64,000 bases of DNA. Origin: Tribonema minus (taxonomy: Eukaryota > Sar > Xanthophyceae > Tribonematales > Tribonemataceae). Where the stretch lies: positions 186,001-250,000 of the forward strand of contig JAFCMP010000026.1 of NCBI GenBank assembly GCA_017506865.1. Direction: 5' to 3'. The notes beneath the pieces are model-generated. The model saw only the letters and a program-made list of their open reading frames with translations, was not told the origin of the DNA and searched no databases. The first letter of the stretch is position 1. Every line of letters begins with the position of its first letter. This document shows, piece by piece, positions 1 to 64,000 of the stretch. Made by a program: the position numbers and the translations under genes.

Positions 1-503
1 CAACAGGTCCACCAAGTATTTAAAACCACCTCTACAACCTGGAGTACCAGTCGTGCACAAAAGCGGTGCCCTGTGCATTATGGAGCATTGGCGCTCAAAA
101 CCAGTTTGCTATCTGTAAACACCACTCACCCTTCCCAGCTACAAACTTGAAGGTGTCTCCTGCTGCTTTTTGGGTTAAAACACGTTGAAGTACAATCACA
201 ACAACCTGGATATAATATGCATGTATGTCTGTATTTGATACTATGTGTGTTTTACTGCATGCACGTTTGTGATATACAGCGACATGTATGCTTTCATGCA
301 TGTACGGCCACAACGCCGTTGAATATATGCATTCAAGATGGGGCTGCTGTACAAGAGATATGTACTTTGAAGAAACATACGTACAAGCTTATCTTCATGA
401 AAGACAATGTACGCAAATTTCTAAAGCATCTGCCAGTGCCCAAAGGAACCTTGCACGCGCATACCCAAAGCCTGCATTTGTACGCCAAAGCCTGCATTCG
501 TAC

Positions 504-939
504 CTCATAGCTAGTGAAGCCGATGCCATCATTGGTGGACTTCCAGACTTGCTCGGGCCCCCGATAAGTCCTCGTGTGCACATAGCTCACATTCGCCCAG
601 CTTACATGCAGCGCCTCTGACAGCGGCTGCGCGGCCCGCACATCATCGACAGGCGTGTCCACCGTCCCCCAGTTCAGGGCGCCCCAGTTGTCGCACGTGC
701 GCCAGTCGACAAACTTGCCGTCAACTTGGACGAACCCAAACTTGTGCTGCTCATCGAACTTCTCTTTTGCCGTACTGCACCAGGGCAGGTCGTCGCGGTC
801 GGCGCGATGCGACAGCTCGCTGAGCTTGAGCAGCGGATTGATCCTGCGGAGCCCGCGCTGGACGGGGTTGCTGCCGGTGTCCTTGGCGGCATCGGGCCCC
901 AGATAGGCGTACCCGTTCCACCAGTCGCCGTGTGACAAC
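504..939 (-). CDS. Secreted protein gene, exon 4
   Basis: 436 nt. The acceptor is TGTGCAG (AG at plus 940-941). The first base completes an Arg codon begun by exon 3, and the end is phase 0 at GAG|GTACG. The product is Trp/Asp-rich, with motifs such as HGDWWNGYAYLG and NWGALNWG. The intron starts with two tandem ~20-bp copies of its own donor region. Confidence 0.78.
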
Positions 940-3900
940 CTGCACATTCGGACGTTGCAGGTTGAGCTCAGCTGGCGGGAGGCAATGCTCACCCAACGCC
1001 ACCATGCGCAGCAGTTCTGCCTTGAAGTGCAAGTTGCCAAATGCCACCACAAGCACAATGATATTCACAACCGCTTGTGAGAGCCTTGACTTGGCAATGC
1101 CCACAGGTTCGGCAGGCATGCGCAGGGTAGATGCCAGCCCCGGAGGCTTGCGGCCTGAGGGCATGTTGGTGAGTCACGACAACCTAACTGAGTAAAGCCT
1201 CTGAGACTGCCAATAACAGTTACTATTTGTGAACGGCGTTCCGAACTTTGCTTCATCATTTTTTCACCAATTTCAATGTGTCATGGTCGCCGTGCCTTGT
1301 GCTTGTTTCATGCTGCCTGGTTACTGACAAAGATGGTGCTTACCTTGCAGATCAGGTAGTTCAAAGGGTGCACACGAGGGTACAACCATGTTGTACTCCA
1401 GCTGGTACTTTTTCCTTGCTTAGGTTGATCCGCATGTATGCCCCCCCCGCCCTGGGGAAGTTTCTCCGCCGCCACGGTTTGTGCATCGTGCAAATGATCA
1501 CTTCTCTAATTCGCGCAAGCCGCCTTCAGCGCCTCTGCTTCCTCTGCTGCTATGCATTAGTAACAGTGTGCCCTGCCAGCGTAGCTTTCCAATAGTTGCA
1601 ATAAATTCCATTGAAATTACAATTACGTCCTGGATTGCAAAAAAAAATGATTTTCACTACCTCAGTCGCAAATTTGGTGTAGGCTGGTGCCCACAGTCAA
1701 TCTTTCGAATGGCTTGCGGCAATATCATTGTACTCCAGCATATGCAACCACGGTGCAGCTGCTGATGCACATGCATATTGCTCTAAAGGCCCTGCGGTGC
1801 CACACGGTCCAGAAGGGGTTTGTAGGATCTGTGCGCCCAGGTGGTCAATGCAACGCATTTCGACCTGTACGACACCACCTGGGCGCACAGATCGACTCAT
1901 TTTCTCTGTTAGGAGATCATGTCTAGTCACCTGAGGTGAAGTGCTGTGGGGTCCTCTTCAAGTGCCGGCTCGGAAACTTCCCACGCGGCAATGCTGGCCC
2001 TGCCAACGACCAGCCCAGTAAGTGTGCTGGCCCAGTATTGCTCCGTAAAAAAAGCCAGAGCCCACCTGTTTTGTGATGGAGCAGCATGCAGCCGGCACCT
2101 TGATATCAGCGCGTACGGCACGGTATCGGTTAATGCCTGCGTTTGACAGCTGCATTCGTACTGAACAGCCAGCGCCTTCAAATGGATGCTTTTGGTGTAT
2201 TTTTCACTCAAGTCAGCAAGTCCATTGTCAGATGCTGCAATATTGCACACAAGCCATGGCAACAAGCTGATTGATTCATGACTTGTCGACTGTGCTACCC
2301 TAGGATGGCGCAAACAAAAGAAATGGAAGCATTTCACACGCATCGCTTCCTGAGCACCAGATTACACAACCATTATGTATGTCGAATCACCTGGTACGTC
2401 ATGAGCATAAACAAATGATGATTATAGATAGTTTATAAATCGACGTAGAGACGCCGGCGCGTGCCGACGCTTCAGCCAGTGAGACTCCTCGTGCTGCCTG
2501 CACCAAGTTCAGGTGCTAGTATGTACTACCTGCGCATGCACGCTTCGCTGGATAAAGAGGTCTCTGCGCCGCACAGAGACTTCACAGTGGTGCACACCTG
2601 AAGACAAGTATTTGTTATAATACTCTGAAGTAGTACTAGTTTGTACGTGCACAAAGAAGAGCGACATCGGCACACCGTGCGCTTCGTGAAGGCTACCAGA
2701 TCGCAGCAAACTTTGAATCGATCTTTGATACGGTCGTGCCGTCTCACTTCTGCTGCATTATACTGTCAGAAGGTGGCTCGCGTATACTTATGCATGTAGA
2801 GCTGCCTGCCACACTGCTCACTGCCACACCCGCCCTCACCTGTGGCTAGCTGCGTAGCATGTGCTCTCGCCGGCAGGCATGGTCTGCTTGTTCTCATAGT
2901 GCTTACTGTCGCAGTACAGCGTCCGGCCGTACTCAAATAGATCTGGACCTGCATCCAGCGTCGCTCCCCTGTCGCCCCCATTTTCTTGGATCAAATCTGC
3001 AAAATCCTGGACCCTGTCGTACCATCCATTTCCCTCAGTTTTGTTCTGCAGCCAGTCGGTGTTGTTTGGCACAGCATTCAAACAGGCAAAGTCCCTTCTG
3101 GCCCTCCCGAAGGCATCAGGAGCAGCATCGGAGATTTTGTCAAGACAGGTCGACGTAGTGCTGTTCATCAAAGCTTTGAGCTGTGCCGCATCCTGCGGCC
3201 ATTGCACACTGGCCTGTCAACAGCGCATGCATCATGGAATCACATCAGAACATGTGTTCATGCATGAGAAGAGGCATTGACATCATGCTGTCCTGATCTA
3301 CGGTGTCACGAACACCTGCTGTTTAAGATTCGGTGTGTTCAGAACTTACTAGAGATACTCAAGTAGCTTCGAAACCATTTGTTAGGCGTCCAGACTTCAG
3401 ATAACAACCAGTTTGTCTACTGAGAGCTTGTAGACTGTAACACCTCCAAGTCCAGTCAATCAGTAAGATCCTAAGTTGAAGTTTGTGATTGTAAGTGAGG
3501 TGTCCTCAGGACAATGCCTTATGAATAAATATTTTGAATAACTTCCTATAGCCCTGCACGTGCTGGCATGCAAAGTGACAGCTATTCCAGTCCTGGAGGA
3601 GCCATACCAGCACCTGGTCCAGAATTGCAGTAGCTATCAATTCACTACCACTACTGTAGCGCGAACGAGAACCCATCAGCAGCGTCCAACGCTTATTCCT
3701 CTTCTTGTCCTACGCTATGATTCACCTGATGCGGTGCACTCTTTGTACGGGCTGGTTGCCCTTGAAGTTCACAAACAACTTCTTTCGCAATGAACACGCT
3801 GTAGTGCATTGTGGCCAAAATACCAATGCATAATACCGTTAGGGTTGCCGGCAGCGTATAACGTGTATGGTGGTATATATTTTATGCATATACCGTATTA

Positions 3901-6900
3901 TCTATAACTTATTGAATCAAGCCCATTGGGCGCTATTTATGAGAGCGAAAGAAAGGGGGTTGGGGCGCCATTAATATGGTGAAAACAAAAAGGTGGGGTG
4001 CGTTAATGTTTGAGCCCAGTCAGCTCATCTAACACCATCATGAGGTGCGGCATGGTTCTACATAGCTGCTGAAAACCGGTTCAACTTTTGGAACTTGACT
4101 TCCGGAACCGGCGAGTTAAACGAAAAGTCGGGGTTAGCAGCGATCAGGAGGCGCTGGCGCAAGGCCCTCTCAAGCCAGGCACGCTACGAACTGAGTTTTG
4201 CGTGAGGTGAAGAAAAGCAAGCAATGGGCGTGATCCGCAAGGTAACAGGGCCATTTGGCCTCAGCAACAGTCAACAGTCAACAGCGTCAGCCCTCCACCC
4301 CTGCGGCGTGGCAGTTGTAGTCGTGCAGATAGACGCTGACAGCAACAACGATGATGCTTCTGCATCAGCCGCGCCAGCTGCTGCTTCTGGGAGCCTTTGT
4401 TTGTCAATGAGTGTTATAACTGTAGGCTACACTGTTGGCTGCCTTTCTGGCGGCTCTGCACACGCTGCTGAGAGAGCATGCATGCGCACACATGATGTGG
4501 TGATGTAGCATGAGTCAATGAGTGTGCAGTGCACAAATACGTAGAGGATACATGTTGCGTATGTGAGGAAGGGGGGGGGGGGCACGTTGTAATGAGCGGG
4601 GAAAAGGGGTGGGGCATCATTTTGTGAGGGCTCGGAAACTCGTAAAAAAAAACACGCCCCATGCCCATGGGCTTAGTTTTAGATACCAATTTGAAAGTGT
4701 ACGTTATATGGACATATACGTTGTAAATATTGTTGCGTCGATTTCAACACTTCCAGTAGATGCTTTGTATTATAAAGCTTGCCTAGCCGCTACAGCGTCG
4801 TTTCCGCAATGCGTGAAGCAGCACAGAGTTGCTGCCGCACGCTCATGCACCAAACAAAGCAGTAAAAAAGTTAAAGGGGAAGTACAGCTTGAGGCCTCAA
4901 CAGCATGATGCTCTGGTCAGCAAATTTTACTCACTTGCCCATCAATTAGGTGCAGTCATCATCTCCCAACACGAGCTTGGCTTGCCGTTCGATAAACGCC
5001 TCCTCCACGCATGATATACGTAGCGAATGTAAAGCTACCGTCATTCTTCGAAGTACTATTATAGTATCAGCTGTGCGAGACCTCTGCAGTCAAGGTAGCG
5101 TGTTGGGTGTGTGCCGTGTTTGTGCAAGTGACAAATAGAATTTTCCGGAAACTTCTGTTGTTCAGCTTAGCCAAAAAACGATCTTAGTTTAAACACGGTA
5201 CTTATAACACAGATGCCTTGGGAAAGTGGCTGAACTTGTACCAAACATGGTAGATTTGCAGGGATTACAACTAGAGTTGTGAGGCCACACTTGGTGCTTG
5301 ATGAAGGCGTTCATGTTGAGACGGATCAAATATGTTGCGAAGCACTGCATCATGCAGCTGACACTCTATTGGTGTTCGAACTGCTGCTGGTGTCTGGGTG
5401 TGATGCACCTGATTGTTGCCACTTGCATCATTGACTGCTGTGCCTTGACATGTGCAGCATCACTTTGTGTACCATGATGTTCATTAACAAGCCTAGCATC
5501 ATATTAAAACCTGCCACTCGTAGCGCATGCACTGGATGCCTGGTCGCATACACGAATAAATTTCGATTCGTGTGGCATCAGAGTTATACAACTGGCGATG
5601 CTGCAAAATCACCGTGTATTCTTGCGTGAGTAGAAGGTGACTGGTGTGGACAGCTGAGAACAGACACTATGACGCAACACATCAAGGAAAAAATTTCAGA
5701 TGGGGGTTTGTCTTCAGAATCTGGCTAATAAATATACATTGGCATACGCAGCATAGGTTATACTTCAATATATACATTGTACATACGTTATATGCATCAT
5801 ATGAATTTTCATATACTTCTATGGTTGGTGATTTTACCTACTAATACAATAAACTTGACGTTGAAGCAGCTGGTAGCACTCTGAAAGTTCGTACTTGCCT
5901 GTGGAAAGTACGAATCAAATATATAGACCTTCTTCAGGATGTTTTCGCAGCTGGACGCCTTCTCCCAGCCCATGTCTGCCATGAAACGGTGCTTGAACGT
6001 GATGATGGTGACGCACTGCCCACCGGCAGTCAGGTAATTGCCGATGAGCAGGTTGGACAGATCCCAGTTGGCCGCCTTCGCTCCACCAAAGAGGCGAACT
6101 GCCGCGCCTACAGGTAGCATCACAGGAGTGGCATCCACCCACTGGAGGCCCGGCACTTGCCACTTCACACGTAAGCGCCCTTTGTCAATCGAAAAAGTGC
6201 TGCTGTCGGTGTCTGTGCTGGGGAGCACCAGGGTGGCTTGCATGGTCTGTCCACTGATATACTTGGCCGGCAGGCCGAGTAGCGTACCGGCGATGCGCGA
6301 GTAGCCAAACGCAAGGGTGGAATTAGCGCCAGGATCATCTGCTGATACCACATTCAGCAGGTCCGCCATGGTGCTGCAGTCGTCGTCGCCGCAGAGGTAG
6401 AGATCGACCTGTTAGAGACCAAGGCAACCAATATCAGTGAGGCTTGCCTGTTGAGACACCATGCTGAAGTTGAACAGAATCATGCGGTCAAATAGAGTGA
6501 GTAGGTTGAGGGCGCCACAGAATGACTCAAACAATGGTGAAAGTATCAAGGGACTTGGCAATGCCAGCCAATAGTCATGTTCGCCCATGAAAATCAGCCA
6601 ACAACTCAAACACCAGCTGTATCACACCAGCCACCACTGCTGCCCCACGGGCATATATTGGCAGGAGTACGCCATGACGCGCCCTGCGAGTGCTTGCATC
6701 AGGAACTTCTGAAGTTGCGCAAGCACTGGCAGTGTGGTGTGGTAGTTGGAGAAACTCCTGCCAAGGTGACCTCAGTCGATCCAGGGAGTGAGTGAGTCAC
6801 ATTAGTGTGTGTTTTTTCTGATTATCCTGACTCAGCTCTTGAGGAGTTTCCCCACAACCCCCTTTTGTGTCAGATCCTTGCAATGTGGAACTGCTCCACC

Positions 6901-9304
6901 TACTTAAAAGTATAAATATGTAAATATTTCAGCGAATGTTGATAGTATTGACCCATAATCATAATGGCATGGACTCGTATTCGAAGCGGCCTCAAGCGAT
7001 GCCACGGTTTGGCGCATAGCATATCATAAATTTGTCACCTGGTCCAGCTGCTTGAAATACAAAGACAAGAAAGAAACAATCATGTGCTTTAAAATATCAT
7101 TAATTGCGTACTATGATAGCATGGTAGTGCACAACTTACCAGCTGTTTGTGTGCTTTTTCAGATCTAGCATCAAAGTACCAGGTGTGTGACTGTATGAGG
7201 GCGGTATATGTGTCCAAACATTAACGGTTACTGGTGGAAGGCACTTGCGGCTAACCATCCCTTGTCACCTAGAGCTCTACGATCTTTTGATTCGTTTTCG
7301 TTAATAATTGGCATCAATTATATGCTAACCGTCAGTAAAAACCATGCAATTGTTGATGGGCTGCAGCTGGTTGAATGTCTGTGATTGCGGTACACTACTG
7401 GTATTTCTTGACGACTGCCATAGCGGCACCTGCGCCTAAAGTGTGGCCTTGACTGGATCCATTCAACTGTATACCCAGATGCAGCATTTCAGCTCAATAT
7501 ACTTCAATTTGATGTACTGAGACAAAGGAGTAGGTAAACGGCATGGACCGCACGTTACTAATATATAAAGTATACTCGGTGCTCAGCCATTACAAACTAC
7601 ATACAGACGCAAACTATCAGTTAACTTATCCTACACCAGCCTGAGGCCTTGATTCACCAAAAGCGAGACACATGTTGACAAGCAAGTCAGAGGCAAATGA
7701 GTGTGCTGACTAGGTTACATTGCTTGCTACAACAAGGCGAACGTTGCGATCGTTTCCAACAGAAAACTGTTTGCTGCGAAGAAGCAAACTTTGCAATTGT
7801 TACCGCCAGAAACTGCAGGACTTCAGATGCTGCACTTTCAAACTAATTGAAATGAACAACTATGGATCAGATGCAGACAGGCATCCCAACTGCATACTTG
7901 CTAGAAGCACTCAGTCTGGCACAGTGTCATTGATCACAATTTAAAGCTCTCAGTACTGTAATTTTACTGCTCCAACCTCAAATGTCTTCAGGCAACATCA
8001 GCTAAATTAAATTTTGATCGTAGGTTTTCATGTCTCGCAGACAGAAGTTAATCAGAAAAAGTAAGATACATAAAGATACCTCTTACTTTTTCTACAGTCA
8101 AGATAGTAATTTAACAGGAGTAGTGCTGGTTTTTTTTATTACTTCTTTTTTTTGGTGTTTAATTATTTAGTTTGTACTTCTTTACAAAAATTTCCAGCCC
8201 TACAATGTACGACCCGATTATTTTTGTAATAATTCTGGTCAATTTTGAAACACTACTTTTCTAATGATCAATATAATAATATGCTTTATCTTTATAAATC
8301 TTATTTTTTCTTTAAAAAAGAAAGTATAATGTTTTATAATACTGACAAAACTTCTTGTTACTTACTTTTAGCTAATGTTAAATTATGGCTTTGAGAACTA
8401 GACTTGCGGATTTTCTACGACCTTTAAGTTCTGAATATGGAAAATATCGAAGGTGTCTGAAAATGGAGAATATATAAAGGTGGATATAGTTATCTCAACA
8501 AGAAGAGATGAATGACGAAACGCCCTTCGCGCAACTGACGAAACGCCCTTCGCGCAACGCAGCTCAACCAAATCAGGGCCTGCCAGTGACAGAGCCAGCC
8601 TGGTGATACGTTGGTGGTGTCATTCGAAAGTTGCAGAAGGCAGAGCATTCCTGCATATAACCTTGATGAGGCGCCAGCTTTTCGCTTCCATGAGTAGAGT
8701 GTGATTATGTCATCGTCACCTGTTTGCACAGAGTCGCTCGGAGTTTGCTGAGTACATGGTACAAAATTGAATTCGCATACATGAGGGGAATTACTCTTAG
8801 ACTAGCTAATTCAAGTGCTATCTTCTGGAGTAGCAGTGCAGTGCAGGCTAGGGACTCGGTTCTTTCCTCACCAGGCTAGGGACTTGGTTCTGTTCTCACC
8901 TGAGCGTTGCCTGTAATGCGTTTGGCGTTGCCAAGGCGTGATGTGGAGCGCTGTGCGGTCAGTATGTAGTCCGCCAGGAACCCGCGCAGATTCTCATCCG
9001 TTGAGATTGCCGCGCTCACCATTCCATCAGCATTGACGTTCATGGCTTGAGTTGCGCTCAGGTCCGTGAAGCGAACCGAACTGATCAAGTCCGCGCCGCT
9101 GCCGTATAGGTACCCCTCGCCGACCATGGCGCACACATGCGCACTCTGCCCAGTGGCGTCGGTGCACAAGTATGATGTCCTGTTGTCGAACTTGTACTTG
9201 GTGGTGCTGATTGCGAACGTATTGCCCGCCTGTGTGCTCAAAGACTGTGCTGCGCCCGCCGCTGCTGCCAACAGCGCCGGCAGCAGGACCCGTCGCGAAG
9301 TCAT
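504..9304 (-). CDS. Secreted protein of unknown function, four exons (partial or near-complete)
   Basis: Four minus-strand exons join without a frame break: 9304-8900, 6408-5899, 3213-2840 and 939-504, giving about 575 residues. The start ATG at 9304 opens a typical signal peptide: basic MTSRR, a Leu/Ala-rich core, then small residues before the mature part. The protein therefore probably enters the secretory pathway. All acceptors are AG. Donors are GTGAG, GC (AG|GCAAGT), GTGAG and GTACG. Phases are 0, 0, 2, 0 and the split Arg codon between exons 3 and 4 is restored. The mature part has many Cys, Trp and Asp residues and several N-x-S/T sites, consistent with an extracellular or vacuolar protein. 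I do not recognise a family. The exon 4 donor implies at least one more exon; a short segment near 130-180 (minus, followed by GTGAG) is a weak candidate, and the gene may run off the left edge. Confidence 0.8.
1826..1893. repeat. 20-bp inverted repeat (hairpin) in the intron between exons 3 and 4 of the secreted-protein gene
   Basis: Arms 1826-1845 and 1874-1893 are perfectly complementary (core GATCTGTGCGCCCAGGTGG) around a 28-bp loop. It is too short for a transposon body. It could be a solo palindrome, a MITE remnant or an RNA hairpin. Confidence 0.7.
2840..3213 (-). CDS. Secreted protein gene, exon 3
   Basis: 374 nt, phase 0 at the start and phase 2 at the end. Acceptor TTGACAG, donor CAG|GTGAGG. 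It encodes a Cys/Asn/Asp-rich stretch with predicted N-glycosylation motifs (N-S-T, N-N-T, N-K-T). Confidence 0.78.
5899..6408 (-). CDS. Secreted protein gene, exon 2
   Basis: 170 codons, phase 0 at both ends. The acceptor is TAACAG (AG at plus 6409-6410). The exon opens with an acidic, Cys-containing stretch (DLYLCGDDDC). The 3' boundary is best explained by a GC-AG intron: CAG|GCAAGT, donor GC at plus 5897-5898. An alternative GT two bases further in (CAA|GTACG) would break the phase. Confidence 0.78.
7990..8480 (+). pseudogene. psbH: Plastid-like AT-rich insert carrying a psbH 5' fragment
   Basis: The base composition drops sharply to AT-rich here, unlike its surroundings. ATG at 8385 opens MALRTRLADFLRPLSSEYGK, which matches the known N-terminus of photosystem II protein PsbH in red-lineage plastids (established family pattern: MALRTRL...LRPLNSEYGK). 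Similarity ends at about 8444. The frame then runs through unrelated sequence to a stop at 8475-8477, so the transmembrane part is missing. Upstream, a 46-codon AT-rich frame (8030-8170) has a hydrophobic tail that I do not recognise. A plastid-DNA fragment (NUPT) lodged in intron 1 of the secreted-protein gene is the simplest reading; the outer borders are approximate. Confidence 0.65.
8513..8558. repeat. Two tandem copies of a ~23-bp unit
   Basis: TGACGAAACGCCCTTCGCGC occurs twice head to tail at the right edge of the AT-rich plastid-like segment. It is a short local duplication with no coding sense. Confidence 0.7.
8900..9304 (-). CDS. Secreted protein gene, exon 1 (signal peptide)
   Basis: 135 codons from ATG 9304 to the CAG at 8900-8902, then donor GTGAG (plus 8895-8899). 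The first ~20 residues form a signal peptide. The start is chosen because it is the only ATG placing a hydrophobic core at the N-terminus. The intron begins with a 28-29 bp tandem duplication that repeats the donor region (8843-8900). Confidence 0.82.
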
Positions 9305-11584
9305 GCTGGTGCACAGGCCCTGGGATGGGCACAGCAGCTAAAAGCACGGCAAAGAGCGTATGAAACAATGAGTACTAGGTTGCTGAGCTGCTTCACGAGC
9401 TTTGGAGTTGTGCAAAGAACCAAAAATTTATCGACGATGATGAGGCACACTCAGTCAGCAAGTCAGCGATGAGCATATGCGCTCATGGGCAACAAACTCC
9501 TGTCAGAAGGTTAACGGAGATCGACACGTCAAGCACGTAAAGCTCACGGCCTGAGGAGGAGCGGTGTGCACGTGTAAACTGTATACTGCGGGTAAGAACT
9601 TTCTATTTGAACACATCTATTTTTCTATTCAATCACATCTGCACGCCGGTGCCGTGTCTGTGTTGCACATGACGCAAACCCTCCAAGCAATATGCCAGTT
9701 GAGGGGAATCGTAGACCGGAAGGCACAACATCATGTCGAGTGACTACGTGGACCTGTCAGATGCGGTACATACATGTCAGCAACTTTGAAGCACTTGCAT
9801 GCATGACGCCGGAGAACAAATTTACCTGAGGCTGCCTACTCGCTCTCCTGCTGCTGCTATCGTCCGTCTTTGTCTTTGTCCATGAGCTGCCATTCCAGAT
9901 GGTACGCCTACTGCTACACTACATGGAGCTGCACCGTGTGAACAGTGCAACTTCAACTTCTTTCGCCGCCGCCGCCCTGTAGTAATTACGGGCAGAGTTC
10001 AACTTGGTATTTTAGGGGGGTGGATCAAACCCAAACACGCAAACCAACCAAGTGTACGAAACATATGTAGGCAGCTGCCGCTAGACGATGATCTACAGGC
10101 TGCGTTGCTTCTCGTCTATATAGAATGTAGTGCATCTGCTCTTGTGATGAGTATGATGAACAGATACCAACTCTCTAGTCGACAACATTACCGTCAAGTA
10201 AATATGATGGCGAAATTTATTCATGACCTTAGTGCAAACAGATTGCTGCATGCCGCCTCAACTTTTACTTCATCAGAACAGACAGGTGACAAAGTTGCAA
10301 TTGCTCTCAAGAGGCCTGAACATGATTGTTTTGATTTCGCAGACTGCCGTGATGGCCTTGCTTGTAGCACTGCGCAGGCTACCTCCTCAGCTGGTTTGTC
10401 TTTTCCTTCAGTCAAATTCAACTTCACAAAAGTTTTCGCGCGCGTCAGTCAGTCAGTTTGCGCTGGAAGGTATGTTTCGCTGTGCGCGTCAAGCAGCTAG
10501 AGTGGATAAGACGGCTGCCCGCGCTCAGTGCTGCTCCGACTAATCTTGATGTGCAGAGGGCTGCAGGCAAGTCCCTCTGTTTGCTTGCGTGACCATGCTC
10601 GTTGCTCTTGGCAGATGGAAAGAGAAGAAAGGGTGTTTCTGCTCTGCTTGTTTCAGGTCCTTGTCTGCTCTCGCCTCCCCCTATCTGAAGGGTGCTTTCA
10701 CAAGCGGGGGCGCAGTGGCGGCTGCTGGGGCATGGCGCCCTTGGCTGTTGATGAGCTTTGATGGTAGTTGTGCACATCACCTTCAACACAGGTGTCACGA
10801 CCTCAGTTGCTTGTAGTTGCAACGTATGTCAATATCAGCAAAGCTTCCTGTGTAGGAGCGCTCCCAAAAGCAGTTGCACACGGAAACGCACGTGAGCCCA
10901 TCTGCGCACCACCTGTATTAGGTAGGCTGCGGACAGGGCAAATAACCTTCTCACACCTAGTGCACACTGGCAACAAGCATCAATGCGCCAATACATGTCA
11001 TAATCAGACATGTTCAAGAGTCGTGTATATGCATGACCTGGGTCTTAAGGTTTCGAGGCGTCCCGCACTGTACACCGGAGTAGTGCACCTGCAGCGTTGG
11101 TGAAGTTTGTACAAGTAACGGCCCAAGAAGCAATTATTAACAGAGTAGCATAGCAAGGGCAAGGTTGAAATTGGTATATACAAACCCGCGCCCGTCTGGC
11201 GCTGCACATCACACTCAGTGGCAGTGCGCGACGCTCCGCAGCAGGATGGCGGAGCTGCGGCCCGGAACCCACTGCACGAATTCTAGCTGCTGCTGCGGCA
11301 GGCAGCCCACTGCACAGATTCTAGCTGCTGCTGCGGCGGCTGCGGCGCTCAGGTGCTGCCACGCGCTGCCCCATCGCAAGCGCATCGTGCCGTTCCCAGC
11401 GACGGCGTGCCGCGCTGCAGCACTGTACCCCCAAAACTAAAATGCAGCAGATGCACTGTGAGGGCTGCAGCTACAAACCCCTACAGCACCCAATAACTTG
11501 GTTCCAGGCGCCTAGACGTGCGCTGCGCAACACCGCCTCTACCATCACGGCAACCGGCGCCGCGGAATTACGCAGCGCAGCGTT

Positions 11585-11617
<33 letters not shown>

Positions 11618-11665
11618 GGCTGCGCCGGGGGGCTGCGGCGAGCGGCAGCGCGCGCCACGCGCGCA
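9305..11665. other. No gene supported
   Basis: Upstream flank of the secreted-protein gene. Short open frames occur (for example 10105-10500 plus), but they lack splice context, codon bias or recognisable motifs. A 35-bp direct repeat containing ATTCTAGCTGCTGCTGCGGC lies at about 11268-11340. Confidence 0.5.
11585..11615. repeat. (CAG)10 trinucleotide repeat
   Basis: Ten uninterrupted CAG units just downstream of the stop of the minus-strand exon ending at 11666. Read on that strand it is a (CTG)10 tract, probably in the 3' UTR. Confidence 0.85.
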
Positions 11666-11813
11666 TCAGAGCAGCACGATGGTCGACGGCTCCACGCGCA
11701 GCGCCTCCGCCACGGCGCCGACGACCGCTTCCGAGGTGAACGCGTCGAGGCCGCCGTCGCCGTCAAAGGTGACGTCGCAGTGCCCCCCCTCAAAGAGGTG
11801 GAACACGGCGTTT
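11666..11813 (-). CDS. 3'-terminal exon of an unidentified minus-strand gene
   Basis: Forty-eight codons ending in TGA (plus 11666-11668), read on the minus strand. The frame has high GC at third positions and an orderly acidic then hydrophobic pattern: FEGGHCDVTFDGDGG followed by LDAFTSEAVVGAVAEAL. The DGDGG core faintly recalls a calcium-binding loop, but the spacing does not make a proper EF-hand. The acceptor is taken at CCACAG (AG at plus 11814-11815); CACCAG slightly upstream is an alternative. Upstream exons are probably those near 12795-12923 and further right. The family is not recognised. Confidence 0.5.
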
Positions 11814-12794
11814 CTGTGGAGCGACGCCTGGTGGCGCGGGCGCGGTGCAGCGTCACGGTGGTGCTCTTGTCAGATTGGGGTTGTGCGTGTTGGTGTTGGT
11901 TGCAGTTGATTGCGCTCGCCGACTGGCGCAGCGCTTGAAAATAAGCCGGCATTGTATCGGCGGTTCAAATGGTGCGGCGGAAGTGTTGCGCAGCTGCGTG
12001 GCGGCACGAGCGCGTATGCACTGTGATGCGCCAACCGGAATAGTAAGCACGATGCTGTCGCTGACACAATGCAGTTCTGGCATCGCTGCGCGTGACCCTA
12101 ACAACCAGCAGTGCAAAGGTTAATCAGTCCCAGCTGAGCAGACGTTGAGGCTCCATACTCCTGCTGGCAGCAACGAAGGAAAGAGTCAGCTGAAGATGAC
12201 TACATGAGGACTCTGTGCCCTACTTTGCGCCGTTAACACGTGTGATTGCGAGCTGCTTGATGTGTGATTGCGAGCTGTTGCACATCGCAACCCTTCTTAC
12301 AGGGCCGATCGTTGAGGACGGCCAACGCTGTCGGCCCTTATTGCACCATTGCCACGCGGCGCTTAATGGCACCAGCATCCAGGCGCGCATTTTAAAGCGG
12401 GGAGAGCGCTTGACTCACAAACTGTGCACCACCGTCGGGCACGAAGAATGGCCAAGAGCAAGCAGGTAGGTAGGTATGTGTGGCGCTACTACCCTCTTCA
12501 TGCCAGCGCTCACCAACAAGACAGATCGTACCAGTTGCGGTGACATGCCCAGGGGCTGAGGGGCAGGAGAGGCTGTCAGCGCTCAGCTTGCATGCGGCGG
12601 CGCTCTTTCACGTCAGCAGCGACACAGACAGCGCGGCACCCTTGGAGTCAATGACGCAATTGAGGCCACAGAGGTATACGGCAATGGCGCATAATGCCGC
12701 GAGCACTACCAAGCATGATTGCGTGCAACATGCATCACTTCAGCAAAACATGTTCAGCCCTCGCGCTAGGGCTGCTCAGGGTGGCAGCGCTCAC

Positions 12795-12923
12795 TTTTGC
12801 GCGCTTCATGCCCGCGATTTCCGTGCCGATGAACGCCAGCCTCACGAACTTGGTGCTCCCGAGCACTGACACCCGGAGCCCCGCCCACGCCGCCATGCTA
12901 TCTGTGAGGGAGCTGCGTAATCC
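12795..12923 (-). CDS. Internal exon, unidentified minus-strand gene
   Basis: 43 codons, phase 0-0, between acceptor GCGCAG (plus 12924-12929) and donor AAA|GTGAGC (plus 12789-12794). It encodes an amphipathic stretch (MAAWAGLRVSVLGSTKFVRL) with GC-rich third positions. A second coding-like stretch downstream on the same strand, near 12630-12690, contains YLCGLNCVIDSKG. Probably part of the gene that ends at 11666. No family recognised. Confidence 0.45.
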
Positions 12924-13471
12924 CTGCGCTCGACAGCCGTGAGAGACGAGTGATGGATGGAAATGAGCCACAAGATGTTGTGCAGTGAGATTAGAGGCTA
13001 CAGGATGGGCCTCAGACTTGACCAGCACCAATTGTTTAGTCTACTCTGGTGCCATGTATTGACAAAAGTGTGTTTCGCATACTTTTGGAGACTTCAACAG
13101 GTCCGGGTGCCCATTGCGCATCACATAAGGAGCATGGTGTAGGGGCTTCAAGAATATCTGTGCTGTTTAATGACGGACGGTGAGCAGTGAAGTAGCTCAT
13201 ACGTGCCACAAACAAAGAATGCACACGCCAGGAGCTATGCTCGAATAGCTGCACGTGCATTGAAGCGCATGATGCTTTGCTCTCACGTGATTGACGATGG
13301 AGGACACTAAAGCTAACGAGTACATACTGCTGAGCGTTCACAAGTCCTGCAGCGATGGCAACTGTACTATCTGTCAAAGCGCTGCACAATATCCGCACAG
13401 TGCCGGTGCTGATGAACATGCCGCCTTGCCGTGAGTTAAACAGCGGTGCGGGGTACCGACGACTGTTGACC

Positions 13472-13571
13472 ATAGACCAGTTCAATTTACACCAATTCGC
13501 TGTTTCAGCCCAAAAGCTCGAGTGCCTGACAGCGCGGGACCGACATTTTAGTGTAAATTGAACTGGTCTAT
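13472..13571. mobile_element. 100-bp palindromic MITE-like element with 21-bp terminal inverted repeats
   Basis: Arms 13472-13492 and 13551-13571 are exact inverted copies (ATAGACCAGTTCAATTTACAC), 58 bp apart. The outer TA at each end could be a TA target duplication, as Tc1/mariner elements make (inference). It has no coding capacity. Confidence 0.55.
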
Positions 13572-13870
13572 TGCAGGCACTGGCGGACATGCAGTGCGGC
13601 AGCAGTCACTGTGCGGCAGCAGACGGAAACCGTCGACTACCGTGCACACAAGAGTGGCACTACTTGCAAATTTGCTTGCGGCCGCAGTAATGACTGGGCG
13701 CTGTCCGCAGTGTTTGCCAGAATGCTACCATGGCCTGGTGACACCATGAACCACAATTCTCTGGGACAGGGGAGCTTCTACAGCAGCCGGTACTGGGCAG
13801 CAGAGCATGATGCGTGAGCGTTGCACATGGAGGGCAGCGGCGTACTCCACCATCAACTGCTAAAGCTTAC

Positions 13871-13902
13871 CTCGAACCCATCTGAGCCTGCTGCAGTGAC
13901 CA
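13871..13902 (-). CDS. Possible 32-nt micro-exon
   Basis: A strong polypyrimidine tract plus CTGCAG acceptor and a GAG|GTAAGC donor bracket VTAAGSDGFE on the minus strand. It is likely an exon of the unidentified minus-strand gene, but the frame link to its neighbours is not shown. Confidence 0.35.
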
Positions 13903-14114
13903 CTGCAGAGAAAAGGGGCGAAGGAGCAAGCAGGAGAACAGGCAAGGGCAACTTGAAGTGACTACAAAAGCCGACATGGTGTTCCGCGTACGCAAACACG
14001 AGCGCTCGCAAGTGCACCACAGGCAAGGCGAATTGTGAGCAACTGCTCATGCAAATTGGTGCTGGCCACCATGACAGTGACATATGCCCTTGCAGGCTGT
14101 GTGTCTGCAGCTGA

Positions 14115-14450
14115 TCAGTAACGCATAATGGCGTGCCAGAGGCGGTCAGGCACGGCATTGATGATACTGCCAAAATGAGCCCTCTCAAAGTCCATACGAC
14201 AACCGACCAGCAATGTTCTCGTAGTAATGCAGCTACAAGTCGGCGAGTGCTGCAGCATCAGCATCCAGGGTACATCTGGCAACAGATGGTCCAATGTGTT
14301 GGAAACCGCTGTTAACTGACTGATTTCAAGCTGTGGCTGGTTGCACTCGGCAACGAACTGCGGCGTTTGTCTTGGGAGTCCTATGGCATTTACTTCGAGT
14401 AGTTGTAACGCGACATAGGCGAGCACTCCAGCAGCATCGAGCGCACCCAC
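14115..14450 (-). CDS. Exon-like open frame, unidentified minus-strand gene
   Basis: A 111-codon frame starts right after a TAG acceptor (plus 14451-14452) and ends in a stop at 14115-14117. The product is leucine- and alanine-rich at first (GALDAAGVLAYVALQLLE) and later has DFERAHFGSIINAVPDRLWHAIM, which looks like a helical globular protein. An internal GTAAAT at plus 14388-14393 could serve as an earlier donor after 19 codons. No family is recognised, and it may or may not belong with the exons to its left. Confidence 0.35.
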   Translation of the reverse strand: MGALDAAGVLAYVALQLLEVNAIGLPRQTPQFVAECNQPQLEISQLTAVSNTLDHLLPDVPWMLMLQHSPTCSCITTRTLLVGCRMDFERAHFGSIINAVPDRLWHAIMRY

Positions 14451-16042
14451 CTATTTGTGTGTTTCCCCCAGGGCCATAGCCGAATAGGCACCAGTGTGAA
14501 TCTGCAGAGGCGAGCGCAGTTGCAGAGTCGCAAAGGGCAGAGTCATGTGAGCGACTGGCTTCATGTGAAGACGCGCTCAGTGTGCTGTTCTTTGACTGTT
14601 CTTTGACGTCACGGTGCCCCTGCACTGCGCCAGCTTGTGACGTGCATTGCTTGGCACAGTTTGTCACTCCCTAGGTATTGCAGCGATGCAACAGCTGCCT
14701 GGACTGCCCATCAAAAAGCATCAAAGCGCGGCGGGTGCGGTGCACATGGGAACCGTACGCGTGTGTGTAGGCACCTTCAACGCCGATTGTGACATGGAAG
14801 CAGTGGCAGAGGTGCGGCAGCGCACAACGGTACCGCATTCAACAATGTGTCTCCTGTGCAGATCTGATTGAGTGCCGATGGTCGCAGTGCGTTTTAGGGT
14901 TGGTCGCAGCACACGATGCGCGCTGGGAGTCTAGACATGATTGAAACAGCACGCCCCCATCCTGCGCGTGCAGCTCTAGTTCTAGTGCAACTACGCAGGA
15001 TGCTGAGCATTCCAGCAGCAGGTGTGCTGCCGGACAGGTGCGCTCTGCCTGACTTGGTGAGGACACACACACATTCGCTGCACGATCTGTAGCAACATTG
15101 AGCAGCCCCTGCACCGCAGTGCACGAACTCCTCATACATGGGTAACCTAAGAATCTGTACCAAGCCAATGTGGGCCAGCTGATAAATCATCTTGCACTGA
15201 ACAACACGTGCTGGACGTGCGTGTGCTTGTACATGCATGAGAAGAGCGAGATCACATCTGACGACAGCTATGTACTATACTAACACCAACAGCTCACCGG
15301 AATGCAAACAAGCTATAAGCGCTGTGGTAGAGTACCTGATTTGGAGCGTACTTTTTGCCATGCAGCTGCAAGTTCCGGGCTTGAAACATCCAATCCCTGC
15401 AGCACACAGTCCAAGAGGCACCAAGTCCTAGTGTGTATTGGAGTTCAACAGATGGTTCAAAGCATCGGATGGTTTAAAAAGCCGACCGTTCTCTACTGCA
15501 CCAGCAACTGCAGGAACGCCTCAAGATCTCATGTGGCTGATTCCATTACATTCGCTTGCTTTTGCACGCACTTAAATGTCCAGCAGCTGCTGTCCAAGTG
15601 GCACGGTCCAAGGTGCATTAGACTTCAACTGTGGCGGTCAAAAGCTTTCGGACCGATCGATCTCTCTTTACTGCGCCAACAGCTGCGATAACGCCTCAAA
15701 AACTCAGTGTACGACGTTTACGGCCAAGGCTGGCTTGCTAGTGCACACAAATGTTTTGGTGGAAACTCGATCTCAGACAAACTTCACTTGTACGAAAAGG
15801 AAATCAGGGCTCTGTGTCTTGCCGACATGCACTCACCGAGGATCGCTGCGTTGTATGAAGAGCCTTCGCATCGCCAACCTGCATGTTCACGCCCTCCTGC
15901 TTACTCGTTTTGGTTCTCAGTTCAAATAAAAGGTATGTATGTATCACACACTAAACGTAACGGTTTTGGTTGGAACAGGGTTCTGTAGCTTTGCCGAGAG
16001 CAGATGTGGGTTGACAACAAAGTGTGAGGGAAGCTAGCAGGG
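14451..16042. other. Intergenic or intronic sequence, nothing firmly supported
   Basis: Scattered short frames on both strands. On the plus strand near 14740-14830 a stretch reading GTVRVCVGTFNADCDMEAVAEV looks protein-like, but I cannot link it to splice sites or neighbours. The region just before 16043 presumably holds the promoter and 5' UTR of the CPC1/SPEF2-like gene. I see no clear TATA box. Confidence 0.4.
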
Positions 16043-16123
16043 ATGGCGAGGCTGGTGGCGAAGTGGCTCAATGAGGAGCTCAAACTGGACTCGCCTGTGG
16101 CGGCGGACACTCTCGATCAGGAG
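16043..16123 (+). CDS. SPEF2: CPC1/SPEF2-like exon 1: start of CH-like domain
   Basis: 27 codons from ATG 16043 to GAG|GTCAGC, phase 0. KWLNEELKL is the family's first-helix signature. Intron 1 (16124-18686) is about 2.6 kb and contains CCCTAA-type tracts at 17990-18035, 18340-18370 and 18470-18540, and a ~45-bp direct repeat (17815 and 17945). Confidence 0.82.
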
Positions 16124-19100
16124 GTCAGCATTTGAAACACTTCCGTTGTACACTGTTGAGAGTACCGCATTGGATCGCATCGCCACCCATGCCTATAGTG
16201 TCTGTGGTATGTGTCATTGTCAGTCAGAGTTGCGCTGCGCTGCTCAGTATCCAGTAGCGTGCACATGGCGTGCTTCCGACCACATGAACATCAGCACGCG
16301 CGCAGAAAAAGAAGTAGGCGTGGTGGTGCGGTGCGGAAGGCGCTATTAGTTCGAATGAATTAGTTGATCAATGGCAATGGTTTCATCGTGAAGTAGAACT
16401 CGCACCGGAAATTGGGAGTTGCCGCAGCTGCTAGCCTGAGCAACAATGGCATCAAAGATGACTGTGAGACCTGCCTGACGATGCCATTCCACGCCAACAC
16501 CTGCGCATGGAGCAGTTGAAGTCAGTTCGCAGGTTGCACGACTACAGTGACCGAGCGCATGTGGATGCTTCTGTTGGCATTTACATTTTGGGAAGCAGAT
16601 GCACGGCCAAGCACAGCAATGTGCAGCCATCTTCAGTTGAAGTCCGTGTGCTCAGATCACGCTTCGTTGCCTGATGCGCCGGCCGGTGACAGATTCAATT
16701 GCTTGAAGAATGCAGATGCAAGGGGCCATAGGCATACTTCAAGTGATGCACTCAGCCCAGCTGGACCATCTGCAGAGCAGCACGAGGCTCTGCGCTTAGG
16801 CTCTATGACAACACGATGCGCCGAAGAGCGTGACGACACGCATGCTGAGCACTGCCCGTCGTGCCGTGTGCATCTGGCAATGGCATGGCATTTTTATCCT
16901 CCGTGCAATTTCCATGCAATCAAGGATCATGATGCAGCACATCATGAAGCTGCTAGGTGTGCTGGCCATGCAAGCCAGCTTGTCATCAGACTGATCATCC
17001 CAACGGCGAGCTGACAACATGAGGAACCAAACATGCCTCTGTGTATCTGGCCGTAGGACGCGACACATCATTGCACGCACAGGGCATGCTGCCGTTCCCA
17101 GCAGCTTGCGCTGCTGATTCTCACAATGCAAAGTTTCCCTAATGCAAGTTTAAACGCTCGCAGCGACGTAGAGTCCGACGTTCGCGTATTCTACCTGCAG
17201 CAGTGCTCAAACAGCTTAGCCACAACATCTGAGCACCCCCCTGCAAGCAACTGCCATGATGGACAGCGCCGCGTACTACGTGCAGAGCGTTGCTGAATAC
17301 TTCTAACGAAGATTCAGGTCAGGCACTTCGGATCTCTGACCGCAGGCGCTGTGCGCTGACGTACTTCAATCATGCCTCGTCGGCTGGAAGCATGGCTCAG
17401 CAGCACAGGCGCCAATCTCGGAGCGATGCAGTCACGATTGCGATCATCACGCACTGCAACGACCCGTAGACATCATCCGCAGCGCTAGAGTGCCGGCGGC
17501 ACTGCTTCGACAGCGCGTGCGCACGCCGCGGCGCTGCGTTGGCGCTCGCGACACGTGCCGCTTCACCTGCCGACATATACACTTGAAGTATTCCGGTAGT
17601 GCGACGGGCGCATGCACCAACGCGTGGCGGAACCGCATCCGGCGCGACGACGGCTCCATCGTGAAGACGACGCACAGTACTTTGTGTCGCTCTGATGTCG
17701 GTGCATTGGCTAGCCGCCTATGCATCGCCAGCGTGCCCTCTCGCGAACCCGTATTCCTTGTAGCCTCAGTGGCGCGCGCTTTCCGATCATCTTCACATTC
17801 CATACATCCTGTGTGGCCGGTGTTGCTGTCGGCTGAAGTGGCGCAGCTGCTTCGGCGTGCCCTCACCTGCGCCATTCTCCTCTGCAGCCTCGGCGCGGCA
17901 GCACGCACTTTTCAACTGTCAAGAATGCCCTTTTCATCCCTGTAGAGGCCGGTGTTGCTATCAGTTGACGTGTTGCAGCTGCTTAAGCTAACCCTAACCT
18001 AACCCACCAACCCTAACCCCCACCCTTCACCTAACCCTCTGCCAGCAGCCCCCATAAGTGCGCTGCACGCTCACGTGCACCCCACGCCCCTCCCAGTGTG
18101 TATTGGCGCTGCATGCAGCAAGCAGCATGTGTGTGCCGTGCGCGCGTCGCAGCACGGCCCTCCTACTCTCCCACCTAGTTGCAATCACATAAATGCGCCC
18201 CTTGTACGCTTAGATTTTCTTGGTAATGTGCATACATGTTGAGCTGTGTTATCGCAGCATGCGCCTGGGTGCGCCCGCCTGCACGACCCTCTCCCGGCCG
18301 CGGTACCCCCCGACACGATTTGCCGATGCAGTTCACCGGCCCTAACCCTGACCCTAAACCTAAGTTAGGACGGCAGGACCGCGCGCACCGCGCCGTCACT
18401 GCGGGCTCACCCGCTGCAACACTGGGTTCCGCGCCGCACGCGCTCGCCGCAGCACACCATGCCCCCTCGGCGTAGGGTTATGGTTAGGCGTTAGAGTTAA
18501 GTTTAGGGTTGGGGCTAGTCTTAGGGTTTGGGTTTGGGCGCACACTCCCCCACGCTCTCAATCACCCCCCTCCCCGCCCGGCAGGCCTCATACAAACAAT
18601 GCGCATCTCACTCCCTCCCCTCCCCGCCGCCGCCGCCGCCCCCGTCGCCACCGCCGCCGCCGCCCCCGCCGCCGCCGCCGCCGCAGTTCGCCAGCGGCGC
18701 GCGCTTCGGCGACGTGCTCGCGCGCTGCGGCCTGCTGGACGCCGCCGCCGCCGCGCAGCTGCAGTCCGAGCTCGCCAGAGCGACGGAGGCCGACGGCGGC
18801 GGCAGCGACGCGCGCGCAGCGCGGCTGGCGGCGTTCCGCGCGGTGCTGGCCGCGGCGAAGGGCGCGGGGGTCGGCGCGCTGCCGCCGATGCTGGCGGCGG
18901 ACGTCATGACGGAGCGGCGCGGCGCCGCCGCGCAGCTGCTGCTGAAGATCAAGGTGCGCACCGACGCACTCGTGGAAGTCTGCTGTACCTAGTGGGCAAG
19001 TGTTCGAAATGGAGCGTCATAGGTCGTTGCTGAAGTTCGCAAGGCGCGGCGTCAATAGGCCTTCTTGCTTCTAGGGTTTCTTTGAGTCTAGGTAAAACGT

Positions 19101-22100
19101 TATGCGGTGGACGTCATGACGGAGCGGCGCGGCGCCGCCGCGCAGCTGCTGCTGAGGATCAAGGTGCGGGCACCGCGTGTGTCGGACCCTTGCAGGCAGT
19201 CTATGTGTTTCGGGCCATCACTGGTGATGCACAGATGGTTTTGCTGACAAACAGAGAGGGATGAAATAGTGAATGGGATATGAAGTAACTGGCGGTGGAC
19301 GTCATGACGGAGCAGCGCGGCGCGCCGCCGCGCAGCTGCTGCTGAGGATCAAGGTGCGGCGCGGCGCTGCTGCTGCTGCTGGAGCACTGCAGAGGACGTT
19401 TCCACTGTCCAGAAGTCAGTGCGTTTAGTTCATTGGTGATGATGCACTGATGCGCAGTTGGTTTTGGTGTCGTGTGCAAAGAATTGGAATACCGGTACGA
19501 GCGGCGTCGCGGCGCAGCTGCTGCTGAGGATCAAGGTGCGGCGCGGCGCGCGCGTTGGCGCTGCTGCCGGAGCGCTTTGGGGATGTGGTTCTATTGCTCG
19601 CCATCGGTGATGATGCACAAATGGCCTCAAGTGTGCTGTCATACAGAATGAGACAACTAATGAATGGAATGAAGTGATGAAGTATCGGTACGAGCGGTGC
19701 TACCGCCTTGCAGCTGCTGCTGAAGATTCAGGGCGCGTGGCGATGCGTCCAGTGAGTCGATGGAGAGTGTGTCTGCTGCTGTATTGAAGAATAGAGTCGT
19801 TGCAGTAGAGCGTCACTGAGCGGTGCCGCTGTTGAAGTTCGCAAAGCGTGTCACATTCCTTCGCGCGCGATACATACTGCCTAATACATCGTGCCACGCG
19901 TCATGCTGGCTTGCCGATTTCTTTGCATGTGCCGCAGGCCACAGCGGAGGCGGCGCAAGATGCGGCGGATCGTCCCGCGCACCCCTTGGGGTTAGGTTTG
20001 TGAGTGAGGGTTGGGTAAGGGTTGTGCAACACCCCTTCACAAGCCACTCTTCCCAAGCGTCGTTCTCACACACCAACTTTCGTTCATGCGCCGCAGGCGG
20101 CAGCGGATGCAGCGCAAGATGCGGCGGATCGCCCTGCGCACCACCGTCCGCGGCCGCCGCCGCCGCTCGCGACGGTTCGGCCCAAGGTCTTCACGCGGCC
20201 GGGCCAGGTGATGAGCGCTGCTGTCACAGCTACTTCAACCGTGTGATGAGCTTCAGATTAACACCATTGCTGCCACCTCAGGTCGCGCACGGAGAGCAGA
20301 TAACAGCTGCAAGTGTGATTTGTGGGATCTGATAAGACAGATCATCGCGCCCGTACGACAACGATGATTATGAAATGGTCTTCATTGCCGCTTACAACGC
20401 TGCTGCGGCAGGTTGCATGGGGGGGCGGTGACCAGGCGACGCTGCGCACCGCGCGTTATCGATGGCGCTCGACCATATAGATCATCGCGCCCGTTACTGC
20501 TTCTGAAACTGTCTTTGCTGCCGCCAACCATGCTGCCGTGGCAGGTTGCATGGGGGGCGGAGACAAGGCGACGCTACGCAACAAGCACACTATTTGCTGT
20601 ATTTAGCTTCAATGATTTTACAGATCGTTGCGCTCATATGACAACGGGGATTTTGACATGGTCTTGGTTGCTGCCGCGGCAGGTTGCGTGGGGGGCAGAT
20701 GACAAGGTGACGCTGCGCGGCGCTTGTTATTAATGGCGTTCGACAATATAGATCATTCGCTCGTACACTGCTTCTGAAACTGTCTCTGCTGCCGCCAACC
20801 ATGCTGCTGCGGGAGGTCGCATGGGGGGCGGATGACAAGACGACGCTGCACGGTGCGCGCGCTCCTTGTGGTAACTAGCTGTACAGATCATTGCGCCCGC
20901 ATGACAATGGGGATTTTAACATGGTCTTCGTTAATGCTGCGACAGGTTGCATGGGGTGCGGATGACAAAGCGTCACGCAGCAAGGCGGCGCTGCGCGGCG
21001 CGCGCTATTGATGGCGTTTGATAGTACAGATCTCGCGGCCGTACACTCAGTGCTTCTGTCTTTGCTGCCGCGGCAGGTGGCGTGGGGGGCCGATGACAAG
21101 GCGACGCTGCGCGGCGCGCGCACGCGCAAAGAGCTGCTGCTCGCCGCCCCCGCGCAGCGCTACGAAGACGCTGCCAGGGCGCATGAGAGAAAGGTGAGCA
21201 CTGACGCGTTCATGATCACGATGTGCTTTGACATTGGAAGAGACGAGTGCTCCCTGAACACTTCATAGAGAGAGAACTTATGCATGAGGTATAGTGGTAC
21301 GAATATATGCATGTTCATGAGAGGCGCTTCGAAGACGCTGCCAGGGCGCACGAGAGGAAGGTGAGCACTGATCGCGATGCGTTAGTGCTCTCTGACATTG
21401 CAACAGTTGAGTGCTGCCTGTATACCTCTTTATTGAAGAAAATAGAATACATTTGTTATACGAGTATGCATATAGAAGTACATGTTCATGAGCGGCGCTT
21501 CGAAGAGCTGCCAGGGCGCACGAGAGAAAGGTGAGCACTGACGCATAAATGATCACGATGTCCTTGACATTGCGAGAATTGAGTGCTCCCTGTATACTTC
21601 TCAGAGTGAGAACTTTTACGGTTAGGATAGTAGTATATAGAAGTTCATGATTCTGCCAGTGCGCACGAGAGGAAGGAGAGCACTGAGTCATTGATGATTG
21701 CTGCAGCTGTGCTTCACGGCAAGAAACGAGTGCTCGCTGCATAGTCATACAGAAATGTATACTTCCATCTACTATAGAATAATGTACATTGTTCAGCAGC
21801 GGCGCGCCGAAAAGCACTGCTAGGGTGCACGAGTGGAAGGTGAGCAGCGGCGCATGTATGACCGTGGATAGGGTTAGCCATCTAAGCTGCTGGTGCGCGT
21901 TTGCAATGTCAGAAGCAAGCGCTTGCTTCAGACGAGGCTGTGTAGGTACATCCACTGCGTGTACTTTTCGTTGATTCTTGCTCAGGGCGCAAACAAGTCC
22001 ATATGGTAGATGTCCATCTACGTGTGTCTTTGTGAACACCTTGAAAGGGTCTCAATGCGCACTGTCGATCACCTGTCAACGACTACTACATGTACAGTTG

Positions 22101-25100
22101 AAGACACTGCCAGAGGCGCACGAGAGGGGGGGGTAGGGTCAGCCTGAATTACAGCATGAGGGGGGGGGTGCCCGTTGAATGACTGTGGTAGAATTCAAAT
22201 AGAAAGCCATTTTTTTTTATGATTTAACGGAATTTTGTTTTCTTTTGTGTAGCTGAAGCATGTTGCATTGCTCTGCGCAGGTCACCGAGGAGGAGGACGC
22301 GGCGGCGCGGCGCGCGCACGACGCCGCCGTGAGGCTGCGCACGGCGCTGCGCACGCGCGACGGCGCGGTGCACACGGCTCACCTCCACACGCTTCAGCAG
22401 GGGCACGGCGAATGGGCCAGAAACCAGGTACCTTCGGCGTACTATTGAATCACTGTGGCACAGGGCGTATCAACGCGCCCAAATTCATTTTTTTTGCAAT
22501 ATACTTCAAGCGGTGCACACGGCTCACCTCCACACGCTTCAGCAGGGACACGGGGACTGGGCCAGAAACCAGGTAATTCAATGTACAACGTACTCTTCAT
22601 TCATTATCCCATGGTGCGCTGCAGAGCCGTCTTGATCAGCATTTATCGTGCTTCAAAATGTGCAAGTCAGTACTTCAAGTGCGACGCCGCAGAGCACACG
22701 ACGCACCTCCACATGCTTCAGCAGGGGCACGGCAACCGGGCCAGGAATCAGGTACTTGGACGGACTTTCCAATCGCTCTGATGCAGGGCGCAACACAGCC
22801 CGGATGGTCAAAGTTCCTGCGATATGAATAAATGCCTTGAACGTGACGGTGCGGTGCACACATGCTGCGCCATTCACCCGCGCCGCCCGTGCACCTGACA
22901 TGCGCAGAAAGCGTGGCACAAGGGTTAGGGTTAGGGTTAGCGAGCTCGTGCCGCTCACTCAGACGCGACGACGCGTGCGCGCTGCTGCTGCTGCTGCAGC
23001 GTCACTCTCGCATGTCGAGCTCCGCCTACTACGCGAAGGTCCGCTCGTCGTGCGCTGCTGCTCTAGGAAGCTGACTCGATGACTCATGCTGACTCGTGCT
23101 TACTGCGCAGAAAGCGTGGCACGACGCCGAGCGGCGCAACCTCAAGTACGACGCGCCAGACGCTCTGATCCTAACCCTAGCCCCAGCTCTAACCCAAGGC
23201 AGTACTCTCCCATGGCTGCTGCTGCTCAATGTACGCTGGCCTACTCTTGAAATGCGTCGACCGCGCTAGTGCGCAATGACTCTGACTTGATGACTCACGA
23301 CTCCTCTACCCCCACATGCCGTGCCGCGCCGGGCCTGATGCACAAAGAGCGCTAGTGTTAGGGTTAGGTTGGTTTTAGGCTTAAAGTAAGGGTAAGGGTT
23401 GAGGTACGCTTTCCTCAACTACCCAAAGATCGCTTACCCATGCCGCCCGTGGCGCCTGACGGGCGCAGAAAGCGTGGCACAGCGCTGAGAGGCGCGACCT
23501 CATGTACTCGAGTTTCCTGACTCAATGACTCAATGACTCGCGCTGCCTATGCATGCGACATGCGCAGAAAGCGTGGCACGACGCCGAGCGGCGCGACCTC
23601 GCGTACGAGCTCATGCTGTCAACGCGGCGCGGCGCGCGCGCGCTGCTGCAGCGGCAGCGCGCCCTGCGCGACGCGCGCGACGGCGCCGCGTGGTGCGAGG
23701 GCAACCTGAACCGCCTCGGGCTGAGCGCTGCTGCAGACGGCTCCGCCAATCAGGTGCGGCCAACCACAATACCTCTTCCTTTGAAGAACTCGATATTGAT
23801 GGCGGTGGCAGTTCTCCTGCCGTGTGTTGCCAGTTGCAGTGAGTGTCTGGCACGCTGTTGCTGGCAGCGCCGCGTGGCTCGAGGGCAACCTGGACAGGCT
23901 CGGACTGAGCACTGCTGCAGGCGGCTCCGCCAATCAGGTGCGGCCATTTAAGACACTAGATGATGATGCTGGTGGGCAGTTGCAGCACTGCTACTTGCCG
24001 CATGTTGCCAACCTTAGTAAGTGTCTGGTACGCTAACGCTGTGGTGCCGCGTGGCTCGAGGGCAACCTGGACCGACTCGGACTGAGCGCTGCTGCAGATG
24101 GCTTCGCCAGTCAGGTGAGGCCATTTGTGACATATGATGATGCTGGTGGGCAGTTGTGCCTTGTATCACCAACCCTAGTTACGTATACAGAAGTATATTG
24201 GCATGCTTCCCCTGGCGGTGCCGCGTGGTGTGAGGGTAAGTTGGACCGGCTCGGGCTGAGCGCTGCTGCAGATGGCTCCGCCAATCAGGTGCGGCCACTC
24301 GTGTGTCAGTGGGCAGTTCTGGCGCTGGTCCCTGCCGCGTACCACCAACCTTAGTGAGTGTCTGACACGCTGCTGCTGGAGGTGCCACGTGGGTCGAGGG
24401 CAACTTGGACGGGCTTGGACTGAGCGCTGCTGCAGAAGGCTCTGCCAATCGGGTGCGGCCTTTGTGCATCTTGATGATATACCGGCGGGAAGCTCTGGCG
24501 CTGCCATGTAGTCTCCGCCACGCTGCCACTGACGGTCATGCAGGCCGTGGCGAGCACTGGTGCGGACAGCTCCATCGTTCAAACGGGGGCAGCAATGCCG
24601 GTGTAGGTCTGACACTGCCGTGTCGCCAGCCCTAGCCTCTGGCATGTCATATCTGACAGTTAAACACAGTTGAGGCTGAGCAATGCTGCCATGCAGGCAC
24701 CTGTACCAATCAGGTGCTGACCGACCTCATGCCGCCGCTGCAACACCCGAACCCTCACCTTAACTGTAACCCCAACCCCGTTGTTAACCCTAAACCTGGC
24801 ACTGGTCACACCCCTTCGCACTGGATCCCAAGTAGCCGCCTTACTGACACCACCCCCCCACCCCCTCTGCCCTGCCCCCCTTCCACCTGCAGACTGCAGA
24901 GGGCGAAGGCGGCAACATGCTGGCCACCCTGCATGCCGCCGCTGCCGCACGGCAAAAATCGCGAAAAGACCAGGAGTACGCGCAACTGCGCGACCACCGA
25001 GACCGCGCGCTGATGCAGGTATGTACTGATTTTCAATCCCCAAGAACCACCGTGTAGTAGTATAAATTTATTCGCAGTTTTTCAACATGAGTCTATACAT

Positions 25101-28100
25101 GCCAGAAAAAGCGGCCGCGCGCTGATGCATTAACCAAGTATACCTACCTACATGCGCATGCTGAGCACTGTGCTGGCTGCGCGACCACCACGACCGCGCG
25201 GTGATGCAGGTATGTACAGATATTCAACACCCAAGAAAATCACTTGCTCGTCGTTCGATTTTCTCAAAACAGGTTTATTCTCCTCAAAGGTTTTCAAAAC
25301 AGGTTCAGACACATCAGAAAAAGGTTGACTCATAGAATCAGTGCCCAAGGGGATACCTACCTACATGCCCATGCTGAGCACTGTGCTGCCTGCACAGAGA
25401 CTGCGCGCTGATGCAGGTACAAAGGGCAAGTATATATTGGTAACTTTTTAAATTCGTTTTAACATACATACTAGAAAAAGCTTTACCAATATGATGACTC
25501 CTCAAACGGATACATGCCTGCATGCCCATGCTGAGCACTATGCTGTCTGCGCGACGGCCGTGACTGCGCGTTGATGCAGATACCTATACCTACCTTCAGC
25601 GGCTGTGACATTGATGCGGCCCTGGCGGCGGCCTTTGTAGAATCACTGTGGTGTGAACGTGCCGGAAGGTGCATGCAATGCACCGCATACTCACAGGCAT
25701 GTGTGCGCCGCAAGTGACACCTCCTAACTTTACTCCCTGCTTCATTCAATCGTCAGGATCAACTCGCTGCCAATCGCCTCCTGACTTTATGCCCCGCTTC
25801 ATCGATCGCCAAAAAAGCCAAGAAAACTGACTGCCAACGCCAATCCTTTGCGCCCTGCTTTATCGTATCGTCAGGAGGAACTCGCTGCCAATCATGGCGA
25901 CGCCTTCGACCTCGATGCAGCACTGTTAGAGGCCCAGGCGCAGCGCGACAGGGCTGTACGGGTGTACGAGGCGCGGCTGCTGAGCGATGCTGCCGCACAA
26001 AACAAGGCGGATGTGAGTGGTTGTGCACATGCTGAGCAATGCTGACGTGTATGAGGCGTGTGCGCATGCTGAGCACTGCTGACGTGTATGAGGCGCGGCT
26101 GCTGAGCGATGCTGCCGCACACAAGAAGACGGACGTGAGTGGTTGAGGCGTGTTGACATTTACAGCTGCTTTGGGAAAACTGAGACTCGTGCTTTTCTAC
26201 AGTGTAGGTTGCTTTGGTATGTGATGCCTTTGCTTTCGGCAGATGGCTGAGCGATGCTGCCGCACAAAAAAAAATGTGAGTGGTTTGAGGCGTGCGCACA
26301 TGCTGAGCAATGCTGACATGCACATGGCGTCGTGAAGCATGGTAGGACTCTCCCAGCGTTGCTGCCGTGCAGCACAGGACAGATGTGAGTGCACGAGGCG
26401 CGGCTGCTGAGCGATGCTGACGGATGTGAGTGGTCGAGGCGTGTTCATGTCTACACCTGGTCTGGGTATTGAGACTCGTGCTTTTTTCTTTGTTGACTTC
26501 AGCCTTTGGCAGATTATATTATCTAAACAACAGCTTTCAGAGTTTGTTCTCGATTGCGAGTGGCTGAGCTATGCTGCCACGCAGCTCTGTGAGTGAGTGG
26601 TTGAGGAGCGAGCATACGGCTGAGCATAGCCATACCCTGAACCCCAACCCCACCTCTGATCAAACCCTGACCTAAAATTGGCCATATCCTGACCCTAAGC
26701 CTACCCATAACTAAGCCCTAGTCTGGCCATAGTTCTTGGAAGCTTGGTCCTGAGCGATGCTATGGCGCGGCAGCCCGCAGTTGTGGCGTAAAAATGCTGC
26801 TGGACTGCTGCAGCGGCACTGAAGCAGTGCAGTACGCGCTCGCTTTTTTCCGCGTTCGCTTTGGGTTGAGGGGGGCTTAGGGTCAGGGCTAGACACCGCA
26901 GCGGGCCGCCCGCGAAACCAGTCGATGAGCGTTTGTGCGAGGGTATGTATGGCAGTGGGCGTCAGGCATACCTGCCTACGTACAAGAGGCAATACATGCC
27001 TATTATCAGTGCTGCTATCGGCAGAACTCACTTCATCGGGAGGAGATAGCGCTGTAACAAGCCAGGGGGGAGATGATTTGATGTTGGGCGGGGGTGCTCG
27101 CTTAGGGTTAGGGTTAGGGTAAGCGCTGTCGCGTCTTACACTCACACGACCTGGGAAAAAAACGCCAAGTACTTGAATCTGAGCCCTTCGTACAAATGGC
27201 AGCGCTCGAAATCGTGACGCGCACACCGCACATCAGGTGGATTATGCGAGACTGAAGGCCATCAGCTGTCCACTTCCTACTGTGACCACACACACCCTAC
27301 TTCAAGTGATGACGCACCCGGCACAACACCCCCCCCCCCCCCCCCCCCCCAACGTATCCGCCGCAGACGATCGCGGCACAAAAAGCCCTACCCCTGCATA
27401 CCTGCCGACTAACCCCCCCCCCCACCATCCCCTGCGTATCCGCTGCAGACCATCGCTGCGCAAAAAGCGCAGCACATTGCCGCCTTCAAGGCAGCGCTCG
27501 ACCGCCTCGGCGACGACGCGCGCGCCGCCGCCGCCGCCGCGGCGCCGCAGCGCGAGGCCGCCGCCGCCGCGCGCAGCGCCGTCGCCGCCGCCGCCGCCGC
27601 GCAGCGCCACCGCCGCGCCCTGACGCTGGCGTGCGAGACTGCGCTCGGTCTCGCCGACCTCGCTGCGGATGCCTCCGAGGCCGGCGCAGCTGCCGCCGCC
27701 GCCGCCGCTGCTGCAGCGGCAGCGCACGGCAACAGCGGAGGCGGCAGCGCGGTCGGCGTCCGGGGCCATCTTGCGCTGCACCCGGCGGCGTGGCGCGCGA
27801 TGCGCACGGCGTTCGTGCGGCGCCGCGCCGACCCCGCTGCCTCCGCCCCTGCTGCTGCCGCCGCGGACGCCGCCGACGCGGCAGAGGACGCCGATCTGGA
27901 GGCAGCGCGCGGCCGCGTCGCGCTGGCGCGGCTGGCGGCGGGCGCCGCACCGTGGCAGTGTCTGAGCAATGCTGCTGCTGCCGCTCTCGGCGACGGCGCC
28001 GCCGCTGCCGGCCGCAGCGCTGCCAGTGCTGCCGCTGGCACTGCCGCCGCGCCCTCCACTGGATTCACAGCAGCTGAATGTGAGAACGCTGCTAGTGGCA

Positions 28101-31100
28101 CGACGGGCGCAGCGGCGCCGGCGCCGGGCTGGGGGGACATGGCGGCGGACCTGGATGCTCTGGCAGCAGCGCTCAGCGGTGCAGTGCCGCCGAGCGTCGT
28201 GCCGCCAGGCGCGCCGGCGGCCGCTGCGGCGGCGCTGCGCGTGTGCGTGGCAGGTGCGTCGGCGCTCGGCGTATGTCATGATTGAAGATGCCTTGCTGAA
28301 AGCTTCACCTCTCATTGCTGGATGCTTCATTGTCGGAAAACATTATACTTCTGAAGTATTGGATCTGACTGGAGGAATGACTCGGCAGAGCCGGAAGCGC
28401 GAGACGTAGCTGTTGGAGATGAGAAGCGCGCAAGGTTTTTTTCCGGGGCATGCCTCTCGTGCCTCGTTTGGGTATATCAGTTGAGGTCTGAGCTTCGCCC
28501 CTGCGTGAAGGCGCTGCTGACGTTGTGTCAGGACACCAGTGCCTGGCGCAGCAGCAGTGCCCCACAATTCCACTTTGTCCCCACATCACCTCATCTTTTG
28601 CTCATTGCCTGGACTGTGTCCAACTTCACCTTCAGCCACCCAACTACAACTCCAACCATTCAACTTTAAACCCCTGTAGTGCTAGCACGCTGAGACTATC
28701 TAGCACGCTGATGCTGAAGTGGCGCGTCACCGTGTCCCCGATCTTCAGCGTCGCCCCGTATACCTACATGCGCCGCCTGCAACGGCAGCCCCAACTTGCT
28801 TTGTTTTTCCGGCGATGCGTCACGCAACAGTGCCACACACTCGCACACCCTGCGGACAGCCCCTTAGACAGCGGCAGCAGCAACAGAACCTCAACGTACC
28901 TCACCCCCCAACCCCAGCCCTAGTTCCAACACTGCACTGACCCGACGTCACCACATACATGCATGCCCTTGGACAGGTCCAGGGGCAGCAGCGCTCGACG
29001 CAGCGGCGGCGGTGGCGGAGGCGGCGCGCTGGCACGGCCTCGCGGCGTGCAGCCTGGAGGGCTGCCTGGCGGCGGTCGCGCGCTGCGTCGCGGCCGCGGA
29101 GGCGGAGGCTCAGCGCGCACAGGTGAGCGCCCCCTCTTGAAGTTTTGTTGCAGCACTGCTCAGCTGATGCTACGATATTTTGGAGGAGGACGCGGCAGGA
29201 GGCTGCAGCGCACAGCTCAGTGGGCACAGATGAAGTGTCATCTAAGGCAACGTTGTCGCAGCTTCGCTCAGCTGATGTTGCAGTGTTTTCCTAGGGAAGA
29301 TGGTCACTGGACCGGAGGCCTCAGCGGGTGCGGGCGGAGCATCACCTCTTGCCGTGGCACTGCAGCATCGCTCAGCACATGTTTCACGTTCCAACACACG
29401 CCGCCGCAGGAGCAAGCCGCCGCCGCCGCGGCCGCCACGAAAGAGGCCGCAAAAGACAAATCCAAGGCCAAAGGCAAGGACGCAAAGGCAGCAGCGCCGC
29501 CGCCGCCTGCCGCACCCCCCGCCCGCGCGGGAGACCCCGGAGACTTCAAGAAGGACCCTAATAAGGACTCTGCAGCAGCGCTCCCCGAAGGCCCGGAGCA
29601 GACCGCCTTTCGAGAGGCCGCGCTGGCGTATCACAAGTTCACGGCGGAGAGTAAAAAGGGGCCGGCGCCGGCGCCGCCGCTGGTGCTGCTGGACCTGCTG
29701 CTGCTGCACGTCGCGTGCGCCATTGCTCAGCAGAGGGGGGAAGGCAGGGGGGGGGTGGGGGGGGGTGAGGGAGGGGGGGCGGGGGGGGGGGGGCGAAGGC
29801 GCTGGCGGCGGGGGGGCGGGGCTGCCGCGGGGGGTGAAGGAGGGGGGGTGGGTGCTCGTCGGGTACCCTACCACGCTGCTCGAGGCGAAACTGCTGGTGA
29901 GATGATGTAAACTAGTGTGATGTTTTGGTTGCGGCGAGCGCCTTGTGAATTGCGATGCGTATCGTGTGCTGGTTCACAGCAAAGCATCTAGGGAGATGGT
30001 TCATCAGTGAGTAGGTCCATGGTGAGGTGATAACAGGGTTAGGGTTAGGGTTAGGGTTAGGGTTAGTTAACTCTAACCCTACCCAGGGCCTGGTGACATG
30101 ACGTACAAGTATATGAATACCCTCGCTCCTTAAAGAGGGAAACGTGCGCAAGAACTTGCTTCAATTACCGGGTGCAAGTCCGAAGGCGGGGGTTGCAGGG
30201 GATGTGGAAGTGGATGTTCAAGATCATTGGATGCCCTAGGACCTAAAACAAAACCAAAAAATGCGAGTGCAGCTGCTGCTCTGCCGCACGCCACACCAGC
30301 TCTTACGCATGTTTATCAAAATGTACCGCACCGGGTCTTGAATGCAAGAGGCAAGACATGAGTGACTCACTCAGGAGAGACACAGGTAACTCACTCAAGA
30401 CTTGTACACCACGTGGGCTGCTGCAGTTCAAGACACCATTTAACCATAAAATAGTCCAGTTGCTGACCACGCCCGCGCCTCCCCTGACCCATCCTGATAA
30501 TAAAAGATGATGACCAACTGCTTCCCACCTGCGTCTAGAATCGTCACCTGAGCCGTTACTGCAGGATCACGCGGGCTGCTTCAACAGAAGTGTCATTCTC
30601 TGAAGGTGCCGAGCCATCGCCATCGCGTCGCGCACAAACCCTAACCGCCCCCTTGACCGGTCTCCTGACTCCTCATCCCAACGCCACCACTGACAGCGAG
30701 CACGCCAACTTCAACCCAAAACTTCAATGATGACTCTTCATCCCAACACACTTACCACCAACAGGAGCCAGGAGCACACCAACTTCAACCTGCAACTTCA
30801 ACACCCCTGCATGCATGCAGGAGCACCGCCTGAGCGGTTACTCCGACGACGACGTCCTAACAGCGCTCAACAACGGCAAGCCCCCCAAGAAGGATCCCCC
30901 GAAAAAGACGCCCTCCGCAGCTGCCGGCACCAAGAAAGGCGCAGCCGCCGCTGCCGCCGCTGCCGCCGCTGCCGCCGCCGCCGACGCCGCCGCTGCCGCT
31001 GCCGCCGCCGCCGTGCCGCCGCCGCCACGCTCTGCGCTGGATGCTGTTCTGTGGCTAGGCGGCAGCAGCGCCGCCATCGCTGCGGCTCGCACTAGCGACA

Positions 31101-34100
31101 CCGGCGCCGCCGCCGCTGCCGCTGCTGCTGCCGCTGCGCCGAGCGCGGAGCAGGAGCTGTGGGGATTCTGGGGGGCTTCTGCGGGGGGTGAGCTCGCGGC
31201 GCGCATGCCGCTGGCGCTGGGCAGCGGCGCAGAGGACCCCCTGGCGGCGGCGGCAGCGGCGGCGGCGGCAGCGGCGGCAGCGGCGGCAGCGGCGGCGACG
31301 CCACTGGCGACGCCGCGCCCTGACACCTGCGTCACAGCGCTCAACGCTGTCACCAGAAGCGCTGCTACTGCCCCGCCTTTGGCACCCGCCGCTGCACCTG
31401 CTGCTGCTGCTGCCGCCGCTGCTGCTGAGGCCAATGGCGGCAGCGGTGGCGGCGGCGGCGGCGATGCGGTTGCTGGTGCCGACGCCCCAGCAGCAGGGGA
31501 TGCCGTCTGTTACGATGCTGCCGCGGAGGCGCGCTCGCGCCTGACAGAGGCGGCATACCTGCTGCTGGAGGCGGCGGCAGAGCGCGCTGCTGCTGCCGCC
31601 GCTACGCCCGCGCATCGTGGCAGCACTGCCAGCGGCGGCAGCAGCGGTGGCGGCGACAGCGCCAGCCCAGACAGCACCGGCAGTGGCAACAACAATGCTG
31701 GCGGCGGTCGCAGCAGCAGCAGCGGCTGCAGCAGCAGCACCGCCGCTGCTGTCGCTGCGGTTGCCGACGGCGGCGGCAGCAAGACTAAAACGGCGGCGGC
31801 AGTTGCAGGGGAGGCGTGTCAGGCGGATGCGCTGTCGGCAGCGCTGACGGAGGGACTGGATGGCAGACTTGCGCGCAGGCGACGGGTGAGCGCTGCTGCT
31901 GCTGCTGAGCGTTGTGATGCACGTATCTGTCAAGCGTCGGCATGGAGCCATCTAACGGCGGCTGTGCGTCTGATCCGAACTTAAATCCTCATAGCCTGCT
32001 GTGTGACCGCGTGCAGCGACTGCCGGTTGCGCTGCGGCTTCACATCGTGTCTCGCTTATGGCCCCATCGCGCATTCATGTTCATGCAAAATCCAGTCACT
32101 ACAATTCTCACCCCCCTCGGCGTCGTGCGACCGCGCGCAGCGACTGCCGGTGGCGGCGCGGTGTCACATCATGTCTCGCTTGTGATCAATCCAGACACCA
32201 CCGACGATCTATTCTCATTCCCTTATTCCCCTAGGCACCATCAATCCTCATCCTAATTCTCATCTCCCCTGTGCGTCGTGCGACCGCGTGCAGCGACTGC
32301 CGGTGGCGGCGTGCCTGTGGCAGGCGCACGCCTCGGGTGAACGAAGGCTCCGCCTCCCCGACCTGTCGCGCGCGCTTCATTCGTGGCGCGCCGCCGCCGC
32401 CGCTGCCGCCGCCGCCACCACCGCCGGCAACCCCATCGCCACCGCCGCCGCTGATATGGCCAAGGCATTCCCATCCGACGGTGATGCCGGCACCGCCGCT
32501 GCCCCAACTGCCGCTGATAGCGGCGGCGGCGCTGCGGCGGCGGCGGCGGCGGCGGCGGCGCTCGAGCGCACCTGCACCAGCGCTCCGCAGCTGTCGCTGC
32601 CGCTGCGCGCGGCGGAGCACGCGCTCGCGAGCGGCGTCGCGGTGGCGGATGCGCGGTGGGAGGGGGTTTCCGGGGGGCTGATGGCAGCGCTCCAAAGGTA
32701 CCTGGTGCGGCAGGGCACGGATGCCGCAGCAGCGCTCATCCCGCCGCTGGCCGATGACGAGGTATGTACAGTAGTACACTGGAATTGTGTGCTTTGGCAT
32801 CATTCGATGATCGGCGTCATTCGGTGCCATTGAATTGTCGAGTATAACTGATCCGTGATCTATACGGTGCAATGTCGATACTATCGAGCCATTTTGGTCC
32901 GGCCAGAGGCTCTGACATCAGCGCATTTGAATAGTGTCGAAGACAGGGATGCTGCAGCAGCGCTCATCCCGCCGCCGCCCGATGACGAGGTGCGTCGCGC
33001 ACGAGTGCATGTTGAAGTGTTACTCAAGCTCAAGTTCCTATAGGAGATGCATGTGCAAACTTCGAGGTATCTGGGTCTCAATGAGCAGAGACTGAGTCAC
33101 ATGGGAAGGAAAAGGGTCACATTGGCAAAAGGGCGTCACGTTGGCAAAATCGGAACCCATTGGCAGAAGTAACCAGCGTAGAACAACACCTCTACTAGCA
33201 GCGTTGATGTGCACGTTTACCCTTTCCACTCCCTATGTGCAATGCTCGCGTTCACCTCTCCACTCCCCATGCGCGTCATCTCAGATCCGGACCGCCATCA
33301 AGTAGTTCAAGCTCGCTGCGCCTGTCCCGCATTGGCCGCATGTTAGCACGGGGTATCATTTGACACGCGGTCGGCTTCCCCCGCTGTACTTGCACAAAGC
33401 GCCCATTCAACGCACAGTCCCCATTCGCACTCCCTTCGTGTGACTCTCCTCTCAGGTCTGGACCGCAGTGGAGGAGTTTGAGCTCGCTGCCGGCGACATT
33501 GCTGAGCATCGCCACGCGGCCTTTGAGCACGCAGAAGCAGCCTTTTCAAACGCCGCTGACGCAGCGCTGGCGGCGTGGGCGGCAGCGGCGGGCGCGGCGG
33601 CGGCGGCGCTGGCGGCGGCGGAGGCGGCGGCGGCGCGCACGCGCGGGCGGTTCGTTGCCGCGTGTGTAAGCGCGCTGCGCGCTACTGAGGATGTGACCGC
33701 GATGGGGGACGGGAGCGCGCCACAAGAGGTGGGTACCTAACCCTAACAGTTAAAACCTAACCCTAACCCTTCTAAAACTCCGGCAGCCTTTCCCGCGGGC
33801 AAGGTCACGTCCATACACTCGATTTCTGCCGCAATGCAGCGAGCCTACATGAATCAACACACGATAACCACTTGCACGTACTTCTTGAAGTATGTATCTG
33901 TGTGGGTGGGTGTGCATGTGTGCGTGCGCATTTTGTTGCCGCGTGTGTGAGCGCGCTGCGCGCCACTGGGGGCGTGACTGCGATGGGGGGACGGGAGCGC
34001 ACCGCATGAGGTATGCATGTACTTCAAGTACTTGAAGTATGTGGGTGGGTGGGTATGCATGTAGGTATGTGTGGTTCGTTGCTGCGTGTGCGAGCGCGCT

Positions 34101-37100
34101 GCGTACTACTGAGGTCGTGATCGCTTTGTGCGACAGGAGTGCGCCGCATGAGATATGTATGTACTTCAAGTACTTGAAGTATCTGTGTAGGTGGGTATGC
34201 ATGTACGTACATGCGGTTTGTTGCCGCGTGTGCAAGCGCGCTGCGCGCTGCCGAGCATGTGAACGCAATGGGGGATGGGACCGCGCCGCAGGACGCATGT
34301 GCGTATCTGTGTGTATGTACGTGTGTGCAAGTAGGTGGGATGCCAATAGCTGGCACTCGTCATCTTGCCCGATCAGCCAAAGCACTGCACGCCAGATGCA
34401 TCACGTGGAGGGCCAGGGCGCGTGCCAGGGTATGTATACGCATTGCACGCGTCATCGCTCAACAGCAACACACTGCTCAACACCCTCAGGCGTGCGCGAC
34501 AGCGGCGGCGGCAGCGCGCGCGGAGGCAGCAGCGCTGCTCAGCGACCTCCGCGAGCCCCTGATACTGGCGCTGCTGCCAGCGGAGGACCCCACGGCGGCA
34601 GGTCTGCTCGACCTGCTGCGCTCCGCCGCGGCCGCCGTCGCCGCCGCTGCCGCCGCCGCCGCTGCTGCCGCCGGCGACCACCAGCACGTCGCAGCAGCGG
34701 CAGCAGCAGCAGCAGCGGGAGAGCACGACCAGCCCGTGGCGGCAGCGGCGGCGCAGATTCAAGCAGCTGAAGCGGCGCCCGCAGCTGCTGCCGCTGCGGC
34801 AGCGGCAGCAGCGGCGGCGGCGCAGCCAGCGGCAGCAGCGACAGCGGCGGCGGTGCGTGCGCCGTCGACATCGGCGGTGCCGCCGCCGCCGCGCGAGGCC
34901 GCGGTCGATGTGTTGAGCGCTGGGGATGCAGCAAGCAGCAGCAGCAGCAGCGCTCAGGGCGCAGCGGCAGCAGCGCTCGTGGCGGCGGAGGCGGCGGTCG
35001 CGCGCACGCTGGCGGTGCGCGAGGCGGCGCGGCACGCGCGGCGGCTGCGCTGCGTGGTCGGGCGGCTGGCGGCGGCGGCGCGCGCCGCGGAAGGTGCGCA
35101 CGCGGGGGTACATCGTTGTAAGGGCGAGGTTACTGCGGCGTGCTCGGTGCCTCAGGGTTAGAGTTAGGGTTACGGTTGGGTCAAGGCAGTGCCGCTTGCG
35201 TGGTGCCTCAGGGTTAGGGTCAGCGTTACGAGTAGGTTTAGGGTTGGGTGCATCGTGGCCGCAGTCGTGCCTGATCTTGATGACCTGTGTACCTCACCCC
35301 CTGAACAAAGCGTTTGGCGTCATGCCTCCTCCCCCCCCCGTCGCCCCCCTTCCGGCACCCCAAACGCCTGATCCCGAGTGCAGGCTTTGTGGCACGCCCA
35401 GCTCTGGGTCTGCTGGCCTAATTCTAGTCCTATGGCACAGAGTACTTGCTCTGGTGGTGCACATTGCGCCTGCCATACACCAAATTCTGCCCCAAACCGT
35501 GTGGGCGTGCCTGACATGCTCATCTCAAACTCAACTCTTACCACTAACTTCAACTTCAACTCCAACCAGCAACTAACCCCTACACGCGCAGACTACGCCG
35601 CGGCGGCGCGCGCGCACGCATGCAACTTCATCTCTTGCCACTAACCTCACCTTCAACTCCGATCTCCAAGTAACCGCCTACGCGCAGACTATGCGGCGGC
35701 GGCGCGCGCGCGCGTGCGCCGCGGCAACGGCGCACGCATGCTCTCCGGGCACGCCGCGGTACCCCTTAGCCTACACCTGCCGACCGCGCCGCGGCGGTAC
35801 GCGCAGCCCGTCACCTCACGCGCATTTGTGTAATTTCAAATTCAACTCTGACACTCACGAATCCCTGTGCGCAGATTACGCGGCGGCGGCGCGCGCGCGC
35901 GTGCGCTGCGGCATCGGCGCGCGCACGCGCTCGGAGCACGCCGCGGTGGCGGCGGCGGCGGCGGCGATGCGCGCGGCGCTGGCGGCGGGCGACCGCGCGC
36001 TGCTGAGCGCTGTCGCGCAGCACGGGCCCTGCCTCAGCGCTCAGCACGAGGCGGTCGCGGCCGCTCACCCGGATCAGCTCGTCAGGTGCGTGCGAAGCGC
36101 GTGTGCCGAATAAAAACTACCAAAAGTTGAAAAGGTCAGTAGTCATCAAAGTCTCGCTGAGGGTGCAGAAACGGTACGGTGTCAGCGTCCCTGGGGGCTG
36201 GAAAGGGGGCCATGCCTCAGCGCTCAGCACGAGGCGGTCGCGGCCGCACACTCGGAGCAGCTGGTCAGGTGCGTGCAAACTGCGCTTTGTCAAGCGTGAA
36301 ACAATCGGTGACAGTCAAAGTCTCGCTGAGGGCAAAGAGAAGTCCAAGTGTGTCCCATGTCTCAAGGGTTGCGAAGAGGGGCCGTGCCTCAGCGCTCAGC
36401 ACGAGGCGGTCGCTGCCGCGCATCCAAATCAGCTCGTCAGGTGCGTGTTATAAGCACGGCAGCAGTTGTGGCTCCAGTATCGCACGGGCAGCCGTTGTCC
36501 TAAGGCTGGGGGGGCGTCAAAAAAATTCCCGTTGTCCACAACGCTAGCGTTCCATATTTCTTTGATATCTGTGCCCATTCGTCATGCAGCTGCCCCTTGT
36601 ACACAGTACTTGGGGCTTCATATCCCTGAGATTTGCGCCCGCGTGTCGTGCAGCTGGGGGGTACGAACATCTTTATCTCCATTCTCTGAAAAGGCCAATC
36701 TTGCACACAGTACTACGTAGGATTTCACACGTCCCGTAAATTCGTGCCCGTCTGTCGTGGAGCACGGGGGCATCATAAAAATATTCTCGTCCGGAATGCT
36801 ACGTGGCATTTCATATCCCTTGACATCATGCCTGTTTTTTTGTTTTTCGTGCAGCGGGGCGCGTGCGAGCTGCAGCCGCGGCAGGTCCTCAGCCTCGCAC
36901 GCCGCCTGCAGGACGCCTTTATGTGTGTTGGTACTCTCGCAGTTGTGGGGCGTCAACGAATACCCCTTCCAGGATGCTACGTGGCATTTTCAGATCCCTT
37001 ACATCTGTTAGATCCTGTGTTTTTGTTTTTCTTGTGCAGCTGGGGGGCGTGCGAGCTGCAGCCGCGGCTGGTCCTCAGCCTCGCGCGCCGCCTGCAGGAC

Positions 37101-40100
37101 GCCTCCGTGCGGCTGCCGATGATGGCGGTTGACAAAGCTGTCGCCTGCATCCTGCGCTGGGCGCACGGCACGCCCGAGCCCTACGACACCGCGGGCGCGT
37201 TCAACGACGCCGAGGTGAGCTTCAACTTCACCTTCAAGTTTAACTTCAAGATGAACTTCAAGATTATGCCGATCGATGCCGCTGTCGCCTGTATCCTGCG
37301 CTGGTCGCATGGCACACCTGAGCCCTACGACACCGCTGGCGCGTTCAACGACGCTGAGGTGAGCCGCGCGGCGGGTGAACTTCAATGTGAACTTCAAGTT
37401 CAACATTGAGTTGACCTTCAAGATGACGTCGAGGTGGATGGCGCAGCTGTTGAACGTCAAGTTTAACTTCAGCTTTCATTCAAGATGACGCTGAGGTGAG
37501 CCGCATAGCTCTTGAACTTCAAATCTGATTGCAAGTTGAAGAAAGGTGTTGGAGCGCGCGGCGCCGGAAGCGGCAGGCGAGTGACAGCGCATACGCCGCT
37601 TGAACGTGGGCGTTCGGTATGCGCTGCGCATGCTGCGGCGAATTGGCCTGGCCCTGATTATTCTACTGGCATGCACAACGACGCTGAGGTAGGCCGTGCG
37701 GCCTCCTCGCGCCGCTTGATCTTTGAATTGAACACGTGTTGAAATGTGCTGCAGCCTCATCGGGACGCTCGTTGAGGGGCTCATAGCATTGCACAAGCGT
37801 ATTTTGCTTCTTGCAGTGTGGCAGAGTGGCCAGAAACACAGCACAATGGCCGTTCTGTAAGGTCTGATGTAGCGTAGCGGAAGCATTGTGCTGCCACAGC
37901 CTTGCCTCGATGCCGACCGAGACTACGCGTTGCTGCTATCGGGCAGCACGCACGTGCAAGCAGAATCTAATCTACCCACGCAGTTGAACATGCGCCTCCC
38001 CACAACCTCAACGTTGCGCTCTGGGCTGCTGCACTCGACCCGTGCTCACAACTGACATCCCCAAGGCTGCTTGTGAAGAAACGTCGTTTGAAAATGAGTC
38101 TGCAATGCAAAAAACGTTGTTTGAAAATGGTGCTGCCGCGGCCTCCGCTGGGCTGGGGGGGGGGGTGGTCACCCTGGCTAAAAGTGGTTCTCTCACATTG
38201 AACTACGCCATTGTGCCCTGCGGACCTCTGCTGTGCGGACAACGTCATTCGAAAACGGTTCTGCCGCGGCTGCCGCTAACTACGTATTACGCGCTCGCGT
38301 CGCAACTTCTCGACAGGCCGCGCGTCACGTGCCCGCGGCGTGGCGCTCCGAGGCGTACGTGACGCGCGTGTGCTCAGCGCTCGCGTCACCTGCGTGGGCA
38401 ATCCCGCTGCCGGCGTACTGCGGCAGCGCTCAGCCCGCAGGTCGCACGCCGCGCGCCCCCGGCGTCGCCGCGGAAGCGGCGGCATGCGTCACTTCAACCG
38501 GCGACGTGCCCGCCGGAGCCGCTGCGACGGCTGCGGCGGACGGCGCTGCCGCGCCGTCCCATGGCGCGGTGGCAGCTGCTCAGGGGAGACCGTCGGTGCC
38601 GGTTGCGGTGCTGCCGGGTAAGGTGGTGGGAGCAGTAGCAGCGGCAGCAGCAGCGGCAGCGCCAACGCCTGCGGCAGCAGCAGCGGCGGCACCGGGCCCG
38701 TCCGCAGCCAGCGCCGCCGCTGCCGACGCTGACGCCACCCCCATCAGCACCGACGTGGGGCCAGCTGCAGCAGCGGAGCCGCCGCCGCCGGCAGCGCCAG
38801 CGGACACGGCTGACGCGGCCGCAGCGGGGCCGCCGCAGTGGCTGCAGCCGCCGACGCTGATGTGGCGGCGGCTGATCCACAACCTGCTGTGCGCTCGCGT
38901 GCGCCGCGCGCCGCGCGCCGCGCAGCTGGCGGCGCTGCGCGATCGGTTCGAGGCGGCGGAAGGCGGCGGCGACGACCGCAATGACACGGCCGCGCTCGTG
39001 CTCGCGGAGAGCGAGCTGTGGTGCGACGACAGCGCTCAAGGCGAAGGTGCGTGCAGCAGTGCTCAGGGCGGGCGCATCGCCGCGCCGGTTTCTGAACCTG
39101 CCCCTAAACCTAAGCCCCCCACCTTTGCCAAACTTCTAACCCTTTTGAGTTGGGATTCTCTGATGAGGCGCCTTGCCCTGCTGAGCGATGCTGCTGTCAA
39201 CTTCACAGCGGTTCATGATCACAGCTACACGCCATCGCACCGAGCGCAGCCTCGTCACTGCTGAATGCGGTTCAGGCGTGCCAGATTGCGGCAGCAGCAT
39301 GCAACGGTACAGCATTGGCAGCGGCGATGCGCACAGTAGATGCAATTGCGCTTGCGGACGTCAGCGGACATCCTGTGCACTCAGGTGTTGTCGACATGCA
39401 ATCGCACGCACCTCAGGCATCTCGGTGCAGATACGACAGTCTCAATGCGTTGCCGCGCGATGCATGCATTGCGTTACGTGTGTTCCCGTGAGGAATCTAT
39501 TAAAGGAACCACAATAGAATCTATTAAAGGAACCACAATATATACCCGCAACACAGCATCGTGCAATTCTGTGTGTACCCGCAACAAACGTACAAACTAC
39601 CTGTAGCATAGTATCATGCAGCCATAGAGGTGCATGCAATTGTAACCACAACACGCGACAGTGTCACGTCAGTACTGCCATGCTGATGAGCGTTCATTGA
39701 CAATCAACGAGCGCATTACAGACACCAAGATGCAAGTGATTGCAGTGACAACACCGCGACAATGTCATGCAGGCACCGACTCGGGAATGCGCGCACTGCA
39801 ATTGTATCAACTGGACCTCTGGACGCACAATTTCAACTACTACAACGTCATTACGTGCTGCATTGCCATGAACCCGAGCTGAACACGGCCTCATCTGCAA
39901 TCGCATCCTCGTTGCATGCGCAGAATCTGAGGGCGACGGTGGCGACAGCGGCGCAGCAGCTGCAGCGGCGGCGACGCGCAAAGCCTATGTGGTTGCATTC
40001 TCCGAGACCAACGGCTGGCTCAACTGGCACTCGCTGCTCGCTGCCGCCGCGCTGCTGCCGCCGCCGCCGCTGCCGTCCGTGGCGTTCTCGGAGGGCCTGC

Positions 40101-40184
40101 ACCGAGCCATGGCAGCACTGGTCGACAGCGGATGCGACAGCGGCAGCAGTGGCAGAGGCAGCGGCAACGGCAGCGGCGGCGGCA

Positions 40185-40219
<35 letters not shown>

Positions 40220-40312
40220 ACCAGCGGCGGTCTCGCAGGCGGCGGTGCCAGCGGCAATGCCGGCGACACTGCCGGTGATGGCGCCAGCGACAGTGGCGGC
40301 GGCGGCGACGGC

Positions 40313-40343
<31 letters not shown>

Positions 40344-40615
40344 GCGGCGGCGGCGGCGACGGCGACGGCGGCAGCAGCGGCGGCAGCAGCAGCACCAGAA
40401 CTGATGAGGGCAGCACCTGTGGTGTTGTTCCGCCTGGGTTCCACCCAGTAATCCTGCGATGGAGAGGGGTTTGCGTGGGAGCGAAGGCGGACGTGGAGCT
40501 GGCCGCGGCCTTGATGGCTGGAGATGAAGTTCGAGCCCATGAACTTGCGGCGGCGGCGGTTCCCCCTCATGAGTTGCTGGACGCTTCCGTCGCCATGAAT
40601 GTGTGCCCGTTGTGA
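16043..40615 (+). CDS. SPEF2: CPC1/SPEF2-like flagellar central-pair protein, 19 exons
   Basis: Nineteen exons join with matching phases into about 2,275 codons (human SPEF2 is about 1,800). The start MARLVAKWLNEELKLDSPV mirrors the N-terminus of SPEF2, and exon 2 completes its CH-like (DUF1042) domain. Exons 3-8 are charged and helical. The end of exon 9 through exon 12 corresponds to the adenylate-kinase-like domain, with hallmark VLVGYPTTLLEAKLL and then EHRLSGY. Exons 13-16 match the helical middle. Exon 19 has NGWLNWHSLL, resembling the 'FVDWRKFLL' region of SPEF2. In this family the protein sits on projections of the C1/C2 central-pair microtubules of motile flagella (CPC1 in Chlamydomonas) and is needed for normal beating. 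The kinase P-loop is degenerate. Large poly-Ala runs and one G-run with an uncertain frame (exon 11) are unusual. The call rests on remembered family features, not a search. Confidence 0.85.
18687..18953 (+). CDS. SPEF2: CPC1/SPEF2-like exon 2: CH-like domain
   Basis: 89 codons, phase 0-0. The acceptor lies at the end of a (CCG)n tract, which doubles as the pyrimidine tract. FASGARFGDVLARCG then a hydrophobic helix and LKIK align in order with the SPEF2 CH-like domain. Donor AAG|GTGCGC. Confidence 0.85.
19100..19735 (+). repeat. Donor-side echo array of exon 2 (4 copies)
   Basis: The last ~60 nt of exon 2 plus its donor recur with GT at 19164, 19354 and 19536; a fourth copy near 19731 has lost its GT. 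Spacing is 182-210 bp. The first copy differs from the exon at only 2 of about 60 bases. The second has a 1-bp length change that shifts the frame. Confidence 0.9.
19925..19995 (+). repeat. Acceptor-side echo of exon 3
   Basis: Intron end, GCCGCAG acceptor and ~50 nt of exon 3 are duplicated about 160 bp upstream of the real exon, then run into TTAGG-like sequence. Confidence 0.8.
20097..20207 (+). CDS. SPEF2: CPC1/SPEF2-like exon 3
   Basis: 37 codons, phase 0-0, acceptor GCCGCAG, donor CAG|GTGATG. An Ala/Asp-rich helix leads into a Pro-rich linker (RPRPPPPLATVRPKVF). Confidence 0.75.
20340..21076 (+). repeat. Acceptor-side echo array of exon 4 (5 copies, ~132-bp period)
   Basis: Copies of intron 3' end, acceptor and the exon start (encoding VAWGADDK) have their AG at 20411, 20544, 20682, 20815 and 20945; the true acceptor AG is at 21076. 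Spacing is 130-138 bp. Flanks alternate between a GATTTTGACATGGTCTT type and a CTTCTGAAACTGTCTTTGCT type, so the array is built of dimers of about 265 bp. Confidence 0.92.
21077..21193 (+). CDS. SPEF2: CPC1/SPEF2-like exon 4
   Basis: 39 codons, phase 0-0, GGCAG acceptor, AAG|GTGAGC donor. The charged helix ends RYEDAARAHERK. It is flanked by echo arrays on both sides. Confidence 0.82.
21300..22120 (+). repeat. Donor-side echo array of exon 4 (4-5 copies)
   Basis: The exon end (EDAARAHERK) and GTGAGC donor recur with GT at 21361, 21531 and 21840. A copy near 21675 has GA in place of GT, and a fragment lies at 22085-22115. Spacing is about 145-170 bp. Confidence 0.9.
22281..22427 (+). CDS. SPEF2: CPC1/SPEF2-like exon 5
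   Basis: 49 codons, phase 0-0, acceptor CTGCGCAG, donor CAG|GTACCT. VTEEEDAAARRAHDAA then HLHTLQQGHGEWARNQ form a long charged helix, as in the SPEF2 coiled-coil region. Confidence 0.83.
22510..22755 (+). repeat. Donor-side echo array of exon 5 (2 copies)
   Basis: The last ~55 nt of exon 5 plus donor recur with GT at 22573 and 22752 (spacing 145 and 179 bp). Confidence 0.9.
22900..23510 (+). repeat. Acceptor-side echo array of exon 6 (3 copies)
   Basis: GCGCAG acceptor plus the exon start (encoding KAWHDAERR) recur with AG at 22907, 23110 and 23468; the true AG is at 23567. The first copy is cut off by a (TTAGGG)3 tract at 22918-22940. Confidence 0.9.
23568..23753 (+). CDS. SPEF2: CPC1/SPEF2-like exon 6
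   Basis: 62 codons, phase 0-0, acceptor ATGCGCAG, donor CAG|GTGCGG. A strongly charged helix (KAWHDAERRDLAYELML) leads to GNLNRLGLSAAADGSANQ. Echoes lie on both sides. Confidence 0.84.
23866..24720 (+). repeat. Donor-side echo array of exon 6 (5 copies)
   Basis: Copies of the ~70-nt exon end and donor have GT at 23938, 24115, 24289, 24453 and 24714. The first four are spaced 164-184 bp, each followed by a similar intron segment (GATGATGCTGGTGGGCAGTT). The last is more degraded. Confidence 0.92.
24893..25018 (+). CDS. SPEF2: CPC1/SPEF2-like exon 7
   Basis: 42 codons, phase 0-0, acceptor CACCTGCAG, donor CAG|GTATGT. The charged helix ends LRDHRDRALMQ. Confidence 0.82.
25100..25585 (+). repeat. 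Donor-side echo array of exon 7 (3-4 copies)
   Basis: Copies of the exon end (encoding DRALMQ) have GT at 25210 and 25417. A copy at 25580 has AT in place of GT, and a fragment lies at 25110-25130. Intervening sequence repeats the phrase ATGCTGAGCACTGTGCTG. Confidence 0.85.
25750..25780 (+). repeat. Acceptor-side echo of exon 8
   Basis: TCGTCAG acceptor plus ~20 nt resembling the exon start (AACTCGCTGCCAATC) lie about 115 bp upstream of exon 8. A weaker trace is at 25805-25850. Confidence 0.7.
25875..26012 (+). CDS. SPEF2: CPC1/SPEF2-like exon 8
   Basis: 46 codons, phase 0-0, acceptor TCGTCAG, donor GAT|GTGAGT. Acidic then basic helix (EELAANHGDAFDLDAALL ... YEARLLSDAAAQNKAD). Confidence 0.82.
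26080..26592 (+). repeat. Donor-side echo array of exon 8 (5 copies)
   Basis: Copies of the exon end (AGCGATGCTGCCGCACAA) with GTGAGT donors at 26135, 26276, 26385, 26426 and 26588. Every copy keeps an intact GTGAG. Confidence 0.9.
27320..27375 (+). repeat. Acceptor-side echo of exon 9 with poly-C tract
   Basis: A run of about 20 C (27330-27350) and GTATCCGCCGCAGAC repeat the arrangement found immediately before exon 9 (poly-C at 27416, then GTATCCGCTGCAGAC). Echo AG at 27366, true AG at 27448. Confidence 0.85.
27449..28253 (+). CDS. SPEF2: CPC1/SPEF2-like exon 9: coiled-coil region to P-loop position
   Basis: 268 codons plus one base, phase 0 to 1, acceptor GCTGCAG, donor CAG|GTGCGT. The order fits SPEF2: charged helix, RHRRALTLACETALGLADL, HLALHPAAWRAMRTAFVRR, acidic linker, then LRVCVAG, where the ADK-like domain begins. 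Ala runs dominate. Antisense and shifted frames are long only because (GCN)n is open in several frames. Confidence 0.85.
28977..29122 (+). CDS. SPEF2: CPC1/SPEF2-like exon 10: degenerate nucleotide-binding loop
   Basis: 146 nt, phase 1 to 0, acceptor GGACAG, donor CAG|GTGAGC. The junction reads CVAG-PGAAALDAAAAVAE where an adenylate kinase would have GxPGxGKGT. The Walker A lysine and Ser/Thr are absent, so ATP binding by this loop is unlikely. It continues WHGLAACSLEGCLAAV. Confidence 0.78.
29410..29896 (+). CDS. SPEF2: CPC1/SPEF2-like exon 11: Lys-rich linker and ADK-like core (frame break in a G-run)
   Basis: The acceptor is GCCGCAG and the donor CTG|GTGAGA. The exon encodes a Lys/Ala linker, then LVLLDLLLLHVACAIAQQR, then VLVGYPTTLLEAKLL, the ADK-family hallmark. 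Between these, 29735-29850 is almost pure G, and the two halves lie in frames that differ by one. A tiny intron (GTGAGG at about 29766 to AAG at 29798) would restore phase but is only ~33 bp. A homopolymer length error or a true frameshift is equally possible. Confidence 0.68.
30036..30084. repeat. Interstitial telomere-like tract, head-to-head
   Basis: Five TTAGGG units, then TTAACTCTAACCCTACCC in opposite orientation, inside intron 11. The inverted arrangement resembles a short telomere-to-telomere junction. Confidence 0.8.
30821..31885 (+). CDS. SPEF2: CPC1/SPEF2-like exon 12: end of ADK-like domain, poly-Ala
   Basis: 355 codons, phase 0-0, acceptor GCATGCAG, donor CGG|GTGAGC. EHRLSGYSDDDV directly continues LLEAKLL as in SPEF2. 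A Lys/Pro linker and RSALDAVLWLGGSSAAIAAAR follow, matching the kinase-like beta-strand region, then Ala- and Gly/Ser-rich low complexity and a final helix ending LDGRLARRRR. Confidence 0.83.
31995..32175 (+). repeat. Acceptor-side echo array of exon 13 (2 copies)
   Basis: GACCGCGTGCAG|CGACTGCCGGT recurs with AG at 32016 and 32140; the true AG is at 32293. Both copies go on TCACATC(G/A)TGTCTCGCTT, a shared derived tail absent from the real exon. Confidence 0.9.
32294..32761 (+). CDS. SPEF2: CPC1/SPEF2-like exon 13
   Basis: 156 codons, phase 0-0, acceptor GTGCAG, donor GAG|GTATGT. RLPVAACLWQAHASGERRL, an Ala-rich stretch, then VSGGLMAALQRYLVRQ and IPPLADDE, matching the helical segment after the ADK-like domain. 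Confidence 0.82.
32945..32992 (+). repeat. Donor-side echo of exon 13
   Basis: The exon end encoding AAALIPPxxDDE plus donor recurs with GT at 32990, 228 bp after the true donor. Confidence 0.88.
33270..33320 (+). repeat. Acceptor-side echo of exon 14
   Basis: TCTCAG|ATCCGGACCGCC parallels the real TCTCAG|GTCTGGACCGC; AG at 33284 versus 33455 (171 bp). Confidence 0.8.
33456..33728 (+). CDS. SPEF2: CPC1/SPEF2-like exon 14
   Basis: 91 codons, phase 0-0, acceptor CTCTCAG, donor GAG|GTGGGT. Long helix (VWTAVEEFELAAGDIAEHRH ...) ending FVAACVSALRATEDVTAMGD. It is followed by CCTAACCCTAAC at 33735-33770. Confidence 0.83.
33920..34300 (+). repeat. Donor-side echo array of exon 14 (3 copies)
   Basis: Copies of the ~80-nt exon end lie at 33928-34010 (GT kept), 34073-34152 (AT) and 34212-34293 (GC). 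Spacing is 283, 142 and 141 bp. Spacers share the palindrome TACTTCAAGTACTTGAAGTA. Confidence 0.9.
34490..35093 (+). CDS. SPEF2: CPC1/SPEF2-like exon 15
   Basis: 604 nt, phase 0 to 1, acceptor CCCTCAG, donor AAG|GTGCGC. EAAALLSDLREPLILALLPAED, then poly-Ala, then a basic helix (TLAVREAARHARRLRCVVGR). Confidence 0.78.
35580..35800 (+). repeat. Acceptor-side echo array of exon 16 (2 copies)
   Basis: CGCGCAG|ACTAYGC(G/C)GCGGCGGCGC recurs with AG at 35591 and 35687; the true AG is at 35874. Confidence 0.88.
35875..36085 (+). CDS. SPEF2: CPC1/SPEF2-like exon 16
   Basis: 211 nt, phase 1 to 2, acceptor GCGCAG, donor CAG|GTGCGT. DYAAAARARVRCGIGARTR, a helix, and CLSAQHEAVAAAHPDQLV. Confidence 0.8.
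36195..36445 (+). repeat. Donor-side echo array of exon 16 (2 copies)
   Basis: The exon end (CAGCGCTCAGCACGAGGCGG ...) and GTGCGTG donor recur with GT at 36269 and 36441 (183 and 172 bp). Intron edges containing AAAGTCTCGCTGAGGG are co-duplicated. Confidence 0.92.
36540..37035 (+). repeat. Acceptor-side echo array of exon 17 (3 or more copies)
   Basis: Repeated blocks of 'TTTCATATCCCTT...', a short T-rich stretch and TGCAG, with AG at 36589, 36653 and 36854; the true AG is at 37039. Only the 36854 copy keeps ~60 nt of exon; the others keep 10-15 nt. Confidence 0.82.
37040..37214 (+). CDS. SPEF2: CPC1/SPEF2-like exon 17
   Basis: 175 nt, phase 2 to 0, acceptor CTTGTGCAG, donor GAG|GTGAGC. WGACELQPRLVLSLARRLQD, then AVACILRWAHGTPEPYD and FNDAE. 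Confidence 0.8.
37256..37695 (+). repeat. Donor-side echo array of exon 17 (3 copies), the first still open
   Basis: GT at 37359, 37496 and 37689. The 37276-37358 copy is nearly the full exon end, in frame with the exon and with no stop in the 41 bp between. Of seven base differences from the exon's last 78 nt, six are synonymous. The other copies are short or degraded. Confidence 0.9.
38060..38280 (+). repeat. Three copies of a ~30-bp unit upstream of exon 18
   Basis: ACGTCGTTTGAAAATG-type units at about 38080, 38116 and 38240, the last two followed by GCTGCCGCGGC. They behave like an acceptor-side echo array whose exon is uncertain. Confidence 0.6.
38317..39046 (+). CDS. SPEF2: CPC1/SPEF2-like exon 18
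   Basis: 730 nt, phase 0 to 1, acceptor CTCGACAG, donor AAG|GTGCGT. AARHVPAAWRSEAYVTRVCS, Ala/Pro low complexity, then WLQPPTLMWRRLIHNLLCA and a charged helix. The 5' boundary is less certain than others because the preceding sequence is also partly open. Confidence 0.7.
39490..39540. repeat. Tandem 23-bp duplication in intron 18
   Basis: AATCTATTAAAGGAACCACA occurs twice head to tail. Confidence 0.85.
39924..40615 (+). CDS. SPEF2: CPC1/SPEF2-like exon 19 (C-terminal, Gly-rich)
   Basis: The acceptor GCATGCGCAG restores the split Glu codon from exon 18; stop TGA is at 40613-40615. AYVVAFSETNGWLNWHSLL and VAFSEGLHRAM resemble the 'FVDWRKFLL' segment of SPEF2. About 75 residues of Gly/Ser/Asp low complexity follow, encoded by (GGC)n that is open as poly-Ala in another frame. 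The tail ends MNVCPL. The last SPEF2 segments are not evident, so the natural end may differ. Confidence 0.68.
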
Positions 40616-43600
40616 AGGCCGGGGCTGTGCAGCAGCACTGACAAAAATGTCAGCACACGGTATGAGGGTGCAGCCGTGAAGCAGCTGGCAGGGCACGGTG
40701 CGGCCCGTGCAGGCGTCTCCGCATGCACGACCCTGCCGCAAGACTTCAAGTTTGAAGTGATTGAATTTGTTCAAACCCGCAGCAAGTTGTCCTCATCCGG
40801 TCTGTTCAACGTTGTTTTGTTAGCATGTGTATCTGAGTCAATGAGCCGGTTGCATTCTCTCAAGCTCAGGAGGCGCTGAGAGTGTAGGCTTCTGCTTCAC
40901 ATTGCTTGTACTGCATGACAACAGCATTTTCCGATGCCCAACACGCTCTTAGCATCGAGGTTGCGCATTGAGCCGCCAGTGAGCAAGGCATCGTTTGCTG
41001 GAGATGTGATGTCATTGCCGACTTCAAGCAATATATATAAACTTCAAGATCAAGTTTAACACCAAATTGAAGTGAAGACAGGCAACACTTTCCACACCTT
41101 GTACACAGAGAACTCCACCGTCACTTGATTATTTGTCCTCTACTGGCCTTCCACGCGAAATCACCCCCTGAACGCGGCCAGTATGCACAGCCTGTCAATT
41201 GAGCTGCGGCCTCTTTTTGCTGCAGGTCGCCACATGTCATTTCGCCCATCTCCCCCCCCCCCCCCCCCCCCTGAAGTATATACCTACCAGCTCATGCTAC
41301 CGTGCCATGTCACCAGCTTATACTTGGCAGTCGTACTTGTGGGTCTTATTTGGGGGTCATACTTAGGGGGTCATATTTGGTGGTCATAGTATCACTTAGG
41401 GGGTTGTAATTGGGAGTCGTTTTTAGGGGTCGTACTTAGGGGTTATACCCGCCGGCGGGGTCACACTCATCGTGTGAGGGGTTGTATGCTGAAGTTGGGT
41501 GACTATTTTGTCTCTCTTTCTTATACTTCCAAAGCATGCATATGGTGTCCTCATATGCAGTCCCACATCAGGAAAAAGGGGTGGTCTCATTTCCTTGTGA
41601 GACGCCACGTTTTGCCGGCAAACCATCCGCCGTTGCCGTCGCCCGTCGATTTGCCGGCGATTTGCCAGAATGTTCTTCGGCAAGTGTGCGGCGAGCGTAG
41701 TGAAAGCCGCTTGAGCCGGCGAATGCTGGCTGACTGCCGAGGTGTCGCCATTTGCATTTGCCGGCTGACGGGTATGAGAAATTGCCAGATCATTGCTAAT
41801 AAAGGGCCGACGGATGTTGAGCACCTGACAGCTGTGACTTGAGCTGAATTTTACACACAGCAAGAGTGCGCCTGGGCTGGAGCGATGCAGTGTTGCTGGC
41901 GTGTATGGCCTTGAGCTTTCCAAAGTGCTGCATGCATGCAGTTCGCCAATTGCTGGACTCCACAGCTGAAGCTCTCGAACGGCCAGTCGATTGCCACTTG
42001 AAGGATTCTAGGGTACTGCAGCACAACTCCAACGGCCGGCCGATTGCCACCTTCAAGGGTACTGCAGCACAACACATGAGCAGAAATCGCTCACTTAATC
42101 TCAGAGGCTACTAAGTGGGCAACTTGAAGTGGAGGCCAGGAACGCTGGCGTGCAGATTGTTTTTGTTTCATATGCAGCACTTGTCTTTTGCAGCAGCTTT
42201 TGAGAGCACAACTGCAACAAGCCTTAGGGTGTTGAACAAAGTTCAGAAGCAGTTAAGAAAATGAAGCGTGCTGCGACTTGAACAAAACACAGTTGACATG
42301 ATGGGTTTGAGCCAGACCCACGTGTGTGGTACTGGTGAGTAAAGCCTCGCAGACCTGAAACCGTCACAGGGTCGACACTAGGAGATTCACAGCATTCCGG
42401 TCCATCCCGTGTTCTGTCACATTCTGGCAAGTGCATCCATTCTAGTGCATTCATTCCTGCATCTGTACCCATTCTGGGCTACTGTGCCCTGGCACCAGAA
42501 CAGACCCAAACTACACAGAACAGATACTCTGGAGGACAAGAGTCTCAGCACCATTGTCGGCAAATTCTGGTGCTAATAAACAGCCTGGTGTCACTGGCCA
42601 CTGCCAGAGTGTTATGGCAGTCATTGCTTCATGGTGATTGCATTCCCGTGGCAGTCATTGCTTCATGATGAATGCTGTAGAGGGTTTGCAATGGCCGTGA
42701 ACTGCTTAGCTGTGGCATTCACTGCAGTGCATGGCAAGCAAATCCGTTACACGGTATATCCTTATCTAGTAGCATACTTGAAGCAAAAAAGTGGAGGTGA
42801 TGGCCACTGCAGCCTCCATTGTCAAATTGTCTACTGAGTTGAGGATAACCATTGTCCTTCTTGCTCTTCTGTGTGTGACCAAATTAAATGTGGTGCGCTT
42901 CAACTCTGAGAACGGCAAGCTTGTCAGTGAAACTGAGCATATGCAAAGTATACTTAAACCAAATGTGCTTTAAATGACCTACTAGTAGGCAGACCCGATC
43001 TGGCCGCTCAAGGGCAACATCAGCTTATGTTAAACATACTGTGCCAGTTGCAGTATCCAGCGCTGGCATCTTTCAAACCTATGCGTTGATCCTCTCAAAT
43101 GACACCATCGTCAGGGTGACAAATCTTCAGCAAAGTGTGAGTACAATACGAAAACCTTAAGGTCCATGGTAATGGCTCTTGTTTACAGCCTGAGCATCCG
43201 CTGCATTCTTCACGGTCACCTGGGACACCCTTGCCCATCAAGTGCGCAGCTGCGTGGTACTTTGTTTTTATTGCAAAAGCGAGCTTGGCATCAGCCATCC
43301 TGACTCCTTCGCTCTGACACACGGAACTGTCACGTTTGGTGCGCACAACAGTTAAACTGTTACTGAGAGCATGCAACCTGCGCAGGCGTCAACTCGCTAG
43401 AAATGACTAATTAGTACCTTCGGTTTAAGATTCGCTGATTGTCTGCAGAGCTGGCGACATTAGCGCACGGCAAATCCTGATTCTACCCCTTAGTATGATA
43501 ATGAAAACTCTGAGGCTAGGCGCAGTCCTGTCCTGACCCTGACCTGTGCTAGTAGTACTCCTAATCCTAACTCTAACTTCGACGACGCAGCGCGCGCATA

Positions 43601-43700
43601 CACCACCAGCCGAGATGAGCAAGGCAGGATGAGGGCTCGGGGCTGGCAACAGACAGCAGCGCTCCTCCAGATCCAGAACACATATGTCATGACAGCTTGC
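40616..43700. other. Intergenic, small repeats only
   Basis: I find no supportable gene. Contents: a 20-nt poly-C (41254-41272); a degenerate GGGGTCATACTTA-type minisatellite (41330-41450); dispersed TTGCCGGCGA-like words (41610-41780); a ~35-bp duplicate containing GGGTACTGCAGCACAAC (42010 and 42056); and a direct repeat GGCAGTCATTGCTTCATG (42616 and 42651). Confidence 0.55.
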
Positions 43701-43739
43701 AGGGTTGAAGTGTTATGCCGCTCAAGCGCTCAGCTGAGC

Positions 43740-45330
43740 CAGTGGCACCTGACTTGAAGCTGCTGCGACGCCGCCAGCTGCCCTGCAAGTTACGACACAT
43801 GCAGCCTTCACAAGCTACCAGCTCATCGATTGCACAAGCTGTGCGTTCACCATCGGGGACCGCCACTCATGACAAATGGAATAGACAAAGTGAAGTGCCA
43901 GGCAAGGCGGCACTCGACTGAGCCAGCGGCACCCGCCCTGATCTGCTGCAACGTCGCCACCTGCCACTGGCACTCAAGTTACAAACGCGTATTGGCGTCA
44001 TACCTTGCTAGCTCATCGCTTGCGCAGGCTGCACATTCACCAGCGGCGACCGCCAATGATGAAAGTTCGTGAGTTGAAGTGGTGCGTCAGACAAGCGCCT
44101 GAGCCAGCCTGTGGCATCCGGACCGAGCGGCCGCGCGGCCGCTAGTTGCTGCACATGTCACAAACGCACAAAGGTTTTCAAACCTACCTACTCGTTGCTT
44201 GCAACAAGCTGCGCTATCACCACTGGCATCCACCGGTCATGACAGCTCGCGGGATTGAGTGTCCGGCAAGATGAGTCTTCGGCTGAGCCAGTGGCACTTG
44301 GCGCTGAGCTGTTGCAACTCCGCCAGCTGCCACGCAAGTTACGACGCATATAGGCTTCAAATTACCGGCTCCTCGCTTGCACAAGCTGCGCGTTCACCAT
44401 CTGCCCCCACCAATCATGACAGCCCGTGAGATTGAATGGCTATGCCAAACAGGCACCCAGCTGGGCCAATGGCGTCCGCCCCACGCTGCTGCAACATCGC
44501 CAGCTGCCGTGCAGATTGCAGGCACATGTAGGCCCCATGAATGACCAGCTCAGTGCTTGCGCAGGCTGCACGGTCATCAGCGGCATCTGCCGGTCATGGC
44601 AGCTTGCGGGGTTGAAGTGGTAGAATAATTCCAGACTCTGTTGGACAAGCTCTCAGCTGAGCCAATGGCACCCGCCCGACTGTCCGACTGTGCCGCCGCC
44701 ATTTGCTGCACAATTTACAGCTACATGTACATGAAAGACCTGGCAGTGCTCATTGGTTGCTTAGGTGGCGTGTTCACCAGTGGCATCCGCCGATCACGAC
44801 AGCTTGCGAGGTTGAAGTGGTATGGCAGACAAGCGCTCAGCTGAGCCAATTGCACCCGGCGCCAGAGCCTCTGCGCCGCCGGAAGTTGCCGCACATGTTA
44901 CAGGGACAATCATGTCCCATGAATGACCATCTCGTCGCTTGCACAAACTGCGCGTTCACTTCCGGTTACCGCTGGTCATGACAGCTCAAGTGTTGAAGTG
45001 CTACTCCAGCGTGAGACAAGCGCTCAGCGGAGCCAGTGGCGTTCGAGCAGGAGCTGCTGCGATGTCGCCGGTGGCCACTCAAGTTACAGACACATGCAGG
45101 TTTCATACACATCATCGCTTGCACACGCTGCGCAATTCACAGTCGGCGGCCACCAGTCATCACAGCTTCCTGATTTGGATTGCTATGCCATGGCAGGGAA
45201 GCGTTGGCTGAGCCAATGACACCCGACCCGAGCGTTTGCGACGCCGCCAGTTGCGGCACAAGTTACAGGTACATGCATGGAGGCTTCTCAAACTACCGAT
45301 TTGTCGCTTACACAAGCTGAGCTTTCACTT
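43740..45330. repeat. ~181-bp satellite, about nine degenerate copies
   Basis: The phrase CGCTTGC(G/A)CA(A/G)GCTGCGCGTTCACC recurs at about 43850, 44036, 44215, 44392, 44572, 44772, 44953, 45133 and 45315, with spacing 177-200 bp. Each unit also holds 'CATGACAGCT..', 'GCTGAGCCAATGGCACC' and 'GCCAGCTGCC..CAAGTTAC'. Open frames here are accidental. Confidence 0.9.
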
Positions 45331-46190
45331 AGTCTAATGGCGGTTTTTGCTAGCGATGTCTGGTACTACGGAAGGGTGGCTCCCCAGTTCATCAGGCCCA
45401 CACATCCCCATAGGGTTTAAGTTTATGCACCTGATCTATGCTCTCAATACTGTAAAGTGACCAGTCATGCCCATGCCCCTGCTTCATTAACCTTCATGTG
45501 CCTAATACCTGGCTCTCACGGCGGAATCTGCCAGGGCCATTACTGGCATGGAGCGACTGGAGAGTGCGACACACGCAAAGCAAGCAATTGCAGAAGGAGA
45601 TCTGAAAGTACATCTCTCACCATTCACTGTGTATAGTCAGCATCCACGAACGACGGCAATAGTAGTTCAGGTGTGCATGTCAGTGTACCAGTAACAAGCA
45701 CCTGAACGACGGCGCCAAAAAATCGGGCAAGTAACAGCAACCAAAGCACATGTGCGAAGGTGCCAGCGTGAACAGTACCGACAACTCAAATAGACTAAGT
45801 GTACAACTGTTACAGTGTGAGCAACAGGATCAGCAGCCACAAACGCACGGAATGACGCAGCGCAAGACGACCAAGCTTCAGTTTCAAATAAGAACCATGT
45901 CAATGTACGTAGAGCTCAATTCCATGGACTCAGTGCCTGCACTTAATATCCTCCATAAATATAGTTGCTCCGTCGCTGCAACCACTGCAAGAACTATGTG
46001 CTCTAGCCCTAAGCTTCGTCTACCTGCATTTCACAGAACAATTCTGCCCACGCCCTGCACAGCTTATGGGTGCCGAAACGACTGTGTCACATCAAGAGCG
46101 CGGCAGTTAGCAATATGTAGCACATGCTCAGCCTCCGTCCAATCACTGTACACTCTCCAGTGCCTCCAGGCAGATCCACATGCATCTCAC
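45331..46190. other. Little supported; possible downstream exons of the minus-strand gene
   Basis: On the minus strand, around 46010-46065, an AWAELFCEMQ-coding stretch is followed by GTAGAC. It could be a further exon of the gene at 46191-47587, but phase and acceptor are unclear. Confidence 0.3.
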
Positions 46191-47587
46191 CAACACCGAC
46201 ACCACCGCCAGCATCTGCGAGTGCCGCTGCTTGTTGCGCTTGTAGACAACAAACCAGAACCTGGATCGTGATGGTGAGGTTTGTGAAACTAGGTACAGAC
46301 ATTAAACACCCTGCATGTGTATAGAACAAAACAAGTTGTAGCTGCCTTTGCCGTTTGCACCAACTCATCACTCCACAACAGTTACTCTGCATCAAGGCGA
46401 AACGTACACATCTGCATAGCGCCGCTAGCGTTGCACTTGCTTATCTATACCGTGGATGACATGAAAGCAAAGACATGAATGAGTTGGAGATCATTGCACA
46501 TACTGTGCTGCTTGCGCTTCAAGACTGTTGCAACGTAGCTCCCGTTCCTCCTGCTCGATCATTGCTTGCGGCGCCTCTGGCCAGCCGGCGACCATCGCCA
46601 CGGTGAGTGCAAGACTGCGCATCGCTGCGATTATTTCAGCAGCACGAGGGTCACACCCGGCGGTGATGTCAATGATCACCCGCTCAAGAACGACCTTGAG
46701 TTCGTGCACTTGTGCGTTCTCATCTCCATGGTAGCAGGTGGTGGGCAGTGTGAGCTCACACAACTGACTGACGTCCTTCACAAGCGGGTCGTACTGCCAC
46801 AGAAAGTGGTAATTCCGTTGCATGTACTCCATTTGGCAACCCAGCATGTACGCACCTGCGCCTCCGCGTACATGGCGTCGTGAATGCGACTGAGCGTGAT
46901 CGCCAGGATCCCCATGTCGTCTTTATTCCTTTGCACGACCTTACACAGGCGCAAAATGATGGTCTTGAGCTGTGCCTTGTCGTCTCCTTCCCACTCGTCA
47001 AACGCTGTATGTTTGTTTAATACCAGTGGACGGAGCAGTTCCTCCGGGGAGGGGTGCATGGGTTGTACGCACTCGTACGCATCTGACAAGACGCCGCCAC
47101 TTACCTCGAAGTCGTTAAATCCGTGCACGTTCACGTTGATGAGTCTGTCGGACGGGGAGGGTTGTGGTGGTGGTGGTGGTGGTGTGTCCACGGTCTGGCC
47201 CCTCTCCTTCCTGCAAGGCGTGCAGCCTGTGTCGCTTGCTGTAGCGGGCGACTTGTAGACACGCAGGAAGCGGCAATTGACCAGAAAAAGGTGTCCGCTG
47301 CAACCAACACTTTGATGACCGTGCGCCACATGGCACCTCTATCCTCCGATGCACCATGCACCACGCACCTGCACTGTGCTGAAGCGATCGCAGGGCCTGG
47401 TGAAGCTGAGCTGAGCTGCACCTCTCTCGATCAGCTGAGACCAGACACTCGCTGATGAGAATTTGGCGATACCGTGGTCATCTTGATGCTGCTGCAGAGC
47501 GCACATAATCATCTCGGCGCTGCCATCAAAGCTGTCTCCATCCAGCCACACATTCCAAGCCAGGGTGCGCGAGTAAACTAAATACAT
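46191..47587 (-). CDS. Unidentified multi-exon gene (partial reconstruction)
   Basis: Four coding blocks on the minus strand. 47587-47369 (…NVWLDGDSFDGSAEMIMCAL…, donor CAG|GTGCGT). A long open frame down to 46856 (VNVHGFNDFE ... AFDEWEGDDKAQLKTIIL ... DAMYAEAQ, donor CAG|GTGCGT). 46793-46504 (YDPLVKDVSQLCELTLP ... VHELKVVLERVIIDITAG, phase 0 to 2). 46260-46191 (QFWFVVYKRNKQRHSQMLAV, phase 2 to 0). The last three join in frame across introns of 62 and 243 bp. The link from block 1 to block 2 is unresolved: a GTAAGT at plus 47099-47104 lies inside an otherwise open frame. Helical, Glu/Leu-rich; family not recognised. The hAT-like element at 47584 abuts or interrupts its 5' side. Confidence 0.5.
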
Positions 47588-48265
47588 TGCGCCAACCCTA
47601 TTGCGCCATTAGATTGCGCCAATTGCGCCAACCGAGGCGCAAAAGAGGGGGTGGCGCAATTGGCGCAACTATCTTGGGATAGGCAGTGTTTCGCAGTGCA
47701 TCGTAGTGCAACAGAGGTCATGGACGATGCTGGAATTGTTGATTTGGACCAGGATAGTGATGGCGATGCGCCAGGCACTCAGGCCAAAGCAGCAGGCATG
47801 CCAGCAGGCCACAGGCGCCAGTGCGACGCTTCTTCGAAGCCACCGGTGGCAAGGACAGCAGCAAGCGAGGGGCCTGTCAGTGCCTGCACTGCGGCGTCAA
47901 ATTTACCAAGAGTCAATCCAGGGTGCAAACGTTGGAGCAGCACATCCTGCACCAGTGCACCAAGGTACCAGCAGACTTGAGGGAGGAGCTTCAGAGCGAG
48001 TGCACCAAGGACCTTCCCCTGGCGACTGCGAGCGGGCCTGTGGACATTGAGGCCATCTTGAACGCGCACCTGCCCACGTAGAAGCTTTGTTCTTGGCAGC
48101 GTTGCGCTGATACGGTACTACGTCCAAATAGGGTACAAAACTGAACTACAATGTACGTTGAATGCTCCTGGGCCGCAAACCAATTGCGCCAGTTGCGCCA
48201 GTCAATTGCGCCATTTCCGTTTTTTGCCTGGGCCTTAATTATATTGCGCCAGGCGCTCAATAATC
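47584..48265. mobile_element. Small hAT-like element with TTGCGCCA subterminal repeats
   Basis: (A)TTGCGCCA words cluster at both ends: 47585, 47600, 47614 and 47623 plus inverted copies at 47650-47668 on the left; 48184, 48193, 48206 and 48243 on the right. Between them lies one BED-type zinc-finger frame. hAT transposases bind such subterminal repeats through a BED finger (established). I do not see a catalytic domain, so it is probably a non-autonomous or internally deleted copy. Exact termini and target duplication are not resolved. Confidence 0.55.
47812..48081 (+). CDS. BED-type zinc-finger protein (transposase N-terminal fragment)
   Basis: The frame holds FFEATGGKDSSKRGACQCLHCG then LEQHILHQC, the C-x2-C ... 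H-x(n)-C arrangement of BED fingers, then a helical tail to a stop at 48079-48081. A second open frame (ATG 47719, MDDAGIVDLDQDSDGDAP) lies just upstream in another frame. Either a short intron ending at CACAG (47814) or a frameshift joins them. Confidence 0.5.
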   Translation, partial: QAPVRRFFEATGGKDSSKRGACQCLHCGVKFTKSQSRVQTLEQHILHQCTKVPADLREELQSECTKDLPLATASGPVDIEAILNAHLPT

Positions 48266-48414
48266 AAAACGCGCACCCTGTTCCAAGCACAGGTCAGGGC
48301 GCCCTTGTTGAACTGATTACCGCTGTTCCCGGCCGCTGTTTGTTTGCCGCTGATTAAGCCTGCACCGTGAAGCGATGTTACCGCCGCAGCGTACCGTTGC
48401 TGTCATCAAGGCGC

Positions 48415-49206
48415 TTACACCTGAGTCCTGAACATCTGCGGCAGGACAGCACAGCGCTATACATCGTTTGCGGTTTACGATTTGCGATTACACCTGAGTC
48501 CTGAACGTGGACAGAATAGACAGCATAGCGCTTAACGTCGTTTGCGGTTTGCGATTTGCGATCACACCTGAGTCCTGAACATCTGCGGCAGGACAGCATA
48601 GCGCTATACGTCGTTTGCGGTTTGCGATTTGCGATTAGTCCTGAGTCCTGCAACCTGCGGAGACAGCAAAGCGCTATCCGTCGTTTGCTGTTTGCGGTTT
48701 GCGATTAGTCCTGAGTCCTGAACATCTGCAGCAGGACAGCAAAGCGCTATAGTATCACGTCGTTTGCAGTTTGCGATTTGCGATTAGACCTGAGTCCTTC
48801 AACCTGCGGAGACAGCAAAGCGTTATACGTTGTTTTTGGTTTGCGATTTGCGATTAGACCTGAGCCCTGAACATCTGCGGCATAACAGCAAAGCACAACA
48901 CATCGTTTGCGGTTTGCGATATGCGATTAGGCCTGAGTGCTGAACATCTGCTGCAGGACAGCAAAGCACTATACGTCGTTTGCGGTTTGCGATTTGCGAT
49001 TAGACTTCCGTACTGCAATCTGTACTTAGACTGCACGTCGTTTGCGGGTTGCGATAGGCAATCAGACACGTCTTGCAAACCTGTGTGTGGACAACAAAGC
49101 ACTACACGTCGTTTGCGGTTTGCGATTTCCTGTTAAACCTCCGTACTGCAATGTGTATTTCAATGGTAGCACTGCAGTCGTTGGCGATATGTGATTTGCG
49201 ATTAGG
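48415..49206. repeat. ~71-bp tandem array, about 10.5 copies
   Basis: Units begin CGTCGTTTGCGGTTTGCGAT and continue TTGCGATTAGACCTGAGTCCTGAACATCTGCGGCAGGACAGCAAAGCGCTATA in degenerate form, at 48464, 48537, 48610, 48679, 48758, 48828, 48901, 48974, 49036 and 49107. Spacing is 62-79 bp. Non-coding minisatellite. Confidence 0.92.
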
Positions 49207-50013
49207 CAGTTAAACTACGGCGAAGGTGCGCACACGTAACATCGTGCTGCTGTTCCCTCTCTGCAGGTGGACGGTGACAGCCGGTGGGTGGCGGGGACCT
49301 AGACAGGATCAAGACGCGTGGGACACGGTTAGGCCAAGCGTGCACCGGCCCTAAACAACCGGTAATTGCCAACTGGCCCTTGTCTTGCTGAGATCAGATG
49401 TGCAGGTTTCACGTTTTGATACAGTGAGACAGCCCTGTTGTCCTTCTTCAAGAGACAGTTGGTGTTTTACGTAGGTTTCTCATCTCTGTAATCAGGTAAA
49501 ATCTGTTATCCCCTTGTCCCAGAATGTCTGTTGGAGTACTTGGAGATTAATCGACGAGTGAATTGTTGATGACACCAACTACTGGGACTAGCCTGTCCCG
49601 ATCCTGCCCCAAATGCCCTGCCCCATGCAACCCCAAAGCGTCACATGGACCAATGCGCATACATGTGAAGAGTACGTTGATTCTGAAAGTGGAAGTTGGC
49701 TTTTGGCAGAGAGAAGTCAGCGTTCATTTCTCAAGAAAGTCTACATGCTCGGAGTCCTGCATGGCACGCATTGCGGTCAGCTGCTTTTGTTTGAACGAAT
49801 CCAGTCTGGCTGGCTCTTCAGCGTTTGTACGACTGTTTGCATCCGACTGCTTGTTGTCATATGCAAACTCTCTGGCCGCGCGCTTGCGCCTATTGGCGTC
49901 CGACCTTTGCGCATCTCGCGGCCTCGTCATGGCAGCTTCGGCCTTTCACTGTACATTTTGCTAAGTGTCTTTGACCTCTCTACACCCCACATGTATTTCC
50001 ACATATTATTCGG

Positions 50014-50325
50014 TGTCGTAAAGCGGCCCCCTTATCTGGCTAGTTCAACCTAAAAAGAGGGTTTCCCCTTGGGTCGTACTTCAACTGTGTGCGGGAACGC
50101 TGTAGGGCTTAGTAATCAGACACGACTTTAACCTTCAACATGGCACAGCTTCTTCTGCTTCTACCTGTTTAGCCACGCTTGCATATCAGGGTGATATTGC
50201 ACTTGGGGAGGGCGCTCCGGTCCACCTCCCACGGCACCAGGCAGTGGGCATTTCCGGCTGTTTCAAGTCAAGGTTGAGACTGGGTCTCACACACTTTCAC
50301 CCTCTGTGGTTGGCACACCACCACA
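50014..50325 (+). repeat. 5' LTR of the gypsy-like element (312 bp)
   Basis: By eye identical to 55046-55357; TGTCGTAAAG ... CACCACA. Confidence 0.9.
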
Positions 50326-51174
50326 ATGGCGATCTCGGCAGGACGGGTGTGTCTGAGCTGCGACCCCGACAAGTTCGCTGAGTGCTGCTGCTTCATGGCA
50401 GATGATGAGGTAGCAGAGGTGAGTAGTCTGGTCTGCGTGGCAGGTGCTGATGCTGGTGGCCAAATTGGCAGGATGGCCCCAGTGGTGCTCATGGTAGAGG
50501 CGCAGATTCACAATGTCATGCCTGCAGTGGTTTATCTGGATTCGTGCGCAGGCTGCGATGTGATGCAGTTCAGGGCATACTGCCTTCTGTTGCGTAAGCT
50601 GAGAGACAGGGCAGAGACGGCGCAGCAGGCAGTGCGTTTGGAGCAATCCCAGCGCCAGCCCACATTTAAGGCGATTCGTGGGGTTGGCAGGCACCTGGTA
50701 GCAGTGATGTTTATGGTGACTGTGCAGGTGGAGATTGCGGGCGTCTCAGCTCAAGTTGACTTTCATGTGAGCAACCAAATCGACCCTCAGTTCCTGCTCA
50801 GCTACAGCACCATTGCGCGTATGCGGTTGGACATGCTCACGAGTCGCTCGCCTGCTATGGTACAGCATCCTGACTTCCCTAACAAAGCAGTCAAGTCGCT
50901 GCCCACCTGTCTGGGTGGCAATCCTGCACTGCCCAAGTTGACCCCCCCTTTTTGTCGTAGCACCCTGAGCGCCTATCTGCATCAAGCTCAGCAAGCGCCA
51001 CGTCAACTTCAACTTCAACTGTCTCATCACAAGACTGAGTGCGCGCAGCATCGAGCTCCATGTCACTGTCGTCTGCTGAATCTTCACCTGACATCTTTGT
51101 CCAGTCTGTCTCCTCCACATACCTGTCAGCCGGCTCTCCGTCCTCTGAGGCACTGTCAATCGACTCTGAGCTGA
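50326..51174 (+). CDS. Retropepsin-like Gag-Pro fragment, 3' part read out of context
   Basis: ATG abuts the LTR. Residues 1-190 (to about 50900) contain a Cys-rich start, AVVYLDSCAG (a variant of the D-S/T-G active-site motif), VQVEIAGVSAQVDFHVSN and a hydrophobic FLLSYSTIARM, a pattern typical of LTR-element aspartic proteases. After 50901 the frame enters DNA that belongs on the other strand, so the remaining ~90 residues are not native protein. Confidence 0.55.
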   Translation: MAISAGRVCLSCDPDKFAECCCFMADDEVAEVSSLVCVAGADAGGQIGRMAPVVLMVEAQIHNVMPAVVYLDSCAGCDVMQFRAYCLLLRKLRDRAETAQQAVRLEQSQRQPTFKAIRGVGRHLVAVMFMVTVQVEIAGVSAQVDFHVSNQIDPQFLLSYSTIARMRLDMLTSRSPAMVQHPDFPNKAVKSLPTCLGGNPALPKLTPPFCRSTLSAYLHQAQQAPRQLQLQLSHHKTECAQHRAPCHCRLLNLHLTSLSSLSPPHTCQPALRPLRHCQSTLS

Positions 51175-51747
51175 CCGACATTACCTCACTCAACTCACCG
51201 TTGTGCCAGCGTCTGTGCTGCACGTCTACCTCCCATCCCGCTTTCGGCAGATCATCCACCCTGATTACCCTCTCATCATCAACACTGTCAAGGTCAATAG
51301 GTGGTTGCATTCGCTGCGTGCCCTTGCTCAACACAAACTTCGGGCCAGGCTCACCATTCTCCGCACGCTCCTCCAACAGCTCCGCGGGCAGCGACCCATA
51401 CTCAAACTTCAACACCGAGCCTAGGTCAACTGCAACTTCGGCCGACTGTACTCCCTGTTGGTTGCCAGCATTGCGCGCGCTACGCCATTGGTCACGCTTG
51501 GCTGCTACCTCATCAGGGGTCAGCGACTTGACTGCTTTGTTAGGGAAGTCAGGATGCTGTACCATAGCAGGCGAGCGACTCGTGAGCATGTCCAACCGCA
51601 TACGCGCAATGGTGCTGTAGCTGAGCAGGAACTGAGGGTCGATTTGGTTGCTCACATGAAAGTCAACTTGAGCTGAGACGCCCGCAATCTCCACCTGCAC
51701 AGTCACCATAAACATCACTGCTACCAGGTGCCTGCCAACCCCACGAA
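50675..51747. repeat. Perfect 227-bp inverted repeat with inverted spacer
   Basis: Arms 50675-50901 (plus) and 51521-51747 (minus) appear identical. The spacer 50902-51520, read on the minus strand, continues the coding sense of the right arm (frame 51799-50891, …KAVKSLTPDEVAAKRDQW…). The element therefore contains a segment flipped relative to its LTRs, with the arm sequence present on both sides. Confidence 0.9.
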
Positions 51748-51770
51748 GCGACGTTGAGAAGACAGGTGGA

Positions 51771-53723
51771 GTGCAGTGCTCGAGAGTGCAGGTCAGCATG
51801 ACAGCGGTGGCGCAATTGTGGCCAGAGGGCGAAGATGATCACCTAGGAGAACCAACGCTGGACGATGGAGACGAGTTTGACAGGGACGAAGAAACAGGTG
51901 GTTCATTAAAGTTTAAGAAGCGGCAGCGTCCAGTTTTTCAGTCGAGTGACTTAGCAGATTCTTTGGGCAGCGATCCAGTGCTTGGCAAGGTTGTGAAATA
52001 CCTCCAAGCAAAAGCCAGTAGTAGGGCTCATGGTCTAACCCCAGTTGAAGTTGAAGAGGCGCGTGCTTTTGAACGTGCAGGTTATTATATGCGCGAAGCT
52101 AAGATGTATATTGCTGCAGGGGGAAGGTCACACAGGGCAGGGACAGACTTGTTGGTTATACCAAAGGCTCTGCGCGAGCGCGTGTTGCTTGAGTGTCATG
52201 ACGGTGCAATCGGGGGAGGCCACAGTGGTTTTGCTCGCACCTATGACAAGGTTAGGCGCAGGTACTTTTGGCCAGGCATGTATGCGGATGTTTTTCATTG
52301 GGTGCTTTCTTGCATGGCGTGTCAGAAGCGCAAGTCAAGGCGTGATGCACGAATTAGGGTACATGGCTTTGGAGATATTGATTTGCAACATGCATTCCAG
52401 TTGGTAGGGTTTGATATAGTAGGTCCTCTGCCAACATCAGACGATGGCAACCGTTTTATTTTGGTTTTCACGGACTACCTCACTAGGTGGCCGGAGGCCT
52501 TTGCAATCCCTGATAAGTCAGCCCAGACGGTAGCGCGCATCATCGTTAGTGAAATAGTACCTAGGCATGGGTGCCCGCAGATGTTCCTGTGTGATAATGC
52601 GAAAGAATTCAGGGGAGCGTTGATGAAAGAGCTGACCAGATTGCTGGGCGTTGAGCAACGTTTCACTTCACCCTACCACCCCGCATGCAACGGTCTCACT
52701 GAGCGCACCAATGGCTCACTTGTGAACATTTTGTCCATGCTTGTAGAAGACAATCAACGCAACTGGGATCGTGTGCTCCCGCAGGCCCTCTTCAATCACC
52801 GCGCTTGCACTAACACCACCTATGGCATGTCACCTTTCCGCATGTTGTACGGTCGCGAGCCGTTGTTGCCGTTTGAGGCTATGCTAGGAGATATACGTGT
52901 GTCTAAGTTGTCCAACAGGTGGCGTACTGCCGCGGAGCACCTGGAGGCTTCCCATGACGCTATACGGGAGGGCTACCGCCTGGTCCAATCATCGCTTCAA
53001 GAGCAGGAGGAGAGGCTGCGCGAAGAAGCAGCAAAGGAGCAGGGCTATGCGCGGCGCTTCCAACCCGGTGATACAGTACTAGTCCATTATCCGCCTGTGC
53101 GCAAAGGTCTAAGCCGCAAGTTGAAGGCAGATCGGTGGCTGGGCCCTTTTGTAGTAGAGAGGCGTATACCGGGCTTAGACACTTATGTCTTGCGTGCAAC
53201 GCATCAGGGTCAGGTGATGTTGAAGTACATCCACTGCAGTAGACTGAAGCTTGTGAAAGAGAGGCATGCAGTGGTGGAAACACCCCCTTTTACAAATGTT
53301 CCACAGGAAAAGCGAGTTACCTCCACCCGTGACGCAGCTGACAAGCCAGTAACGCCAGCAGCCTCAACGCTGCCACGCACTCCATGCCGCTATGCCAAGG
53401 GTGATATTGTGAAGGTGTCTCTGAAAGCTTGGAATGAGACATCAACTGACAGTTGCGATGGCTATGTGGTGCATGTACAGGCCAATGGTATGGTGGAGTT
53501 TATTTGCCCAGTTGACGCTCCCGAACCAGATGAGCTGATTGCGCAATTGCAGGATTTTGCCGGACGCTATCGAGGAAGGGCAGCAAGGGGCGACAAGCAT
53601 TTCACCAATCTCATCTACACGCTCCACCATACATCATCTTTCCTTACAGAGCGTGTAGGCACATTCTGGCACCCTCCTGCCGCTGCAGCGCGAGTGCTCA
53701 CCTTCATCGACGGGAGCTCGTGA
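51771..53723 (+). CDS. Integrase (Ty3/gypsy Pol C-terminal part)
   Basis: 650 codons. HHCC zinc domain H143, H151, C181, C184; catalytic DD35E D215, D275, E311; GPF motif at 458-460 (RWLGPFVVERR). The upstream segment (DPVLGKVVKYLQ) matches the usual link between RNase H and integrase. The C-terminal extension has a KGDIVKVSLKAWN stretch of unknown role. It inserts element DNA into the genome in the nucleus. The reading frame is intact. ATG 51798 (residue 10) is an alternative start. RT and RNase H, normally upstream in the same polyprotein, are absent. Confidence 0.9.
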   Translation: MQCSRVQVSMTAVAQLWPEGEDDHLGEPTLDDGDEFDRDEETGGSLKFKKRQRPVFQSSDLADSLGSDPVLGKVVKYLQAKASSRAHGLTPVEVEEARAFERAGYYMREAKMYIAAGGRSHRAGTDLLVIPKALRERVLLECHDGAIGGGHSGFARTYDKVRRRYFWPGMYADVFHWVLSCMACQKRKSRRDARIRVHGFGDIDLQHAFQLVGFDIVGPLPTSDDGNRFILVFTDYLTRWPEAFAIPDKSAQTVARIIVSEIVPRHGCPQMFLCDNAKEFRGALMKELTRLLGVEQRFTSPYHPACNGLTERTNGSLVNILSMLVEDNQRNWDRVLPQALFNHRACTNTTYGMSPFRMLYGREPLLPFEAMLGDIRVSKLSNRWRTAAEHLEASHDAIREGYRLVQSSLQEQEERLREEAAKEQGYARRFQPGDTVLVHYPPVRKGLSRKLKADRWLGPFVVERRIPGLDTYVLRATHQGQVMLKYIHCSRLKLVKERHAVVETPPFTNVPQEKRVTSTRDAADKPVTPAASTLPRTPCRYAKGDIVKVSLKAWNETSTDSCDGYVVHVQANGMVEFICPVDAPEPDELIAQLQDFAGRYRGRAARGDKHFTNLIYTLHHTSSFLTERVGTFWHPPAAAARVLTFIDGSS

Positions 53724-55045
53724 TAACAAACTTGACAACTCACCTCACTGTTATTTTGAGCACAGGATGACGCGCTCTCAACTCAAAACTTTCAATTGTA
53801 TGGCGTGGGTCCCACATTGGTGCTTATCCCACAGCCCGTAAGGGCGCCTTTCCTGAATTGCATGCCTCAGATGTTGGATGAGTCAGGGCACAAGAACTTG
53901 AACTTCAAGATTCAAGGCGCGAGGCGGGCGGGCCAAGTTCGTTCAAGTTTCAAGAAATGCGACAATGGCCGTTGCGGACGATGGGCATACCCGGGAGGAG
54001 GGCAAGCATACTGGGAGTACCGCGTGCCCGCTGCGGCAGCTGGTGAGGCCATCAGGCCCTGGACGTGCGTATAGGCGCTAGCACAGTACACGCGAAGTTG
54101 AAGTGTCGCGTTGCCTGCGGACGTAATCAGGCCATCGCGGTATAGTAGAATTTCCGCAGTGTTCCCCTATTGATTTTGCTGCTGATCACATCAATGACGT
54201 AGCAGTAACGATGTGGATGTGTAGCAGGCCACCTGGGTTCAAGTCCAGTCCTGTGAGGCGATACCTCTGCGTGGTAGGTGGGTCACATGTGGACATAGAT
54301 GAACTGCCAGCCCCATACATAGACCAAAATGATTCAAGGTCGTCATAGTGCCACCCACTTGAAGTTCAAAAAAAATTCCCTACCTACTCCAAACTACTCC
54401 AACCAAAATTACTGCAGCAGCGAGCAACCGTGATTGGGTTCATGGGCGCCTCCCGTCTGCCTGTCATCATCTCCAGTCAGCCAAAAAATAAAATAAGAAA
54501 TAAGGCAGGCTCAGGTGACAGTCCGTCGTGCCTGAAATTGTTCTCATGGCCAGCTGTGCCGTGGGTCCTCGGAATGGCATTACGGTGGTATTAGATATAT
54601 ATATGCTCCCGTGTGATGCGGCAGTGGCACCTTAATGTGTGACCCCGTCCGCCTGGTAGTGGCGCTCAGGTGCTCCCATTTTCGGGGGTGATGTTGTGAG
54701 GAGGCGCTACCAGATCGGTCGCGAGTGCCCTGGAGAGGGACTGCTCGTTACGTTGATCACACACCCCTTTAGAAAATAATATCAGTCCCCGAGCAGACAG
54801 TGGCGTGGCACGCCTGACTTCCTGGTTTCTAACAGCGTCTTAAAGAGGGGCCAGCTAACCTGAAATGTGCTGATTGTTGCCTGTTTATCATGTGATAACC
54901 TCAACTCCAGGAACTTTATGCCTGTGAAATCTGCTAAGAAGCTGTTGCGAAATTATGTGACTTGCATGCACGGCGCACAGTGTTGTTATTTGACTGGCCG
55001 CTTTTCTTTGATCCATGCGCCTGGGAGTCGATGGATGGGGGCGTA
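53724..55045. other. Non-coding 3' region of the gypsy-like element
   Basis: No supportable frame. A purine-rich GATGGATGGGGGCG just before the 3' LTR is a likely polypurine tract. Confidence 0.55.
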
Positions 55046-55357
55046 TGTCGTAAAGCGGCCCCCTTATCTGGCTAGTTCAACCTAAAAAGAGGGTTTCCCC
55101 TTGGGTCGTACTTCAACTGTGTGCGGGAACGCTGTAGGGCTTAGTAATCAGACACGACTTTAACCTTCAACATGGCACAGCTTCTTCTGCTTCTACCTGT
55201 TTAGCCACGCTTGCATATCAGGGTGATATTGCACTTGGGGAGGGCGCTCCGGTCCACCTCCCACGGCACCAGGCAGTGGGCATTTCCGGCTGTTTCAAGT
55301 CAAGGTTGAGACTGGGTCTCACACACTTTCACCCTCTGTGGTTGGCACACCACCACA
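55046..55357 (+). repeat. 3' LTR of the gypsy-like element (312 bp)
   Basis: Identical to the 5' LTR and followed by the TCGG target duplication. Confidence 0.9.
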
Positions 55358-55594
55358 TCGGCGGCGTCTGCGTGACGACTAAGCGCTGCACCGGCACTTC
55401 GTCAGGCACTCCGTGTTGCGCGCGTTGGGTTGGATCGCAGGCTGAGCATCATCGCCTGTGCCAGGCACTGTTCACGCCGTGCACGCTGTGCAATCGCGGC
55501 TGATCACTGACGACTTCTACTGCCATTTCATCACGGTCAAAGTGTACAGCTGTCTCGGCATCAGGCACCAGCGTGCCAACTGCAGTTGGCAGTT

Positions 55595-56330
55595 CTATTG
55601 CTGCTGCGCGTCAAAGCGCGAGCTGAGGCGGGTTATCTCACGGCGCATATCGCCGAGCCGCTGCAGCTTGCCGCTCTGTAACTGCTTATGTGTCCCTGCA
55701 TACCCTGATGCTGCGCAAGGCTCATCACGCCTGTCGCTTGCTGCAGGTTGCTGGTGGGCCAGGCCTTCGAGTTGCACCTTGAATGAGACCGGGTTGCTCG
55801 CGCAGTCCACCTTGTCACCTATGTTCGCAGCTGCGGCAGCGGCGCACAGCGCGCGCTTGCTGGGATATCTGCACCTTCAGCATGTCCAACCTGCGCTTCC
55901 ACCGTGACAGCTTCCACCTGAGCGTTGCCCGCCTCATGGAGCGTGCGCTGCTCTGCTAACTCGCGGCGCAGCTGGAGTTCACGCAGCGGCCCCACAGTCT
56001 GCTGGATCTCGCCCATCATGGGCTCGTTTTCCTAGATGCGCAGTCCCTGTTCGCGTTGGGGAGCGCCTCCGCAGCCATCTTGAACCCTTGCAGGAAGCCA
56101 TCACCGCCGCCGCCGCCGCCGTAGACGTTACCGCTGGCGCGACGGCGGCTCGATTCTCCGCCGTACGTTGAAGGCGGCGCTGTGCTCGCGCCATCGCAGA
56201 AGCCACCTGCAATAGATATATTGATACTGGGCGACGCCAATGCGAGCGCCTGCGGCGCCGGCGCTGCCATGGTGTTAATCGGCTCGCCTATTCTGAGTGG
56301 CACGCCAGCGCCCGTTATCTGAGAAGCCAC
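55595..56330 (-). CDS. Weak: coiled-coil-like minus-strand exons
   Basis: Three short minus-strand frames. 56016-56330 is Gly-rich. 55819-56032 contains MMGEIQQTVGPLRELQLRREL...AEQRTLHEAGNAQ after a TAG acceptor. 55595-55810 contains LGDMRREITRLSSRFDAQQQ. Heptad-like charged stretches suggest a coiled-coil protein, but splice joins are ambiguous and no family is recognised. Confidence 0.3.
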
Positions 56331-56420
56331 ATTGCCGAGAGCTGACGTGTGTTCGTCGAGCCATTAATGCGTGACCGCTCATGCATGTGCCTCACACGAA
56401 AGAAACCCTCTCTCTTGCAG

Positions 56421-58122
56421 GTGGAGCGGGAGACCGGCGTGGAGGAGGTGAACGCCCTCCTGAACGCTGCTGCGAGCGAGGGCCCGCTGAAGGGCGTCCT
56501 GGGCTACGAGACGCGCCCGCTCCGTGGACTACATCAATGAGGAGCGCAGCGACGTCATGGACGCGCCGATCACCACGGTGGTGAACGGCACGTCCGGCAA
56601 GCTGTACGTGTGGTACGACAACGAGGTCAGTGCCTGCAAGTTATGCTGGTGATGGAAGATCATGTCCGTTACAATGGTCCCTGCATATTATGCTACTTGG
56701 AGGTGTATTATCCACGGTGGTGATTGGCACCACGGTGGTGAATGGCACGTACGTCATGCTGTACGTATGATATGACAATGAGGTCAGCGCTGCTACGTTG
56801 TTGGCGCTAGTGGAACGGAATCAAGGAAGGGGTGTGAATTTGATGTTGATGACATGCGTCAGAGCTATGCGTGTAGCCGCTGCGTTGCTGCGCTAGTGGA
56901 AGGGGCTTGCAGCGATCATGGTGGGTTACGGCACGCAATGACCTGTGTAGCAGACGCCATGCGCAGCGGTCTGACCATCTGGTACAGCATGCCTACTTCA
57001 AGAGTCATTGCGGTGCGCTGCAGTCAACGAGTACACGCACGGGGCACTGAACAGAAAGGCATATTTGCGTGCGATACCAAGGTGTCAAATCGTACGCGCG
57101 TCAGGTGTTAGAGTGTGGTACGCAAGTTAGGCCCGCCAGCTTCGCGCATCGTGTCATGATGCTGTCAGTGAAAGGAAGGCAATTGAGAGATCAAGACGTC
57201 TGCAATGGCCCTGAGCACTTGCGTGGAAGGACCACATCACACGCTCTGCGAGGTTTTTGAAAGCAGAGGTGTGCGCGCAGAGGTGAGCACGCTGCACTTC
57301 AACGCGCAACTTCACAGCTGCAGGTATGAGCAAGCCTTAGGGAATGTTTTTCGAATTGAACAACGGAACCACGTCTCGCAAACTGCAACTGAGGGTCAAT
57401 TGGGCATTCAGGTGGCACCACATCGTGAGGTGAAGCGCAAATACGGCGTTTCAATGCACCAGAGTTGCTGTTGCCATCGGCAGTCATCCATGAGCCTGCC
57501 GGCAAGTGAAGCACTGATGCCCAAGGTGAAGTTAGCTTCTTGTGAAGTTTATACTTGACCCCATTCCAGGTACGAGCTGTTTTGCGGTGTGCCGTGCACT
57601 TGTAGTGAACGAGACTGACGCAGGTGAGCCAGCAGCCCCATGCAGCCCCCAGCGAAGTCGCGCTTTACAAGAACTTCAACACACTGTCAGTACAACAAAG
57701 TTGCCGCACACGAGTACGTAGCGTTATAACCTCAGAAGGCCCTTCTCTAGCACATGCGTAGTGTCAGTGTCCACTCCTCCTATCCTCCTCCCACACACGT
57801 TGCTTCACTCTTCGGCTTCATTACACTCCATGATTATGGCTTACTGGACTCCTTCTGGTGTTGCGTTGTCTTGCAGTGGGGCAACTGTATGAGGATGGCT
57901 GAGCCGGTGGCCAAGGCGGATAAGATGGTGGAGCAGCGTCCTTATGCTCGTACCGCCAACTTCTTCGGCTGCGCTCGCTCCCAACGCGTGCGGCTAGGCC
58001 CTACTGGGTCATTATACTCTATTATGATATGTGGCTGCCATCACTGGTGTCGGCGTTGCGGGGTTAGCACTCAGGCCCTTGTGATGTCTGTACTGCTACT
58101 GCTAGCGTTCTGTGTGTGTTGA
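56421..58122 (+). pseudogene. 3' end of glyceraldehyde-3-phosphate dehydrogenase (frameshifted fragment)
   Basis: Exon 56421-56625 encodes the GAPDH C-terminal catalytic region (VEEVNALLNAAASEGPLKGV, LGYETRP, then SVDYINEERSDVMDAP and GKLYVWYDNE). The final exon from 57877 begins W and continues GNCMRMAEPVAKADKMV, restoring the family's WYDNEW. The exon is 205 nt with phase 0 at both ends, so 2 or 5 bases are missing between YETRP and SVDY. The catalytic Cys exon and NAD-binding half are not upstream in the window. VWYDNEW with 'RPLVSVDY' spacing recalls bacterial-type (ArsJ-associated) GAPDH (inference). The C-terminal extension to 58122 may not be real. Confidence 0.7.
56700..56783 (+). repeat. 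Donor-side echo of the GAPDH exon
   Basis: CACCACGGTGGTGAAYGGCACGT ... GACAAYGAG|GTCAG recurs with GT at 56783 versus the real 56626 (157 bp). The copy has a stop (TGA for TGG), so it is not an alternative exon. Confidence 0.88.
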
Positions 58123-59880
58123 GTGTCAAGGATTCACCTCATGGCCGGTGCTGGATCTGCCATGAGCAGCCGCTGCGCAGGGGAGCGACCTGCAGCGAGC
58201 ATCAATCGACCAGGCGTCAATATGCAAGATGACGTTTGAGTGCATCAGTCCTGCGTCTGTTCGTGTCCTTGCTGCACGAATTCAAAATCTGAGGTAGCTC
58301 AAACATCACGAGCGCTGCCACCTGATGTTGATTGCGTGCGGCTGCCACCGCACCTGCATTGCACTGATCACGCTTCACCGACAATGTGCCCCCTTGGAAT
58401 CCAGAAGTGGCAGCAGTGGATCTGTTCATATGCCATATCCTTGCTTGCTAGCAAACAAGACACAAAGCCCAAAGCTGCTGGCAAAAGTGACGTTATGATT
58501 GCAAGGTCATAGGCATATCGCTAATGACTCTTTTCCTTGTGTGGTGTTGTAGCAGTTTGACGTTGCATATAGAATGTACAGTACCACGGCTTATGTGTGA
58601 GTTTAAACTGGTTTTGGTTTGCGCAAGAGCTGCCAGCACAGTCAAGTCAGGTGGAGATATCAATGAATTCAAATTCATTGCTGTCCTGTGATTTGTCACG
58701 GAATGCATGTGCACTCAATGCAGCTCTCCTTCTTCGAAGTGCGACTCAAACGCAACACGCCCCCCCCCCCCCCCCCCCCCTTCAAACTGCAGTCAACATC
58801 ACATAATCAAGCCAAACTTAGGGTTGCCCTGCCGCAAAGCATGCTGGTCCCGTATTGAATAAGTTTAATGGAGGCCTGGGTCACCTTTGACAGTGCCCAG
58901 AACTGAGGACTATGCCAACACGTCTGAATCATATCTGTAGGAGAAATGATCACAGGGTATCTGGCGCTTGTGCTGAAAGAAGTGGTCCTGGTGCTGCGGG
59001 AGGTCCAACCCAACCCCAACAAACCCCACCCAAGCCTCACCCCGTCCCCACTATTCCATTCCGCTGCACCAACGCGCCTCTCCGCGAGCAGGCCAGCTTT
59101 AACGTAAAGGTCACCCACCCGTGTCGCTGCCATAATGGTCCCAGTTGCATTCAGGCCAGGGTACACAAACCACTGGGTACCAGGCACATTGGTGTCTCAA
59201 AGGAGCAGCAACAACACACAAAACTACTGCAACAGCAGCAGTAGCAGCTGCAGCGGCAGCAGCGCCAGCAGGAGCAACAGCGACCGCGGTGGCAGCCGCA
59301 GCAGCAGCAGCAGATTCAGCGGCACTAGCAGCAGCAGGGGCGGCAACAGGCTGAGCAGAGGTGGCGCCAGCAGCAACACCGGCGACCACGCCAACGGCGG
59401 CAACGGCAGCCGCACCAACCGTAGCCGCAGCGGCCAGCTCCGCTAGTGCTGCCACAGACGCTGAGGCGCGCAGCCACTGTGCTTCTTAATGGTGGCAGCT
59501 TCGCTGCCTAAGCTGGCGCAACTACTCAGCCGCGCTGTTGCGCCGCTCCATGATGGCGGCGAGCGAGTCGCGCTGCGTCGTGCGGACGCCTCCTCAATAG
59601 GCCACGCGTCCGTTGCCGCGAGCATGGTTTCTTGCTCTTGGCGTTCGCAGTGACTGCGGTCGGAGATCCTTGCCCTAAGCATGACCCTGCCTGCTGAACC
59701 CCGCATTTCAGCCTCGGGCCAAAACAGTTGGGTTAGCGCGGGGGTCAAGCCCTAGGTAACATCCACCGGGCGCCCACGAACACTTGCAGTCACCAAAGCG
59801 CGCCTGTCCCTAGGGCACGTGACAATGTACGAATCTGGCGCAGTTACTGAACTAGTTGCCAATGGTATATGTGTATGTAT
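58123..59880. other. Mostly unassigned; poly-C and CAG-rich tracts
   Basis: A run of about 20 C at 58761-58780. A 126-codon minus frame (59187-58807) and an Ala-rich minus frame through (GCTGCT)n at 59225-59440 have no recognised motifs. I do not call either a gene. Confidence 0.4.
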
Positions 59881-60310
59881 AGCTTTTCGCTTGCGCAGGC
59901 TGCGTGTTCACCAGCGACGACCGGCGGTCTTCACAGCTCGCTGGATTGAACTTGAAGTATCGGACAAGACAAGCACCCGCCCAGAGCGTCCGTGAGGTCG
60001 CCACCTGCCCGCAAGTTACAGACACATGTAGGACGTATGCACTCCCAGCTTGGCGCTTGCGCAGGCTGCGCGTTCACCAGTGGCGACCACCGTTCATGAC
60101 AGCCCGAGGGTTAAAGGGCCAGACAGGACAAGCGCTGAGCTAAGCGCGAGCGCCGCCGCTAGCTGCCACACAGGCTACAGACACACGTAGGCTTCACAAA
60201 TTACCAGCATGGCGCTTGCGCAGGCTGCGCGTTCATCAGCGGCGACCGCCAATCATGACAGCTCGCGTGTTAAAGTGCCAGACGAGACATGCGTTCAGCT
60301 GAGCCAACAG
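59880..60310. repeat. Second block of the ~181-bp satellite (3 copies)
   Basis: CGCTTGCGCAGGCTGCGCGTTCA recurs near 59890, 60055 and 60215 (about 160-bp spacing), with the same companion phrases as at 43.7-45.3 kb. Confidence 0.88.
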
Positions 60311-60908
60311 CACCCGCCACCAGCTGCTGCAATGCTCAGTTACAGTGCGCGTTTCAGGCACATGCAGGCTAGCTTGTTTCTTACCAGCTTGACTCCTTTT
60401 ATGCCTGTATTAAAGGCTAGCCTTACGTATGACTGTAGCCCAATCGAAGAACGCCAAGGTGCGGAATGGCGTGAGGCCGTGGCACGCATTATAGCAGCTC
60501 AACGACAATCACGTTGCGACCAAGCGCCTGTTTGTGCGGACTTCTTACACGAGGGTTTGAAATGTGCTGGGTATGTCTGCAGGTAGGGCATGTTGATTGT
60601 GGAGACTTCAAGTCTGCGAACGACAAGATCTTCGGGCGGTTGCGCGTTCAGTGCACCCGTATGAAATCTGAAATGTGCTTGCACGTGGCATGCCGTACAC
60701 AAGACAATCGCGTCTAATGTTGATGGTTTACTATGTGGCTCACACTCAAAGAACATGTCCGCCGACAAGAATGCCACCGCTGCCGCCGCTCTCATTGCAC
60801 ACATGACGAGCGACCCCACTCTCGACCGTGCCGATCGAAACGCGGTCAACGCCTTCATTTTCCATTGGGCCTCTGAGCAGGTGCAGTTGCATGCCCGGTA
60901 CAAGGCCC

Positions 60909-61430
60909 TGTCGTAAGCGAAGGATCTAGCAGGAGTCTCCAGCAAGTGACCAGGCAGGAGCAAGGGCACGAGGCAGGAGGAAGAGAGACTCCGGCTTGGC
61001 CGTGTGTAGAAGAGAGAGTGAATTGATGGGAGTGAGGCGACCTTCCAAAGTGCCGAACTCCAGAGAAGCCGAGAACTCCAGAGAACTCAAGAACTCTGTA
61101 GAACCGGCCTGATGCAACTGGCCGATGTGCCGACAGGCCGAACTGTAACTACAAGTGGCCGATGTCACAACCTCAAGTTCAACTTCCTACTTCAACATGT
61201 GCTTGAAGTTGACCAGCAAACTTCAACATGTACAGTTCAACCTGCTGGTGAACCCTGCTACTGCTGAGCATCGCTACGCTACAGGATAGCGCACCCAGTC
61301 ATGACTCTCCTGGGGGTGGGGGCATTTCACCGCTCTTGCGCACACACTAGGATGACAGCAGCTCTTGCTACAGCTGCTGCGGTATGCTACACTAGACTCA
61401 TGTGAGGGTGTACATGACCATATTCCGACA
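60909..61430 (-). repeat. LTR (left; 3' LTR in element sense)
   Basis: 522 bp, about 98% identical to 63074-63595. Confidence 0.9.
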
Positions 61431-61506
61431 CCCCCTCTCGCACTCAGCATGAGTCTTGGCTACTGCACATATCCTGGAGCCCCCTCTGGCTCTGACGTGG
61501 CTCACG

Positions 61507-62335
61507 CTAGAAGCCTACGTTCGGTCTAGGCTTCGTACCTGGTGTGCGGCCCTGAGCCTGGCACTCGAGATCAGAGTGCGACGTGGACTTGTGGTATTCG
61601 CACCACTTGTCTCCCGATGGTCTGGACCTGAGTGGGCACGCATTGGCCTTGTGCCCCTTCCTCTTGCAGTTGAAGCAGACAGGATTGCCGGTGGCGAGCA
61701 GTGCTGCGTCGTCGGGTGGCGGTGCGGTGGTGATACGCCGGCTGTAGAATGCCCGAATCTTGTCCTTCGTCTCTTCGTAGGTGAGGTTGTCGGCGGAGCC
61801 GAGCACAGTGGTGAGCTCGGCGTAGGCCTCCGGTAAGGCGTTGATGGCGATCCCGATGAGCCAGTCATCGTCGATGTTGCCAGTAAGAGAGCTGTTTGAC
61901 GACTTCGTTGACCTTGGTAAAGAGCTCCTCTGGGTCTTGAGAAGGGGTGAGCTTGATCCGCATCAGCTCGCTGAGCAGCTGTATTTTCTGTGCTCTGGTC
62001 TTGGTCTCGTACCTGTTGAGATGCAGCTGCCAAGCTTTGTTGCCCTGGTCCTCAGGTGCTTGTGAGACGACGTTGAAAGCTGCGTCGCTGACGCTGGTGA
62101 TGATGAAGGTGTAGGCGGTGCTGTTCTTGGTGTCGAAGCTGGCTCGTGCACTTGGTTCAGAGGGTGGCGCTGTCCTGCCGACCATGACGTCGTACACGTC
62201 GATGAGCTTCATCCATGCTGTGAAGCGTAGTTTCCAAGGCGTCCATGCCTCGTTCTTGCCGTCGAATGGTAGTCGTGGGATTCTCGCAAGGCTCTTGAAG
62301 TCCGTTGCCGATGAAGTCTCCCCGCTATCTCCCAT
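61507..62335 (-). CDS. Copia-type Gag with CCHC zinc knuckle, frameshifted
   Basis: ATG 62335 opens MGDSGETSSATDFKSLARIP, PFDGKNEAWTPWKLRF, and the helical UBN2/gag-like region to EVVKQLS near 61893. One extra base in CTCTCTTACTGG (about 61883-61890) shifts the frame. TGNIDDDWLIGIAINALPEA continues to CFNCKRKGHKANAC, a CX2CX4HX4C knuckle, ending GTKPRPNVGF at about 61510. Gag packages element RNA in cytoplasmic particles. The shift is either a disabling mutation or a slippery site; the element contains no Pol. Confidence 0.82.
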
Positions 62336-63073
62336 GTCGCTCGCTGACGAAGCCCGTTAGGCGTCCACCTGTATAGGGCGAGCACTGTATGGAGTCTTGT
62401 CCGAAGATCTCGCTAGCCGCTCCCCTGTGTAGGCCGAACCCTGCGTAGAGCCTCCGCTGCGTCCTGTATAGGCCACTCCTGTGATGTAGGAGTCCTGTGT
62501 AGGACCTCGTTGCTGGTGCCGTGTTGAGACGCTCGCAAATCAGGTCAGACCTTACCAATTCCCGCTGCTCCTGTCCGAGGATGCGCGCAGTACTGTCCCT
62601 GCAGCTCCCGTATACGCGCTACCAGATCTCGTAGTCGTTCTGCTACGCCGCCTTCTGCAAGGTGTTCGACCTACTCCAACCTGGCAGGTTCGCAGCCGTT
62701 CGCGCTAAGGCGCACACTCGCACCAGTCGCAGTGCGCGTGTGGAGAGCCGCAGCAGTGTCTCACCAAGGGGGACTTGACAGGGTTCGAACCCCAGTGCCG
62801 CCCTTGCGTGGTTTGCCCGCGCTCTGTGAACCCACACCACACTACTCTGTGGAGCTAGGCAGGAAATGCCAGTATTGGACGTACCACGGGGTGGTTGCAG
62901 TCCAGGCCAAGCTGCTCACCTGTAGAGTGATTCGATGCAGCTGATTTGTTCTCGCACTGGTGCTGTGCGGATTGAGCCGGCTCCAAGCCGTGCACTTGAC
63001 TGTGCAGATTTGATGACGCACTGGTGCTGTGCGGACTCCCTCGCTGATGGCTCCTAAGCTGTCGGTGTGACCA

Positions 63074-63595
63074 TGTCGTAAGCGAAGGATCTAGCAGGAG
63101 TCTCCAGCAAGTGACCAGGCAGGAGCAAGGGCACGAGGCAGGAGGAAGAGAGACTCCGGCTGGGCCGTGTGTAGAAGAGAGAGTGAATTGATGGGAGTGA
63201 GGCGACCTTCCAAAGTGCCGAACTCCAGAGCAGCCGAGAACTCCAGAGAACTCAAGAACTCTGTAGAACCGGCCTGATGCAACTGGCCGATGTGCCGACA
63301 GGCCGAACTGTAAATACAAGTGGCCGATGTCACAACCTCAAGTTCAACTTCCTACTTCAACATGTGCTTGAAGTTGACCAGCAAACTTCAACATGTACAG
63401 TTCAACCTGCTGGTGAACCCTGATACTGCTGAGCATCGCTACAATAAAGGATAGCGCACCCAGTCATGACTCTCCTGGGGATGGGGGCATTTCACCGCTC
63501 TTGCGCACACACTAGGATGACAGCAGCTCTTGCTACAGCTGCTGCGGTATGCTACACTAGACACATGTGAGGGTGTACATGACCATATTCCGACA
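63074..63595 (-). repeat. LTR (right; 5' LTR in element sense)
   Basis: 522 bp; the primer-binding site follows directly in element orientation. Confidence 0.9.
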
Positions 63596-64000
63596 GGCCC
63601 TGCTAGCGGAGGGTAGGCAAGGAGAGGCAGCTCAAGTAAGGGCTGATAACGGCGGCTTCGTCAACGGCGCCGCAACGCTAGAGTCCGTCATCACCAAGGC
63701 ACGCCGCACGCTGCCTGAGGGCAGCGCATGGGCGCGCCATTGCTATGCGCCGGCGCTAACAACCATGGTGAATGATGCGAGCGCCGCCAGGGTCGACTGT
63801 GCCTCCCCGAGCCGTCTTGAATATTGCACCGGCGAGATAATTAGGCGGGCGACTGAGCAGGCGGAACGCGCTGATCACCCAGATGCCGAGAAGGTCGCGC
63901 TGGCACTTGGGGCGCTCGGCGGTAGACGCGCCAAGGAGGTGCTGTACGGCAGCGAGCACCAGATGCGCAAGGTCGGCGAACACCGCGTTGCCGCCGTGCT

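Follow-up and report, generated by a model that had tools for sequence, protein, structure and literature searches.

Introns of Tribonema minus contain tandem, decayed copies of their own exon–intron boundaries. Self-BLAST and repeat searches of the window (the whole 64,000-nt stretch of DNA analysed here) reveal two kinds of copies in one gene: copies of the exon end, GT, and intron start, which lie downstream of exons; and copies of the intron end, AG, and exon start, which lie upstream of exons. Such copies recur in eight of nine intron-rich dynein heavy-chain genes elsewhere in the genome. The explanation that we favour, with moderate confidence, is that tandem duplications have arisen repeatedly at splice junctions, that the copies decay almost neutrally and lengthen the intron, and that splicing ignores the extra sites.

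Junction-copy arrays in the window gene

The gene that bears the arrays (window 16043..40615, + strand) is probably a SPEF2/CPC1-like flagellar gene, as suggested by its exon model and by a weak alignment of its N-terminus with sperm flagellar protein 2 (9ijj_4M; E 0.67); CPC1 is the name that we presume to apply. The weakly aligned part is exon 1, which starts with MARLVAKWLNEELKL. A protein database search with the gene and an Rfam scan of the whole 64,000-nt window each returned no match. The gene model comprises 16 of 19 exons, numbered as in an earlier note on this DNA (all except exons 11, 18, and 19). Exons 1–8 have in-frame joins and GT–AG borders; exon 2, for example, spans 18687..18953 (+ strand), with its donor at 18953|18954. 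Exon 11 contains a G-rich run (window 29730–29830) across which the reading frame seems to shift.

Donor-side copies, all on the + strand, follow exon 2 (array 18894..19541; junction copies at 19163, 19353, and 19535), exon 4 (21154..21880; 21360, 21530, 21675, and a weaker copy near 21839), exon 5 (22352..22790; 22572 and 22751), exon 6 (23682..24478; 23937, 24114, 24288, and 24452), exon 7 (24986..25583; 25209, with weaker copies near 25418 and 25582), exon 8 (25962..26485; 26134, 26275, 26384, and 26439), exon 13 (32716..32991; a copy at 32989), exon 14 (33647..34299; units of ~142 bp, copies at 34152 and 34294, and one further unit, which ends near 34012), exon 16 (36024..36447; 36268 and 36440), and exon 17 (37137..37522; 37358, with weaker ones downstream). 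The DNA of the exon 4 array and that of the exon 6 array each match one place in the genome, and a genome search with the exon 14 array finds this locus only.

Acceptor-side copies, likewise on the + strand, form arrays upstream of exon 4 (20337..21121; copies at 20412, 20545, 20683, 20816, and 20946, with the real acceptor at 21077), exon 6 (22876..23608; 22908, 23111, and 23469), exon 13 (32001..32311; 32017 and 32141), and exon 16 (35531..35947; 35592 and 35688). A single upstream copy accompanies the acceptors of exon 3 (19918..20142; 19938), exon 8 (25728..25893; 25757), exon 9 (27353..27468; 27367), and exon 17 (36790..37104; 36855). In the exon 6 acceptor array, a TTAGGG tract at 22921 comes after the outermost copy.

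Self-comparison with the modelled exons assigns copies to 8 of 16 donors and 8 of 15 acceptors, and a list merged from two methods contains 41 copies at 19 junctions. Two of these, at 33564 and 33588, are assigned to one acceptor and fall within an alanine-rich exon; both are probably low-complexity artefacts, and 39 copies at 18 junctions are left when they are removed. Weaker copies can be discerned by eye near 21839, 22100, 25418, 25582, 33282, 37432, 37496, and 37690. The earlier note had described about 50 decayed copies beside at least 12 of 19 exons, donor copies after the exon and acceptor copies before it. Our analysis bears this out: the 39 listed copies and the weaker ones bring the total near 50, the exons involved are 2–9, 13, 14, 16, and 17 (12/19), and the self-comparison of the locus displays the polarity described.

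The window also holds other repeats. A diverged tandem array of ~nine units with a ~184-bp period lies outside the modelled gene (43686–45330), a minisatellite of ~eight copies with a 73/149-bp period lies at 48411–49205, and the segments 51672–53723 and 60906–63601 hold a long open frame that by eye resembles a Ty3-type integrase, along with a separate 531-bp direct repeat, the copies of which are 97.7% identical and 2165 bp apart.

Recurrence in other genes and anchoring on splice junctions

To assemble a gene set, we searched the genome (158.18 Mb, 554 contigs) with Pfam AAA_8, obtaining 36 matches that represent ~15 dynein heavy-chain loci, of which 11 were taken and four were not. Two intron-poor dynein genes served as protein references, and the exons of the other nine were placed with a purpose-written spliced aligner; only junctions that agreed with both references were kept, so that the dynein junctions are inferred from protein similarity. 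Among solved structures, a dynein heavy chain best matches an axoneme chain of 8glv, which we take to be from Chlamydomonas. The full set comprises the window gene and the nine dynein genes, with 158 donors and 155 acceptors, and is mostly flagellar.

Nine of the ten genes carry intron-side copies. The earlier note concerned one gene; its arrays are present there, but they are not confined to it, eight of nine dyneins having them too. Copies are present on the intron side of 44/158 donors and 35/155 acceptors and on the wrong side of 1/158 donors and 0/155 acceptors (1/313). At control points inside exons, copies are present at 28/744, 20 of the 28 being in the alanine-rich window gene; at control points inside introns, they are present, in either direction, at 846/3855. 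Probes consisting of exon only (37 nt, match ≥27/37; exons <45 nt, which account for 2 donors and 1 acceptor, left out) detect 71 donor-side copies at 39/156 donors and 46 acceptor-side copies at 28/154 acceptors; the chance level, taken from non-local stretches in other genes, averages 1.0 per class (117 copies versus ~2).

One dynein gene, C537 (L009–L010), has no copies at 36 junctions, no local repeats, and no telomere-like tracts; its composition is like that of the other stretches, and it has introns (median 422 bp). The two intron-poor dynein genes (L019–L022), which have long open frames and intron-rich relatives in the genome, have almost no local repeats. In two non-flagellar chaperonin genes, 2/6 local repeat pairs are, by eye, junction copies, one per gene: one is a perfect 21-nt copy across a donor, and the other, an old copy (84%), extends as far as a donor. 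One more pair stops at an acceptor AG and includes no exon sequence. Two 10-kb stretches chosen regardless of genes, with exon positions unmapped, have 15–16% local repeat cover. Elsewhere, L027 has what appears to be the same 674-codon open frame in both orientations (the first 60 residues are identical as displayed) and probably contains a long inverted repeat.

Successive copies are spaced by a median of 143 bp (quartiles 119–175, n=146, 10 genes). The earlier estimate of 130–210 bp thus holds broadly, the measured spacing being slightly shorter. Each unit contains a median of 52 nt of exon at donors and 45 nt at acceptors, and 88 or 106 nt, respectively, of intron. The exon part exceeds 80 nt at 5/79 junctions, versus 39% expected under uniform placement of units of the observed size (minimum across 2000 simulations, 23%). 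In exons of at least 160 nt, the depth goes beyond 80 nt in 2/25 donors (a depth of exactly 80 nt being uncounted) and 2/28 acceptors. Exon depth does not correlate significantly with the length of either the unit or the exon. Up to eight copies are present at one junction. The clearest array, at the C531 acceptor, consists of six copies upstream at intervals of 161 bp; across 45 nt of exon sequence, four match the real junction exactly and two differ from it at one position.

These figures bear on the strongest competing explanation, namely that small tandem duplications arise at random, that exonic ones are purged while those in introns and at junctions are tolerated, and that the frozen exon copy makes the junction cases easier to recognise. 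Repeat cover per base is even throughout introns and vanishes ~60–105 nt into exons, a profile that at first suggested untargeted duplication; the near-neutral decay described below would also be expected, and intron-internal repeats have similar offsets (median 147, n=51, a figure that includes some repeats between junction copies). The family counts overturned that suggestion. Among 89 repeat families identified in the full sequence of 137 introns, 36 are donor-anchored, 31 are acceptor-anchored, 0 are anchored at both, 9 touch an exon but fall short of the criterion for a junction, and the remaining 13, a class that may include copies of unmodelled exons, are intron-only. Because frozen exon sequence favours the detection of junction families, we also cut off the exons before searching. 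Junction-linked families still account for 48/65, and for 41/51 and 30/33 at stricter cut-offs, versus 26% (depth ≤80 nt) to 36% (depth ≤140 nt) expected from random placement; the enrichment of exon-edge copies beside splice sites, on which the earlier note's proposal depended, is therefore present in the genes tested. Without the window gene, in which the arrays were discovered, the counts are 35/48, 29/38, and 21/23, versus 27–38% predicted. In the same type of search, 32/65 families lie within 25 nt of an intron end, versus 8.0 when the same spans are placed at random. Junction-linked families may outlast others, since their exon member cannot be deleted, and doubling their odds accordingly raises the expectation to ~53%, versus 74–91% observed. 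Together with an exon depth that stops near 80 nt instead of ranging across the whole unit, these counts make purely random duplication rather unlikely. Overall, 19,037 of 22,032 repeat-covered intron bases in the 137 introns belong to splice-site-anchored families.

Decay of the copies and consequences for splicing

The copies tend to be less like the real junction the farther away they lie: in arrays with at least two copies, the nearest copy is closer to the real junction in sequence than the farthest in 24/37, and the reverse is true in 7. Copies differ from the real junction by a mean of ~12% in the exon part and 19–25% in the intron part. If the exon is frozen and the copies are free to change, the expected ratio of intron to exon divergence is 2 for real-to-copy comparisons and, under serial copying, 1–2 for copy-to-copy comparisons. 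The ratios across all pairs are 2.35 (118 pairs, 69 arrays) and 1.73 (87 pairs, 27 arrays; intron part more diverged in 21/27), and those across reliably aligned pairs are 1.78 (64 pairs, 44 arrays) and 1.31 (40 pairs, 19 arrays; 10/19). The reliability filter (intron alignment z ≥4) was added after the first result; the 205 pairs in all are those that remained once pairs with too short an alignment were dropped. Differences at codon positions 1, 2, and 3 are 0.11, 0.14, and 0.21 for real-to-copy pairs and 0.12, 0.17, and 0.20 for copy-to-copy pairs. The third-position excess between copies is not predicted by neutral decay alone; it could arise if the exon changed slowly and was copied on separate occasions.

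Many copies retain sites that look functional, and others have lost them, as the earlier note had observed: GT is kept in 58/71 donor copies and AG in 35/46 acceptor copies. Scored with a weight matrix, 37/71 donor copies and 21/46 acceptor copies equal or exceed the real site, which agrees with GT/AG retention in supporting the earlier description of many site-like decoys. Such abundance of strong sites could mean that the copies are selected, being kept to recruit the spliceosome or to provide alternative messages, and copied exon parts are indeed slightly less diverged between copies than intron parts. We consider selection of this kind improbable. Mean scores are lower for copies than for real sites (5.6 versus 9.2 for donors; 4.1 versus 8.1 for acceptors), and spacing modulo three (45/49/52) has no frame preference. 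In copies found without using the junction, GT identity is 0.88 (125/142 bases), close to the 0.86 of the exon flank, and AG identity is 0.80 (74/92 bases), no higher than the 0.83–0.84 of the flanks. An excess conservation of GT and AG that was apparent at first disappeared once copies were found in this way. Similarly, conservation of the copied exon parts between copies, seen at first in 30/37 arrays, became a ratio of 1.73 upon realignment and 1.31 upon filtering, and is at most weak evidence for selection. Nothing clearly indicates that splice sites influence whether a copy is retained or removed; a pressure to purge decoys is not supported, GT and AG being lost no faster than the flanks. 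The decay of the copies is near neutral.

Use of a copy would damage the message almost universally: where GT or AG is kept and the phase is known, it would introduce a stop or shift the frame in 64/65 cases at donors and 52/54 at acceptors (116/119), which both counts against selected alternative messages and implies that the cell mostly ignores the copies or destroys such messages. Since roughly one copy in two equals or outscores the real site, and since using one would almost always ruin the message, site choice cannot come from site sequence alone. The right site is the first in donor arrays and the last in acceptor arrays, and both kinds of array are tolerated. A first-come choice would fit donor arrays but fail for acceptor arrays; pairing of sites across the exon would fit both. 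If deeper copies resembled exons, a limit on exon depth would be expected. For Volvox and Chlamydomonas, pairing across introns has been inferred in a Volvox study (PMC4378016).

Introns with copies are longer than introns without (median 854 bp, n=55, versus 492 bp, n=82; p 7e-12), a difference that does not by itself prove growth, as longer introns have more room for repeats. The intron growth by repeated tandem duplication proposed in the earlier note accordingly stands in part: duplications across junctions and longer introns are observed, and growth as their outcome is what we infer from them.

Possible origin and relation to known systems

We propose the following course of events. Tandem duplications of ~143 bp would arise again and again at splice junctions, each unit comprising the last or first 20–75 nt of the exon and ~90–105 nt of the adjoining intron. 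The copy joined to the exon body would remain the working splice site, and the new copy would turn into intron. Later rounds beside the exon would drive older copies outward, and their near-neutral decay would yield a longer intron filled with decoys, which the spliceosome would ignore, probably through pairing of sites across the exon.

Local tandem duplication is the direct reading of the arrays. Dispersed elements are disfavoured because the three units searched match their own locus only (3/3 genome searches, in which the best candidates alone were scored and very common words were skipped). A mobile, introner-like element that inserts at exon edges would suit the repeat-rich introns, and many eukaryotes are reported to have introners (PMC9860276); nevertheless, every unit bears the sequence of its own exon, the three arrays lack the matches in many genes that define introners, and we consider such an element very improbable. 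An assembly artefact, to which we give almost no credence, could have given nearly identical arrays, for example the 161-bp copies upstream of the C531 exon, the wrong size, but it would not account for the average divergence of the copies or for intron-side copies in nine of ten genes with hardly any on the wrong side.

Telomere-like tracts are a further feature of these introns. TTAGGG/CCCTAA tracts of at least 10 bp number 119 in the 226 kb of the ten genes, with none in modelled exons; shuffles of three genes give 0–0.2 per gene. Repeat ends coincide with 32/119 tracts, versus 21.8 expected (p 0.016). Across 32 stretches, the TTAGGG count correlates with duplication cover (rho 0.63; for G+C, rho 0.44), intron content being a confounder. 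Telomerase-related insertion (PMC2246262) and CST-Pol alpha fill-in (PMC8355091) are both described as acting at breaks, and for this reason our leading guess for the source, held with low confidence, is the repair of breaks near splice junctions, possibly involving fill-in on both strands. It is a tentative idea that junctions are hotspots of small tandem duplication, perhaps through breaks at exon–intron borders repaired by telomere-type fill-in. In mouse and human cells, CST-guided fill-in by Pol alpha-primase at induced breaks is described as generating small tandem duplications (PMC8355091); like the present ones, these are short, tandem, and independent of a pre-existing repeat, and they require CST and Ku as well as fill-in at 3' overhangs. 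They arise at induced breaks in mouse and human, and a link to the present arrays would be by analogy.

The arrays resemble several known routes of intron gain in part. In potato RdRp, an intron was gained by a tandem duplication across one intron–exon boundary (PMC4974935). There, as here, the duplicated segment spans a single border (here at 44/158 donors and 35/155 acceptors), so that the copy takes over most of its splicing signals directly; there, a single event made a new intron, whereas here dozens of junctions bear copies, with up to eight at one junction. The Rogers model envisages intron gain by duplication of an exonic segment containing AGGT (PMC4974935, PMC2891723). It shares with the present arrays a tandem duplication that provides splice-site copies near the exon; in the model, an exonic unit yields both ends of a new intron, whereas here the unit is one existing junction with its intron, and 0/67 junction-anchored families contain both junctions of an intron. 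Duplication of whole exons with both splice sites, as in tandem exon duplication and mutually exclusive exons, is likewise not what we find, the exon part seldom exceeding 80 nt. Human introns in tandem arrays, reportedly described by Zhuo et al. in 2007, are said to consist of direct repeats with splice sites in tandem, which is similar, and to breed alternative introns, whereas here the copies look unused and are decaying. The 151-Mb genome of the green alga Haematococcus lacustris (47.3% repeats, AACCCT telomere motif) is repeat-rich, like the introns here, and its telomere motif resembles the TTAGGG tracts in them; the relevant passages of that report describe short repeats in tandem with no mention of splice junctions, whereas the repeats here are junction-anchored (PMC7617258). 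A literature search of titles and abstracts, with subscription papers mostly outside its scope, returned no account of such junction-copy arrays.

The finding bears on how introns grow and on how their sites are chosen. Intron lengthening is usually ascribed to transposons or random indels; here, most recognisable local intron duplication sits in splice-site-anchored families, in nine of ten genes, and junction arrays may let intron growth and correct-site choice be watched. The arrays constitute a natural experiment in splice-site choice and argue for pairing across exons, in contrast to what has been inferred for Volvox and Chlamydomonas. If junctions are indeed hotspots of duplication, then intron growth would be driven from the junctions themselves, and each intron would carry a dated history of its own splice site.
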